From Ruminococcus sp. (lineage in GTDB: Bacteria; Bacillota; Clostridia; Oscillospirales; Ruminococcaceae): a DNA stretch of 42,193 nucleotides. Positions 1 to 42,193 of the stretch are shown in pieces. The stretch lies in the NCBI GenBank assembly GCA_017470535.1, contig JAFUYP010000031.1, positions 1 to 42,193 on the forward strand, read 5' to 3'. The notes under the pieces are model-generated. The model did not search any database. It was not told the origin of the DNA and saw only the letters and a list, made by a program, of their open reading frames with translations. How positions within the stretch are numbered: position 1 is the first letter of the stretch; every line of letters starts with the position of its first letter. The position numbers and the translations under genes were made by a program.

Positions 1-161
1 ACGACCATTGTGTGTCAGATGCGCCGTCCGGATTTTCGTCAGAATGCCCATTTTTGCCGCAGTTTTACTGACGTAAGACAAGGTAAAATTGGGTATTATG
101 ACGGAAATCCGGCAAGCAGATGGCACACAAAGGCGTGAGCCAGTGGTCGTGCGATGTTGCC
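1..161. repeat. MITE-like element, copy A (left end cut by window)
   Basis: The right end reads GGTCGTGCGATGTTGCC, the terminal inverted repeat shared by all copies in this window with one change. The interior is the reverse complement of copy H (34735-34926), for example the stretch GACAAGGTAAAATTGGGTAT. The interior is itself an imperfect long hairpin: CCGGATTTTCGTCA near position 30 pairs with TGACGGAAATCCGG near position 100. The left TIR lies outside the window. Confidence 0.85.
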
Positions 162-212
162 TATATTTATTATAACATATTTTTCCGCCAAAATCAATAG
201 TTTTATTTGCTC

Positions 213-241
213 TTGACTAAAACCGCAGATTAGTATATAAT
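213..241 (+). promoter_or_regulatory. sigma-A promoter for the cohesin-like gene
   Basis: The -35 box TTGACT (213-218) and the -10 box TATAAT (236-241) are separated by 17 bp. It lies just downstream of MITE copy A and 39 bp before the chosen start codon. This placement makes the ATG at 247 unlikely as the start, because it would sit at or before the transcription start. Confidence 0.85.
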
Positions 242-279
242 ATATTATGGAAAATTATCGGATACTATCGGAGGATACA

Positions 280-1422
280 ATGATAAAAAGGATACTGACA
301 CTGTTTTTCGCTTCCCTCCTTGTGTGCCTTGCAGCACCCGGGGCGAAAGCAGAGGATACGGCGTATTTTGCAGCTTCAAAGGATCACAGCTATCTCGGCG
401 AGGAGATAACCGTCACCCTTACCGTAAACAGCGACGCTGATGATATTTTCGATATTCAGGGCAATATCGCCTATAATGATAAGGTACTTCTCTTTGAGGA
501 GAGCGACTGTGTGACCTATGCAGGCGGCGGCAACCTGACTATACATAAATTCACCGATACAGGTGCCGAGAGCAGCTGCAATATGACCTTTAAATTCAAG
601 ACCATAGGCGACGGCGACGGGTTCATAAAACTCATGAACTGCCAGATAACCGACCAGGAGCATAATGGCATCAGAAGCCCCTCTGCCGAAACGAGCATAG
701 ATGTTTCGTCTGTACTTGTCACAACGACAGATCAGCCCGGGGATAGCGGACAGCAGACCGAAAAGACAAAAAAGACTACTAAAAAAACGACCGCCGGGCA
801 GGAAGATGCACAAGACACCGACACCGCAGAGCAGACTGATACAGAGCAGACCACAACAGAGCAGACAACGACAGAGCAGACCACCGCTGCAGCAAAGCCT
901 GCTGACGGCGAGATACCCGAGGGCAAGCTCTCATCTGTCAGGATCTCGACGGGGTATATAACGCCCGAGTTTTCCTATGACGTGCTTGAATATGATATTC
1001 TTGTACCCCACGACTGTACATGGCTCGACCTTGAAGGCACCACTTCAAGAGAAGGCGAATATATATGGTATACCGGCGATGAGAACGTCTACGACGGCGA
1101 TATAACAAGGACTATCGCTGTAAGGGACTCACAGGAAAATGAGACTGTCTATACCTTCCATATAAGGCGGATGTCCGAAAACGAGGAGCAGCAGATAGAT
1201 AAGGGACAGGCTGTTGTCACCGAAGCCCCCGAGAGCGGCAGCGGCACACATACCACCACCACAAGAAAGCTCTCTGTTGAAAAAAGTGAGCCTACCCTTA
1301 AAAAGCTCTATGTCGCAGCAGCGGCAGCTATACTTATATTTATAGTCGTGATAGTCGCAGTGCTGTCAAACAGGAGCGCCGATAAAAAACGTAAGAAGAT
1401 AAAACATACACGAACAAAGTAG
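280..1422 (+). CDS. Membrane-anchored surface protein with cohesin-like and cadherin-like domains
   Basis: This 380-residue protein starts at ATG 280, behind a CGGAGGA site at 269-275; an in-frame ATG at 247 has no ribosome site and overlaps the transcription start. Residues 1-25 form a signal peptide ending in GAKAED. Residues 30-145 resemble a cohesin fold (GEEITVTLTV near its start, then alternating beta strands and FKFKTIGDGDGFIKL). A Thr/Gln-rich linker with TTEQ repeats follows, then a cadherin-like beta-sandwich domain (about 215-300, ending YTFHIRR). A single C-terminal transmembrane helix (LYVAAAAAILIFIVVIVAVL) precedes a Lys/Arg-rich cytoplasmic tail. I infer display on the outer face of the membrane, with the cohesin-like domain possibly binding dockerins. 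Cohesin folds also occur outside cellulosomes, so partner binding is not shown. The gene appears monocistronic. Confidence 0.8.
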   Translation: MIKRILTLFFASLLVCLAAPGAKAEDTAYFAASKDHSYLGEEITVTLTVNSDADDIFDIQGNIAYNDKVLLFEESDCVTYAGGGNLTIHKFTDTGAESSCNMTFKFKTIGDGDGFIKLMNCQITDQEHNGIRSPSAETSIDVSSVLVTTTDQPGDSGQQTEKTKKTTKKTTAGQEDAQDTDTAEQTDTEQTTTEQTTTEQTTAAAKPADGEIPEGKLSSVRISTGYITPEFSYDVLEYDILVPHDCTWLDLEGTTSREGEYIWYTGDENVYDGDITRTIAVRDSQENETVYTFHIRRMSENEEQQIDKGQAVVTEAPESGSGTHTTTTRKLSVEKSEPTLKKLYVAAAAAILIFIVVIVAVLSNRSADKKRKKIKHTRTK

Positions 1423-1518
1423 TGTATATTTATCCTGTATGTCAGATTTTTAAGTTAAATCATAACTGACACCGCCAATTTTATACATAATCACTATAAA
1501 AAATAGTCAAAATTCTAC

Positions 1519-1547
1519 TTGATTTTTGGTTTGATTTATGGTAAAAT
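1519..1547 (+). promoter_or_regulatory. Probable sigma-A promoter of the cheY-cheX operon
   Basis: TTGATT (1519-1524) and TAAAAT (1542-1547) are separated by 17 bp and lie 52 bp before the CheY start codon. Confidence 0.65.
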
Positions 1548-1598
1548 TACTATAAGGCGTTCATGCGTATTTACTTTTTGTAATTGGAGGAATAAAAA

Positions 1599-1982
1599 AT
1601 GTCACTTGAAAATATTAAAGTCATGATAGCTGATGACTCGATGTTTGCGAGGAAGAAGCTGATAAATTTCATATCCACACTCGGCGTGGCAGAGGTCCTC
1701 GAGGCAGCTGACGGCGAGGAGGCTGTTGAGAAGTATAAAGCCAACAAGCCCAACGTTGTATTTATGGATATAGTCATGCCTAAGAAAACAGGTATCGAGG
1801 CTGTAAAGGAGATAGTTGAGTTTGACCCGTCTGCAAAGGTCATCATGGCGTCATCAGTCGGCACACAGAATCACCTTCGTGATGCTATAATGGCAGGTGC
1901 GGCAGACTTCATACAGAAGCCTATCTCAAATGACCAGATACAGAAGATCCTTGAAAATACGGCAAAGGAACTAAATAAATAA
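1599..1982 (+). CDS. cheY: CheY-like single-domain response regulator
   Basis: This 127-residue receiver domain has no output domain. The acidic pair is in MIADDSMFARKK (Asp12-Asp13), the phosphoacceptor Asp is in VVFMDIVMPKKTG (near residue 57), the switch Ser/Thr is in IMASSVG, and the conserved Lys is in FIQKPIS. The length and motifs are those of stand-alone CheY proteins. Translation starts at ATG 1599 behind GGAGGA. The next gene, 19 bp downstream, encodes a CheX-like domain, a family known to dephosphorylate CheY-P, so the two likely form one phosphosignalling unit. No chemotaxis kinase or receptor lies nearby, so the cognate kinase is unknown. The role could be motility or another c-di-GMP- or phosphate-linked output. 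Confidence 0.92.
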   Translation: MSLENIKVMIADDSMFARKKLINFISTLGVAEVLEAADGEEAVEKYKANKPNVVFMDIVMPKKTGIEAVKEIVEFDPSAKVIMASSVGTQNHLRDAIMAGAADFIQKPISNDQIQKILENTAKELNK

Positions 1983-2001
1983 AAAAGGACGGTAAATTTT
2001 T

Positions 2002-2886
2002 ATGTTTGCACAGTTTTTCGGCAGCTTTCTTTTACATAAAGGTCTTGTGACAGCAAAGGATCTGACACAGGCGTTCGAGGAAAAGAAGAATACAAGGATG
2101 CGTCTCGGCGTTCTTGCTATAAATGCAGGTCTTATGACATCAGAGCAGGTAGAGCACGTCAATGTCACCCAGCAAAGCGTTGATAAGCGTTTTGGTGATC
2201 TGTGCGTAGAGCTTGGCTACCTTACCGACAGCGATGTTGACAGGCTCCTTTCCGAGCAGCCTACCGATTACCTGCTTTTAGGACAGACGCTTGTGAACAG
2301 CGGTGTAATGTCAAACGCAGATTTCGAGGCAGCCATAATCGAGTATAAGAATGAGAATTCCCTCTCAAACGACGATATATCCGGCAACCAGTCAGATAAG
2401 CTCTCAAAGCTCATCTCAGGCTTCTACCACTTCGATACGGCAGCAAATGCAAGGATATATACAGAGTATACAACGCTTCTTTTCAAGGATATAATAAGAT
2501 TCATAGGTGATGACTTCACACCTCTCGGCTCTTCTATAATCCATGAGCTTGAAGCTCCGCATATAGTAAAGCAGGCGGTGACAGGTGCATATAATTCTAT
2601 CACCTGCGTGGCTGCTGATACAGCAGAGTATATGGCGTTCGCAGAGAGATTTGCAAAGGAAGAATTCACCGAGGTAGATGATTTCGTAGATGCGACGGTC
2701 GGCGAGTTTATGAATGTAAACAACGGTCTGTTCACAGTAAACGAGTCAAATGAGCATGGTATCGAGCTTCAGCTTGACCCGCAGGAGATACATACCGATG
2801 AAAAGATAGTATTTGAAAATCCTGCATTCCTTATCCCTGTATCATTCAGCTTCGGCGAAGTAAATTTTGTAATCTCAAACAGCTGA
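2002..2886 (+). CDS. CheX-like phosphatase with four N-terminal MshEN-like repeats
   Basis: This 294-residue protein has two parts. Residues 5-115 are four copies of a 24-residue motif starting at residues 5, 34, 63 and 92, each separated by exactly five residues. The best copies are RLGVLAINAGL...Q (34-57) and RFGDLCVELGY...Q (63-86), matching the published MshEN cyclic-di-GMP motif RLGxxhhxxGhhxxxxLxxxLxxQ (h, hydrophobic). Residues about 190-294 resemble CheX/CheC: VDATVGEFMNVNNGLF carries the Glu and Asn of the ExxN phosphatase signature, and NPAFLIPVSFSFGEV is the usual last strand pair. The gene is 19 bp after cheY. I infer a CheY-P phosphatase that may sense c-di-GMP. Ligand binding is untested, and the N-terminus could instead be a plain GspE-N-type adaptor fold. 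Confidence 0.8.
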   Translation: MFAQFFGSFLLHKGLVTAKDLTQAFEEKKNTRMRLGVLAINAGLMTSEQVEHVNVTQQSVDKRFGDLCVELGYLTDSDVDRLLSEQPTDYLLLGQTLVNSGVMSNADFEAAIIEYKNENSLSNDDISGNQSDKLSKLISGFYHFDTAANARIYTEYTTLLFKDIIRFIGDDFTPLGSSIIHELEAPHIVKQAVTGAYNSITCVAADTAEYMAFAERFAKEEFTEVDDFVDATVGEFMNVNNGLFTVNESNEHGIELQLDPQEIHTDEKIVFENPAFLIPVSFSFGEVNFVISNS

Positions 2887-2890
2887 TAAA

Positions 2891-2923
2891 ACGCCCCCTT
2901 GCTAAGCGTAAGGGGGTGTCTTT
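2891..2923 (+). terminator. Rho-independent terminator after cheY-cheX
   Basis: ACGCCCCCTT pairs with AAGGGGGTGT (one G-T pair) around a short loop and is followed by TTT. Confidence 0.75.
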
Positions 2924-2953
2924 ATAAAAAGATCATAAAATGGAGGTGAAAAA

Positions 2954-3112
2954 ATGGCAGTATATGCTTGCTCAGTGTGCGGCTGGGAGTATGACGAGGA
3001 TCAGGGCGCACCCGATATGGGTATAGCCCCCGGCACAAAGTTCGAGGATCTCCCCGATGATTTTGCCTGTCAGCTCTGCGGTGTCGGCAAGGATCAGTTC
3101 GAGGAAAAATAA
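2954..3112 (+). CDS. Rubredoxin
   Basis: This 52-residue protein has the complete rubredoxin pattern: an N-terminal knuckle CSVCGWEY, the conserved aromatic and acidic core (EDLPDDF), and the second knuckle CQLCG. The four Cys bind one iron atom, giving a small cytoplasmic one-electron carrier, usually for reductases that detoxify oxygen or peroxide in anaerobes. The start is ATG 2954 behind TGGAGGTG. It has its own downstream terminator (3132-3158) and no obvious redox partner next to it. The flavodoxin at 4237 is another electron carrier nearby but is not in the same operon. The family assignment is firm; the partner is unknown. Confidence 0.97.
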
Positions 3113-3131
3113 CATAGCGCAATAATATATG

Positions 3132-3158
3132 GCTGCCGCAAAAACGGCAGCTTTTTTT
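3132..3158 (+). terminator. Rho-independent terminator after rubredoxin
   Basis: GCTGCCG and CGGCAGC pair around CAAAAA and are followed by seven T. Confidence 0.9.
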
Positions 3159-3162
3159 CAAG

Positions 3163-3334
3163 GGCAACACCGCACGACCCCTGTGCATCAGATGCGCCGT
3201 CCGGATTTTCGTCAGATTGCCTAAATTCGACGCAGGCTTGCTGCCGCAAGTCAAGGAGAATTTGGGTAATATGACGGAAAGCTGGCAAGCAGATGATGTG
3301 CAGAGGCGTTAGCCGCGGGTCGTGCGGTGTTGCC
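3163..3334. repeat. MITE-like element, copy B (172 bp, full length)
   Basis: It starts GGCAACACCGCACGACC and ends with the reverse complement GGTCGTGCGGTGTTGCC. CAAG lies directly outside both ends (3159-3162 and 3335-3338), like a target duplication. It has the same length as copy F (21994-22165) and differs from it at only four positions by eye. ORFs inside are not conserved as proteins. Confidence 0.93.
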
Positions 3335-3348
3335 CAAGGCAATAGCAC

Positions 3349-3377
3349 TTGAAATATCTGTTAAAAAATGCTATAAT
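3349..3377 (+). promoter_or_regulatory. sigma-A promoter for the SpoU methyltransferase gene
   Basis: TTGAAA (3349-3354) and TATAAT (3372-3377) are separated by 17 bp, beginning 15 bp after the end of MITE copy B. Confidence 0.85.
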
Positions 3378-3401
3378 GTTGATGATGTTAGGAGGAGAGC
3401 C

Positions 3402-4220
3402 ATGAAAAACATTATCAGCATAACAGACTTATCATTAAAAGACCTTGAGCCGTACCGTATCACCAACGAGGTGCAGCTTTTAAGATATTTCGAGCCGCAG
3501 GAGGGGCTGTTCATAGCCGAAAGCCCGAAGGTCATAAGACGTGCCCTTGAAGCAGGGTATGAGCCGGTGTCGCTGCTTTTGTCACAAAAGCTGCTTGACA
3601 GCAAGGCAGGTGATATTATCAAAGCTCTTGGCGAAAGACCTGTCTATACCGCTCCTGATGATGTGCTGACCTCACTTACAGGCTTTAAGCTGACACAGGG
3701 CGCATTGTGCGCTATGAGAAGAAAAAAACTCCCCTCTGCTGCGGACATTGCAAAAAACGCCCGTCGCATAGCCGTCCTTGAAGATATATGTAACCAGACG
3801 AACGTGGGCGCTATTTTCAGAAGTGCGGCAGCGCTCGGTATAGATGCAGTGCTTCTCACCCCGGGGTGCAGCGACCCACTTTACAGAAGATCGGTAAGAG
3901 TGAGCATGGGTACTGTTTTCCAGATACCGTGGGCATATCTTGACAGCAGCAGCCCCGACTATGTAGACTCTCTGCACAAAATGGGCTTTAAGACCGCTGC
4001 TATGGCACTCAGACATAACACTATCGACATTGCAGACAAGCGCTTAAAGGACGAACAGCACCTTGCGGTCATCCTCGGCACCGAGGGCGAGGGGCTTAAA
4101 GAGCAGACGATAGACAAAAGCGACTACACGATAAAGATACCCATGTCACACGGAGTTGACTCACTAAATGTTGCAGCCGCAAGCGCCGTGGCATTCTTTG
4201 CCCTTTGCGGCGATCAATAA
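3402..4220 (+). CDS. SpoU/TrmH-family RNA 2'-O-ribose methyltransferase
   Basis: This 272-residue protein has the three signature motifs of SPOUT class TrmH enzymes: NVGAIFRSAAALG (motif 1), AVILGTEGEGL (motif 2) and IPMSHGVDSLNVAAASAV (motif 3, part of the trefoil knot that binds S-adenosylmethionine). The first 110 residues are the usual substrate-binding region (LLRYFEPQEGLFIAESPKVI). The start is ATG 3402 behind GGAGGA; the longer reading from 3327 would begin inside MITE copy B and before the promoter. It probably methylates a ribose in 23S rRNA or tRNA; the exact target cannot be read from the sequence. The flavodoxin gene follows after 16 bp and the GH127 gene after that, so the three are probably cotranscribed. 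Confidence 0.93.
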   Translation: MKNIISITDLSLKDLEPYRITNEVQLLRYFEPQEGLFIAESPKVIRRALEAGYEPVSLLLSQKLLDSKAGDIIKALGERPVYTAPDDVLTSLTGFKLTQGALCAMRRKKLPSAADIAKNARRIAVLEDICNQTNVGAIFRSAAALGIDAVLLTPGCSDPLYRRSVRVSMGTVFQIPWAYLDSSSPDYVDSLHKMGFKTAAMALRHNTIDIADKRLKDEQHLAVILGTEGEGLKEQTIDKSDYTIKIPMSHGVDSLNVAAASAVAFFALCGDQ

Positions 4221-4236
4221 GAAAGGATCTGATATT

Positions 4237-4716
4237 ATGAGCAAAACACTTGTAGCATACTTTTCGGTGGAGGGCACTACTGCAAATGCAGCTAAAAAGC
4301 TCGCAGAATTCGCAGCTGCGGATATTTTCGAGATAGTGCCGCAGCAGCCCTATACTATGAGCGACATCAACTGGAAAAACCCCCTCGCACGCTGCAATAA
4401 GGAAAAGATAGGCAAAAAGGACGTGCCTGTAAACGGCAGTATCGAGAATTTCGATGAGTACAGGACGGTATTTGTAGGCTTCCCGATCTGGTACTATGGT
4501 GCGCCGAACGTCATCAATACCTTTATGAAGGGCTACGACTGGTCGGGCAAGAGGATAGCGCTGTTTGCGACCTCCGGCGGCAGCGATATAGGCAAGACTG
4601 TCGCAAAGCTGCGCCCCTATGTTCAGGGCGATGCAAGGATAATAGGCGCTAAGATATTCAACGGCACGTATATTGACACCGCACTCAAAGCATACGCAGA
4701 CGAGATAATAAAATAG
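4237..4716 (+). CDS. Flavodoxin
   Basis: This 159-residue FMN-binding electron carrier begins MSKTLVAYFSVEGTTANAAKKLA, where SVEGTTANAA is the phosphate-binding loop. VFVGFPIWYYGAPNVINTF is the second flavin loop with the stacking aromatic residues, and FATSGGSDIG is the third. The fold is of the flavodoxin-like NAD(P)H-independent type common in gut Firmicutes. The start is ATG 4237 behind GAAAGGA; the longer frame from 4168 reads through the end of the previous gene. The stop at 4714-4716 forms part of the ribosome site of the GH127 gene. Confidence 0.92.
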   Translation: MSKTLVAYFSVEGTTANAAKKLAEFAAADIFEIVPQQPYTMSDINWKNPLARCNKEKIGKKDVPVNGSIENFDEYRTVFVGFPIWYYGAPNVINTFMKGYDWSGKRIALFATSGGSDIGKTVAKLRPYVQGDARIIGAKIFNGTYIDTALKAYADEIIK

Positions 4717-4725
4717 GAGCAGTAT

Positions 4726-6627
4726 ATGAAAGTACAGTCACAGCTTAAAACTCACAGCTATACACCGGAAGGCTTTATCGGCGACTACTGTAAGCTCGTC
4801 ACACAAACCGTTATCCCCTACCAGTACAGCGTGCTGAAGGACGAAGCGCCCGATACCGAAAAAAGCCACGTCTATCAGAATTTTCTGAATGCCGCAGATG
4901 TCCTTGCAGGCGGCGGAGGCGGCGACGGCTTTTACGGCATGGTCTTTCAGGACTCCGACGCTGCAAAATGGATAGAAGCCGCAGCATTCTCGCTTGCAAA
5001 TACCCCCGACCCTGCACTTGAAAAAACGGTCGATGATTTTATCGACATCATAGCCAGGGCGCAGGATACCGACGGCTACCTTGATACCTGCTTTACTATC
5101 AAGGATAAGGACAGACGCTACACTAACCTTTTGGAAGCGCACGAGCTTTACTGCTCGGGGCATTTTATGGAGGCGGCGTGTGCATACTTTGAAGCCACCG
5201 GCAAGAGAAAGCTGCTTGATGTGATGCTCAAAAATGCAGAGCATCTCTATGACAGATTCATCACAAATGGCGCTCCCGGCTATCCCGGTCACCCGGAGAT
5301 AGAGCTTGCACTGTTAAAGCTCTACCGCACCACAAAGAATGATAAATGCTTGCAGCTCGCAAGGCATTTTATTGATACCCGTGGTACAGACCCGGCGTTT
5401 TACAGCAAGGAAGCCGAAAAGCGTGACTGGTCGGTGTGGAACAGCGACCCGTGGGATAACGCCTACCGCCAGGCAGATAAGCCTGCAAGAAGGCTCACCG
5501 ATGCGACAGGTCACGCAGTAAGGGCAGTGTATCTGTATACGGCAATGGCAGACCTTGCATCAAGTGATAACGACAGCGAGCTTTATGATGCCTGCAAGCG
5601 CCTGTGGCAAAGTATAACAAAGCGCCGTATGTACGTCACCGGCGGTATCGGCTCGACAGTACACGGAGAAGCATTTTCCGTGGACTTTGACCTGCCGTCA
5701 GATACGGCATACGCTGAGACCTGTGCGAGCTGCGGTCTTATGTTCTTTGCGTCCCGTATGCTTGAAAACGAGGTAAACGGCGAGTACGCCGATGTTATGG
5801 AGAGGGCATTCTATAACACCGTGCTTGCAGGTATGCAGCTTGACGGCAAGAGATTTTTCTATGTAAATCCGCTTGAAGTAAATATCGGTATTTCAGGTAT
5901 CTCCCCGACCCACAGACATGACCTGCCCGTCCGCCCGAAATGGTACGCCTGCGCCTGCTGTCCGCCCAATGTCGCCAGAACGATAGAGTCGTTCGGCAAG
6001 TACGCCTACGGCGAGAGCAGCGACACTGCGTACTGTCATCTTTTCGCCGCCGGCAAGGTCAGCTTTGAAAACGGCATATCGCTTGAATGTAAAACAGGCT
6101 ACCCCTACGAGCTTGATGTTAAGTACCATGTTTCCGGCAGCGGCAGGCTTGCGGTCAGGCTCCCCGGCTGGAGCCATAGCACCACTGTCAGAGTAAACGG
6201 AGACCCCACCCATGTTATCAGCGAAAAAGGCTATATGTACTTTGATATAGACGGCAGCAGCGAGATAGAGCTTTGCTTTGACAAGGATATAAAGAGGATA
6301 TACTCAAACCCCGTCATACCGGCACTTACAGGAAAGGTATGCCTTATGAGAGGACCTTTGGTCTACTGCTTTGAGGGCAAAGACAACGGCGGCAGTGTCG
6401 CAGACATCAGCCTTACAGACGGCGATGCAGTCACAGCACTTGACGATTCTCTCCCGGGTGTAACAGTCATCGACGTGCAGGCTGTAAGAGCAAGCTATGA
6501 CGGCGACAGCCTTTACAGCGACAAAGCCCCCGAATACACACCCATTACCGCAAGAGCCGTTCCCTATTACACATGGGGCAACAGGGGCGAGAACCAGATG
6601 CGTGTGTGGACAGATCACTTAGCATAA
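4726..6627 (+). CDS. GH127 beta-L-arabinofuranosidase (DUF1680 family)
   Basis: This 633-residue protein has the usual length for GH127. Zinc and catalytic residues known from Bifidobacterium HypBA1 (Glu338, Cys340, Cys417, Cys418) are matched by Glu331 and Cys333 in YAETCASCG and Cys411-Cys412 in WYACACCPPN. Other family marks are YVTGGIGSTVHGEAF and DTDGYLDT in the alpha/alpha barrel, with C-terminal beta-sandwich domains (CLMRGPLVYC). There is no signal peptide, so it acts inside the cell, removing L-arabinofuranose from imported plant oligosaccharides. It is the last gene of a run with the RNA methyltransferase and flavodoxin, an unusual context with no sugar transporter or regulator nearby. 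The start is ATG 4726 behind TAGGAGC. Confidence 0.94.
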   Translation: MKVQSQLKTHSYTPEGFIGDYCKLVTQTVIPYQYSVLKDEAPDTEKSHVYQNFLNAADVLAGGGGGDGFYGMVFQDSDAAKWIEAAAFSLANTPDPALEKTVDDFIDIIARAQDTDGYLDTCFTIKDKDRRYTNLLEAHELYCSGHFMEAACAYFEATGKRKLLDVMLKNAEHLYDRFITNGAPGYPGHPEIELALLKLYRTTKNDKCLQLARHFIDTRGTDPAFYSKEAEKRDWSVWNSDPWDNAYRQADKPARRLTDATGHAVRAVYLYTAMADLASSDNDSELYDACKRLWQSITKRRMYVTGGIGSTVHGEAFSVDFDLPSDTAYAETCASCGLMFFASRMLENEVNGEYADVMERAFYNTVLAGMQLDGKRFFYVNPLEVNIGISGISPTHRHDLPVRPKWYACACCPPNVARTIESFGKYAYGESSDTAYCHLFAAGKVSFENGISLECKTGYPYELDVKYHVSGSGRLAVRLPGWSHSTTVRVNGDPTHVISEKGYMYFDIDGSSEIELCFDKDIKRIYSNPVIPALTGKVCLMRGPLVYCFEGKDNGGSVADISLTDGDAVTALDDSLPGVTVIDVQAVRASYDGDSLYSDKAPEYTPITARAVPYYTWGNRGENQMRVWTDHLA

Positions 6628-6666
6628 AAAAACAGAGGTATCGCAATGTCGGTACCTCTGTTTTCT
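6626..6666. terminator. Bidirectional terminator between convergent genes
   Basis: AAAACAGAGGTA pairs with TACCTCTGTTTT around a 12-nt loop. It has A residues on the left and T residues on the right, so it can serve GH127 (plus strand) and the TldE-like gene (minus strand). Confidence 0.88.
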
Positions 6667-6669
6667 TTA

Positions 6670-7884
6670 TTACTTTGAGAGCTTCATCTTCATCAGTATG
6701 CTCTTGTCACCTAGCGCTGTTTCGTCCTTTGTGACACCTATAAATCCGCTGCCGAACATCTCAAACAGATTTCCTGCTATCGTAAACTCAGGCAGCCTGC
6801 CTATGAACTTCTCGCCGTCACATAAAAGCCCTGTCTGTATCGGCATGACATAGTCGCCCTTTTCGTTGAAGCCGCCGCCGGAAGCCATTATCGGGTAGAC
6901 TGTGAGCCTGCCGTCAAGCAGCTCTCTGGCACTCTTCTCAGACTGTTCAATGTGGAAATTCACTCCCCCGTTCTGCGGAATGTCAGACAGCACTCTTACC
7001 GCACTTCCCGTATGAGGGACACCATACTTGTCAGCTATCCTCTTGTCAGCGTACCCTTTGAGTATTACGCCGTTTTCAATGTAGGTGCAGCTGTCACCGT
7101 CGAGCGTTACGCCCTCGCCGTCAAAGAACGGGCTTGTCCATGCCTTTTTATCCGATACGTCATGCCTGAGTGAGAACCTCTCATCAAACACCTGCTGCCC
7201 GAGCTTTCCTGCAAACAGCGAAGTCCCGAGGGCTATATCCTCCGCATCAAGGTACTTGTAAAATTCCGACAGATAGCCATAATATGTGTCCTGCAATATT
7301 ATATCATCAGGCAGCTCCACCTTATTGCAAAACGCATCAAGGATATTGTCAGCGTGGCTTATAAACTTATTTATATCAAACTCACGCTTTTGCATACTGA
7401 TGTAGCCGTCTGTTATGTCCTTGCTGTCCTTGTGCTTGAACGAAAAATACATCGACGTATAGCCGTCAGTGTCCTTGTAGTCAAGCCCCAGCGAGTTTGT
7501 CATCGACATCGTCTGCCTGTAAAAAGAGAACTCGCCCTCTTTTATGATAAAATCCGGATGACGGGCATTGAGGTAGTCAAGTATCTCTGCGCTCTTTTGC
7601 TTTATCTGTTCACCTGTAAGTATATCCTTTGTAAGGTCACGGCTGCGCTTGCCTGTTTCAAGGGAGAACTTGTAGGGGCGCTCCAGAGCAAGGTTGTCGT
7701 CTGCTTTTTTAAAGCCCTCGTCATCGCTCATTTTGCCTTCCGTGTAGTATATTCCCTCCGTGCCGTCCTCAAACACCGCAAAGGAGTTTTCCTCCTTCAT
7801 CACTCTGTTAAAGCTCTCCGGCTTGTTTTCATCTATTTTGAGATTTGTGTATTCTGATATTCTCTGCTGCTTTTGTCTTTCCAT
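6670..7884 (-). CDS. TldE/PmbA-like partner of TldD
   Basis: This 404-residue protein belongs to the TldD/PmbA superfamily but lacks the HExxxH zinc site of its neighbour, as expected for the TldE (PmbA) subunit. Family marks are the C-terminal beta region with GSGFIGVTKDETALGDKSILMKM-type strands and DGEGVTLDG in the middle. TldD and TldE form a heterodimeric protease that threads and cuts unfolded or modified peptides. The start follows GGAGGC located between the two genes, with only 12 bp between tldD stop and this start. The protein is somewhat diverged, so the subunit name rests mainly on operon position. Confidence 0.85.
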   Translation of the reverse strand: MERQKQQRISEYTNLKIDENKPESFNRVMKEENSFAVFEDGTEGIYYTEGKMSDDEGFKKADDNLALERPYKFSLETGKRSRDLTKDILTGEQIKQKSAEILDYLNARHPDFIIKEGEFSFYRQTMSMTNSLGLDYKDTDGYTSMYFSFKHKDSKDITDGYISMQKREFDINKFISHADNILDAFCNKVELPDDIILQDTYYGYLSEFYKYLDAEDIALGTSLFAGKLGQQVFDERFSLRHDVSDKKAWTSPFFDGEGVTLDGDSCTYIENGVILKGYADKRIADKYGVPHTGSAVRVLSDIPQNGGVNFHIEQSEKSARELLDGRLTVYPIMASGGGFNEKGDYVMPIQTGLLCDGEKFIGRLPEFTIAGNLFEMFGSGFIGVTKDETALGDKSILMKMKLSK

Positions 7885-7896
7885 TTTGCCGCCTCC

Positions 7897-9234
7897 TTAA
7901 TTAACAGTGAGTGACCTTACTCTTATAGTAGGTCCGCCTGCCGAGACCTCTATGCCCTGTCCGCCCTTGCCGCACATAAAGGTATTGATAAGCTCAAAAT
8001 CGTCGCCCAGCGCATCAATATCAAACAGCGTCCTGAACACGCTGCCTGTCACTACATTCGCTCTTACAGGCTCGCATATCTTGCCGTTTCTTATCCTGTA
8101 ACACAGGCTCGGCTGCATGGTAAAGGTCGAGTTGCCGGTGCCGTAATTCACATCATAAACGTAGATGCCGTCCTCTATGTCCTTTATCATCTCCGAAAAA
8201 GGCGTGTCGCCGCCCTGCATATAGGTGTTTGTCATTCTCACTATCGGCAGGTGGTGGAAATCCTGCGCCCTTGAATTTCCGGTAAGCTCTTCATCAAGCA
8301 CCGCAGCGCTCTTTGAGTCGTGCAGCCTGCCTGTCAGTACGCCGTTTTTTATCAGCCATGTAGGCTTTGGCAGAGTGCCCTCGTCATCATAGGCGATGTA
8401 ACCGTGATTCGGCATATCTCCGCTGTCGCAGATAGATACAAGGTCGCTACCGACTTTTTTGCCTATGACCCATTCGTCCCTGAGTGCCTTGTCACTGAGC
8501 ATAAAATCCGCCTCGCTCTTGTGCCCGAAGCTCTCATGCGTAAACATCGCCGTCACCACTGGTGCGAGCACGCATACATAATCGCCCGGCTCAACATCTA
8601 CCGCATTATGTGCATAGTCGATATACCTGTTTCTCTCGGCAATTATCTCATCAGAGCGGTCTTTGAGCTTATCAAAGCTGTCTGTCGAGAAAAATCTCCT
8701 TGCCCTTGTGGTGATACCGTCAACTATCACCTCAAACACCATGCCGAACTCACAGTTCTGATAGTCCTGGGTGATCTCTGCACCCTTGCTTGAATAAAAT
8801 TCCTTTATCTTATGCGTCTGCGAATAGACTGCTGTGGTGGTCTTTACCTCCTCTATCCCGTCGGCGCTGCAATTTTTAAGGTACTCTCTTACAAGGCGCT
8901 CTCTCATGCTGCGTGTGACCCTTCTTATATCAGTGTCACCGTCGTATTTAAGAACGCTGTCCTTGTTGACCTGATAATTCTTAACAGTCGGGTCGTTATA
9001 AATATCGTCGTTTTTGTCAGCCAGAGCTGCCAGATCATCAAGCTGGTGCTGAATGTCATCAAGATCATTGGTAACGGAGGAATACCACATCTTACCGTCA
9101 TACACCCTTATGATAGCGCCGACAGAGCTTACCTCGTTGTTGTGGAGCATTTCATTGTTTTTGATAAGTATTGATGCCTTGTCGTCACGCTCGATACGAA
9201 CGTCACTGTAAACGCCTTGTGGAAAATCATACAT
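7897..9234 (-). CDS. tldD: TldD metalloprotease subunit
   Basis: This 445-residue protein contains the TldD zinc motif HExxxH as HESFGH within VVTAMFTHESFGHKSEAD, and the conserved glycine-rich region MPNHGYIAYDDEGTLP. The C-terminus (MCGKGGQGIEVSAGGPTIRVR) is also typical and supplies the third zinc ligand region in known structures (Cys in the GKGGQG area). It is a cytoplasmic protease working with the TldE-like product downstream; in other bacteria the pair matures peptide antibiotics such as microcin B17 or degrades antitoxins. It lies 37 bp after the HAD phosphatase gene. No peptide-antibiotic precursor is visible here, so a housekeeping peptide-processing role is more likely. Confidence 0.93.
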   Translation of the reverse strand: MYDFPQGVYSDVRIERDDKASILIKNNEMLHNNEVSSVGAIIRVYDGKMWYSSVTNDLDDIQHQLDDLAALADKNDDIYNDPTVKNYQVNKDSVLKYDGDTDIRRVTRSMRERLVREYLKNCSADGIEEVKTTTAVYSQTHKIKEFYSSKGAEITQDYQNCEFGMVFEVIVDGITTRARRFFSTDSFDKLKDRSDEIIAERNRYIDYAHNAVDVEPGDYVCVLAPVVTAMFTHESFGHKSEADFMLSDKALRDEWVIGKKVGSDLVSICDSGDMPNHGYIAYDDEGTLPKPTWLIKNGVLTGRLHDSKSAAVLDEELTGNSRAQDFHHLPIVRMTNTYMQGGDTPFSEMIKDIEDGIYVYDVNYGTGNSTFTMQPSLCYRIRNGKICEPVRANVVTGSVFRTLFDIDALGDDFELINTFMCGKGGQGIEVSAGGPTIRVRSLTVN

Positions 9235-9271
9235 GGTCTTTACCGTCCTTCCTTATTTATAGTGTGCTTTA

Positions 9272-9925
9272 TCATTCCTGTAAAAGCATATCGCTCAGCT
9301 GTGCTACTGTGTCTGCTATCACCTCGGCGCCGTGAGCTATAAGAAAATCTCTCCCACGAAAGCCGTAGGAAACGCCTATGCAGTCGATGCCGCTGTTTTT
9401 TGCCGTCATAATATCTACGTCCGAGTCACCGATATATACAGCAGACCCCTTATCAGCGCCGAGGGCTTTCATAGCCTCATACACCGTGTCGGGTGCAGGC
9501 TTTCTTCTGATACCCTCACGCTCGCCGGCGCAGAAATCAAACAGTCCCGGGAAATAGTCATCTATAAGCTCTTTGACCGCAAAGTCGGCTTTATTGGAAA
9601 CTACTGCCGTTTTGATTCCCCTTTGTCTTAGCGCCGAGAGAAGCTCCGGTATGCCGTCATAGGGCTTTGTCTTGTCCTTGCAGTGGGCTTTATAGTGGGT
9701 CTTGAAATACTCAAACACGCCTGCTGTCTGCTCATCATCTGCATTTTGGGGCACTGCACGCTCTATGAGCTTTTTTATGCCGTTGCCGACAAACTGCCTT
9801 ACCTCATCGACCGTCCTTGCCGGAAACGAATACTGCGCCAGTGCCGCATTGGTAGAATCCGCAAGATCATCAAGCGTATCGAGTATCGTGCCGTCAAGGT
9901 CAAAGACTGCGTATTTATATTTCAT
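9272..9925 (-). CDS. gph: HAD-superfamily phosphatase, phosphoglycolate phosphatase-like
   Basis: This 217-residue protein shows HAD motif I VFDLDGTILDT (nucleophile Asp and acid Asp), motif II in TAVVSNKADF, the motif III Lys in IRRKPAPD, and motif IV YIGDSDVDIMTAKNSG. The cap region (VRQFVGNGIKKLIERAVP) matches Gph/PpaX-like enzymes. It probably dephosphorylates 2-phosphoglycolate or pyrophosphate-like small phosphates in the cytoplasm; the exact substrate cannot be told from sequence. It sits between the C39-like gene (6 bp upstream) and tldD (37 bp downstream) and is probably in the same transcript. Confidence 0.93.
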   Translation of the reverse strand: MKYKYAVFDLDGTILDTLDDLADSTNAALAQYSFPARTVDEVRQFVGNGIKKLIERAVPQNADDEQTAGVFEYFKTHYKAHCKDKTKPYDGIPELLSALRQRGIKTAVVSNKADFAVKELIDDYFPGLFDFCAGEREGIRRKPAPDTVYEAMKALGADKGSAVYIGDSDVDIMTAKNSGIDCIGVSYGFRGRDFLIAHGAEVIADTVAQLSDMLLQE

Positions 9926-9931
9926 TTATTA

Positions 9932-10576
9932 TTACTTCCTTTCAAAAACATAGCCTGTGATAAACCGCCTGCCCTCATACACCGAAGATACATCATCATA
10001 GACTGACGCAGACTCAGCGCCGTTATTTCGGTTATAGACATATACCTTGCTGCGGCGCTTTTCAAAGGCGACTGTATGCAGACCTTTTGTAAAAAACTGC
10101 AATGGGAAGAGCTTACAGTCATCACGCTTTCTGTTCCAGAATGAGAGTATGCCGCAGCAGGTGTCTTTATCATTTACAAATTCTTCAAGCTCATGTGCCT
10201 TGTCATATTTATAATAGTGTATTTTATGATAGTCAAAAAACCTTACCATTTTTCTCGGTGCTGTACCAAAGTACCCTGACGGGAAGATACAGTGCATCAT
10301 ATTAAGCTCAAACTCATATATCACCTGCGGCAGTGCCATATACTGCCCGTGCATATTGAGAGCATTGGCGCAGGCTATAAGCTCGCAGCCGCACCATTCA
10401 AGCGAATGTGTGCCGTAGATAAGGCGCTTTAGCTGCGCTGTTCCCTGCCCGTGGAGCATTGAGTTTTCAAGCCCTGAAAACTGCTGCGAGTTATGAGCAA
10501 AGTTTTTTTCGGCACGCCTGATACGGTATTTTTGAAAACCGTGGTACTGCTCAGGCGAGGTGATCCAGTTTTTCAT
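9932..10576 (-). CDS. Papain-like (C39-type) cysteine protein, cytoplasmic
   Basis: This 214-residue protein has no signal peptide. The start is ATG at 10576 behind AAGGAAGG; a longer frame would run into MITE copy C. A candidate Cys-His-Asn triad is visible: WCGCELIACANAL (Cys near 68), LHTVAFEK (His) and VYVYNRNN (Asn). It shares an ordered set of motifs with the lipoprotein at 21230-21994: GCE-IA-N-L, EFE-N, PRKM, HT, NR-N and ITGY, so the two are clear paralogues in different compartments. The fold resembles C39-like papain-type domains, but activity is inferred. It is the first gene of the run with gph, tldD and the TldE-like gene, which hints at a role in peptide processing. Confidence 0.8.
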   Translation of the reverse strand: MKNWITSPEQYHGFQKYRIRRAEKNFAHNSQQFSGLENSMLHGQGTAQLKRLIYGTHSLEWCGCELIACANALNMHGQYMALPQVIYEFELNMMHCIFPSGYFGTAPRKMVRFFDYHKIHYYKYDKAHELEEFVNDKDTCCGILSFWNRKRDDCKLFPLQFFTKGLHTVAFEKRRSKVYVYNRNNGAESASVYDDVSSVYEGRRFITGYVFERK

Positions 10577-10599
10577 AGCAGCAGTCCTTCCTTGCTTAA

Positions 10600-10652
10600 A
10601 GCAACACCGCACGACCACCGGTTCTGACACACAATGGTCGTGCGGTGTTGCC
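10600..10652. repeat. MITE-like element, copy C (short form, 53 bp)
   Basis: It is both termini of the family (AGCAACACCGCACGACC and its inverted partner) joined with most of the interior missing. The inner part ACACACAATGGTCG matches copy H. TTAA flanks both sides (10596-10599 and 10653-10656). It lies in the leader of the C39-like gene. Confidence 0.9.
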
Positions 10653-10707
10653 TTAATAGAACGCATTTATCTTCGCAAACGCCCGAAACTACGCCGATTA
10701 GAACAAG

Positions 10708-10723
10708 TGTTCCACGTGGAACA
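10708..10723. other. parS: parS centromere-like site (ParB/Spo0J binding)
   Basis: The sequence is TGTTCCACGTGGAACA, a perfect 16-bp palindrome that fits the chromosomal parS consensus TGTTNCACGTGNAACA. The symmetry extends three more bases on each side (10705-10726). It sits in the intergenic region 10653-11019, between divergent genes and clear of their promoters. No parA or parB gene is in the window. Chromosomal parS sites usually cluster in the origin-proximal part of the chromosome, so this locates the window there. Confidence 0.92.
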
Positions 10724-10766
10724 CTTTAAAAACGGGGAAATATTACGTCCGGGAGATGCTTTTTTT

Positions 10767-10795
10767 ATTATATCATATTTCATTTTAAAATGCAA
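10767..10795 (-). promoter_or_regulatory. Probable promoter of the C39-like/gph/tldD operon
   Basis: Read on the minus strand, TTGCAT (10795-10790) and TATAAT (10772-10767) are 17 bp apart. The leader would be about 185 nt and would include parS and MITE copy C. Confidence 0.55.
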
Positions 10796-10937
10796 ATGGT
10801 TACAAAATAATTACAAATAGTTACAGCACTTGTTAATCTTTCGGCAAAATACAGGGCGTTTTTATAGGCGTAATGCACAAAATAAGCTAATTTTCTTTAT
10901 AAGTTATAGGCTTATAGTGGAAAAATCCGGGCAAATG

Positions 10938-10966
10938 TTTACAGAGCGGTTAAAATGTGGTATAAT
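10938..10966 (+). promoter_or_regulatory. sigma-A promoter of the NlpC/P60 gene
   Basis: TTTACA (10938-10943) and TATAAT (10961-10966) are separated by 17 bp. The ribosome site AAGGAAGG (11002-11009) and ATG 11020 follow. The upstream stretch 10797-10825 has three TTACA words spaced 11-12 bp apart, meaning unknown. Confidence 0.85.
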
Positions 10967-11019
10967 ATGGTTACAGACAAATAAATATACAAAAAGAACA
11001 AAAGGAAGGTTTGATATTT

Positions 11020-12171
11020 ATGAAGGCAGAAAGAAGTATTGTCCGAACGTCGCTTTCGACGGCGATGGCAGTAATTATTTCATTTTCGACACTCACTTAC
11101 GCCAGTGCAGACAGCGACATCAAAAAGATAATAGAAGAAGATGTCACGACAGTACAGACGGTATGCGACAGCCACACATTCGGCAAGGGCGTCGTTACAA
11201 AGGAGGCTACTTTAAAAGCACAGGGGGAAGTGACCTACACCTGCAAAAAATGCGGTGAGACAAAAACAGAAAAAACAGCTAAGCTCATCAATATAAAGAC
11301 AGCCAGGGTGAGCGGGATAAAAAGCAAATACAAATACACAGGCTCGGCAGTAAAGCCGGCAATAACAGTAAAGGTAGGCAAGGTCAAGCTCAAAAAGGGC
11401 GTAGACTACACTGTAAGCTACAAAAACAACAAAAAGCCCGGTCAGGGAAAGATCATAATAAAGGGCAAGGGCGCATATGCCGGCACGTTGATAAGGAAAT
11501 TCAGGATAGCTCCTGCAAAGGCAGCTATAAAAAGCGTAAGGTCAGACACAGGCGCACAGGCTGTTGTAAAGGTAAAGGCAGTAAAGGGCGCTTCCGGGTA
11601 CAGGATAGTAATTTCTGAAAACAAGAGCTTTAAAAAGGTAAAGTACGCTTACGCCGGCAAAAACAAAAAGCAGGCAACGCTCAAGGGTCTGAAAGGCGGA
11701 AAGACTTACTATGTGAAGGTACAGGCTTACAAGCTGATAAACGGCAAGAAGTGCTACGGGGCTTTGAGCAAGAAGGCTAAGGTCACTGTAAAGCTGACAC
11801 AGGAGCAGAAGGATTCACAGCTTCGTCAGGAGGTCGCTGAATACGGAAGAAGTATGCAGGGCGGCTCTTATGTATGGGGCGGCTCGAGCTTCAAGGCGAC
11901 TGACTGCTCGGGTCTTACGATGCAGTGCTACGCAAAGGTAGGCATATCTATCCCCCACAACGCAGCTGCTCAGGCAAGCTACGGTGAGCCGGTGACTATG
12001 GGCGCTATGAAGGCAGGCGACCTTATAATCATGAACTACGGCTCTCATGCGGCACTTTATATTGGCGACGGCGAGTTCGTTCACGCTACGAATCCTGAGC
12101 GTGGCATCGTGGTAGAGCCGGTATCACAGTTACAATATTATCATGTTGACACGGTAAGAAGACTTATATAA
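11020..12171 (+). CDS. Secreted NlpC/P60 peptidoglycan hydrolase with Ig-like and Fn3-like domains
   Basis: This 383-residue exported protein starts at ATG 11020 behind AAGGAAGG (a TTG at 11011 is less likely). Residues 1-30 are a signal peptide (AVIISFSTLTYASADS). Next comes a small zinc-ribbon-like segment (CDSHTFGKG...CKKCGETK), a bacterial Ig-like domain (SKYKYTGSAVKPAITVKVG) and a fibronectin III-like domain (KVKAVKGASGYRIVIS to YVKVQAYK). The C-terminal NlpC/P60 domain has catalytic Cys in TDCSGLTMQCY and His in GSHAALYIGDG. It should cut stem peptides of peptidoglycan outside the cell, with the middle domains acting as spacers or wall binders. It has its own promoter and terminator. 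The middle section is very rich in Lys, favouring wall-polymer binding. Confidence 0.92.
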   Translation: MKAERSIVRTSLSTAMAVIISFSTLTYASADSDIKKIIEEDVTTVQTVCDSHTFGKGVVTKEATLKAQGEVTYTCKKCGETKTEKTAKLINIKTARVSGIKSKYKYTGSAVKPAITVKVGKVKLKKGVDYTVSYKNNKKPGQGKIIIKGKGAYAGTLIRKFRIAPAKAAIKSVRSDTGAQAVVKVKAVKGASGYRIVISENKSFKKVKYAYAGKNKKQATLKGLKGGKTYYVKVQAYKLINGKKCYGALSKKAKVTVKLTQEQKDSQLRQEVAEYGRSMQGGSYVWGGSSFKATDCSGLTMQCYAKVGISIPHNAAAQASYGEPVTMGAMKAGDLIIMNYGSHAALYIGDGEFVHATNPERGIVVEPVSQLQYYHVDTVRRLI

Positions 12172-12191
12172 AACATCACATAAATAGCTAA

Positions 12192-12232
12192 GCCCGGGGC
12201 GGTCATTCATCTGACCGCTCCGGGCGTTTTTT
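12192..12232 (+). terminator. Rho-independent terminator after the NlpC/P60 gene
   Basis: GCCCGGGGCGGTCA pairs with TGACCGCTCCGGGC (one mismatch) and is followed by GTTTTTT. Confidence 0.92.
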
Positions 12233-12240
12233 ACTGCTTA

Positions 12241-13128
12241 TCAGAGTATCTTGGTACCCTCGTTATCTATCGTTATCTCATGCACCTTCCAGCTGCCAAG
12301 ACCGGCGTTTTCAAGAGAGAACTGGAGCTTGCCGGCGAAATATTCATTAGAGCCGTCCGCTATCGCCATGACTGTCGGTCCGGCGCCGGAGATATATGCA
12401 GCATATGCACCGTGAGAATAGGCTATATCGAAAACATCGTTCACATTCGGGATGAGCTTCATTCTATACGGCTGGTGAAGTCTGTCGTCAACGGCGGTAC
12501 GGAGGTTCTCAAACTTTCCCGTGAGCAGTGATGCCGAGAAAAGTGCTGCACGGGAGAGATTATACACTGCGTCCTTATGCGACACCTGCTCGGGCAGGCA
12601 GCCACGGGCGGCGTTGGTCTTCAGCTCAAAGTCGGGTATCATCGCCACGAATTTCAGGCGTGTATAGACCTCCTGCTTTACCCAGTGGACACGTCTGCCG
12701 TCAAAGACCGCAGTAACGATACCGCCGAGCAGTGCAGGGGCGGTATTATCAGGGTGCCCCTCTATCTGGGCGGCAAGGTCTACAAGGTCGTCCTTGGTGA
12801 GCGGACAGCCGAGCATCTCGTTTGCGCCTTTAAGACCTGCTATTATACAGGCTGAGGAAGAACCGAGCCCTCTCGCCATTGGGATAGCGTTAGTCTGGCG
12901 AAGTGTAAGCCCCGGCAGCTTTTTGCCGCAGACCTCATACAAGTCCTTGGCGGAGATATAGATGAGGTTTTTTTCATTCTCGGGGACGGGGGTATCATCG
13001 AGCGACTTTATATCAAGATGATCGTTCTCCTCCATTTCGGCGGTGTTATAGAATGACAGCGCCAGTCCGAGCGCATCAAAGCCTGCGCCTAAGTTTGCGC
13101 TTGTAGCCGGTATTTGCAGTTTTATCAT
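12241..13128 (-). CDS. thrB: Homoserine kinase
   Basis: This 295-residue GHMP kinase phosphorylates homoserine, the fourth step of threonine synthesis. The N-terminus IPATSANLGAGFDALGLAL is the ThrB family signature, PMARGLGSSSACIIAGLKGAN is the ATP-binding glycine/serine loop, and GAYAAYISGAGPTVMAIAD is the C-terminal GHMP motif. The start is ATG at 13128 behind GGAGC; a longer frame to 13164 lacks a ribosome site. It is monocistronic here, unlike the common hom-thrC-thrB clusters, and converges on the NlpC/P60 gene. No clear promoter was recognised between 13129 and 13200. Confidence 0.97.
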   Translation of the reverse strand: MIKLQIPATSANLGAGFDALGLALSFYNTAEMEENDHLDIKSLDDTPVPENEKNLIYISAKDLYEVCGKKLPGLTLRQTNAIPMARGLGSSSACIIAGLKGANEMLGCPLTKDDLVDLAAQIEGHPDNTAPALLGGIVTAVFDGRRVHWVKQEVYTRLKFVAMIPDFELKTNAARGCLPEQVSHKDAVYNLSRAALFSASLLTGKFENLRTAVDDRLHQPYRMKLIPNVNDVFDIAYSHGAYAAYISGAGPTVMAIADGSNEYFAGKLQFSLENAGLGSWKVHEITIDNEGTKIL

Positions 13129-13200
13129 ATTAAAAGCTCCTTTATTTATAAAGTGGATAAGCATTTGAAATATATGGATATAATTTTTTTTAAAATGCTA

Positions 13201-13229
13201 TTGAAAAGCAAAAAAAAGTATGTTATAAT
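13201..13229 (+). promoter_or_regulatory. sigma-A promoter of the SLOG gene
   Basis: TTGAAA (13201-13206) and TATAAT (13224-13229) are separated by 17 bp. MITE copy D lies between this promoter and the GTG start at 13315. Confidence 0.82.
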
Positions 13230-13246
13230 GGTAGTGTATGATTAAA

Positions 13247-13292
13247 GGCAACACCACACAACCACCGAACAAAGCCTTTGTGCGTCGTTGCT
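13247..13292. repeat. MITE-like element, copy D (short, diverged)
   Basis: GGCAACACCACACAACCACC at the left and a matching inverted end near 13292 are a diverged form of the family termini. TTAAA flanks both sides (13242-13246 and 13293-13297). It lies entirely in the predicted 5' leader of the SLOG gene. Confidence 0.75.
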
Positions 13293-13314
13293 TTAAAGCT
13301 AAGGGGGTCTTACA

Positions 13315-13938
13315 GTGAGCAGCTTTGAACAGGAGAGTTTTTCCCTTGAAGCGGACAGCTTACTCAAAGTGCCTGACGGCATCATCCTCCCCTCTCCCAC
13401 AGACCACAAAAAGAATGTGGAGAAGGAACGCACCTGCTGCTTTACAGGGCACAGAGCCAAAAAGCTCCCCTGCTACGGCGACAGGAACGACCCACGCATC
13501 AAGGCGCTATGCTCAAAGATCTATTTTGAGATCAAGGAGCTTTACGAGAAGCATGGTGTAAGGTACTTCCTTACAGGCATGGCAAACGGGGCGGATCTCC
13601 TTTGCGGAGAAGAGGTCATTCGTCTTAAAAGGGAATTCCCGGATATTGCACTTTACTGCATAAGCCCATACGTCGGGCATATCAGGGAAATGACATCGCC
13701 GGACGACAGGTATGTTTACAGTATGCTAAGATATGCTTCTGAAAAGAACCTGACTCTGTTCGCAGAGTATTCAAAAAACGTCTACCGTTACAGGAACAGC
13801 TTCCTTGTTGAGCATTCCTCCTATATGCTGGCGATATTTGACAAGCACAAGGACCAAAGCCGGTACTCGGGTACTGCTATGACTGTGAGCATGGCAAGAC
13901 GTGCCGGGCTCAACATCAGGATGATAAGTGATCTGTGA
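13315..13938 (+). CDS. SLOG-family protein (DUF1273, YpsA-like)
   Basis: This 207-residue protein begins with GTG 13315 behind AAGGGGGT. The core starts CCFTGHRAKKLP, followed by YFLTGMANGADLLCGE and a Rossmann-type fold ending STAMTV-like (RYSGTAMTVSMARRAG). This is the DUF1273/YpsA arrangement, a SLOG-superfamily fold thought to bind nucleotide-derived ligands. The first 40 residues are an extra, probably flexible extension. Function in this organism is unknown; YpsA-like proteins have been linked to cell division in other Firmicutes, and SLOG proteins also occur in signalling and defence. It has its own promoter and no partner gene in the same transcript unless it reads on to the LCP-like gene 97 bp downstream. 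Confidence 0.9.
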   Translation: MSSFEQESFSLEADSLLKVPDGIILPSPTDHKKNVEKERTCCFTGHRAKKLPCYGDRNDPRIKALCSKIYFEIKELYEKHGVRYFLTGMANGADLLCGEEVIRLKREFPDIALYCISPYVGHIREMTSPDDRYVYSMLRYASEKNLTLFAEYSKNVYRYRNSFLVEHSSYMLAIFDKHKDQSRYSGTAMTVSMARRAGLNIRMISDL

Positions 13939-14035
13939 CCTTACAGATATTATTTTACTACATTTTTCAAAAGAATGCAAGTGTTTATTGCGGTGAATAT
14001 GAATGAACACCGCAAGAAAGGGGAAAATACTCAAA

Positions 14036-14992
14036 ATGTCAGACAAAGCCAAAAAGAACAAGAAAAAGAAAAGATCGCAGGCACCGATAGCTCTGGTATA
14101 TTTCATAGCGCTGTGCGTATGCCTTGTCACGGTCGGCGGCACGGTGCTGATGCTGTTTAAAAACAACAACATCATGAATTTCGGCAATGCTGAATCCACA
14201 GCCTACGAGGGCTACACCTCAAACGACTGCAAGACGGTGCTTTTTGCAAGGGTAAACTCGAAAAATGTACTGCATGATCTTGTTATATACAGGCTCGACC
14301 CGACCAAGGACAAGCTGTTTATAGTTCCGCTGACTGCCTACACCTATGATACCGCCTCGGGCAAGAATCTCAAACAGGCGCTCGAAGCAGGCGGTATGCC
14401 GGGGCTGACGCAGTCGGTGGAGAGCTGCTACGGCATAAGCATAGACAGATACATGACGGTCAGCAACTCGGCGTTCCAGAATTTCTGCGACCAGCTCGGC
14501 GGCTACACCTACACCGCCCCGGAGGATCTTTACTATCTCTCGGGCGACAAGGACACTGATGCCAACGACGTAGCTTTAAAGGCAGGCAGCACTCAGAACC
14601 TCATGGGCAAGCAGATAAGGCTCATCATGACATACCCTGTATTCTCGGAGGGGCGTCAGGGCAATATAAAATTTATGGCGTCTGCGCTCGAAACGATGCT
14701 CAAAAGTGCGTTTGCACTGCCTGACTCGACCAAGGGCGAGCTTGATGTATGGTACAACATACTCAAAAAGAAGGCAGACACCAATTTTGAAGAGGAAGAT
14801 TACACCCAGATGAAGGGTATAGTGACGGATATGCTTGACAGGGCGACAGCTCCTGTGATAGCTCTTACCCCGACAGGGACATGGAGTGAGGATGAAAAGC
14901 AGTTTATCCCGGCACAGGGGTTCAGGGACGAGCTTGCTGAGCAGTTCACCCCGGCGGTAGTCGCTAAAAACAGCAGCTCTGAAAACAAATAA
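14036..14992 (+). CDS. LytR-CpsA-Psr (LCP)-like membrane protein, diverged
   Basis: This 318-residue protein starts at ATG 14036 behind AAAGGGGA. A Lys-rich N-terminus is followed by one transmembrane helix (ALVYFIALCVCLVTVGGTVLML) and an extracellular domain. The order of elements resembles LCP proteins: DLVIYRLDPTKDKLFIVPL for the strand pair, then GISIDRYMTVSNSAFQNFCDQLGGYTY, which is the typical LCP helix-strand segment. However, the conserved RDT/RDS arginine segment is replaced by LTAYTYD, so transferase activity (attaching teichoic acids or polysaccharide to peptidoglycan) is doubtful. The PII-like gene follows after 15 bp, so the two are probably cotranscribed. Confidence 0.72.
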   Translation: MSDKAKKNKKKKRSQAPIALVYFIALCVCLVTVGGTVLMLFKNNNIMNFGNAESTAYEGYTSNDCKTVLFARVNSKNVLHDLVIYRLDPTKDKLFIVPLTAYTYDTASGKNLKQALEAGGMPGLTQSVESCYGISIDRYMTVSNSAFQNFCDQLGGYTYTAPEDLYYLSGDKDTDANDVALKAGSTQNLMGKQIRLIMTYPVFSEGRQGNIKFMASALETMLKSAFALPDSTKGELDVWYNILKKKADTNFEEEDYTQMKGIVTDMLDRATAPVIALTPTGTWSEDEKQFIPAQGFRDELAEQFTPAVVAKNSSSENK

Positions 14993-15007
14993 AGGAACGG
15001 TGAGAAT

Positions 15008-15433
15008 ATGAAGCTCATGGTAATAATACTCAACCGCATAGATTCTCTTGAAGCGCTGCTCGAGGGTCTGTCGGCGGTAGGTGTAGGCGGTGCTACCATA
15101 ATCGAATCATCAGGTATGGCAATGACGCTTTCAAGGCTTGACAGCAGTGTTCTGAGTGCCTCGATAAGAAGTCTTTTCAGCGGTGACGAGGACAACAGGA
15201 CTATACTGTCCGTCATCAAGGACGATCAGCTTGAGGTGGTAAGAAAGGTAGTATACAAGACTGTCGGAGATCTCTCAAAGCCGAACACGGGTATCCTTTT
15301 TACGATACCGCTCGACTTTGTTGAGGGCACGAGAAAGGGCAGGAACACACCGCTGTTAAACAAGTCCGCCGGTGATAAAAAGGAAGAAACGGAAGAACCA
15401 AAGGAAGAGCCGGACGAAAAAGAAGATAAATAA
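15008..15433 (+). CDS. PII-like small signalling protein
   Basis: This 141-residue protein has an N-terminal domain of about 105 residues resembling the PII ferredoxin-like fold: MKLMVIILNRIDSLEALLEGL, GVGGATIIESSGMAM and a second strand set ending GILFTIPLDFVEG. It lacks the classic T-loop tyrosine site of GlnB, so it is better called PII-like than a nitrogen regulator. The last 30 residues are a charged Glu/Lys tail. It lies 15 bp after the LCP-like membrane protein, suggesting they act together, perhaps as a cytoplasmic ligand sensor coupled to an envelope protein. The ligand is unknown. A strong terminator follows. Confidence 0.75.
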   Translation: MKLMVIILNRIDSLEALLEGLSAVGVGGATIIESSGMAMTLSRLDSSVLSASIRSLFSGDEDNRTILSVIKDDQLEVVRKVVYKTVGDLSKPNTGILFTIPLDFVEGTRKGRNTPLLNKSAGDKKEETEEPKEEPDEKEDK

Positions 15434-15437
15434 ACTG

Positions 15438-15470
15438 ATGCCCCCTGAGATGACCTCAGGGGGCATATTA
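15438..15470 (+). terminator. Rho-independent terminator after the PII-like gene
   Basis: ATGCCCCCTGAG pairs perfectly with CTCAGGGGGCAT and is followed by ATTATT. MITE copy E begins a few bases later. Confidence 0.9.
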
Positions 15471-15474
15471 TTCA

Positions 15475-15507
15475 GGCGATACCGCACAGATATTATGCGG
15501 TGTTGCC
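15475..15507. repeat. MITE-like element, copy E (shortest form, 33 bp)
   Basis: GGCGATACCGCACAGA and ATGCGGTGTTGCC are the two family ends with almost nothing between them. ATTATTCA is present directly on both sides (15467-15474 and 15508-15515). The stop codon of the EAL gene lies inside the right-hand repeat. Confidence 0.75.
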
Positions 15508-15508
15508 A

Positions 15509-18082
15509 TTATTCATTTATCCTTATATCCTCACGGCAGTTTATAACGTCAAGTCTTCCTGTACGGCTGCCGAGCCCGAAGCCCTCACGGGTACGGAACT
15601 CCATTACCAGCTCGCTTTCGGATACACGCACATCGCCGTCGCCCGTAACGTCGCCGATGCCTGATATATCAGCGCCCTCGCAGTAGAAATTGATAGCAGT
15701 ATGGGCGATACTTATATCTGTATCTCCGCCACGGGTACCAAGGCAGGTTATCTCTCTTCCACGCAGCTTACATTCCATTCTGCCGCTGACAAAGTCTATC
15801 CTGCCTTTGCCGCCCTTCATAGAGCCTGCACCGCATATCTCCATGCCTGTAAGCTCTGTGACAAGTGCAAGGTTTTCAAACTTCATATTAGCATTGCCGT
15901 CAAGCGTACCTACGCCAAGGCAGTTAGCAGAGGATATTTCAACGTGCAGTGCGCAGTCACAAAGCTCTATATCGGCATTGCCTTCGTGAGTGCCGACGCC
16001 TACACAGCCGCCGCCCGAACAGTTGACCTGAACGTTGCCTGAAAGTATCCTGATGCTCTTGTTTTCCTCGTTCATACCGCCGCCGATACCTACCGAGTTA
16101 TCGCCGTTTGACTCAACGAACAGATGACCGTCGATAAGCACGGTGATATTGCCGTAGCTCGAATGTCTGTCTGTACCGATACCGTAAGCGCTCGCAAGCT
16201 CAGACTTGACTGACAGCGTACCCTCGCCGGTAAGCGTAAGGTCTGATGATACCGGCACATAGATACCCTTTGAAAGAAGTGAGTTTCTCCCCACTATATC
16301 AAGTGTCACCTTACTGTCCTTGCCTATCGTGATTATCGGGTTATCCTTATCGGTCATGAGCATAGAGCCTTTAAGGGTTATCTTAGTTTCAAGCCCGTCC
16401 TTGACGATTATCGACATATTGCAGTGATTTATAGCATCGCCCTCGATCGTCACCTGCGGAGTCTCAACGAATATGACAGTGTAATGCTCTTTGGTTATCT
16501 TCAAAAGGTCTACCGTTTCGCTGTTCTTCGGGTGGTAGATCTTGTCGATATTTGATGAGTATTCAAGGTTTATCTTGATTATCTCGTCCTTGATAGTATC
16601 GGAGATCTCATATAGTATGAACGGCTTGGGCTTTGATACATAGTACCCCTGTATAAGATCAGACCCCAGACCTATCATAGTTTTCAGCTCGCTGTATGTT
16701 TCAACGCCCTCTGCAAGCGCCTGGAAGCCGTTTGCGTGAACAAATTCTATGATAGACGAAACGAGCTTCTGCATTTTAAGATTAGAGTCGATACCTGCTA
16801 TGAGCTGTCTGTCTATCTTGACATAGGAGGGATTATATCTTAGCAGGTTGGAGGTATTTGAATAGCCCGTACCGTAGTCGTCTATCGCAAGCTCCATATT
16901 ATTATGCTTTATCCTGTCCTTAACGATAGCAAGCTGTTCATCGCTTATCTCAGACTGCTCGGTAAGCTCTATAACGACCTTTTCAAGCAGCTCACCGTAG
17001 TCGGTACGCAGCTTAGACCAGTCTGAATCATTGAGGATATGTGCGCTGATAGAGTTTACGAACAGCTTCTTTGACGAGAACATCTGCTGATTCTCGCTTA
17101 TGAGCTTGAGCGCATTGAAAAACGTTACCTTTTCTATATCATAGAGCCTGTCGTACTTTGTGGCGTAGTCAAGTATCTCGAGCGGATACATCTCGATACC
17201 GCCGCCGCTGCGCATAAGTATCTCATACGCAAGTATCTCGCCGGTATGTGCTGAGATTATCGGCTGGAAGTGGTAGCGGAAAAGGTTCCCGTCAACAAGC
17301 GTTGCAAACTGCTCGACCCTTGCAAACTCGTTTTTCTGGTTTTCATACCTCTCGACCGAGTAGCCGCGGATAGTTCCGAAGCCCTTTGCCGCTGCTTCAA
17401 ACAGCGTGAACCTTGCGGTATTCATTCTCTGCACAGGTGATGAGAGCGATGCCGCACAGCCTGCCGTGAAAATAGCATGGGTATCCTCAGACCCGACAGA
17501 TGTGAGCGTATACTCCTCCACCTTTTTCTTGACAGCTGTCAGGTACTGTATATCATCGCCCGAGAAATCAGGTACATACAGCCACAGCTTGCCCTGCGGC
17601 AGCGAGCAGATAAGTGCATTCTCAGGGACTGCCTCCATAATAACGGTGAGTATCTCATAAATATGTATATCCGACAGATTGCGGCTGCCTGCTTCTTCAA
17701 GCTGAATGAGTGCAAGCAGCGATCTTGAACGCTCCTCAGACATAGTGGATATGAGCCTGTTTACAGTACACAGCGAAAGCATACCGCTGTCGCCTGCGGT
17801 ATTCTCATACACAATGCCGAGCATCACGGACGTATCGTCATAGAGCTTTCTTACGCCCACATGAGCTGTATCGTCATCAACAAGGCGGTTGATAATTGAT
17901 ATATACATATCATATGACGGCTCACCCGTTACACCCATAAGGCGCTTTGCATTATCGTCGAACTCAGCTTTATGCGTTTCCTTGAAAAACGCATATCTGC
18001 CGACATTCGGCGCAAGCTCCTCCATATCCTTCCAGGCAAGCCCGAAATACTTTTTCCATAGTAGTGAATCTTTACCAAACAT
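15509..18082 (-). CDS. Degenerate GGDEF-EAL protein with C-terminal beta-helix-like repeats
   Basis: This 857-residue protein has no signal peptide or membrane helix. Residues about 130-250 resemble a worn GGDEF domain (ending TLFEAAAKGFGTIRGY) without the GGDEF signature. Residues about 265-490 are an EAL phosphodiesterase domain with all key residues: Glu287 in AYEILMR, Asn343 in FVNSIS, Glu372 in IELTE, Asp401-Asp402 in IDDYGTG, Lys422, Glu458/Glu461 in EGVE and Gln478 in IQGYYVSKP. It should cleave c-di-GMP. Residues about 540-857 are repeated Gly-rich strands (YGIGTD, VGIGGG, VGVGTHEGNADIEL, LGVGTLDGNANMKF, GAGSMKGG, LGTRGGDTDISI), resembling the beta-helix carbohydrate-binding repeats usually found outside cells. 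That fusion is unusual. It is monocistronic, with promoter at 18136-18164. Confidence 0.88.
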   Translation of the reverse strand: MFGKDSLLWKKYFGLAWKDMEELAPNVGRYAFFKETHKAEFDDNAKRLMGVTGEPSYDMYISIINRLVDDDTAHVGVRKLYDDTSVMLGIVYENTAGDSGMLSLCTVNRLISTMSEERSRSLLALIQLEEAGSRNLSDIHIYEILTVIMEAVPENALICSLPQGKLWLYVPDFSGDDIQYLTAVKKKVEEYTLTSVGSEDTHAIFTAGCAASLSSPVQRMNTARFTLFEAAAKGFGTIRGYSVERYENQKNEFARVEQFATLVDGNLFRYHFQPIISAHTGEILAYEILMRSGGGIEMYPLEILDYATKYDRLYDIEKVTFFNALKLISENQQMFSSKKLFVNSISAHILNDSDWSKLRTDYGELLEKVVIELTEQSEISDEQLAIVKDRIKHNNMELAIDDYGTGYSNTSNLLRYNPSYVKIDRQLIAGIDSNLKMQKLVSSIIEFVHANGFQALAEGVETYSELKTMIGLGSDLIQGYYVSKPKPFILYEISDTIKDEIIKINLEYSSNIDKIYHPKNSETVDLLKITKEHYTVIFVETPQVTIEGDAINHCNMSIIVKDGLETKITLKGSMLMTDKDNPIITIGKDSKVTLDIVGRNSLLSKGIYVPVSSDLTLTGEGTLSVKSELASAYGIGTDRHSSYGNITVLIDGHLFVESNGDNSVGIGGGMNEENKSIRILSGNVQVNCSGGGCVGVGTHEGNADIELCDCALHVEISSANCLGVGTLDGNANMKFENLALVTELTGMEICGAGSMKGGKGRIDFVSGRMECKLRGREITCLGTRGGDTDISIAHTAINFYCEGADISGIGDVTGDGDVRVSESELVMEFRTREGFGLGSRTGRLDVINCREDIRINE

Positions 18083-18135
18083 TGTACATCCCTCTTAAAG
18101 TGCAGATTGGCATTATAGCATAATTAATCAATATT

Positions 18136-18164
18136 ATTATACCATTTTTTATTCAAATTGTCAA
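18136..18164 (-). promoter_or_regulatory. sigma-A promoter of the EAL gene
   Basis: On the minus strand TTGACA (18164-18159) and TATAAT (18141-18136) are 17 bp apart. A second TATAAT at 18117-18112 has no good -35. Confidence 0.82.
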
Positions 18165-18205
18165 TAACAATATGATGATATTAAACGATTGAAAAAGCAT
18201 TATTA

Positions 18206-18243
18206 TAAAAAAATCTCAGGATCACAAAATGACCCTGAGATTA
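18206..18243 (-). terminator. Terminator after the repeat-protein gene
   Basis: AATCTCAGG and CCTGAGATT pair; read on the minus strand the hairpin is followed by seven T (complement of 18207-18213). Confidence 0.85.
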
Positions 18244-18256
18244 TTATGTCAATATA

Positions 18257-19081
18257 TTATCCTTTCAGATACTCTTTGCCGCAGATATACCAGCCGTCGT
18301 CGAGCTGCTTGAATATCACCGGGAACTCGTCCATGAACGACTTCTCACATTCAGGCTGAACGTACACAAGGTAGTATATCATATAGCTGTTCTTGCCGGA
18401 CTTCCTGGCAGTTACAGGCATATAGACGATAGCGTCACCGTTATCATCATAGTATGCACCTATCCTGTCGAGAACTGTCGGGCGCAGTGCCTTTTTAGTA
18501 CGCTTCAAAAATTTCTTCCTTGACTTTTTAAGTGCTTTTCTGGTCTTTTTGAGTGCCTTGTCGTTTGAATACTCGGTGCTGCACTCTGCCTCGCCGGGGC
18601 AGCCGACGATGTCGATATTTACCTCGCCGTCGCCGTTTACATATGCGCTGTATGCGTTCTCCACATAAAGGTCGTTGAAAAGCTCGCCTGCACGGACTAA
18701 CTTCTTGCCGTGGTGCTTATAGACGTTCTTGACCATTTTCTTAGGTGATGACTTACGGATATGGCGAAGTGTCAGCAGCAGTGTAAGACCGGCTGCGCCT
18801 GCTATTATCTTGCCCTTATGTCTGCACCAGATGTCCTTAGCGCCCTCTTTGACAGCCCTGGGGTCAATATCCTCTCTTGAGGGTATCCTTGCCCTTATCT
18901 CGCCGGGGATACGCACGATAGCTTCTCTGTCGGGGAGCTTTGCTATAAGCGCCTCTTTATCAGGAAGTTTTGCAAGTATCACCTGCTTATCGGGCAGCTT
19001 TGCAAGTATCACCTCTTTATCAGGGAGTTTTGCAAGCAGTGCCTCCCTGTCAGGGAGCTTTGACAGAATATCAACTTTCAT
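18257..19081 (-). CDS. Unrecognised protein with five 10-residue LPDKE repeats
   Basis: This 274-residue protein is not of a family I recognise. Residues 6-55 are five tandem decamers of the form LAKLPDKEVI, with only Lys/Arg, Glu/Gln and Val/Ala/Ile changes, which would make a regular amphipathic structure. A partial sixth unit and RIPGEIRARIPSREDID follow. A hydrophobic stretch (GKIIAGAAGLTLLLTL, about 92-107) may be a membrane segment. The middle is very basic (KKTRKALKKSRKKFLKRTKKALR). The C-terminal 70 residues form a compact-looking domain (AIVYMPVTARKSG to DDGWYICGKEYLKG). It follows a membrane-protein gene by 17 bp and probably shares its promoter at 19690-19718. The start is ATG 19081 behind GGAGGAAT. 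Confidence 0.85.
   Translation of the reverse strand: MKVDILSKLPDREALLAKLPDKEVILAKLPDKQVILAKLPDKEALIAKLPDREAIVRIPGEIRARIPSREDIDPRAVKEGAKDIWCRHKGKIIAGAAGLTLLLTLRHIRKSSPKKMVKNVYKHHGKKLVRAGELFNDLYVENAYSAYVNGDGEVNIDIVGCPGEAECSTEYSNDKALKKTRKALKKSRKKFLKRTKKALRPTVLDRIGAYYDDNGDAIVYMPVTARKSGKNSYMIYYLVYVQPECEKSFMDEFPVIFKQLDDGWYICGKEYLKG
18917..19066 (-). repeat. Tandem 30-bp coding repeats (five copies)
   Basis: Five 30-bp units encode the LAKLPDKEVI-type decamers. The copies are near-identical at the DNA level (GCAAGTATCACCT is shared on the plus strand), pointing to recent slippage or recombination. Confidence 0.85.
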
Positions 19082-19098
19082 TTATTATTCCTCCATTT

Positions 19099-19653
19099 CT
19101 ATTTCTGGCTTTTATATACAAATTTTTTAGCAAGGTCGGTATCATCATAACCGAGCCTGAAGCCTATCCATGTTATCAGCGGGAAAACAAGCGGCAAAAG
19201 CCCTATCCCCACAAGCTGAGCGGCACTTAATGCCTTAGCGTCAGCCGTAACTGCAAAGATATTCACGGCAGGCGCGAACATTGAATTTATCAGCTTATAC
19301 GCCGGGTAGAAATTGCCGATAATGCCGTTTGATGAAAGTATCAGCAGCACATAGCACACATAAGTAGGCGCAGCCGCCGCAAGCCCCATTACAGCCCCGA
19401 AGCTCCTGCACGGAGAGAGCGTGCCTGATCTTATGCCCTTACAGGCGCTGTAACCCTGTTTTAGCCCGAAGTCTGCCATTATACAGATAACGAGCAGCAT
19501 ACACACTATCGCAAAGACAACGTGCGCCGACTTACCCATAGCCGACACCACGACCATATAAAAGACAAAAGTCACGATACAGAAAAGCTCGCATTCGAGC
19601 CATTTGAGCAAAGCGCCGAGCAGGACTTTTTTCTTATCTTCATCAGTTCTCAT
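19099..19653 (-). CDS. Unrecognised membrane protein
   Basis: This 184-residue hydrophobic protein has about five predicted transmembrane stretches: LFCIVTFVFYMVVVSAMG, VVFAIVCMLLVICIMADFGL, FGAVMGLAAAAPTYVCYVLLIL, one weaker around MFAPAVNIFAV, and LVGIGLLPLVFPLITWIGF. I do not recognise the family and see no catalytic motif. The N-terminus is charged (MRTDEDKKK). It is the first gene of a two-gene unit with the repeat protein, which itself has a likely membrane segment, so the two may form a complex. The start is ATG 19653 behind AAAGGAT. Confidence 0.8.
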   Translation of the reverse strand: MRTDEDKKKVLLGALLKWLECELFCIVTFVFYMVVVSAMGKSAHVVFAIVCMLLVICIMADFGLKQGYSACKGIRSGTLSPCRSFGAVMGLAAAAPTYVCYVLLILSSNGIIGNFYPAYKLINSMFAPAVNIFAVTADAKALSAAQLVGIGLLPLVFPLITWIGFRLGYDDTDLAKKFVYKSQK

Positions 19654-19689
19654 TATGATTATCCTTTCGGAAAAATAAAACTATTATAT

Positions 19690-19718
19690 ATTATAACACA
19701 TCTTTACTGACTTTTCAA
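19690..19718 (-). promoter_or_regulatory. sigma-A promoter of the membrane/repeat-protein unit
   Basis: On the minus strand TTGAAA (19718-19713) and TATAAT (19695-19690) are 17 bp apart, about 40 bp before the start codon. Confidence 0.78.
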
Positions 19719-19738
19719 CTTTTTACAAAAATTTTCAT

Positions 19739-19767
19739 TTGATAAACACATTTTTTATGGATATACT
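19739..19767 (+). promoter_or_regulatory. Promoter of the 58-residue protein
   Basis: TTGATA (19739-19744) and TATACT (19762-19767) are 17 bp apart. It is divergent from the promoter at 19690-19718. Confidence 0.7.
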
Positions 19768-19802
19768 AAATATCAGAGCAAAGGAAAGGAAAGAAAAAAC
19801 AA

Positions 19803-19979
19803 ATGAAAAAACATTCTTCACAAGACGGCACGAAGGTCTATCAGCCACGGCAGAAGCTCTCGCCGTCGGGCATGACCAATGTTATCACCGACCCTGACAT
19901 TATAAGCGGTGAATACAGTGCGGTAAACGACGAGAACGTCGCACTTGCCAAAAAATGGGTAGACGAGAATGAGAAGTAG
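19803..19979 (+). CDS. Small 58-residue protein, DUF3787-like
   Basis: The ORF runs from ATG 19803 to TAG 19979 behind an AAGGAAAGG site. The C-terminus VALAKKWVDENEK matches my memory of the clostridial DUF3787 small-protein family, whose members end in a similar AKEWVDENEK stretch; the N-terminal half is less similar. There is no signal peptide or membrane segment. A clear promoter upstream and a perfect terminator 5 bp downstream show that this is a dedicated transcription unit for one very small protein. The function is unknown. Confidence 0.8.
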   Translation: MKKHSSQDGTKVYQPRQKLSPSGMTNVITDPDIISGEYSAVNDENVALAKKWVDENEK

Positions 19980-19984
19980 TAAAG

Positions 19985-20009
19985 CGGCAGGGGGCTCCTG
20001 CCGTTTTTT
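19985..20009 (+). terminator. Rho-independent terminator after the small protein
   Basis: CGGCAGG and CCTGCCG pair around GGGCT and are followed by six T. Confidence 0.92.
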
Positions 20010-20044
20010 CCATTAGTTTACTTTTATATTTAATAGTATCTTTA

Positions 20045-20073
20045 TTGACTTTTTGTAATATGAGTGGTAAAAT
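20045..20073 (+). promoter_or_regulatory. sigma-A promoter of the DUF3810 operon
   Basis: TTGACT (20045-20050) and TAAAAT (20068-20073) are 17 bp apart. Because transcription would start near 20080, the GTG at 20064 cannot be the start of the gene. Confidence 0.72.
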
Positions 20074-20093
20074 TGTTTCAGAGGGTGTTTTCT

Positions 20094-21221
20094 ATGATGA
20101 AGCGTTTTATCGGACTTATATCACGGCACAAGCAGCTCACATCGGCTATTATGCTGCTCTTTTTATGCGTGATACTCAATATTCTCGCATGGACTGCAAG
20201 CGGCTTTTCCGACTGGTATGCTGAAAATATTTTTCCTTTCTGGGTGGCGACGTTCGGAAGGGTGACTTCACTTTTGCCGTTTTCGTTCGGCGAGATACTT
20301 ATTATCACGGGGATAATACTTGTGATAGTATCGGTCTTGGGGATAGTGCCGCTTTTGATGATATTTGGGAAAAAGCGCCGGCTGATAGGTAAGATATACG
20401 GCTTTACATATCTATGGATACTTACTTTTATCGTGCTTACCGAAACGCTCAATTGTTTTATCCTTTACCACTGCACGCCGGTGAGCGAATACTATGACAT
20501 CGGAAGCCGCGAACACACAGACGCACAGCTGATAGCTTTAGCAGATGCCCTTATTGACAAGACCAACGAGCTTGCGCCGCAGATGACAAGGGACAAGGAC
20601 GGATATTTTATACTGACTGCCGATCTTGACGAGACTGCGAGAAATGCAGTGGGCGCTCTCAGTGAGGAATTTGACAGGCTCGGAGGGTACTATGTAAGAC
20701 CTAAGAAGATAATGAATTCATTCTTTATGAGCCAGCAGTATCTAATGGGGATATATTTTCCGTTTTCCATGGAGGCTAATTACAATCAGGAGATGTACCA
20801 GTGCAACCTGCCCGAAACGGTATGTCACGAGCTTGTACACACAAAGGGCTTTATGCCGGAGGACGAGGCGAATTTCTTTGCATTTTTAGCCTGCATAAGG
20901 ACTGACAACAAGGAGTACAACTACTCGGGGTATCTGAGCACCGTCAAGTATGTTCTCGGCAAGGTCGGAGAATACTGCGGCGAGCAGCAGGAAAATGAGC
21001 TTTACGCAAAGCTCAGCGAATACGCATGGCAGGACATCACAGGCAACCGCAAATACTGGGACGATGTGCAGCAAAGCGACGAGGGGCTGTTTGACAGCGA
21101 AACTGTCGCTGAGATCTCTGACAAGGCGATGGAAACGTCACTCAAGCTAAACGGCATAGAGGACGGCAAGCGCTCCTACGGAAGAATGGTCGATCTGCTG
21201 CTGAACTACTACTTTAAATAG
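20094..21221 (+). CDS. DUF3810 membrane protein with HExxH zinc-protease-like motif
   Basis: This 375-residue protein starts at ATG 20094 (or 20097) behind GAGGGTG. Three N-terminal transmembrane helices are visible: SAIMLLFLCVILNILAWTA, the segment around FGEILIITGIILVIVSVLGI, and GFTYLWILTFIVLTETLNCF. The soluble C-terminal part carries ETVCHELVHTKGF, an HELVH zinc-protease-type motif, followed by EDEANFFAF, whose Glu could be the third ligand. This is the DUF3810 layout. It is probably an integral membrane metallopeptidase, substrate unknown. The C39-like lipoprotein gene follows after 8 bp, so a membrane protease and a membrane-tethered cysteine protein are made together. Confidence 0.88.
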   Translation: MMKRFIGLISRHKQLTSAIMLLFLCVILNILAWTASGFSDWYAENIFPFWVATFGRVTSLLPFSFGEILIITGIILVIVSVLGIVPLLMIFGKKRRLIGKIYGFTYLWILTFIVLTETLNCFILYHCTPVSEYYDIGSREHTDAQLIALADALIDKTNELAPQMTRDKDGYFILTADLDETARNAVGALSEEFDRLGGYYVRPKKIMNSFFMSQQYLMGIYFPFSMEANYNQEMYQCNLPETVCHELVHTKGFMPEDEANFFAFLACIRTDNKEYNYSGYLSTVKYVLGKVGEYCGEQQENELYAKLSEYAWQDITGNRKYWDDVQQSDEGLFDSETVAEISDKAMETSLKLNGIEDGKRSYGRMVDLLLNYYFK

Positions 21222-21229
21222 GTGGGTAT

Positions 21230-21994
21230 ATGAAACGCTTGATGTTACTGATATTGACAGCAGTGATGCTATGCTCATGCAGCAGCAAGAGCAGCAGCTC
21301 ACAGACGGAATATTTCTCAAATGAGCGTGCGATAGAGTCATCATCAGACGGTGCTGACAGCAAATCTGCTAAGGAAGAAAGCTCATCGCAGCAGGAGAAA
21401 AAGGTATGGAAAGTATTTGACGAGGTATATCCGACGCTTGATGATAACAGCCGCTCATACAAAAACTATGAGATAAACCGCACTGTCTGGGACGAGAGCG
21501 GCTTACAGGGGCAGCTTATAGAGTCAGGGCAGGACACCGCACCGCAGAATGAGCTGTGTCTTGGGAATTACCATTTCGGGTACAACGGCTGCGAGGTGAT
21601 AGCAGGGTACAATATGCTCACTCTTTGCGGCATTGATGCTGATATGCCGAAGCTGATAACAGAGTTTGAACAGAACATCTTAGTAGCGCAGGACGGCTCG
21701 CTCGGCTCTGACCCGAGGAAAATGGATATGCTGCTCGACCGCTACGGGATAGAGTACACAAAGCTATCGACACTCTATGAATGTGACAAAGCACTTGAAA
21801 GCGGCAGCGACATCATATTTGCATTTTACACAGGCACGCCGTATTTCAGTGAGATACACACTATCTGCATCACCGGCGGAGAGGACAAGTATGTACTCAA
21901 CCGCTACAACACTATCGACGGCAGAAGTCAGATAGAAAGCATAAGTGACATAGTTGACGATGAAAAGCAGATGATAACAGGCTACGCTGTTTAG
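21230..21994 (+). CDS. Lipoprotein with papain-like (C39-type) domain
   Basis: This 254-residue protein begins with a lipoprotein signal (MKRLMLLILTAVMLCSC; lipobox around LCSC), then a Ser-rich linker. The domain from about residue 115 contains a candidate catalytic Cys in YNGCEVIAGYN, His in IHTICITGG and Asn in YVLNRYN. It shares these and further motifs (EFEQN, DPRKM, ITGY) with the cytoplasmic protein at 9932-10576, making them paralogues on opposite sides of the membrane. It is coexpressed with the DUF3810 protein. The TAG stop (21992-21994) uses the first G of MITE copy F as its last base. Confidence 0.85.
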   Translation: MKRLMLLILTAVMLCSCSSKSSSSQTEYFSNERAIESSSDGADSKSAKEESSSQQEKKVWKVFDEVYPTLDDNSRSYKNYEINRTVWDESGLQGQLIESGQDTAPQNELCLGNYHFGYNGCEVIAGYNMLTLCGIDADMPKLITEFEQNILVAQDGSLGSDPRKMDMLLDRYGIEYTKLSTLYECDKALESGSDIIFAFYTGTPYFSEIHTICITGGEDKYVLNRYNTIDGRSQIESISDIVDDEKQMITGYAV

Positions 21995-22165
21995 GCAACA
22001 CCGCACGACCCCTGTGCATCAGATGCGCCGTCCAGATTTTCGTAAGATTGCCTAAATTCGACGCAGGCTTGCTGACGCAAGTCAAGGAGAATTTGGGTAA
22101 TATGACGGAAAGCTGGCAAGCAGATGATGTGCAGAGGCGTTAGCCGTGGGTCGTGCGGTGTTGCC
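21994..22165. repeat. MITE-like element, copy F (172 bp, full length)
   Basis: It begins GGCAACACCGCACGACC and ends with the perfect inverted partner. TTA flanks both sides (21991-21993 and 22166-22168). It is almost identical to copy B in the same orientation. It sits exactly between the stop codon of the lipoprotein gene and the tsaE leader. Confidence 0.93.
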
Positions 22166-22186
22166 TTAAAAGACAAGGGAAGTAAT

Positions 22187-22615
22187 ATGAAAGAATACAT
22201 AACACATTCGCCCGAGGAGACTATTTTGCTCGGGGAGGAGATAGGAAAAAAGCTCAGAGGCGGCGACATCATCGCCTTTGAGGGCGGCTTGGGCTGCGGA
22301 AAGACCACGATAACAAGGGGCATATCAAAAGGGCTGGGGCTTGGTGATGAGGTTTACTCCCCTACATTTGCGCTTGTGAATGAGTACCGTGGGGGGCAGC
22401 TGTCGCTGATACATTTTGATATGTACCGCATACTCTCGCCGGAGGATCTGGAAACTACCGGTTTTTTTGACTACATGAGCGATGACAGCGTTTTAGCGAT
22501 AGAGTGGAGCGAGAATATCGCAGACGAGCTGCCGGAGGGTGTGATAAAAATATCCTTTGAGCGTACAGGCGACGAAACGAGAAAAATTACTATAAGCGGA
22601 GATGAAAGATTTTGA
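22187..22615 (+). CDS. tsaE: tRNA t6A biosynthesis ATPase TsaE
   Basis: This 142-residue protein contains the Walker A loop in FEGGLGCGKTTITRGI, the TsaE-specific SPTFALVNEY and the Asp-containing HFDMYRI and AIEWSENI motifs. It is the ATPase that resets the TsaB-TsaD complex making N6-threonylcarbamoyladenosine on ANN-decoding tRNAs. The start is ATG 22187 behind AAGGGA; a longer frame from 22124 would be made of MITE sequence. It overlaps the tsaB start by one base (TGATG). tsaD is not in the window. Confidence 0.97.
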   Translation: MKEYITHSPEETILLGEEIGKKLRGGDIIAFEGGLGCGKTTITRGISKGLGLGDEVYSPTFALVNEYRGGQLSLIHFDMYRILSPEDLETTGFFDYMSDDSVLAIEWSENIADELPEGVIKISFERTGDETRKITISGDERF

Positions 22616-23313
22616 TGATACTCGCTGTTGATACCTCCGGGAAAACGGCAAGCGCCGCACTTACAAAGGACGGCAGGCTGTTGGGAGAGATAAACATAAT
22701 TACAAGGCTGACACATTCACAGGTGATACTGCCTATGGTACAGAGCCTGCTCGAAAGGTGCGAAACGAGCATTGATGATGTTGACATAGCAGCTGCTGCA
22801 AACGGTCCGGGTTCATACACCGGGCTGAGGATAGGCATTGGTGCTGTAAAGGGTATGTGTCTGGGGCGCAGAAGTCTTAAATGCGCAGGGGTATCTACTC
22901 TGCTCTCGCTTGCATACAATGTTTCGGCTTTTGAGGGGAGCATTTACAGTGTGATGAGGGCAAGGAACACGCTTTGTTACTTTGCGGCGTTCATTTCACA
23001 AAACGGCAGGCTGACACGCACGCTTGATGACTGCATAATGGAAAGCAGCGACATAGCTGCACTTATCAGGCAAAACGGCGGCAGGGCTATGCTTATAGGT
23101 GATGCGGCTGACATGATAAAGGAGCTTTTTGAAAGTGATGAGAGCGTTATGGTCGCCCCCGAAAAAGACCGCATAGCAAGGGCTGCCTGTGTATGCACGG
23201 CGGTCGAGAATGATGATTCTCTTATCACGCCGCCCGAAGAGCTTGGTGTGAGCTACTTACAGCCTACAAAGGCGCAGAAGGACAGAGCGCACCGGGAGGG
23301 AAACAATGTTTAA
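22615..23313 (+). CDS. tsaB: tRNA t6A biosynthesis protein TsaB
   Basis: This 232-residue protein has the ASKHA-fold start MILAVDTSGKTASAAL and the TsaB signature AAANGPGSYTGLRIGIGAVKG. It forms the complex with TsaD and TsaE that transfers threonylcarbamoyl to A37 of tRNA. The start is ATG 22615, coupled to the tsaE stop; TTG 22612 is an alternative. The last 8 bases overlap the DUF2461 gene, so tsaE, tsaB and that gene form a tight operon. Confidence 0.96.
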   Translation: MILAVDTSGKTASAALTKDGRLLGEINIITRLTHSQVILPMVQSLLERCETSIDDVDIAAAANGPGSYTGLRIGIGAVKGMCLGRRSLKCAGVSTLLSLAYNVSAFEGSIYSVMRARNTLCYFAAFISQNGRLTRTLDDCIMESSDIAALIRQNGGRAMLIGDAADMIKELFESDESVMVAPEKDRIARAACVCTAVENDDSLITPPEELGVSYLQPTKAQKDRAHREGNNV

Positions 23314-24043
23314 CGGCTTTACAAAGAACGCCACGGAGTTTTTGGCAGGGATAAGGGCTAACAACAACAAGGCGTGGTTCGAGCAGCACAAGAGCATTTA
23401 TCAAAGCGAGGTCTACGAGCCGATGTGCGAGCTGGCGGCTGAGCTATTTAAGCCGTACAAAGACCTTGACGGCATGATGTTCAAAGCAGGCAGGATATAC
23501 AAGGATCCTTTCCTGTCGCCGGAGATAAGGTACAGAGATACGATGTGGTTACAGATACGCCACGAGGCTATGTGGTGGAACAAGACACCTGCGTTTTTCT
23601 TTGAGCTATCGCCCGAGGGAGCGGTATTCGGGTTCAAGCTGCCAAAGCCGGACGCAAGCGTTATGGAGCTTTTCAGGATGCAGATAGGCGATGAGCGTGA
23701 CCTGTTTTTATCTCTTATTAATAAGGCAGAGCAGGACGGCAGCATTGAGATAGTGACCGATGAATACAAGCGCAGAAAGCCGGGCTTTACGAAGTTTAAT
23801 GAAAAGTATTTCAACATTCGTGGGATAAGCATTCACCGCACCATAACTGACGGCAGAACGCTTTATTCCAAAAAGCTCAAAGACCATATCAGCAAAACGT
23901 TTGATGAGCTTTTTGAGATAGAGGAATATTTTAACGACCTTGTCGTGACGGACGGCGTTATCAGAGCAAGGCGTGAGATACAGCTCTCAGAGCCGGGCGA
24001 GGCGGTAATGCCAAAGGCGCCTGATGTGGAGTTTATGTGGTAG
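23306..24043 (+). CDS. DUF2461 family protein
   Basis: This 245-residue protein matches the DUF2461 layout: FLAGIRANNNKAWFEQHK near the start, then RYRDTMWLQIRHEAMWWN and FFFELSPEGAVFGFKL, a beta-rich core with conserved aromatic and Arg residues. It is cytoplasmic, with no signal peptide. Its biochemical function is not established. It is translationally coupled to tsaB by an 8-bp overlap (start ATG 23306 with GGGAGG just upstream). Confidence 0.93.
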   Translation: MFNGFTKNATEFLAGIRANNNKAWFEQHKSIYQSEVYEPMCELAAELFKPYKDLDGMMFKAGRIYKDPFLSPEIRYRDTMWLQIRHEAMWWNKTPAFFFELSPEGAVFGFKLPKPDASVMELFRMQIGDERDLFLSLINKAEQDGSIEIVTDEYKRRKPGFTKFNEKYFNIRGISIHRTITDGRTLYSKKLKDHISKTFDELFEIEEYFNDLVVTDGVIRARREIQLSEPGEAVMPKAPDVEFMW

Positions 24044-24045
24044 GT

Positions 24046-24066
24046 GTATTTGCCGTAGGCAAATAC
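24046..24066. other. Perfect short hairpin in the gap before rlmI
   Basis: GTATTTGCC and GGCAAATAC pair perfectly around GTA, directly after the DUF2461 stop. There is no T-run, so it is not a standard terminator; it could stabilise the mRNA end. The rest of 24067-24152 shows nothing I can name. Confidence 0.6.
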
Positions 24067-24152
24067 TTCGGAAGTTATTAGAGGTATGGGCAGGCAAACA
24101 GGCTGACAGCATCAGATAATTGTGCATTGTGAATTGAAAAAGGGGTACATAT

Positions 24153-25379
24153 ATGAAAGCCAGCAGAAATTATCCCGTGTTTGAGGTGTCTAAGAAAAGT
24201 GAGAGGAAGATCAAGGCAGGACACCCGTGGGTATATGACAATGAGATAGAGTCTTCCCCGGAGGAATGTGAGAACGGGTCGCTTGTGGACGTAGTAAGTT
24301 CAAAGGGGGCGTATCTCGGGACGGGGTTTTTAAGTGAGAAAAGCAAGATACGCATTCGTATTCTGTCAGGGAATGCCAATGACAGGTTCGATGAGCCTTT
24401 CTGGGGCAGGCGGATAAAGTATGCGATAGATTACAGGCTATGCGTTATGGGCGATGACTTTGACTGCTGTCGGCTGGTATTCGGTGAGGCAGACGGGCTG
24501 CCGGGGCTGACGGTGGACAAGTACGGTGATATTCTATCGGTCCAGGTGCTGTCCTTCGGGCTTGAAAGGGTAAAGGAGGTCATCTACAAGGCGCTTGTCG
24601 ATGAGCTTGCTTTACATGGTGTGAATGTCCGGGGGATAATGGAGCGAAATGATGTAGCTATAAGAGAGCTTGAGGGGCTTAGTCAGTACAAGGGATGGTA
24701 TCAAGCCGGGTTTCTCCCCTCGCCGCCTGACCACATAACTGAGATAGTGGAAAACGGGATAAAATACAAGGTAGATGTACTTGACGGGCAGAAAACAGGT
24801 TTTTTCTTAGACCAGAAATACAACAGGCTCGCTGCTGCGAAGATAGCAAAGGGCAAGCGTGTGCTTGACTGCTTTACTCACACAGGGTCGTTCGCACTCA
24901 ATGCCGCTATGGGAGGTGCGCAGCACGTTACCGCAGTTGATGTGTCGCAGTTCGCAGTCGATACCGCAAGGGCTAACGCCGAGCGCAACGGGCTTGAGTG
25001 CAAAATGGATTTTGTATGCGCTGATGTTTTTGAGCTGCTGCCAAAGCTCGCAGAGCAAAAGGCAAAGTATGACTTTATCATACTCGATCCGCCGGCGTTC
25101 ACAAAAAGCAGAAGCACCATTAAAAACGCAGGGCGTGGCTACAAGGAGATAAATCTCAGGGCTATGAAGCTGCTGCCGAGGGGCGGCTATCTTGCGACCT
25201 GCTCATGCTCGCATTTTATGGACAGTGAGAGGTTTCTCTCGGTGGTCAAAAGTGCGGCGGACGATGCAGGAGTGACGCTCAAAATGATAGAGGAGCGGCA
25301 TCAGTCGCCAGATCACCCGGTGCTTGTCGGGGTGGAGGAAACGGATTATCTGAAGTTTTACCTGTTTCAGGTGATATAA
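24153..25379 (+). CDS. rlmI: RlmI-type 23S rRNA m5C methyltransferase
   Basis: This 408-residue protein has the length of RlmI. An N-terminal PUA domain (KIKAGHPWVYDNEI, GAYLGTGFLS) precedes the linker motif LDGQKTGFFLDQKYNR and the Rossmann S-adenosylmethionine site RVLDCFTHTGSFALNAAMGG, with VDVSQFAVDTARANAE as motif II. IILDPPAFTKSR (motif IV) and the Cys of TCSCSHFM (motif VI) complete the m5C catalytic set. It should methylate a cytosine in 23S rRNA; the exact base is inferred from E. coli RlmI. The stop is followed by an SD that belongs to the broken dockerin gene. Confidence 0.93.
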   Translation: MKASRNYPVFEVSKKSERKIKAGHPWVYDNEIESSPEECENGSLVDVVSSKGAYLGTGFLSEKSKIRIRILSGNANDRFDEPFWGRRIKYAIDYRLCVMGDDFDCCRLVFGEADGLPGLTVDKYGDILSVQVLSFGLERVKEVIYKALVDELALHGVNVRGIMERNDVAIRELEGLSQYKGWYQAGFLPSPPDHITEIVENGIKYKVDVLDGQKTGFFLDQKYNRLAAAKIAKGKRVLDCFTHTGSFALNAAMGGAQHVTAVDVSQFAVDTARANAERNGLECKMDFVCADVFELLPKLAEQKAKYDFIILDPPAFTKSRSTIKNAGRGYKEINLRAMKLLPRGGYLATCSCSHFMDSERFLSVVKSAADDAGVTLKMIEERHQSPDHPVLVGVEETDYLKFYLFQVI

Positions 25380-25391
25380 GGAGGCATTCTT

Positions 25392-25618
25392 ATGAAGGCA
25401 AAAAGATTGACGGCGAGTATGAGCCGGTATCGGGTGATGTGAACCGTGACGGATACAAAAACATCAATGATGTTTTACTGATACAGCAGTCTATTGCAGG
25501 CTGGGGCGTTGACATTGACAAAGACGCTGCTGATGTCAACGGTGACGGCACAATAAACATAAATGATGTCTTACTGTTACAGCAATATCTGGCAGGCTGG
25601 AAGGTCAAGATAAAATAA
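25392..25618 (+). pseudogene. Dockerin-only protein, broken by a one-base frameshift
   Basis: AAGGAGG at 25378-25384 is ideally placed for ATG 25392, but that frame ends after 16 codons. The next frame encodes two type I dockerin calcium-binding repeats: GDVNRDGYKNINDVLLIQQS and DVNGDGTININDVLLLQQYL, ending LAGWKVKIK at TAA 25618. The poly-A run at 25400-25404 has five A; one extra A would join the two frames into a 75-residue protein starting MKAKKIDGEYEPVSGDVN. Both repeats keep their Asp/Asn ligands and the helical LLxQQ positions, so the decay is recent, or the frameshift is programmed, or it is a sequencing error. No enzyme domain is attached. A terminator follows. Confidence 0.85.
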
Positions 25619-25630
25619 GGGTTATATACA

Positions 25631-25664
25631 AAAGCTCCCACGGACATAAATCCGTGGGAGCTTT
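25631..25664. terminator. Bidirectional terminator between dockerin remnant and ABC operon
   Basis: AAAGCTCCCACGGA pairs perfectly with TCCGTGGGAGCTTT around CATAAA; a T-rich run also follows at 25669-25676. Confidence 0.9.
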
Positions 25665-25680
25665 GATCGTTTTTTTAAGA

Positions 25681-27591
25681 TCAGCTCAGTTCAAACATTC
25701 CGGTGTAGAGCTGGTAGTATTTGCCCTTTTGCTCTATGAGTGAGTCGTGGTCGCCTCGCTCGATTATCTTACCGTGTTCAAGCACCATTATAGCGTTTGA
25801 ATTCCTTACCGTTGAAAGTCTATGGGCGATAACGAATACCGTCCTGCCTTTCATAAGAGAGTCCATTCCCTTTTCGATAAGAGCTTCTGTTCTGGTATCT
25901 ATCGAAGATGTAGCTTCGTCAAGGATAAGCACAGGCGGGTCTGCGACTGCCGCTCTTGCTATGGCTAAAAGCTGGCGCTGACCCTGCGAGAGGTTCGCTC
26001 CGTCGCCGGTTATCATAGTGTCATAGCCCTCCGGCAGGTGCTTTACAAAGCTATGTGCGTTTGCGAGCTTTGATGCCTTGATGACCTCTTCATCGGTAGC
26101 GTCGAGCTTGCCGAAGCGGATATTATCCATAACTGTTCCTGTAAAGAGGTGGGTATCCTGCAATACCATAGACAGAGAACGTCTGAGGTCTGCTTTCTTT
26201 ATCTTATTGATATTGATACCGTCATAGCGTATCTTGCCGTCAGGAACATCATAGAAGCGGTTTATAAGGTTCGTGATAGTCGTCTTGCCTGCACCGGTAG
26301 AGCCGACAAAGGCTATCTTCTGTCCTGCCTTTGCATAGAGTGATATACCGTTCAAAACTGTTTTCTCAGGCTCATAGCCGAATGTCACGTCATCAAATTC
26401 CACCCTGCCCTCAAGCTTTGTATAGGTGACTTCGCCTGTTGCCTGGTGGGGGTGCTTCCATGCCCAGACACCTGTACGCTTATCGCTTTCGGTGATATTG
26501 CCGTTTTCATCTACATTGGCGTTTACAAGCGTTACATAGCCGTCATCGACCTCCGGCTCTTCGTCGATTATGGAGAACACTCTCTCTGCACCTGCAAGTG
26601 CGGAAAGCACCGAATTGAACTGCTGTGAGATCTGCTGGATAGGCATAGCGAAGTTTCTTGTATACTGCAAAAATGCGATTATGACACCGACTGTGAGTAT
26701 ACCGTTTATCGCCATGACACCGCCTATGATAGCTGTGACTGCGTAGTGGATATAGGAAAGGTTATTCATGACAGGTCCCATGATGCTTGCAAAGAAGTTA
26801 GCCTTTGTTGCTGCGTCACGAAGCTCGTCGTTTATCTTATCGAAGTCTGTCTTTGCCTCGTTTTCGTGGCAGAACACCTTTACTACCTTTACGCCCTCTA
26901 TCATCTCCTCGATATAGCCGTTCGCCGCACCGAGAGCCTTCTGCTGCGCCTTGAAGTATGCGCCGGAGCGTGTGCCGATGAACTTGGTTATATTGACTAT
27001 CACAAAGAACAGCACTATAACTATGATAGTGAGCTGCCAGCTGTAATAGCACATCATTATGAAAACGCCTGTTACGGTGATGCCTGCTGAGATAAAGCTC
27101 GCAAGTGAGTTTGAGAGCATCTCTCTTAATGTATCGACATCGTTCGTATAGCGGCTCATCACCTCGCCGTGGGTATGGGTATCGAAAAATCTTACGGGGA
27201 GCGATTCCATTTTATTGAAAAGCTCGACCCTTATCTTATACAGTGCCTTGGTAGAAACATTGAGCATGATACGGGCATAGCAGAAGGTCGACAGCGCACC
27301 TATCACATAAACGCCTGCCATAGTTGCAAGGGTCTTTATGAACTTGTGCATACCCTCGCTCGTTTTATTGCCTATCATGGGCTTTATATCGTCATCTATT
27401 ATCCTTTGCAGAAAAGATGTACCTGCGACCTGTGCAAGTGCCGATATTACGATAAAGACCACAACAAGTACCAAAAATGCCTTATACTCGCTCATATAGC
27501 TGAATATTCTCTTTATTGTACTGAACACGTTCTTGGGCTTTTCACCGGGCTTCATTCCTCTGCCCCTGCCGCCGCCGTTAGGTCCTGCCAT
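25681..27591 (-). CDS. ABC exporter half-transporter with intact ATPase site
   Basis: This 636-residue type IV ABC half-transporter has an N-terminal membrane domain with six helices (e.g. FLVLVVVFIVISALAQVAG) after a Gly-rich start, and a C-terminal nucleotide domain. Its Walker A is GSTGAGKTT, signature LSQGQRQLLAIARA, Walker B VLILDEATSSIDT with the catalytic Glu, and H-loop VIAHRLS, all consensus. It pairs with the upstream gene product, whose site is degenerate, to make a BmrCD/LmrCD-like heterodimeric drug exporter. An extra stretch of about 45 residues (DGYVTLVNANVDENGN to HQATGE) is inserted just before the nucleotide domain. Its start overlaps the stop of the partner gene. Confidence 0.95.
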   Translation of the reverse strand: MAGPNGGGRGRGMKPGEKPKNVFSTIKRIFSYMSEYKAFLVLVVVFIVISALAQVAGTSFLQRIIDDDIKPMIGNKTSEGMHKFIKTLATMAGVYVIGALSTFCYARIMLNVSTKALYKIRVELFNKMESLPVRFFDTHTHGEVMSRYTNDVDTLREMLSNSLASFISAGITVTGVFIMMCYYSWQLTIIVIVLFFVIVNITKFIGTRSGAYFKAQQKALGAANGYIEEMIEGVKVVKVFCHENEAKTDFDKINDELRDAATKANFFASIMGPVMNNLSYIHYAVTAIIGGVMAINGILTVGVIIAFLQYTRNFAMPIQQISQQFNSVLSALAGAERVFSIIDEEPEVDDGYVTLVNANVDENGNITESDKRTGVWAWKHPHQATGEVTYTKLEGRVEFDDVTFGYEPEKTVLNGISLYAKAGQKIAFVGSTGAGKTTITNLINRFYDVPDGKIRYDGININKIKKADLRRSLSMVLQDTHLFTGTVMDNIRFGKLDATDEEVIKASKLANAHSFVKHLPEGYDTMITGDGANLSQGQRQLLAIARAAVADPPVLILDEATSSIDTRTEALIEKGMDSLMKGRTVFVIAHRLSTVRNSNAIMVLEHGKIIERGDHDSLIEQKGKYYQLYTGMFELS

Positions 27592-29321
27592 CAGTCCTCA
27601 TCTCCTTTCTGCTGGGAGTCATAGACTTCCCTGTATACTGCATTTGATGCAAGAAGCTCTTCATGAGTACCTATGCCGTCGATCCTGCCGTCCTCCAAAA
27701 CGATTATCCTGTCGCAGTCCCTGACGGAGGATATTCTCTGGGCTATTATGATAGTTGTAGTATCGCCGAGCTTTTCACGGAAGGCTTTTCTTATACTTGC
27801 ATCTGTCGCTGTATCGACTGCACTGGTAGAGTCATCAAGAATGATGATCTTTGGCTTTTTGAGCAATGCTCTTGCGATACAAAGTCTTTGCTTCTGACCG
27901 CCGGATACATTTACGCCGCCCTGTCCGAGGTCTGTTTCATAGCCGTCGGGGAAGCCGCTGATAAACTCATCAGCGCAGGCGCTCTTACAAGCGTCCTCTA
28001 TCTGCTCATCTGTTGCGTTCTTATCGCCCCAGCGCAGGTTCTCCTTTATCGTTCCCGAGAAAAGGACGTTTTTCTGCAAAACGACCGAAACTGCATCACG
28101 GAGCTTTTCGAGCTTATAGCTCTTGACATTCGCTCCGCCTACCAGCACCTCGCCCTCGGAGGTGTCGTACAGTCTTGGGATAAGGGAAACAAGGGTGGTC
28201 TTTGCAGAGCCGGTCGCACCGATGATACCGATAGTTTCACCGGAGGCAATTTTCAGGTCGATATTTTTGAGCACTGCCTCCTCTGCTGTATCGTTATAGC
28301 CGAAGGTGACGTTTTTAAACTCGACAGAGCCGTCGTAAACCTCTCTTTGAGATGCGTTTTCATCGGTGATGTCGGGCTGCTCGTCGAGCACCTCGACTAT
28401 TCTTGAAACGGACGCTCTTGATATTACGAGCATCATGAATATCATCGAAAGCATCATAAGCGACATAAGTATCTGGTTTATATATGTAACGAATGCCGAG
28501 AGGTCGCCTATCTGCATATCCTCGCCTATTACCATTTTACCGCCGAACCACAGCACGGCTACGATAGTGGCATACATAGTCATCTGCATTATCGGGGAGG
28601 TAAGGATGACGAGCTTTTCTGCGCTTATCTGAGCTTTTCTTACAGCCTCGGCACCCATGCTGAATTTCTTCTTTTCGTTGTCCTCTCTTACGAACGCCTT
28701 GACTGCACGGATACCGATAAGGTTTTCCTGAACGTCGGAGTTCATCTTATCATATCTGTCAAGCATAAGTCTGAATCGTGGGTGCGCCTTTGTCATTATA
28801 AAGGTCATCGACAGTGCAAGCACCGGCACCGACACCAGGAAAACAAGTGACAGGTCGGGCTTTACCCTGACTGCCATTATGAGTGCGCCTATAAGCATCA
28901 CAGGAGAACGGAATGCCATTTTAATGAGCATCATAAAGGAATTCTGAACCATTGTAACGTCTGTGGTGAGTCTGGTGACAAGTGATGCGGTGGAGAAATG
29001 GTCAACATTTTTGAACGAGAAATCCTGCACCTTATTGAACAGCTTGCTTCTCAGGTTCTTTGAAAATCCCATGCTCGCCTTTGAGGAGAAGTACGCACCG
29101 AGAGAGCCGAAGATAAGTGACACTATCGCCATGCCTACCATGAGAAGTCCCATTTTGACGGTATATGCCGTTCCGCCGTCGCCCTCGATACCGTTATTTA
29201 CGATAAGCGACATAACATACGGGATAAGCACCTCCATACCTACCTCGCCTATCATTACCAGCGGTGTGAGCAGCGTATAAAGTCCATAGCCGCTGATACA
29301 GGGTTTAAGTTTCTTTATCAA
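27591..29321 (-). CDS. ABC exporter half-transporter with degenerate ATPase site
   Basis: This 576-residue half-transporter has six membrane helices and a nucleotide domain. The signature VSGGQKQRLCIARAL is canonical, but three catalytic elements are altered: Walker A is GATGSAKTT (Ala for the last Gly), Walker B ends ILDDSTSAVDT (Asp for catalytic Glu), and the H-loop is IIAQRIS (Gln for His). This combination is the mark of the non-hydrolysing subunit of heterodimeric exporters such as BmrC or LmrC. The substrate is probably a drug or toxic amphiphile, judged from MarR control. The gene overlaps marR by 4 bp and its partner by one base. Confidence 0.95.
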   Translation of the reverse strand: MIKKLKPCISGYGLYTLLTPLVMIGEVGMEVLIPYVMSLIVNNGIEGDGGTAYTVKMGLLMVGMAIVSLIFGSLGAYFSSKASMGFSKNLRSKLFNKVQDFSFKNVDHFSTASLVTRLTTDVTMVQNSFMMLIKMAFRSPVMLIGALIMAVRVKPDLSLVFLVSVPVLALSMTFIMTKAHPRFRLMLDRYDKMNSDVQENLIGIRAVKAFVREDNEKKKFSMGAEAVRKAQISAEKLVILTSPIMQMTMYATIVAVLWFGGKMVIGEDMQIGDLSAFVTYINQILMSLMMLSMIFMMLVISRASVSRIVEVLDEQPDITDENASQREVYDGSVEFKNVTFGYNDTAEEAVLKNIDLKIASGETIGIIGATGSAKTTLVSLIPRLYDTSEGEVLVGGANVKSYKLEKLRDAVSVVLQKNVLFSGTIKENLRWGDKNATDEQIEDACKSACADEFISGFPDGYETDLGQGGVNVSGGQKQRLCIARALLKKPKIIILDDSTSAVDTATDASIRKAFREKLGDTTTIIIAQRISSVRDCDRIIVLEDGRIDGIGTHEELLASNAVYREVYDSQQKGDED

Positions 29322-29803
29322 GTCTTATCATTCCTTTCGGGATAATTTGTGCATTTTTCCATAAAGCTGTCTGCCAGCTTTTCAAGGATAGTATTGAGTC
29401 TGTGCGCCTCCTTTTTGGTGACTGCCGACTCTATGAGCTCTTCAAGCTCTAAGATATTTGAAAATGCGACAGATGCCGCCGCCCTGCCCTTATCGGTCAG
29501 GGAAATATACTTTGCCCGTGCGTCCGATTCATTGGCACTTCTTGTGACAAAGCCGCCTTTTTCAAGATTTGCAACTATACTTGTGATAGTTGAGCCGCGT
29601 CTGCCGGTAGCTTTCAGCTCGCTCTGCGCTATCCTGCCGCCGGGAACGTGGGAAAGTCTTACAAGTATCTTTGCCTGCGAATGGGTGATACCGTAGGGGG
29701 CGAGCTTATTATTATTATACACGTCCAGCCAGTGTGCGATGAAATCTATCATAACGGGCGTTTTACGAACAAACTCGTCACGCTCTATGAGCAGCTTATC
29801 CAT
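29318..29803 (-). CDS. MarR-family repressor of the ABC exporter operon
   Basis: This 161-residue winged-helix protein has the MarR DNA-binding region LVRLSHVPGGRIAQSELKATGRRGSTITSIVANLEKGGFV followed by the wing RSANESDARAKYISLTDKGR. A long C-terminal dimerisation helix ends the protein. It is the first gene of the operon marR-ABC-ABC with 4-bp overlaps, and two inverted-repeat operator-like sites lie upstream (29824-29843, 29893-29914). It most likely represses its own operon until a small-molecule ligand binds. The start is ATG 29803 behind GGAGGGAG. Confidence 0.95.
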   Translation of the reverse strand: MDKLLIERDEFVRKTPVMIDFIAHWLDVYNNNKLAPYGITHSQAKILVRLSHVPGGRIAQSELKATGRRGSTITSIVANLEKGGFVTRSANESDARAKYISLTDKGRAAASVAFSNILELEELIESAVTKKEAHRLNTILEKLADSFMEKCTNYPERNDKT

Positions 29804-29823
29804 GATCTCCCTCCTTTTTGAAA

Positions 29824-29843
29824 ATAGTTAGGTATCGAACTAT
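29824..29843. promoter_or_regulatory. MarR operator-like site 1
   Basis: ATAGTTAGGTATCGAACTAT is an inverted repeat placed just downstream of the -10 box of the marR promoter, where bound repressor would block transcription. Confidence 0.8.
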
Positions 29844-29847
29844 ATTT

Positions 29848-29876
29848 ATTATACCGCATCACATCAGAAAGGTCAA
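29848..29876 (-). promoter_or_regulatory. marR-ABC operon promoter
   Basis: On the minus strand TTGACC (29876-29871) and TATAAT (29853-29848) are 17 bp apart. Confidence 0.82.
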
Positions 29877-29892
29877 TATCATTAATCACAAA

Positions 29893-29914
29893 AATAGTTA
29901 GGTGTCTAATTATT
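29893..29914. promoter_or_regulatory. MarR operator-like site 2
   Basis: A second near-palindrome with the same core (AATAGTTAGGTGTCTAATTA) lies upstream of the -35 box. Its copy of TAGTTAGGT is exactly 70 bp from that of site 1, about seven helical turns. Confidence 0.75.
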
Positions 29915-29951
29915 TTTTGTGCAATTTTAAGAAGAGTCGTATCATCTCTAC

Positions 29952-29980
29952 TTGACAAAGGTGCATTATTATTATAAAAT
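29952..29980 (+). promoter_or_regulatory. Promoter of the purine salvage operon
   Basis: TTGACA (29952-29957) and TAAAAT (29975-29980) are 17 bp apart. It is divergent from the marR promoter. Confidence 0.75.
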
Positions 29981-30016
29981 ATAAGTATACATTATATTGT
30001 AACGGAGGTATTTATC

Positions 30017-30862
30017 ATGGGGATATATGAAAAGCTCACACGCTGTCTTGAAAGTGTAAGAGCAAAGACCGACTTTGTTCCGCAGATAGCTCTTGTGCTC
30101 GGGTCGGGGCTTGGCAGCTTTGCTGAGCGCATCAACAAGGCGGCTGAGATAGATTACAAGGATATTGACGGCTTCCCGACATCGACTGTCGAGGGGCACG
30201 CAGGCAGGCTGGTATTCGGCACGCTCGGCGGTGTGAAGCTCGTCTGTATGCAGGGCAGAGTACATTACTATGAGGGGTACGGCATTGAAGATGTCGTTCT
30301 TCCCGCAAGGCTCATGGCGCTGCTGGGGGCTAAGGTGTTATTTCTGACAAATGCGTCGGGCGGTCTTGGCAAGGGCTTCCGGGCAGGCGACTTTATGCTT
30401 ATAAGGGATCACATATCCTGCTTTGTGCCAAATCCTCTGATAGGAAAGAATGTTGACGAGCTGGGGACACGTTTCCCGGACATGAGCGAGGTCTACGACA
30501 AGGAGCTTTGCGGCATAATAAGGGAGAGTGCAAAGGACTGCGGTATAGATCTCAAGGAGGGCGTTTACTGTCAGCTGACAGGTCCGTCGTTTGAAACGCC
30601 TGCGGAGATAAATATGCTTGCACGCTTAGGCGTTGATGCTGTGGGTATGTCAACAGTAGTCGAAGCGATAGCTGCAAGGCACGCCGGAATGAGAGTATGC
30701 GCAGTTTCCTGCGTATGCAATCTTGCAGCAGGCATCTCCCCCACTCCGCTTACCCATGATGAGGTACAGGAGGCAGGAAGACAGGCAGCACCGAAATTCA
30801 AAGCACTCATCACAGAATCGGTAGAGGGCATATCCGATCATCTGTCAACGGTAAGGCTATGA
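30017..30862 (+). CDS. punA: Purine nucleoside phosphorylase
   Basis: This 281-residue protein matches the trimeric PNP family: ALVLGSGLGSFAERI (phosphate loop), VEGHAGRLVFG, MQGRVHYYEGY and LTNASGGLGKGF (the Ser/Asn-rich base region), and the purine-site DAVGMSTVVEAIAARHAGM. It splits purine nucleosides with phosphate into base and ribose 1-phosphate. The start is ATG 30017 behind GGAGGT. The next gene, 52 bp downstream, is a nucleoside deaminase, so together they form a purine salvage unit: deamination of adenosine-type nucleosides followed by phosphorolysis. Confidence 0.95.
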   Translation: MGIYEKLTRCLESVRAKTDFVPQIALVLGSGLGSFAERINKAAEIDYKDIDGFPTSTVEGHAGRLVFGTLGGVKLVCMQGRVHYYEGYGIEDVVLPARLMALLGAKVLFLTNASGGLGKGFRAGDFMLIRDHISCFVPNPLIGKNVDELGTRFPDMSEVYDKELCGIIRESAKDCGIDLKEGVYCQLTGPSFETPAEINMLARLGVDAVGMSTVVEAIAARHAGMRVCAVSCVCNLAAGISPTPLTHDEVQEAGRQAAPKFKALITESVEGISDHLSTVRL

Positions 30863-30914
30863 TGACGTATACAGACAAAAAGATCTCAAATGAGATAATG
30901 AAAGGAAATTTGAT

Positions 30915-32207
30915 ATGATAAGATTTAAGAATGCAAGGATAATGACGCTCGCAGGTGATGATCCGTTTAAGATCACAGAGGGCGAGGTATGGACTGACGG
31001 AGACAAGATAGCATTTATAGGCGTCCCCACAAAGGAGCAGCTTGAAAGCACGAAATTCGAGCGTGAGATATGTGTTATGAAAAATCTGCTGATGCCGTCG
31101 TTTAAAAACGCTCACACACACTCGGCGATGACCTTCCTGCGCTCATATGCAGATGATCTGCCGCTGCAAAAATGGTTGTTTGAAAAGGTATTCCCGCTTG
31201 AAGCAAAGCTCACGGGAGAGGACGTTTACTATTTTACGAAGGTCGCAAATCTTGAATACCTGACAAGCGGCATCACGGCGAGCTTTGATATGTATTTTGA
31301 GCTTGATGACTATGTAAAGGCCTGCACGGAAATGGGCTTTCGCAGTGTGATGTGCGGCTCTGTTTCGGGAGAAGCAGGCAGGATAAAGGAAGTGGAGGAG
31401 AACTTCTTAAAGTACAACGAGGTAAGTCCGCTCATCGGGTACAGGTTAGGGTTCCATGCTGAATACACCTGCGACGAAAAGCTGCTTGAAGCTATGGGCA
31501 GGCTCGCCGAAAAATACAAAGCCCCCGTATACACTCACAACAGCGAGACTGAAAGCGAGGTAGAGGGCTGCATAAACAAATACGGCAAGACCCCGACAGC
31601 GCTGTTTGACAGCTTAGGGATATACAACTTTGGCGGCGGCGGCTTCCACTGCGTTCACATGACAGAGGAGGATCTTGACATATTCAAAAAGAGGGGCGCA
31701 TACATAGTTACTAACCCCGGCTCAAACTCAAAGCTCGCAAGCGGTATCGCAGACATCAGGGCGATGAAGGACAAGGGCATAGGGCTTGCTATCGGAACAG
31801 ACGGACCTGCAAGCAACAATGCGCTCGATATGTTCAGGGAGATGTATCTGATGACGGTGCTTGGCAAGCTGAGAGAAAAGGACGCTGCTGCGTGTGATGC
31901 GTATGATGTGCTTTATGCTGCGACTGTCGGCAGTGCGAAGGCTATGGGGCTTGATGACTGCGACACATTAGAGGTCGGCAAGCAGGCGGACATCATTATG
32001 ATAGATCTTAAACAGCCCAATATGCAGCCGATGAACAACATACCGAAGAACATAGTTTACAGCGGCAGCAAATCAAATGTTGCGCTTACCATGTGTGCAG
32101 GCAAAGTGCTTTATGAAAACGGCAAATTTACAGACTTTGACACAGACGAGATATATAAGGGCGCTCAGGAACGTGCTGTCCGCATCCAGAATGAGGTGAA
32201 AAACTGA
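30915..32207 (+). CDS. Amidohydrolase, MTA/SAH/5'-deoxyadenosine deaminase type
   Basis: This 430-residue protein is a metal-dependent amidohydrolase. Metal ligands are in NAHTHSAMTFLR (HxH), the His of GGGFHCVHMTEEDL, and the Asp of AIGTDGPASNNALDMF; the catalytic HNSET Glu region (VYTHNSETESEV) also fits. The pattern is that of 5'-methylthioadenosine/S-adenosylhomocysteine or 5'-deoxyadenosine deaminases, common in Firmicutes. It removes the 6-amino group of adenosine-like nucleosides that arise from S-adenosylmethionine chemistry, and the neighbouring phosphorylase could use the product. Exact substrate preference cannot be read. The stop overlaps a possible CTG start of the next gene. Confidence 0.92.
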   Translation: MIRFKNARIMTLAGDDPFKITEGEVWTDGDKIAFIGVPTKEQLESTKFEREICVMKNLLMPSFKNAHTHSAMTFLRSYADDLPLQKWLFEKVFPLEAKLTGEDVYYFTKVANLEYLTSGITASFDMYFELDDYVKACTEMGFRSVMCGSVSGEAGRIKEVEENFLKYNEVSPLIGYRLGFHAEYTCDEKLLEAMGRLAEKYKAPVYTHNSETESEVEGCINKYGKTPTALFDSLGIYNFGGGGFHCVHMTEEDLDIFKKRGAYIVTNPGSNSKLASGIADIRAMKDKGIGLAIGTDGPASNNALDMFREMYLMTVLGKLREKDAAACDAYDVLYAATVGSAKAMGLDDCDTLEVGKQADIIMIDLKQPNMQPMNNIPKNIVYSGSKSNVALTMCAGKVLYENGKFTDFDTDEIYKGAQERAVRIQNEVKN

Positions 32208-32599
32208 CCCTCACAGGGAATGAGAAAAAATATGCAGCGGCGCTTATCACAGCATTCATTTTAGCGGTATCGCTCATGGTGACGCTAAGTATATGGCTTT
32301 ACGGGAAGCTGTTAGGCTCGGGGCTGCTGCTTGAGGGAACGTGGAAAAGCACGGACAGTGAAATAAAAACAGACGGTAAAACGGCGGAGATCTTCAGCGG
32401 CGGTGCTGCGGAGTCCGCCGTTTTGAATATACTGTCATATGAAGATGATATGCTGTCGGGCGGAAGAGTGGTCTATCACTGCGAATTATGCTTTGAACAC
32501 AGAGTACAGAGCGTCACTATCATATACGAGAACCACAGCGGCGTCAGGCTCATGGAAGTAGTAATTGACGGAAAGAGTGAAATATTCCTTTTTGAATAA
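32204..32599 (+). CDS. Small membrane-anchored protein, probable CTG start
   Basis: No ATG is well placed: the first in frame, 32276, has no ribosome site and would cut the membrane helix. CTG at 32204 overlaps the deaminase stop as CTGA and has GAGGTG five bases upstream, giving 131 residues with a charged N-terminus (TLTGNEKKYAA) and a full transmembrane helix (ALITAFILAVSLMVTLSIWLYG). The rest is a small beta-rich extracellular domain (LEGTWKSTDSEIKTDGK, EVVIDGKSEIFLFE) resembling small lipocalin-like folds. I do not recognise the family. If the CTG is used, the gene is translationally coupled to purine salvage. No terminator is obvious downstream. Confidence 0.65.
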   Translation: MTLTGNEKKYAAALITAFILAVSLMVTLSIWLYGKLLGSGLLLEGTWKSTDSEIKTDGKTAEIFSGGAAESAVLNILSYEDDMLSGGRVVYHCELCFEHRVQSVTIIYENHSGVRLMEVVIDGKSEIFLFE

Positions 32600-32694
32600 T
32601 TCGTTAAGGTCGTATAATAATCACCATAATACGCCGGTTTTTTACGCCTGCTTAGTGCAAATTTCTGATTTTTTGCAGGATTTAAAAAAATAAC

Positions 32695-32723
32695 TTGCAA
32701 AAACGGCGTGAAAAGTATAAAAT
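32695..32723 (+). promoter_or_regulatory. Probable promoter of the aminotransferase gene
   Basis: TTGCAA (32695-32700) and TAAAAT (32718-32723) are 17 bp apart, 55 bp before the start codon. Confidence 0.6.
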
Positions 32724-32778
32724 AATATAGGTAAAGAATTATTATAAGATATTATAAGTATATGGTGGAGGAAACAAC

Positions 32779-34059
32779 ATGGAAATGAAAGATATGTCAA
32801 AGGAGCAGTTAAGTGAGCTGCTCTCAGCTGCTAAGAAGGAATATGACGGCTACAAGGCTTTAGGTCTTGCGCTCAACATGGCAAGGGGCAAGCCTGCGGC
32901 AGATCAGCTCGATCTTACAAAGGATATGCTCGATGCTGTAAGCTCATCGACTGACTGCAAGGCGCTCGACGGCACTGACTGCCGCAACTACGGTGTGCTT
33001 GACGGTATTAAAGATACAAAGAAGATATTCTGCGATATGCTGGGTGTGGCTGAGGACGAGCTGATAGTCGGCGGAAACTCATCACTCAACCTTATGTATG
33101 ACACTATCGCAAGGAACTTTATGTTCGGCGTAAGCAAGGAGGCAACTCCCTGGAAGGACGCAGGCAAGGTAAAGTGGCTGTGCCCTGTACCGGGATATGA
33201 CAGGCACTTTGCTATAACCGAGAGATTCGGCTTTGAGCTTATAAACATTCCGATGAACGCTGACGGTCCTGACATGGACATGGTGGAAAAGTTAGTAAAC
33301 GAGGACAGCAGTGTAAAGGGTATCTGGTGCGTACCTATGTATTCAAACCCGACGGGCATAACCTTCTCTGACGAGGTGGTAAAGCGCTTTGCGGCTCTGA
33401 AGCCCGCTGCAAAGGATTTCAGGATATTCTGGGACAACGCTTACTGCGTACATCATCTGACAGACACGCCCGACACGCTTTTAAACATTCTTGATGAATG
33501 CAAAAAGAACGGCAATGAGGACATGGTATACATCTTCGCATCGACATCTAAGGTATCGTATGCAGGTGCAGGTGTGGCTGTAATGGCTGCAAGCAAGAAC
33601 AACATCGACTATGTAAAGTATCACATGACAGTACAGACGATAGGCTTTGACAAGATAAACCAGTTAAGGCACGCAAGGTACTTCAAGGACTTCGACGGCA
33701 TAAAGGCTCACATGAAAAAGCACGCAGCTATCATCGCTCCCAAGTTTGACGCTGTTATCAAGGCGCTTGATGAGAACATCAGACCTTTGGGCATTGGCAG
33801 CTACAACACTCCGAGAGGCGGTTACTTCATAAGCTTTGATACACTTCCCGGGTGTGCTAAAAAGGTAGTGTCATTATGCAAGGACGCAGGCGTTATCATG
33901 ACCGGTGCAGGAGCTACCTTCCCATACGGCAAGGACCCTCAGGACAGCAACATAAGGATAGCCCCTACCCTGCCGCCGATCGACGAGCTGGAGCAGGCTA
34001 TGAAGGTGTTCATTTGCAGCGTGAAGATAGCAAGTGCTGAAAAATTACTTGCGGAGTAA
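32779..34059 (+). CDS. Aspartate-type aminotransferase (class I fold, PF12897-like)
   Basis: This 426-residue pyridoxal-phosphate enzyme has NMARGKPAADQLDL near the N-terminus, MYSNPTGITF (Asn190), FWDNAYCVHHL (Asp219, Tyr222) and the cofactor lysine Lys258 in FASTSKVSYAGAG. The longer N-terminal region and DCRNYGVLDG are typical of the aspartate aminotransferases of the PF12897 group rather than classical AspC. It likely interconverts aspartate and oxaloacetate in the cytoplasm. The start is ATG 32779 behind GGTGGAGGAA. It has its own promoter and terminator. Confidence 0.93.
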   Translation: MEMKDMSKEQLSELLSAAKKEYDGYKALGLALNMARGKPAADQLDLTKDMLDAVSSSTDCKALDGTDCRNYGVLDGIKDTKKIFCDMLGVAEDELIVGGNSSLNLMYDTIARNFMFGVSKEATPWKDAGKVKWLCPVPGYDRHFAITERFGFELINIPMNADGPDMDMVEKLVNEDSSVKGIWCVPMYSNPTGITFSDEVVKRFAALKPAAKDFRIFWDNAYCVHHLTDTPDTLLNILDECKKNGNEDMVYIFASTSKVSYAGAGVAVMAASKNNIDYVKYHMTVQTIGFDKINQLRHARYFKDFDGIKAHMKKHAAIIAPKFDAVIKALDENIRPLGIGSYNTPRGGYFISFDTLPGCAKKVVSLCKDAGVIMTGAGATFPYGKDPQDSNIRIAPTLPPIDELEQAMKVFICSVKIASAEKLLAE

Positions 34060-34081
34060 AAGGATATTTATATAAAAGCTA

Positions 34082-34112
34082 AGCGCAGGGCAAAAGCTCT
34101 GCGCTGTTTTTG
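34082..34112 (+). terminator. Terminator after the aminotransferase gene
   Basis: AGCGCAG and CTGCGCT pair, extended by GC/GC around AAAA, and are followed by GTTTTTG. Confidence 0.85.
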
Positions 34113-34117
34113 TTATA

Positions 34118-34164
34118 GGCAACACTGCCGGGCCATTGTATGCCGGTGGTCCGACGGTGTTGCC
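34118..34164. repeat. MITE-like element, copy G (short form)
   Basis: GGCAACACTGCCGGGCC and its inverted partner form a 47-bp element. TATA flanks both sides (34114-34117 and 34165-34168). The stop codon of def uses the terminal base of the element. Confidence 0.82.
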
Positions 34165-34574
34165 TATATTATGATGCCTTTCAGGTGGTCGCATTCGTGC
34201 TGTATCGCCTGGGCGGTGATGCCGGTGAAGGTACGGCGCTCTGTCTTGAAATCCTCGTTTTGGTATTTTACCTCTATCTCATTATAGCGTATCGTCCCTC
34301 GTGAGCCTAAAAGGGACAGGCAGCTCTCCTGCGTTTCATACTTGCCCGAGCGTCTTTTTATCTCGGGGTTTATCATGACGAGCTGACCGTCCCCGGTATC
34401 GACGATGATCACCTGCTTTAATGCGCCTATCATATTGGCGGCAAGACCTATACATTCATCGCTGTGAGCAGTGAGAGTGTCTTTAAGGTCGGTGATGAGT
34501 GCTGAATCATTTTTATTTGCAAGTGTGCTTTTACGGCTCAAAAACTGAATATCCTTTACAATGTTTCTTTTCAT
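34164..34574 (-). CDS. def: Peptide deformylase
   Basis: This 136-residue metalloenzyme removes the formyl group from new proteins. The three motifs are present: GLAANMIG (motif I, with Ile in place of the usual Gln), ESCLSLLG (motif II, zinc Cys, with Ser for Gly) and QHECDHLKGI (motif III, HExxH-type zinc site). The short length and the ending HLKGIII are usual for the second deformylase class of Firmicutes, so it is not truncated. The motif I change removes a residue that stabilises the transition state, so activity may be low or specialised. The TAG stop is built partly from MITE copy G. The start is at 34574. Confidence 0.9.
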   Translation of the reverse strand: MKRNIVKDIQFLSRKSTLANKNDSALITDLKDTLTAHSDECIGLAANMIGALKQVIIVDTGDGQLVMINPEIKRRSGKYETQESCLSLLGSRGTIRYNEIEVKYQNEDFKTERRTFTGITAQAIQHECDHLKGIII

Positions 34575-34609
34575 AGTGACCTCCGGGAATACAGAATTAT
34601 TATAATACT

Positions 34610-34638
34610 ATTATACCACTTATCCCGGAAAGTTTCAA
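34610..34638 (-). promoter_or_regulatory. sigma-A promoter of def
   Basis: On the minus strand TTGAAA (34638-34633) and TATAAT (34615-34610) are 17 bp apart. Confidence 0.78.
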
Positions 34639-34697
34639 GTAGGTCGGGAAATATGGCAGGTACGAAGTGTAGTTTACATAAAAAAATATGATATTAC

Positions 34698-34726
34698 TTG
34701 ACGCATGGCTGCATATGTGGTATAAT
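34698..34726 (+). promoter_or_regulatory. sigma-A promoter of the lipoprotein gene; MITE H follows at once
   Basis: TTGACG (34698-34703) and TATAAT (34721-34726) are 17 bp apart. The expected transcription start is at about 34733, so transcripts begin almost exactly at the MITE left end (34735). Confidence 0.8.
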
Positions 34727-34734
34727 TTAGCAAG

Positions 34735-34926
34735 AGCAACACCGCACGACCACCGGCTCACGCCTTTGTGTGCCATCTGCTTGCCGAATTTCCGTCATAA
34801 TACCCAATTTTACCTTGTTTTACGCCAGTAAAACTGCGGCAAAAATGGGCATTCTGACGAAAATTCGGCGTGTTCAGCAAAGCTGAACAACTGCATACTG
34901 ACACACAATGGTCGTGCGGTGTTGCC
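34735..34926. repeat. MITE-like element, copy H (192 bp)
   Basis: Termini AGCAACACCGCACGACC and GGTCGTGCGGTGTTGCC enclose an interior that is the reverse complement of copy A. It also carries an extra small hairpin (GTTCAGCAAAGCTGAAC). CAAG flanks both sides (34731-34734 and 34927-34930). It fills nearly the whole 5' leader of the lipoprotein gene. Confidence 0.92.
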
Positions 34927-34955
34927 CAAGAGGAAATATCATGGGAGGGAACATT

Positions 34956-35624
34956 ATGAAAAAGTTTATCACACTTGCGATACTTTCGGCGATGACGCTC
35001 ACTATGCTCACAGGCTGTTCTGACAAGAGCAGCAGCAAGGACGAAAGCCAGACGTTCACTGTCAGTGAAGCGGCAGGGCTGGTCGAAGCTATGAACGAGC
35101 CTGTCGTGGTCGATGAGCCTGATGCTATGGCTTACCTGCTCGGAGAAAGCGACACGGTATACATCGGCATGAGCGTAAAGGAGTTTGAAAAGGCAATGGG
35201 CGGCACTATCACTGAAAAGAATGCAAGCAAGTACGACAAGGACGACGGTGTCATCTATGAAGAATTCTCGCTCGGCAAGAAGGACAGCATACTCGGCGGA
35301 AGGCTCAGTCTCGGTGACAAGTACGATCAGAAGCTGGTACTCACCTTCAAGGACGACAAGCTCAAAGAATTCGCTGTGACGGTGACGGGGCTTACAAAGG
35401 AGCAGTCTACTGCTATATGCGACAGCTTTATAGACACCTTTGACGGCAAGCTGATAAAGGGGTACGAAAAGACAACTGTTTCCGAGCACGGCAAGCGTCT
35501 TGAAAAGGGCTTCGGCAAGGGCAGAGATGACTACATTGCTACTATGACCCGTGATGATACTCTTGACGGCGATTACATAGCAAGGTTCTCTATGCAGATA
35601 TACTCAGAGAGATACGGTATGTGA
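34956..35624 (+). CDS. Lipoprotein of unknown function
   Basis: This 222-residue protein starts at ATG 34956 behind GGGAGGGA; an ATG at 34941 is in frame but less well placed. The signal MKKFITLAILSAMTLTMLTGC has a clear lipobox ending at Cys21, followed by a Ser/Lys linker and a soluble domain (GMSVKEFEKAMGG, LVLTFKDDKLKEFAVTV). The second half reads like a small alpha/beta ligand-binding fold, but I do not recognise the family. The transcript would start with MITE copy H as its leader and ends at the terminator 35632-35660. Confidence 0.85.
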   Translation: MKKFITLAILSAMTLTMLTGCSDKSSSKDESQTFTVSEAAGLVEAMNEPVVVDEPDAMAYLLGESDTVYIGMSVKEFEKAMGGTITEKNASKYDKDDGVIYEEFSLGKKDSILGGRLSLGDKYDQKLVLTFKDDKLKEFAVTVTGLTKEQSTAICDSFIDTFDGKLIKGYEKTTVSEHGKRLEKGFGKGRDDYIATMTRDDTLDGDYIARFSMQIYSERYGM

Positions 35625-35631
35625 TGTTTGA

Positions 35632-35660
35632 CCGCTCTGCTCATGAGCAGGGCGGCTTTT
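35632..35660 (+). terminator. Terminator after the lipoprotein gene
   Basis: CCGCTCTGCTC and GAGCAGGGCGG pair with one mismatch around AT and are followed by CTTTTC. Confidence 0.75.
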
Positions 35661-35661
35661 C

Positions 35662-35690
35662 TTGACAGAAATAGTTTAAAATGGTATAAT
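35662..35690 (+). promoter_or_regulatory. sigma-A promoter of the flavin reductase-like gene
   Basis: TTGACA (35662-35667) and TATAAT (35685-35690), both consensus, are 17 bp apart. Confidence 0.9.
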
Positions 35691-35725
35691 TAGTATTACA
35701 AACAGATATGCAAGGAGGAAAACTT

Positions 35726-36307
35726 ATGAAAAAAGACTTAGGAGCTTTGCCGGCTGTATTCCCGATGCCGGTGCTTATGGTGGCTGCATTCGATGAAAAC
35801 GGTGTGGTGAATGTTATGAATGCCGCATGGGGCACTATATGCTCATCTGACAAGATAGCGCTCATGATAGACGAGGATCACAAGACCACTAAGAACATAA
35901 GGACTGCAAAGGCTTTCACTGTCGCACTTGCTGACAAAGCCAACATGGAGGCTGCGGATTTCTTTGGCATTGCGACCGGCAACAAGATGCCTGACAAGTT
36001 TGAAAAGTCAGGCTGTCATGCAGTGAAGAGCAAAAATGTCAATGCGCCGATAATCGAAGAATTTCCTGTGACTATGGAATGCGAGCTGGCTGAGATAGTT
36101 CAGACGGACAGTCTTCATGCTGTTGTAGGCAAGATCGTCAATGTCGTGGCTGAGGAGAACGTACTTGATGAAAATGGCAAGATAGACCCGTTGAAGCTCA
36201 ATGCTTTGATATTTGACCAGTTCAGGTCGGGATATTATGTTGCATCTGAAAAGGCTGGTCAGGCATGGAATGCCGGCAAGGACATGATGAAGGCAGCACA
36301 GGGCTGA
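35726..36307 (+). CDS. Flavin reductase-like (FMN split-barrel) protein
   Basis: This 193-residue protein starts at ATG 35726 behind AAGGAGG. It resembles the flavin reductase-like split-barrel family: PMPVLMVAAFDENG at the start, MNAAWGTICSSDKIALMI and HKTTKNIRTAKAFTVALAD, where flavin contacts usually lie, then FPVTMECELAEIVQTDSLHAVVGKI. It probably binds FMN and takes part in electron transfer; the partner is not obvious, though rubredoxin and flavodoxin are elsewhere in the window. The TGA stop overlaps the ATG of the next gene. Confidence 0.9.
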   Translation: MKKDLGALPAVFPMPVLMVAAFDENGVVNVMNAAWGTICSSDKIALMIDEDHKTTKNIRTAKAFTVALADKANMEAADFFGIATGNKMPDKFEKSGCHAVKSKNVNAPIIEEFPVTMECELAEIVQTDSLHAVVGKIVNVVAEENVLDENGKIDPLKLNALIFDQFRSGYYVASEKAGQAWNAGKDMMKAAQG

Positions 36308-36876
36308 TGAAAAGGCTGGTCTTAGCAGCGGCGGCTGTAATGCTTCTGACCGGGTGCGGCGGAAACAAGGGCAGCAGCTCTGAAAGCAGTGAAGGCACAC
36401 AGACTACTGCTGTTACTGCTGACGGCGGTGAGAACACAGTGACAAAAAGCGATACTTCCGGCAGTGTATCGTCGAAGGCTGAACAGGTCTCTCAAAGCTC
36501 TGACAAGAGCAGTACGGCAGGAGCGTCGGCTGATGAGGTCTCGCAGGCTGACAGCTCAGATGCTTCACAGACGACGCAGAGCAGCTCACAGCAGCAAACA
36601 AGTGAGCAGGCAAGCGAAAGCAGTGTCAGCTCCGACAAGGGCGTCGATGTCAGTGAAGCAGCGACTGATGATACTCAGCTGCCGGATGCTGCAAACACGA
36701 AAAAGCAGGCAGCTGCCGATGATGACAAGAGTGACAGGGCAGATACTGCCAAAGGCAATGACAGCTCGGCGGCACAAACGACTGTCAGTGCCGGCAAAAC
36801 GACTGACACTCAGGCAAGCTCTGCCACGGCTCAGACTCAGGACGAGTATGAGCTGCCGGTCATCCCGATAGTTTGA
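36307..36876 (+). CDS. Low-complexity lipoprotein, Ser/Thr/Asp-rich
   Basis: This 189-residue protein begins at ATG 36307, overlapping the previous stop (TGATG), so translation is probably coupled. The signal MKRLVLAAAAVMLLTGC carries a lipobox. Nearly the whole mature part is Ser, Thr, Gln, Asp and Ala without a predicted fold, ending in DEYELPVIPIV. It may be a flexible surface tether or spacer; no domain is recognised. Coexpression with a flavin-binding cytoplasmic protein is unexplained. A terminator follows. Confidence 0.8.
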   Translation: MKRLVLAAAAVMLLTGCGGNKGSSSESSEGTQTTAVTADGGENTVTKSDTSGSVSSKAEQVSQSSDKSSTAGASADEVSQADSSDASQTTQSSSQQQTSEQASESSVSSDKGVDVSEAATDDTQLPDAANTKKQAAADDDKSDRADTAKGNDSSAAQTTVSAGKTTDTQASSATAQTQDEYELPVIPIV

Positions 36877-36882
36877 TAAATG

Positions 36883-36913
36883 GCTCGTAAATGCTAAGTT
36901 TACGAGCTTTTTT
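36883..36913 (+). terminator. Terminator at the border of the accessory region
   Basis: GCTCGTAAA and TTTACGAGC pair perfectly around TGCTAAG and are followed by six T. Gene remnants begin just beyond. Confidence 0.92.
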
Positions 36914-36922
36914 ATAAGTGCT

Positions 36923-37072
36923 AAACAGCGCCCATGTCTATATGCACAGGACTCGGCTGCCGCTCAGGCTGTGGATAGTCACCACATTCCTCGTTATGAG
37001 CAACAAATGCAGCGTTTATCAGGACAAGTTACGGACAGAAAGCGTCCTCGGGCAATAATGGACAGGCGTTAG
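36923..37072 (+). pseudogene. C-terminal coding remnant, family not recognised
   Basis: One frame is open for about 49 codons up to TAG 37070-37072 (LYAQDSAAAQAVDSHHIPRY, then RLSGQVTDRKRPRAIMDRR). It has no start and no ribosome site. The basic tail resembles the ends of mobile-element proteins, but I cannot name the family. It marks the left edge of the decayed region. Confidence 0.45.
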
Positions 37073-37073
37073 T

Positions 37074-37256
37074 TTATGGAAAACAAAAAAGCCCGTAAAC
37101 AAATGTTGGATAGTAATCATCGTTTTGAATGTTTTGCAGAACACTTTCTAACCTGCCAAGATCAAAATGCTCATATGTACCGCCGCCACTATACTGGATC
37201 GTTTTTTGATGGATATGTTTTGCTTGCTCTAAATCAATATAGATTATTCCATCCAT
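37074..37256 (-). pseudogene. Truncated Doc (Fic-fold) toxin
   Basis: The first 52 residues match the N-terminus of death-on-curing toxins: GIIYIDLEQAKHIHQKTIQ, then GGGTYEHFDLGRLESVL and NDDYYPTF. The frame then ends after eight unrelated residues. The catalytic HPFxDGNKR-type segment and everything beyond are missing, so the toxin must be inactive. The ATG overlaps the stop of the upstream partner by one base (TGATG), the usual toxin-antitoxin coupling. Confidence 0.85.
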
Positions 37257-37429
37257 CAGCTTCTCTCCTTCAATCGCTTCAGCACTTCCTGGTTTTCCTG
37301 CATAAGGCGTTCAAGCTCATCGCCGGCAGCACCAAGAAATTTTTGATACTCATTTTTATCAAGGGGCTGAATGTATTCGGAAAGCTGATAATGGAAGGCA
37401 TCTCTTAATGCCATATCACGGCTTGCCAT
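37256..37429 (-). CDS. Putative antitoxin-like partner of the broken Doc
   Basis: This 57-residue protein (MASRDMALRDAFHYQLSEYI, then FLGAAGDELERLMQENQEVL and KRLKERS) is mostly helical, with a leucine-rich C-terminal coil. It sits immediately before doc with a one-base overlap. Its position suggests the antitoxin, but it is not a clear Phd. A weak AGGA site precedes ATG 37429. Its start lies 23 bp beyond the last recognisable hsdR codon. Confidence 0.6.
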   Translation of the reverse strand: MASRDMALRDAFHYQLSEYIQPLDKNEYQKFLGAAGDELERLMQENQEVLKRLKERS

Positions 37430-37740
37430 TTTGGTCCTGCCGCGAATTATCAAGCTCCTGCATAACAGTTGTGCGGAAATGCTCTACGATGACCTCGATA
37501 CGCTGGGCAATGTTTGTTTCATGCAGCTCAACGAACCGAGCAATCTGCCGTTTTGCACTTGCAGTCTGCATCTTCGGATCTTCTTCTATTTCCTTGTTGA
37601 TCTGATAGAAGGTCTTGTAGGTGGTATAATTCTGCAATACATCGAGGATAAAGCCTTCCTCGATAGCCTGCTTCATTGAATATACGCAGAGTTGCTAACA
37701 GCTCGGTTTGATATTCCTTTTCGGTCAGTATATTGTTCAT
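37416..37740 (-). pseudogene. hsdR remnant (type I restriction subunit) with large internal deletion
   Basis: The first about 20 codons from ATG 37740 (MNNILTEKEYQTELLATLRI) read like the start of a type I restriction R subunit. They are joined, in another frame, to a segment from the middle of such proteins: AIEEGFILDVLQNYTTYKTF, KRQIARFVELHETNIAQRIE and VIVEHFRTTVMQEL. The nuclease and helicase domains between them and the C-terminal part are gone. Recognisable homology ends near 37452. No hsdM or hsdS remains in the window. Confidence 0.8.
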
Positions 37741-37754
37741 ATAATCATCTCCAA

Positions 37755-38501
37755 CTAATAAAAGAAGTTTTTACGGTACAAACTTACCATTGTGTTCAAC
37801 TCATATACATTAACAGAATCTATTTCGACAATTCCATTTGCTGTGAATTGAGTTATTATAAATCTATATTCTTCGGTTTTGGGAGCAGACAAGGCGTAAA
37901 TCATATATGTATTGAACTGGGGATGAGTTTTATTCCTATACTCATATATAAAATGGCATTTATCTGATATCTCGTTTAGTATAATCTTGTGCTGTTCCTC
38001 AATAGACAAACTCGTATCTACAGTAGATAAAAGCAACGGATTAAATAACAAGATGTTTTTTTCGTGGTTTAATAATTTATCAAAAAAATGTACAACTGAT
38101 TTATCTTCATGTTTATTTGATTTGCGGTATTCTTCTAATTTCGCAAAAGTCATATTCCTAAGTACATTAAACAGCAATAAAACTTTCTTTTCCTGTGGGT
38201 CAGGCATGCTGGTGATTTTAACGCCGGGCAATACTTCTGTAACAATAGGTGCTGTTACTCTTTTAAATTCCATATAATCTTCAGCAATAACAAGTTTAAA
38301 ATCAAGTTCTATTCCAGAAGGACTTGCCACTGCATCTGACTGTCCTTTTGATTGGTCCTCAATTTCTTCAAATATTCCTCCGAAATGACTTACTGCTTTA
38401 TCGCTTTTGTTAAGGCATTCAATCATAATCGATTCGTATTTTGTCTTTTTGTCAAAATAGAAGAAATCAAAATGTTTATACTGAATTACAGGATTGATCA
38501 T
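37755..38501 (-). CDS. Unrecognised AT-rich protein, second gene of an orphan pair
   Basis: This 248-residue protein starts at ATG 38501 behind AGGAAGAGG, a good site. No signal peptide, membrane helix or known motif is visible. It is mixed alpha/beta, with an acidic middle (FEEIEDQSKGQSD) and a conserved-looking stretch RNMTFAKLEEYRKSNKHEDK. Base composition is far more AT-rich than the left part of the window, pointing to transfer. It follows the 38525-38911 gene by 23 bp on the same strand. Its place among restriction and toxin remnants suggests, but does not show, a defence or mobile-element role. Confidence 0.75.
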   Translation of the reverse strand: MINPVIQYKHFDFFYFDKKTKYESIMIECLNKSDKAVSHFGGIFEEIEDQSKGQSDAVASPSGIELDFKLVIAEDYMEFKRVTAPIVTEVLPGVKITSMPDPQEKKVLLLFNVLRNMTFAKLEEYRKSNKHEDKSVVHFFDKLLNHEKNILLFNPLLLSTVDTSLSIEEQHKIILNEISDKCHFIYEYRNKTHPQFNTYMIYALSAPKTEEYRFIITQFTANGIVEIDSVNVYELNTMVSLYRKNFFY

Positions 38502-38524
38502 TTTTTACCTCTTCCTATCTTGCT

Positions 38525-38911
38525 TCAGCCTATCCATTTCCCTGTTTCAAGATCAACAAAATTTGCAAGTTTAATCTCAGATACAAAATCAGAACCGTAC
38601 TCGCCGTTTCGTATCTGATCATTGAGTTTAAATGATATGTTGTATAGTTTCCCTGCCTTAGTTTTCCGGATAAGCCCGTTTTCAAGGAAATATGTGATAC
38701 AGCGTTTATGAGCTTCTTTATCATCGTAGTGAAGATAGAAACAACATACGCCGTCAGGAGCGTTACTATGCTTTGCTTCCGCAACCACGCCGTCGGTAAC
38801 CGCTTTATCGCATATTTTAGCTGCAAAGTCGTTATCTTTGAAGAAATACATCCATTTCCCGACTTTGCTGTAATCAAACTTCTTTGCTTCGGATTCGTTT
38901 ATATAATACAC
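38525..38911 (-). CDS. Unrecognised protein, possibly 5'-truncated
   Basis: This reading frame of up to 128 residues begins at a GTG (38911) without a ribosome site, exactly where the integrase remnant on the other strand begins, so its original start was probably lost. The protein has KVGKWMYFFKDNDFAAKICD, then CCFYLHYDDKEAHKRCITYF and LIRKTKAGKLYNISFKLND, ending FVDLETGKWIG. It looks like a compact single domain with one conserved-looking basic loop. I do not recognise the family. GC content is nearer the chromosome average than its downstream partner. Confidence 0.65.
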   Translation of the reverse strand: MYYINESEAKKFDYSKVGKWMYFFKDNDFAAKICDKAVTDGVVAEAKHSNAPDGVCCFYLHYDDKEAHKRCITYFLENGLIRKTKAGKLYNISFKLNDQIRNGEYGSDFVSEIKLANFVDLETGKWIG

Positions 38912-39327
38912 CCAATGACAAGCACTACTGCCAGTATTATGACGGGATATTTATCCTGTTTAACACAGGGCTGCGTATATCGGAGTTTTGCGGGCTGACC
39001 ATTTCGGACATTGACTTTGACAATCGACGCATAAACGTTGAACGTCAGCTTATACGCACAAGTGAAGGCAAGTACATCGTTGAAAATCCCAAGACCCAAA
39101 GCGGAGTTAGGTCGATACCGATGACTGCCGAGGTAGAAGCAGCATTCCAAAGGATAATCGCAAGCCGAAAGCGTGCAAAGCATGAGCCGATCATCGGCGG
39201 TTGTGTCGGATTTCTGTTTCTTGACAAGAACGGTATGCCGAGGCTGGCACTGCACTGGGAAAAGGTCATGCAGCGCATAAGAGCAAAATACACCTCCGAA
39301 AAGCTGAGACCTTTGACATTTATATAA
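38912..39327 (+). pseudogene. Core fragment of a Tn916-type tyrosine integrase
   Basis: The frame encodes the middle of a tyrosine recombinase: YYDGIFILFNTGLRISEFCG contains the first catalytic Arg, and VENPKTQSGVRSIPMTAEVE the catalytic Lys strand region. The HxxR box and the nucleophilic Tyr are absent because the frame ends at PLTFI, and the N-terminal DNA-binding domain is missing too. It cannot catalyse recombination. It shows that a Tn916-like conjugative element once integrated here. Confidence 0.85.
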
Positions 39328-39334
39328 CCTCCTG

Positions 39335-39363
39335 TTGACATAATGTTTATTTTGTTATATAAT
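39335..39363 (+). promoter_or_regulatory. Consensus promoter of the HNH gene
   Basis: TTGACA (39335-39340) and TATAAT (39358-39363) are 17 bp apart, both perfect. It lies just after the integrase fragment. Confidence 0.88.
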
Positions 39364-39381
39364 TTTTAAGAGGTGATTTCT

Positions 39382-40227
39382 ATGTCTAGCGGATTTAAGG
39401 AACCTATTACTATAATTGAAGCAATTAGAGAAAATGTAAAAATTTTTGAACAAAATTGGACTAAAATTCGAGAGAGTATTGTTGCTGCCTTTACATTATT
39501 TTATCGATTGGGATTCAATGATACTACTTTCAGAGCCAAAAATGCAGCTATTCCTATTATTTATTACATATATTATAATGATTTAGAAAAAGAAGTTGTA
39601 AAAGTAAATTATGATTCTAATGAAAGAAAAAATATATCTAAATGGCTGGTTTTATCATTCTTAAAATCCATTTTTGGTGGTCAACCTGATTCTGCATTGA
39701 TCACGATAAGAAAGAAACTTAAAGCAAGTATCGGAACCAAATCATTTCCTTCATCAACAATCAAATCAGCTTTTGCAACCGATCCATCCAGAAATTATAC
39801 ATTTGATAATGAGTTTATTTATGGATTGTTGGAATCTCAAAAAGATACTTCCGATGCATTTTATGTATTAACTTTACTTCAGCCGAATCTTGATTACTAT
39901 AATCAAGATTTTCATCAAGATCATCTGCACCCAGCTTCCGTTTTCTATGATGAGAAAAAAATGAAGTCTTTTATACCAGAATCAGATTGGGCTTTTGCTT
40001 CTAACAAAAAGAATTGGAACAGCGTTTTGAATTTACAATTATTAAATGGAACTCTTAACTCTAAGAAAAATGATCAACCACTTGATCTGTGGGCTTCTGA
40101 AAATAAAATAGGAAAAAAAGAGCTATATGTTAAGGATACTACTAGCTTAAAAATACAGGATTTCAAGTTGTTCATCACAGATCGCAAAGAATGTTTGAAA
40201 GAAAAATTGTATGAAGTTATAAAATAA
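39382..40227 (+). CDS. HNH nuclease-like protein resembling the C-terminal half of DUF262/DUF1524 proteins
   Basis: This 281-residue protein starts at ATG 39382 behind AAGAGGTGA. The sequence resembles the second half of GmrSD-type proteins: GFNDTTFRAKNAAIPIIYYI and FLKSIFGGQPDSALITIRKK, then the DUF1524 HNH box FHQDHLHPASVFYD and NLQLLNGTLNSKKNDQPLDL. The N-terminal DUF262 (ParB-like NTPase) domain is missing, yet promoter, ribosome site and terminator are all present, so it seems to be an expressed stand-alone unit. It is strongly AT-rich and thus probably transferred. GmrSD enzymes cut modified phage DNA; whether the half protein acts alone is unknown. It could also be a truncation that gained a promoter. 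Confidence 0.82.
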   Translation: MSSGFKEPITIIEAIRENVKIFEQNWTKIRESIVAAFTLFYRLGFNDTTFRAKNAAIPIIYYIYYNDLEKEVVKVNYDSNERKNISKWLVLSFLKSIFGGQPDSALITIRKKLKASIGTKSFPSSTIKSAFATDPSRNYTFDNEFIYGLLESQKDTSDAFYVLTLLQPNLDYYNQDFHQDHLHPASVFYDEKKMKSFIPESDWAFASNKKNWNSVLNLQLLNGTLNSKKNDQPLDLWASENKIGKKELYVKDTTSLKIQDFKLFITDRKECLKEKLYEVIK

Positions 40228-40230
40228 TAT

Positions 40231-40267
40231 ATCAGCCATCAGTCTGTAAGTGATCTGATGGCTGATT
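40231..40267. terminator. Terminator-like hairpin between convergent genes
   Basis: ATCAGCCATCAG pairs perfectly with CTGATGGCTGAT around a 12-nt loop; a weak T-rich tail follows. Confidence 0.7.
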
Positions 40268-40270
40268 CAT

Positions 40271-40744
40271 TTATTCGCTCCGCTGATACCTCAGCGCACT
40301 TTCAAAATTGATAATTCCGTTTATCCTGCGTACCTCATCAGTAACCATATCACGCAGCTTAAACAGAGTTGTATCATCAATATCATTTATAGCCGCCAGC
40401 ACATGAGTCTGCACACCGACCTCCACAGCCAGCTTGAACAAAGCTCGTGACAATCTCTGCTCAGAACCTTTGATTATACCGTCAGTTATTGTACCGATCT
40501 GGGGTGCAAGGTATTCAACAAGTTCAGGTTTGTTCTGCAGCAAATAGCCACAGTAGAAGCGAACTGCTTTCTCAATAAACTCCGACTTGGTGGAGCAGCT
40601 GTCGCCTTTGTAGAGACTGTTTATTGTTTTCATTGTCTCCGGGAATAGATAAACTGCAAACCGTATTTTATCGGCTATGACACCGTCGAATTCCTTCGCA
40701 GTTTCGCCGTTTTCTCGTTCTTTTTCAAATTTTGACGCTGTCAT
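40271..40744 (-). CDS. Conjugative-element protein with ribbon-helix-helix-like segment
   Basis: This 157-residue protein begins at ATG 40744 behind AAGAAGGTGA. KIRFAVYLFPETMKTINSLY followed by STKSEFIEKAVRFYCGYLL looks like a ribbon-helix-helix DNA-binding element of the kind found in accessory genes of conjugative transposons. The C-terminal half is helical. It is probably a regulator or relaxosome accessory protein, but I do not recognise the exact family. It lies beside the noncoding region 40745-41025. Confidence 0.75.
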   Translation of the reverse strand: MTASKFEKERENGETAKEFDGVIADKIRFAVYLFPETMKTINSLYKGDSCSTKSEFIEKAVRFYCGYLLQNKPELVEYLAPQIGTITDGIIKGSEQRLSRALFKLAVEVGVQTHVLAAINDIDDTTLFKLRDMVTDEVRRINGIINFESALRYQRSE

Positions 40745-41025
40745 ATTTCACCTTCTTTCAAAATGACACCTTTTTCCGATAGTCTCAAACCCTCGTAAAC
40801 TTGCGGTCGGCTTTGCCGGCCGCTGTGTTTTTTGCGGCAAATGGAGCCGCAATTTAACCTGCAAGACAGAAATCACCCCCAAATCTCACCCTCACGGGCT
40901 GACCTCCCATTTTCCAAACATTGCGACAAACGCTCACAGACGGCTTTCACCCCCGAGAGGGTATCCTTTCCCGACCTCTGCTGTGAAACTCGCACACGGA
41001 GCGTTCTGGCGCGACACGGGGCGAG
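40745..41025. other. Noncoding region of conjugative element; possible transfer-origin area
   Basis: No convincing gene is present. It contains a near-perfect inverted repeat, GCGGTCGGC/GCCGGCCGC (40803-40823), followed by a T-rich run (to 40833) that looks like a plus-strand terminator, and a C-rich stretch (40875-40915). Such regions next to small DNA-binding genes are common places for oriT, but there is no nick-site motif I can name. Confidence 0.4.
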
Positions 41026-41253
41026 TTACTGCTCTGACTTATTCTCGCCCTGTGCTGACCGCCTTGTCCGAGGCTTCTGCTGCCTTGCCATCTTCTCGAT
41101 ATAGTCCCTGACCACCTGCGGTACGACCTTGCCATAGAGCTGCTCGACATACTTGTCGAGTTCTGCCGCCAGTGTGGAGTTCTTCTGTTCAAGGTACATC
41201 TCGATTGCCGACAGCTTTTGCTCAGGTATCTGTACACTTATTGTTTTCTTCAT
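41026..41253 (-). CDS. DUF6103-like conjugative-element protein
   Basis: This 75-residue basic protein begins MKKTISVQIPEQKLSAIEMY, then LDKYVEQLYGKVVPQVVRDY and a Lys/Arg/Gln-rich tail. It resembles DUF6103 proteins of clostridial conjugative elements, as far as I recall. Its ATG overlaps the stop of the upstream gene (ATGA), and GGGAGGG is just upstream. It is probably DNA-binding or relaxosome-associated; this is inferred. Confidence 0.7.
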   Translation of the reverse strand: MKKTISVQIPEQKLSAIEMYLEQKNSTLAAELDKYVEQLYGKVVPQVVRDYIEKMARQQKPRTRRSAQGENKSEQ

Positions 41254-41684
41254 GTCATCCCTCCCATTCCCATGTCCTCATCTTCTGACTCAGCCTCGTC
41301 CTCTAATTCCTGTTCCTGCTTGGGCGTCAGCACTGTGTACAGCTTATCTCCACGCCCCGACAAAGCTCCGTACTCCGTGACCACTCCATGCTTCTTCCTC
41401 AGCACAGCCTGCCCGAAGTCATGCATATCACAACCCTCTATGATATTCCAATCGAAGCCGGTCGGGAACACTCGGCAGGCATAGGCTTTACCAAACTGAC
41501 TTTCGTCCTGCACCAAAGGGTCAAAGTCATACTCATTCAGACTGTCTATAGCATCTAAAGCCTCTCCCGTAACCTCGGCGTTGAGAATTTCCATAATGGC
41601 CTTGACCTTGACGAACTTGTAGTGCGGAAGCTCTGTAAGCTCCTTTGAGATTCGTATGATATCATCAAGCCAGCTCCTATCTTT
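41250..41684 (-). pseudogene. Conjugative-element protein, 5' end missing
   Basis: The frame is open from a stop at 41685-41687 and reads WLDDIIRISKELTELPHYKF and onward through the first ATG at 41594. The protein continues smoothly through that Met, so the true start was lost or lies elsewhere; the only other Met is internal. The rest (SLNEYDFDPLVQDESQFGKA, VVTEYGALSGRGDKLYTVLT and an acidic tail ending MGMGGMT) looks like a cargo protein of conjugative elements whose function I do not know. It is coupled to the DUF6103-like gene by ATGA. Confidence 0.65.
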
Positions 41685-41694
41685 TTAATGAATT

Positions 41695-42193
41695 CTATTT
41701 CTCGCTTTTATCACTGCTTTCATCCTCACCGCTGTCATCGGCTGCATGGAGCTCATCGATAGCCTCCTGTACCGCCTGCGGATACTCGATACCATCATAG
41801 GTGCACCAGCTTGTCCATGTGCCTTCCGACACAACCTGCTTTGTTACATAGCCGACTGTTTCATCACAGAACACTACTTCACCCAGCCCGATATATATGC
41901 CATGCTTTGTGCCGTCATACAAACCTATTCCGGGTACCTCGGGCATAGTTGTGATGTCACCCTGCTCCGTGTAGGTCAAAGTGGTGTATCCATCGGTAAA
42001 GGTCTTGCTGTCGGGATTATAGTTCAGGTAGCCGATCATAAGACCTGCATTATCACAGCGCCTTATCTTTTGTTCACTGTCCTTTTCACCAATATACCCC
42101 GACATATATCCCCAGCCTGACACATAAGCGTTGTTTGCCCAGGCAGCCATGTCACCGGCATTTTTAGTTGTCGGTTCGGTAAACATATATGGA
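41695..42193 (-). CDS. NlpC/P60-like hydrolase of a conjugative element (partial)
   Basis: The frame is open to the window edge, so the N-terminus is missing. The visible 165 residues resemble the C-terminal NlpC/P60 domain of conjugative-element cell-wall hydrolases: MAAWANNAYVSGWGYMSGYI, the candidate catalytic Cys in RRCDNAGLMIGYLNYN, His in GTKHGIYIGLGEVVF and the closing TSWCTYDGIEYP. It would open peptidoglycan for the transfer channel. A Ser/Asp/Glu-rich tail ends the protein. Confidence 0.82.
   Translation of the reverse strand, partial: PYMFTEPTTKNAGDMAAWANNAYVSGWGYMSGYIGEKDSEQKIRRCDNAGLMIGYLNYNPDSKTFTDGYTTLTYTEQGDITTMPEVPGIGLYDGTKHGIYIGLGEVVFCDETVGYVTKQVVSEGTWTSWCTYDGIEYPQAVQEAIDELHAADDSGEDESSDKSEK

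Follow-up and report, generated by a model that had tools for sequence, protein, structure and literature searches.

MITE-like elements with a hairpin core in a Ruminococcus genome and their candidate IS5-family partners

Element copies in the window and beyond

What are the short inverted repeats scattered over a 42,193-nucleotide stretch of Ruminococcus sp. DNA (contig JAFUYP010000031.1, here called the window), what moves them, and why is their interior kept? Bacterial MITEs are commonly regarded as scraps of insertion sequences (IS). A first-pass annotation had proposed a MITE-like family with a common 17-bp terminal inverted repeat, and the eight places it listed are real. At up to three mismatches the 17-mer occurred 11 times in the window, against a shuffle mean of 0.05, and the 13 matches of R1, a covariance model of the element used to locate copies, correspond to eight sites. 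In total the window holds eight inverted-repeat elements or remnants, four long and four short, with target repeats alongside, mostly of 4 bp.

The four long copies were all found by R1 at E 1.3e-28 or better, three on the forward strand and one on the reverse. Element A (1–161, forward) has lost its first 11 bases to the contig start and aligns with model positions 12–172 (E 4.6e-33). Element B (3163–3334, forward, 172 bp) has the exact 17-bp repeat at both ends and CAAG on either side; a terminator-like hairpin (3131–3152) directly precedes it. Element F (21994–22165, forward, 172 bp) also carries the exact 17-mer at both ends, with only TTA as flanking repeat. It lies between the end of ORF 21230–21994, whose TAG stop codon is completed by the first base of the element, and a tsaE-like gene. 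Element H (34735–34926, reverse, 192 bp) has an extra mini-hairpin of 20 nt and is flanked by CAAG; its R1 match is far better on the reverse strand (E 1.3e-28) than on the forward (E 4e-8). The two subfamilies proposed earlier were recovered, with A matching H in inverted orientation (95% alike over 133 bases) and B matching F (98% over 172).

The short copies, to none of which a strand was assigned, are probably products of deletion inside the palindrome. The clearest (10600–10652, 53 bp, TTAA on either side, R1 E 6.2e-7) is an H-like element with an internal deletion, as had been suggested: its final 29 bases equal the end of H exactly and its initial 25 match at 96%. A palindromic remnant (15475–15507, 33 bp, R1 E 0.003) has ATTATTCA on either side, and another remnant (34118–34164, 47 bp, R1 E 2.2e-4) has TATA on either side and a right end at three mismatches. 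The decayed remnant at 13247–13292 (46 bp) is a weak case (R1 E 0.49), supported by its left end at two mismatches and by TTAAA on both flanks.

The common 17-bp end is thus repeated in the window, but it is less uniform than first described. Only B and F have it exactly at both ends, and five of the 16 possible ends lack it even at three mismatches: the left of 1–161 (the contig start), the right of 13247–13292, both of 15475–15507 and the left of 34118–34164. The reported density of one element per 5 kb holds in the window, with remnants counted. Over the genome, at up to two mismatches, the 17-mer gave 147 matches in 2.1 Mb (none for the reversed control), which implies at least about 74 sites, or one per 29 kb or denser. 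Counts with R1, in which a site may be scored on its second strand as well, were 139 in genome G000, at least 150 in G005, 40 in G138 and 18 in G153. Many contig ends in the window's assembly are occupied by elements, which has a bearing on the assembly of such genomes.

The ends also co-occur as pairs elsewhere: 117 paired sites were found in stretches taken from two genomes, a few being alternative pairings of one end. Their main lengths are 172 and 191–193 bp, too short for a transposase gene, in line with the earlier statement that no copy encodes one.

Insertion sites and candidate partners

Exact 4-bp target repeats flank 83 of the 117 paired sites, against 26.5 expected from reshuffled flanks. 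No copy among 176 lies inside an unbroken called gene and nine may have interrupted one; the calls come from a home-made gene caller, with which a gene-breaking insertion would mostly score as lying between two genes. At the one site that could be compared, insertion differs between relatives: element F (21994–22165) is absent from the same gene junction in all five comparable congeners, the sixth having no orthologue. A shared syntenic position, which would have suggested an ancient structural element, was therefore not seen at this site. At the junction 32779–35624, which spans the 34118 and 34735 copies, neither downstream gene was matched in the loci of four relatives, precluding comparison. 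Together, the paired ends, the target repeats and the site empty in congeners support the MITE-like reading.

Could the copies be retained by the host as regulatory RNA for their effect on adjoining genes, in the manner of Correia and ERIC? Those MITE-type repeats are reported to alter mRNA processing, RNase III and RNase E effects of the inserts being described in a review (PMC10969869); they belong to other host groups and are likened here by description. The same holds for bcr1–bcr3 of the Bacillus cereus group, described in PMC3446304 as MITE-like, high in copy number and often situated in UTRs or intergenic parts of operons. The mostly intergenic placement, with some copies between genes of one apparent operon (in the window at 21994), would suit such a role. 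Orientation to neighbouring genes is however even (47 forward, 42 reverse), with no link to gene direction in two tests, so that a role in co-transcribed mRNA is not favoured. The empty site in the congeners, and the many near-identical copies with different flanks, also speak against domestication, which we hold to be improbable.

Judged by sequence, the likely autonomous partners belong to the IS5 family of insertion sequences (NCBIfam NF033581) and come from gut Clostridia. The transposase of locus L150 matches this family at E 7.6e-96, and L150, L243 and L495 score 307–323 bits against a cut-off of 140. Of 80 IS5 loci collected, 49 were examined; in 41 of these the transposase is flanked left and right by GGCAAYACCGCAC-type ends, three mismatches being allowed per end. 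One end of L243 (Ruminococcus sp.) is GGCAACACCGCACAACC, a 17-mer that also stands at an end of 26 of the 176 collected elements; one end of L245 is GGCAACACCGCACAAAG, likewise present in 57 of the 176. The 17-mer of the window agrees with the best IS end, that of L243, at 16 of 17 bases and with the other end of that IS at 15 of 17, while the L243 end is identical (17/17) to ends of other elements. L243, L245 and L150, which have these ends in common with the elements, all reside in other genomes. The 4-bp target duplication was identical, read by eye, in 22 of the 41 loci, with TTAG at L495. The elements thus resemble the NF033581 family in their closely matching ends (13–17 bases) and 4-bp TTAA-like target repeats, but differ in being gene-free, with an interior devoid of convincing similarity.

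Element and transposase were found together in G130, where the IS5 transposase is intact, and in G093, where it is a decayed 660-bp copy with TTAA on either side. Among 148 genomes of the family, 31 had elements, 14 had an IS5 transposase (several of these being weak matches) and seven had both, against about three by chance. Within the genus, a search with the L150 protein found no transposase of the NF033581/L150 kind in seven genomes (the window's and six congeners), four of which are less than 90% complete. PF01609 was the only other query used for the genus; the window's genome has no match to it and no L150-type transposase. The full-length IS that the first-pass annotation advised looking for thus exists in related gut Clostridia, with closely matching ends, but none was found in the genus.

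Other candidates were set aside. PF01609 transposases occur in the genus as only four copies, all in G005 and of 459 aa, without element ends within five mismatches. L101 has loosely paired ends and, by eye, no transposase-like ORF. The plasmid collection contained no match to element B, and none of the viral contigs had paired exact ends; there the 15-bp end pattern gave mostly chance matches, yet it yielded the first full IS, L150. A different transposase family may be the mover.

A hairpin core with a preferred strand

The 172-nt body folds as one long hairpin, and its pairing is conserved. Double changes that keep the pair were seen at 34 of 69 pairs among 24 sequences (A1), with a covariation of 0.351, a value reached in none of 500 shuffles (0.163 when shuffled). 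Among 36 sequences from across the class, 52 of 59 pairs had such changes. A1 and a set of 108 aligned copies were limited to exactly 172 nt, so their gap-free alignment is partly by choice. The core is present in at least five families of Clostridia, joined to different ends, and one alternative end type matches a second IS5-family lineage. This strand-specific interior, conserved class-wide and carrying more than one kind of end, is a feature that the first-pass annotation did not see. Weak R1 matches at L372, L375–L377 and L482–L484 looked by eye like other hairpins, and were left out of A2, of the set of 38 and of the counts at E below 1e-12.

No Rfam 15 family reached its gathering score in the window; the best match, in 301 bases around element B, had E 0.049 and 18.9 bits where 50 are needed. 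No account of the element was found in titles or abstract openings among the literature matches listed, the listings being partial. Prokaryotic MITEs, mobilised by related IS, are treated in a review (PMC10969869). As described there, they are short, non-coding and intergenic, with terminal inverted repeats, target repeats and a stable predicted RNA hairpin, as in the window. They differ from the present elements, whose core is class-wide, covarying, strand-biased and joined to different ends, and for which the genus genomes examined contained no partner.

Plain internal deletion of an IS5-family element would explain the ends, which align with those of the IS over up to 17–20 bases. Beyond them, however, comparison with eight IS copies gave only scattered short matches (E 0.067 or higher), and the interior is conserved across families. 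Such an origin is very unlikely.

The fold is better on the same strand in all 108 aligned copies. These contain 789 G.T wobbles against 69 A.C, and by parsimony Watson–Crick pairs changed to G.T 71 times and to A.C 11 times. Private changes lean the same way in two settings (31 vs 13 and 20 vs 5); in a third (17 vs 8) the difference was not significant. A U.G pair at columns 47–115 is kept in 99 of the 108 copies and in 34 of the 36 class-wide sequences. Palindrome upkeep by template switching between the arms could leave the hairpin as a by-product, with no folded strand under selection, and it would account for the double changes seen in both arms. That process is strand-symmetric and so gives no account of the excess of G.T over A.C; neither does it yield the skewed private changes or the retained U.G pair. 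We regard it as a poor candidate.

With DNA energy parameters the forward strand was again favoured in 108 of 108 copies (means −51 vs −40 kcal/mol), so the preference fits RNA and single-stranded DNA alike. Folded strands at replication forks are known from integron cassettes, IS200/IS605 and REP elements. The hairpin might accordingly act as folded single-stranded DNA, with replication forks as the source from which copies are mobilised or as a filter on them, and the even orientation to genes would agree with this. So would the distribution in G005. If the origin is set at the contig start, 75 of 111 listed sites are oriented against replication (p 0.0003); the best-fitting origin (3.15 Mb) gives 82 of 111, and 300 shuffles scanned in coarser steps gave at most 76. 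The origin of this near-complete genome was placed by skew, roughly. In G138, however, one strand carries 21 of the 27 sites and the skew change brings no clear switch; G153 offers just 13 sites. The lagging-strand template carries the weaker-folding strand, contrary to a simple excision model. Moreover, 4-bp target repeats and IS5-type ends indicate a double-strand DDE transposase, and the near-invariant U.G wobble is better suited to RNA. The DNA reading is the strongest of these competitors, though we doubt it.

Proposed mobility and meaning

On present sequence evidence, we think it probable that the elements are non-autonomous MITEs moved in trans by IS5 transposases of the NF033581 kind, with a hairpin core kept for its single-strand fold. 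These transposases would recognise the common ends, which read GGCAAYACCGCACAA or differ slightly from it, and would place the elements at 4-bp targets resembling TTAA, for the most part intergenic; the transposases themselves may no longer, or only intermittently, be resident in the genus. The core would be retained because a single strand must fold. RNA seems the likelier form: co-transcription of a copy would give a long and largely double-stranded rod, to be tolerated or processed. The element is accordingly read as a satellite with a single-stranded fold under selection. A further step, which we put forward tentatively, is that of a class-wide satellite in which what is inherited as a unit is the folded core, conserved and strand-specific. 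Its ends would be swapped to suit different IS5 transposases, and its transmission would need the folded strand, as RNA or as DNA at the replication fork, making the core active in mobility.

Across a bacterial class the ends of these elements vary, while their non-coding core has retained both length and pairing, the latter on one strand only. If the proposed reading is true, the elements would lend themselves well to the question of whether the spread of a non-autonomous element depends on a folded strand, be it RNA or DNA.

Copies in the window and their insertion sites

A 17-mer, GGCAACACCGCACGACC, was found 11 times in the window at up to three mismatches (0.05 expected), and the window holds eight copies of the element. 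Four are long: 1-161 on the forward strand, which begins at the contig start, 3163-3334 (forward, element B), 21994-22165 (forward, between two genes) and 34735-34926 (reverse). The last is a 192-nt form with an additional 20-nt mini-hairpin compared to the 172-nt form, and both sizes recur in genomes G000 and G005, the latter a near-complete congener. The short copies lie at 10600-10652, 13247-13292, 15475-15507 and 34118-34164. With a covariance model of the element (R1), every copy but 13247-13292 (E 0.49) reached E 0.003 or lower. Short direct repeats lie beside seven copies, the left flank of 1-161 being beyond the contig. The assembly, of 2.1 Mb and 76% complete, has 86 contigs, of which the window is C80. 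Many of these contigs terminate within or right beside an element, and the window likewise starts within one. Two other repeats were seen in coding sequence, one spaced 30 nt at 18930-19079 (ORF 18257-19081) and one of 15-nt AGCAGAC units at 822-881 (ORF 247-1422).

The first-pass annotation had described these copies as MITE-like, and this was right: the ends do occur as pairs, and the one junction open to comparison speaks against shared syntenic positions, the two points it had named as possible refutations. The window's genome holds 147 matches to the 17-mer at up to two mismatches (reversed control, 0). At one mismatch or less it is present in all seven genus genomes, and in one of 34 other genomes, as a single match. 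In the examined stretches 117 paired-end sites were located (G000 47, G005 70), a few of them alternative pairings. Their lengths are mainly 172 (63 sites) and 191-193 nt (20), with short forms of 30-85 nt. Exact 4-bp flanking repeats were present at 83 sites, against 26.5 with reshuffled flanks, most frequently TTAA (43). At the 21994-22165 junction, five comparable congeners have the orthologue and the adjacent tsaE-like gene (80-85% identity), separated by a gap too short for the element and free of element ends; in the sixth, no orthologue was found. The element's first G completes a TAG stop codon here (21992-21994). With the insert and one copy of the target taken away, TAA would stand in its place, so a stop is kept for the upstream gene.

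None of 176 copies lies in an unbroken gene as called by a custom-written gene caller, and nine are possible interrupted genes. Orientation relative to genes is even (47 versus 42). In G005, with at least 111 distinct full-length sites among the matches listed, orientation follows the replichores at 75 of 111 with the origin set at the contig start and at 82 with the best-fitting origin (shuffled maximum 76), the origin being located only roughly from skew on partial stretches. Genome G138 has an excess of one strand (21 of 27 sites) without a clear switch; G153 contains 13 sites.

A candidate IS5-family partner

The ends of a 1136-bp insertion sequence (IS) on a viral contig (L150) resemble those of the elements, and its transposase belongs to the IS5 family. 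Scanning genomes yielded 80 related loci, chiefly from gut and rumen Clostridia. Of the 49 inspected, with most duplicates and fragments left out, 41 carry element-type ends on both sides at up to three mismatches per end, 22 of these with identical 4-bp flanks as read by eye. One end of locus L243 is identical over 17 bases to ends on 26 of 176 elements, and one end of L245 to ends on 57; with GGCAACACCGCACGACC, these two ends agree at 16 and 14 of 17 positions and the opposite ends of the two loci at 15 and 13. Full-length IS copies with closely matching ends, which the first-pass annotation had proposed to look for, exist in other genomes, but the L150 transposase has no match in any of the seven genus genomes. 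The L243 transposase has matches, some of them weak, in 14 of 148 family genomes and is intact in G130 and G161. Elements also occur in seven of these 14 genomes, some with weak matches, against about three expected. G130 combines elements with an intact transposase, G093 elements with a decayed copy. Outside the ends, elements and eight IS copies share scattered short matches only. In G005, a 459-aa PF01609 transposase occurs as two tandem pairs (L041-L044), which lack element ends.

Distribution across Clostridia and other end types

The first distant relatives were four human faecal phage records with 70-74% identity. Among the 148 family genomes, R1 detected the element in 31 at E 0.001 and in 23 at E <1e-12; among 391 genomes drawn across the class it did so in 26 (17 at E <1e-12, in five families). 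These genomes gave 38 further copies, 37 of 169-174 nt and one of 127 nt, most with preserved inner motifs (least in L373). Some carry other ends, GGAARCACTGATTAA or GTAAGCGCTGATTAAATA, and one copy GGTCGCATCTAAAAACC. The ends GGAARCACTGATTAA also border a second IS5-family IS (L495, 1263 bp, TTAG on either side), whose transposase is 43% identical to that of L243. For the GTAA end type, no paired copy was found in three viral contigs. The element at 4001-4172 of L045, from an unverified human faecal phage record (MT835572.1), agrees at all 172 nt with that at 1501-1672 of L353 in G153; their 30-bp flanks are not identical along the whole length. Either phage-like contigs carry the elements or this record is host DNA.

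A strand-specific hairpin

The folding energy of element B is -107.9 kcal/mol (z -11.4) for one strand, against -78.2 (z -6.3) for its complement. The same strand folds better in 97 of 98 long copies from G000 and G005, in all 38 further copies and in all 108 copies of a set of 172-nt elements from 14 genomes and five phage or virus records, orientation being assigned from alignment or profile score, independent of folding. In a gap-free alignment of 24 representatives, all 172 nt, kept double changes occur at 34 of 69 pairs, with 96.1% pairing cells and a covariation score of 0.351, compared to 0.163 after shuffling and no more than 0.095 after sliding. Class-wide, they occur at 52 of 59 pairs, including pairs inside the ends. 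Among the 108 copies, G.T pairs outnumber A.C pairs (789 versus 69). Changes private to single copies gave 31 to G.T and 13 to A.C, with 20 versus 5 and 17 versus 8 (not significant) at other settings; parsimony on 36 class-wide sequences gave 71 and 11. That selection acts on a folded single strand of the element is therefore well supported. RNA is favoured as the folded form because a wobble (U.G) pair at columns 47-115 is retained in 99 of 108 copies; single-stranded DNA is the alternative, and DNA energy parameters likewise favour the forward strand.

The elements are MITEs, a known kind. Distinctive is the deeply conserved, strand-specific hairpin core, found with more than one IS5-type end, and it is this core that gives reason for renewed attention to these elements.
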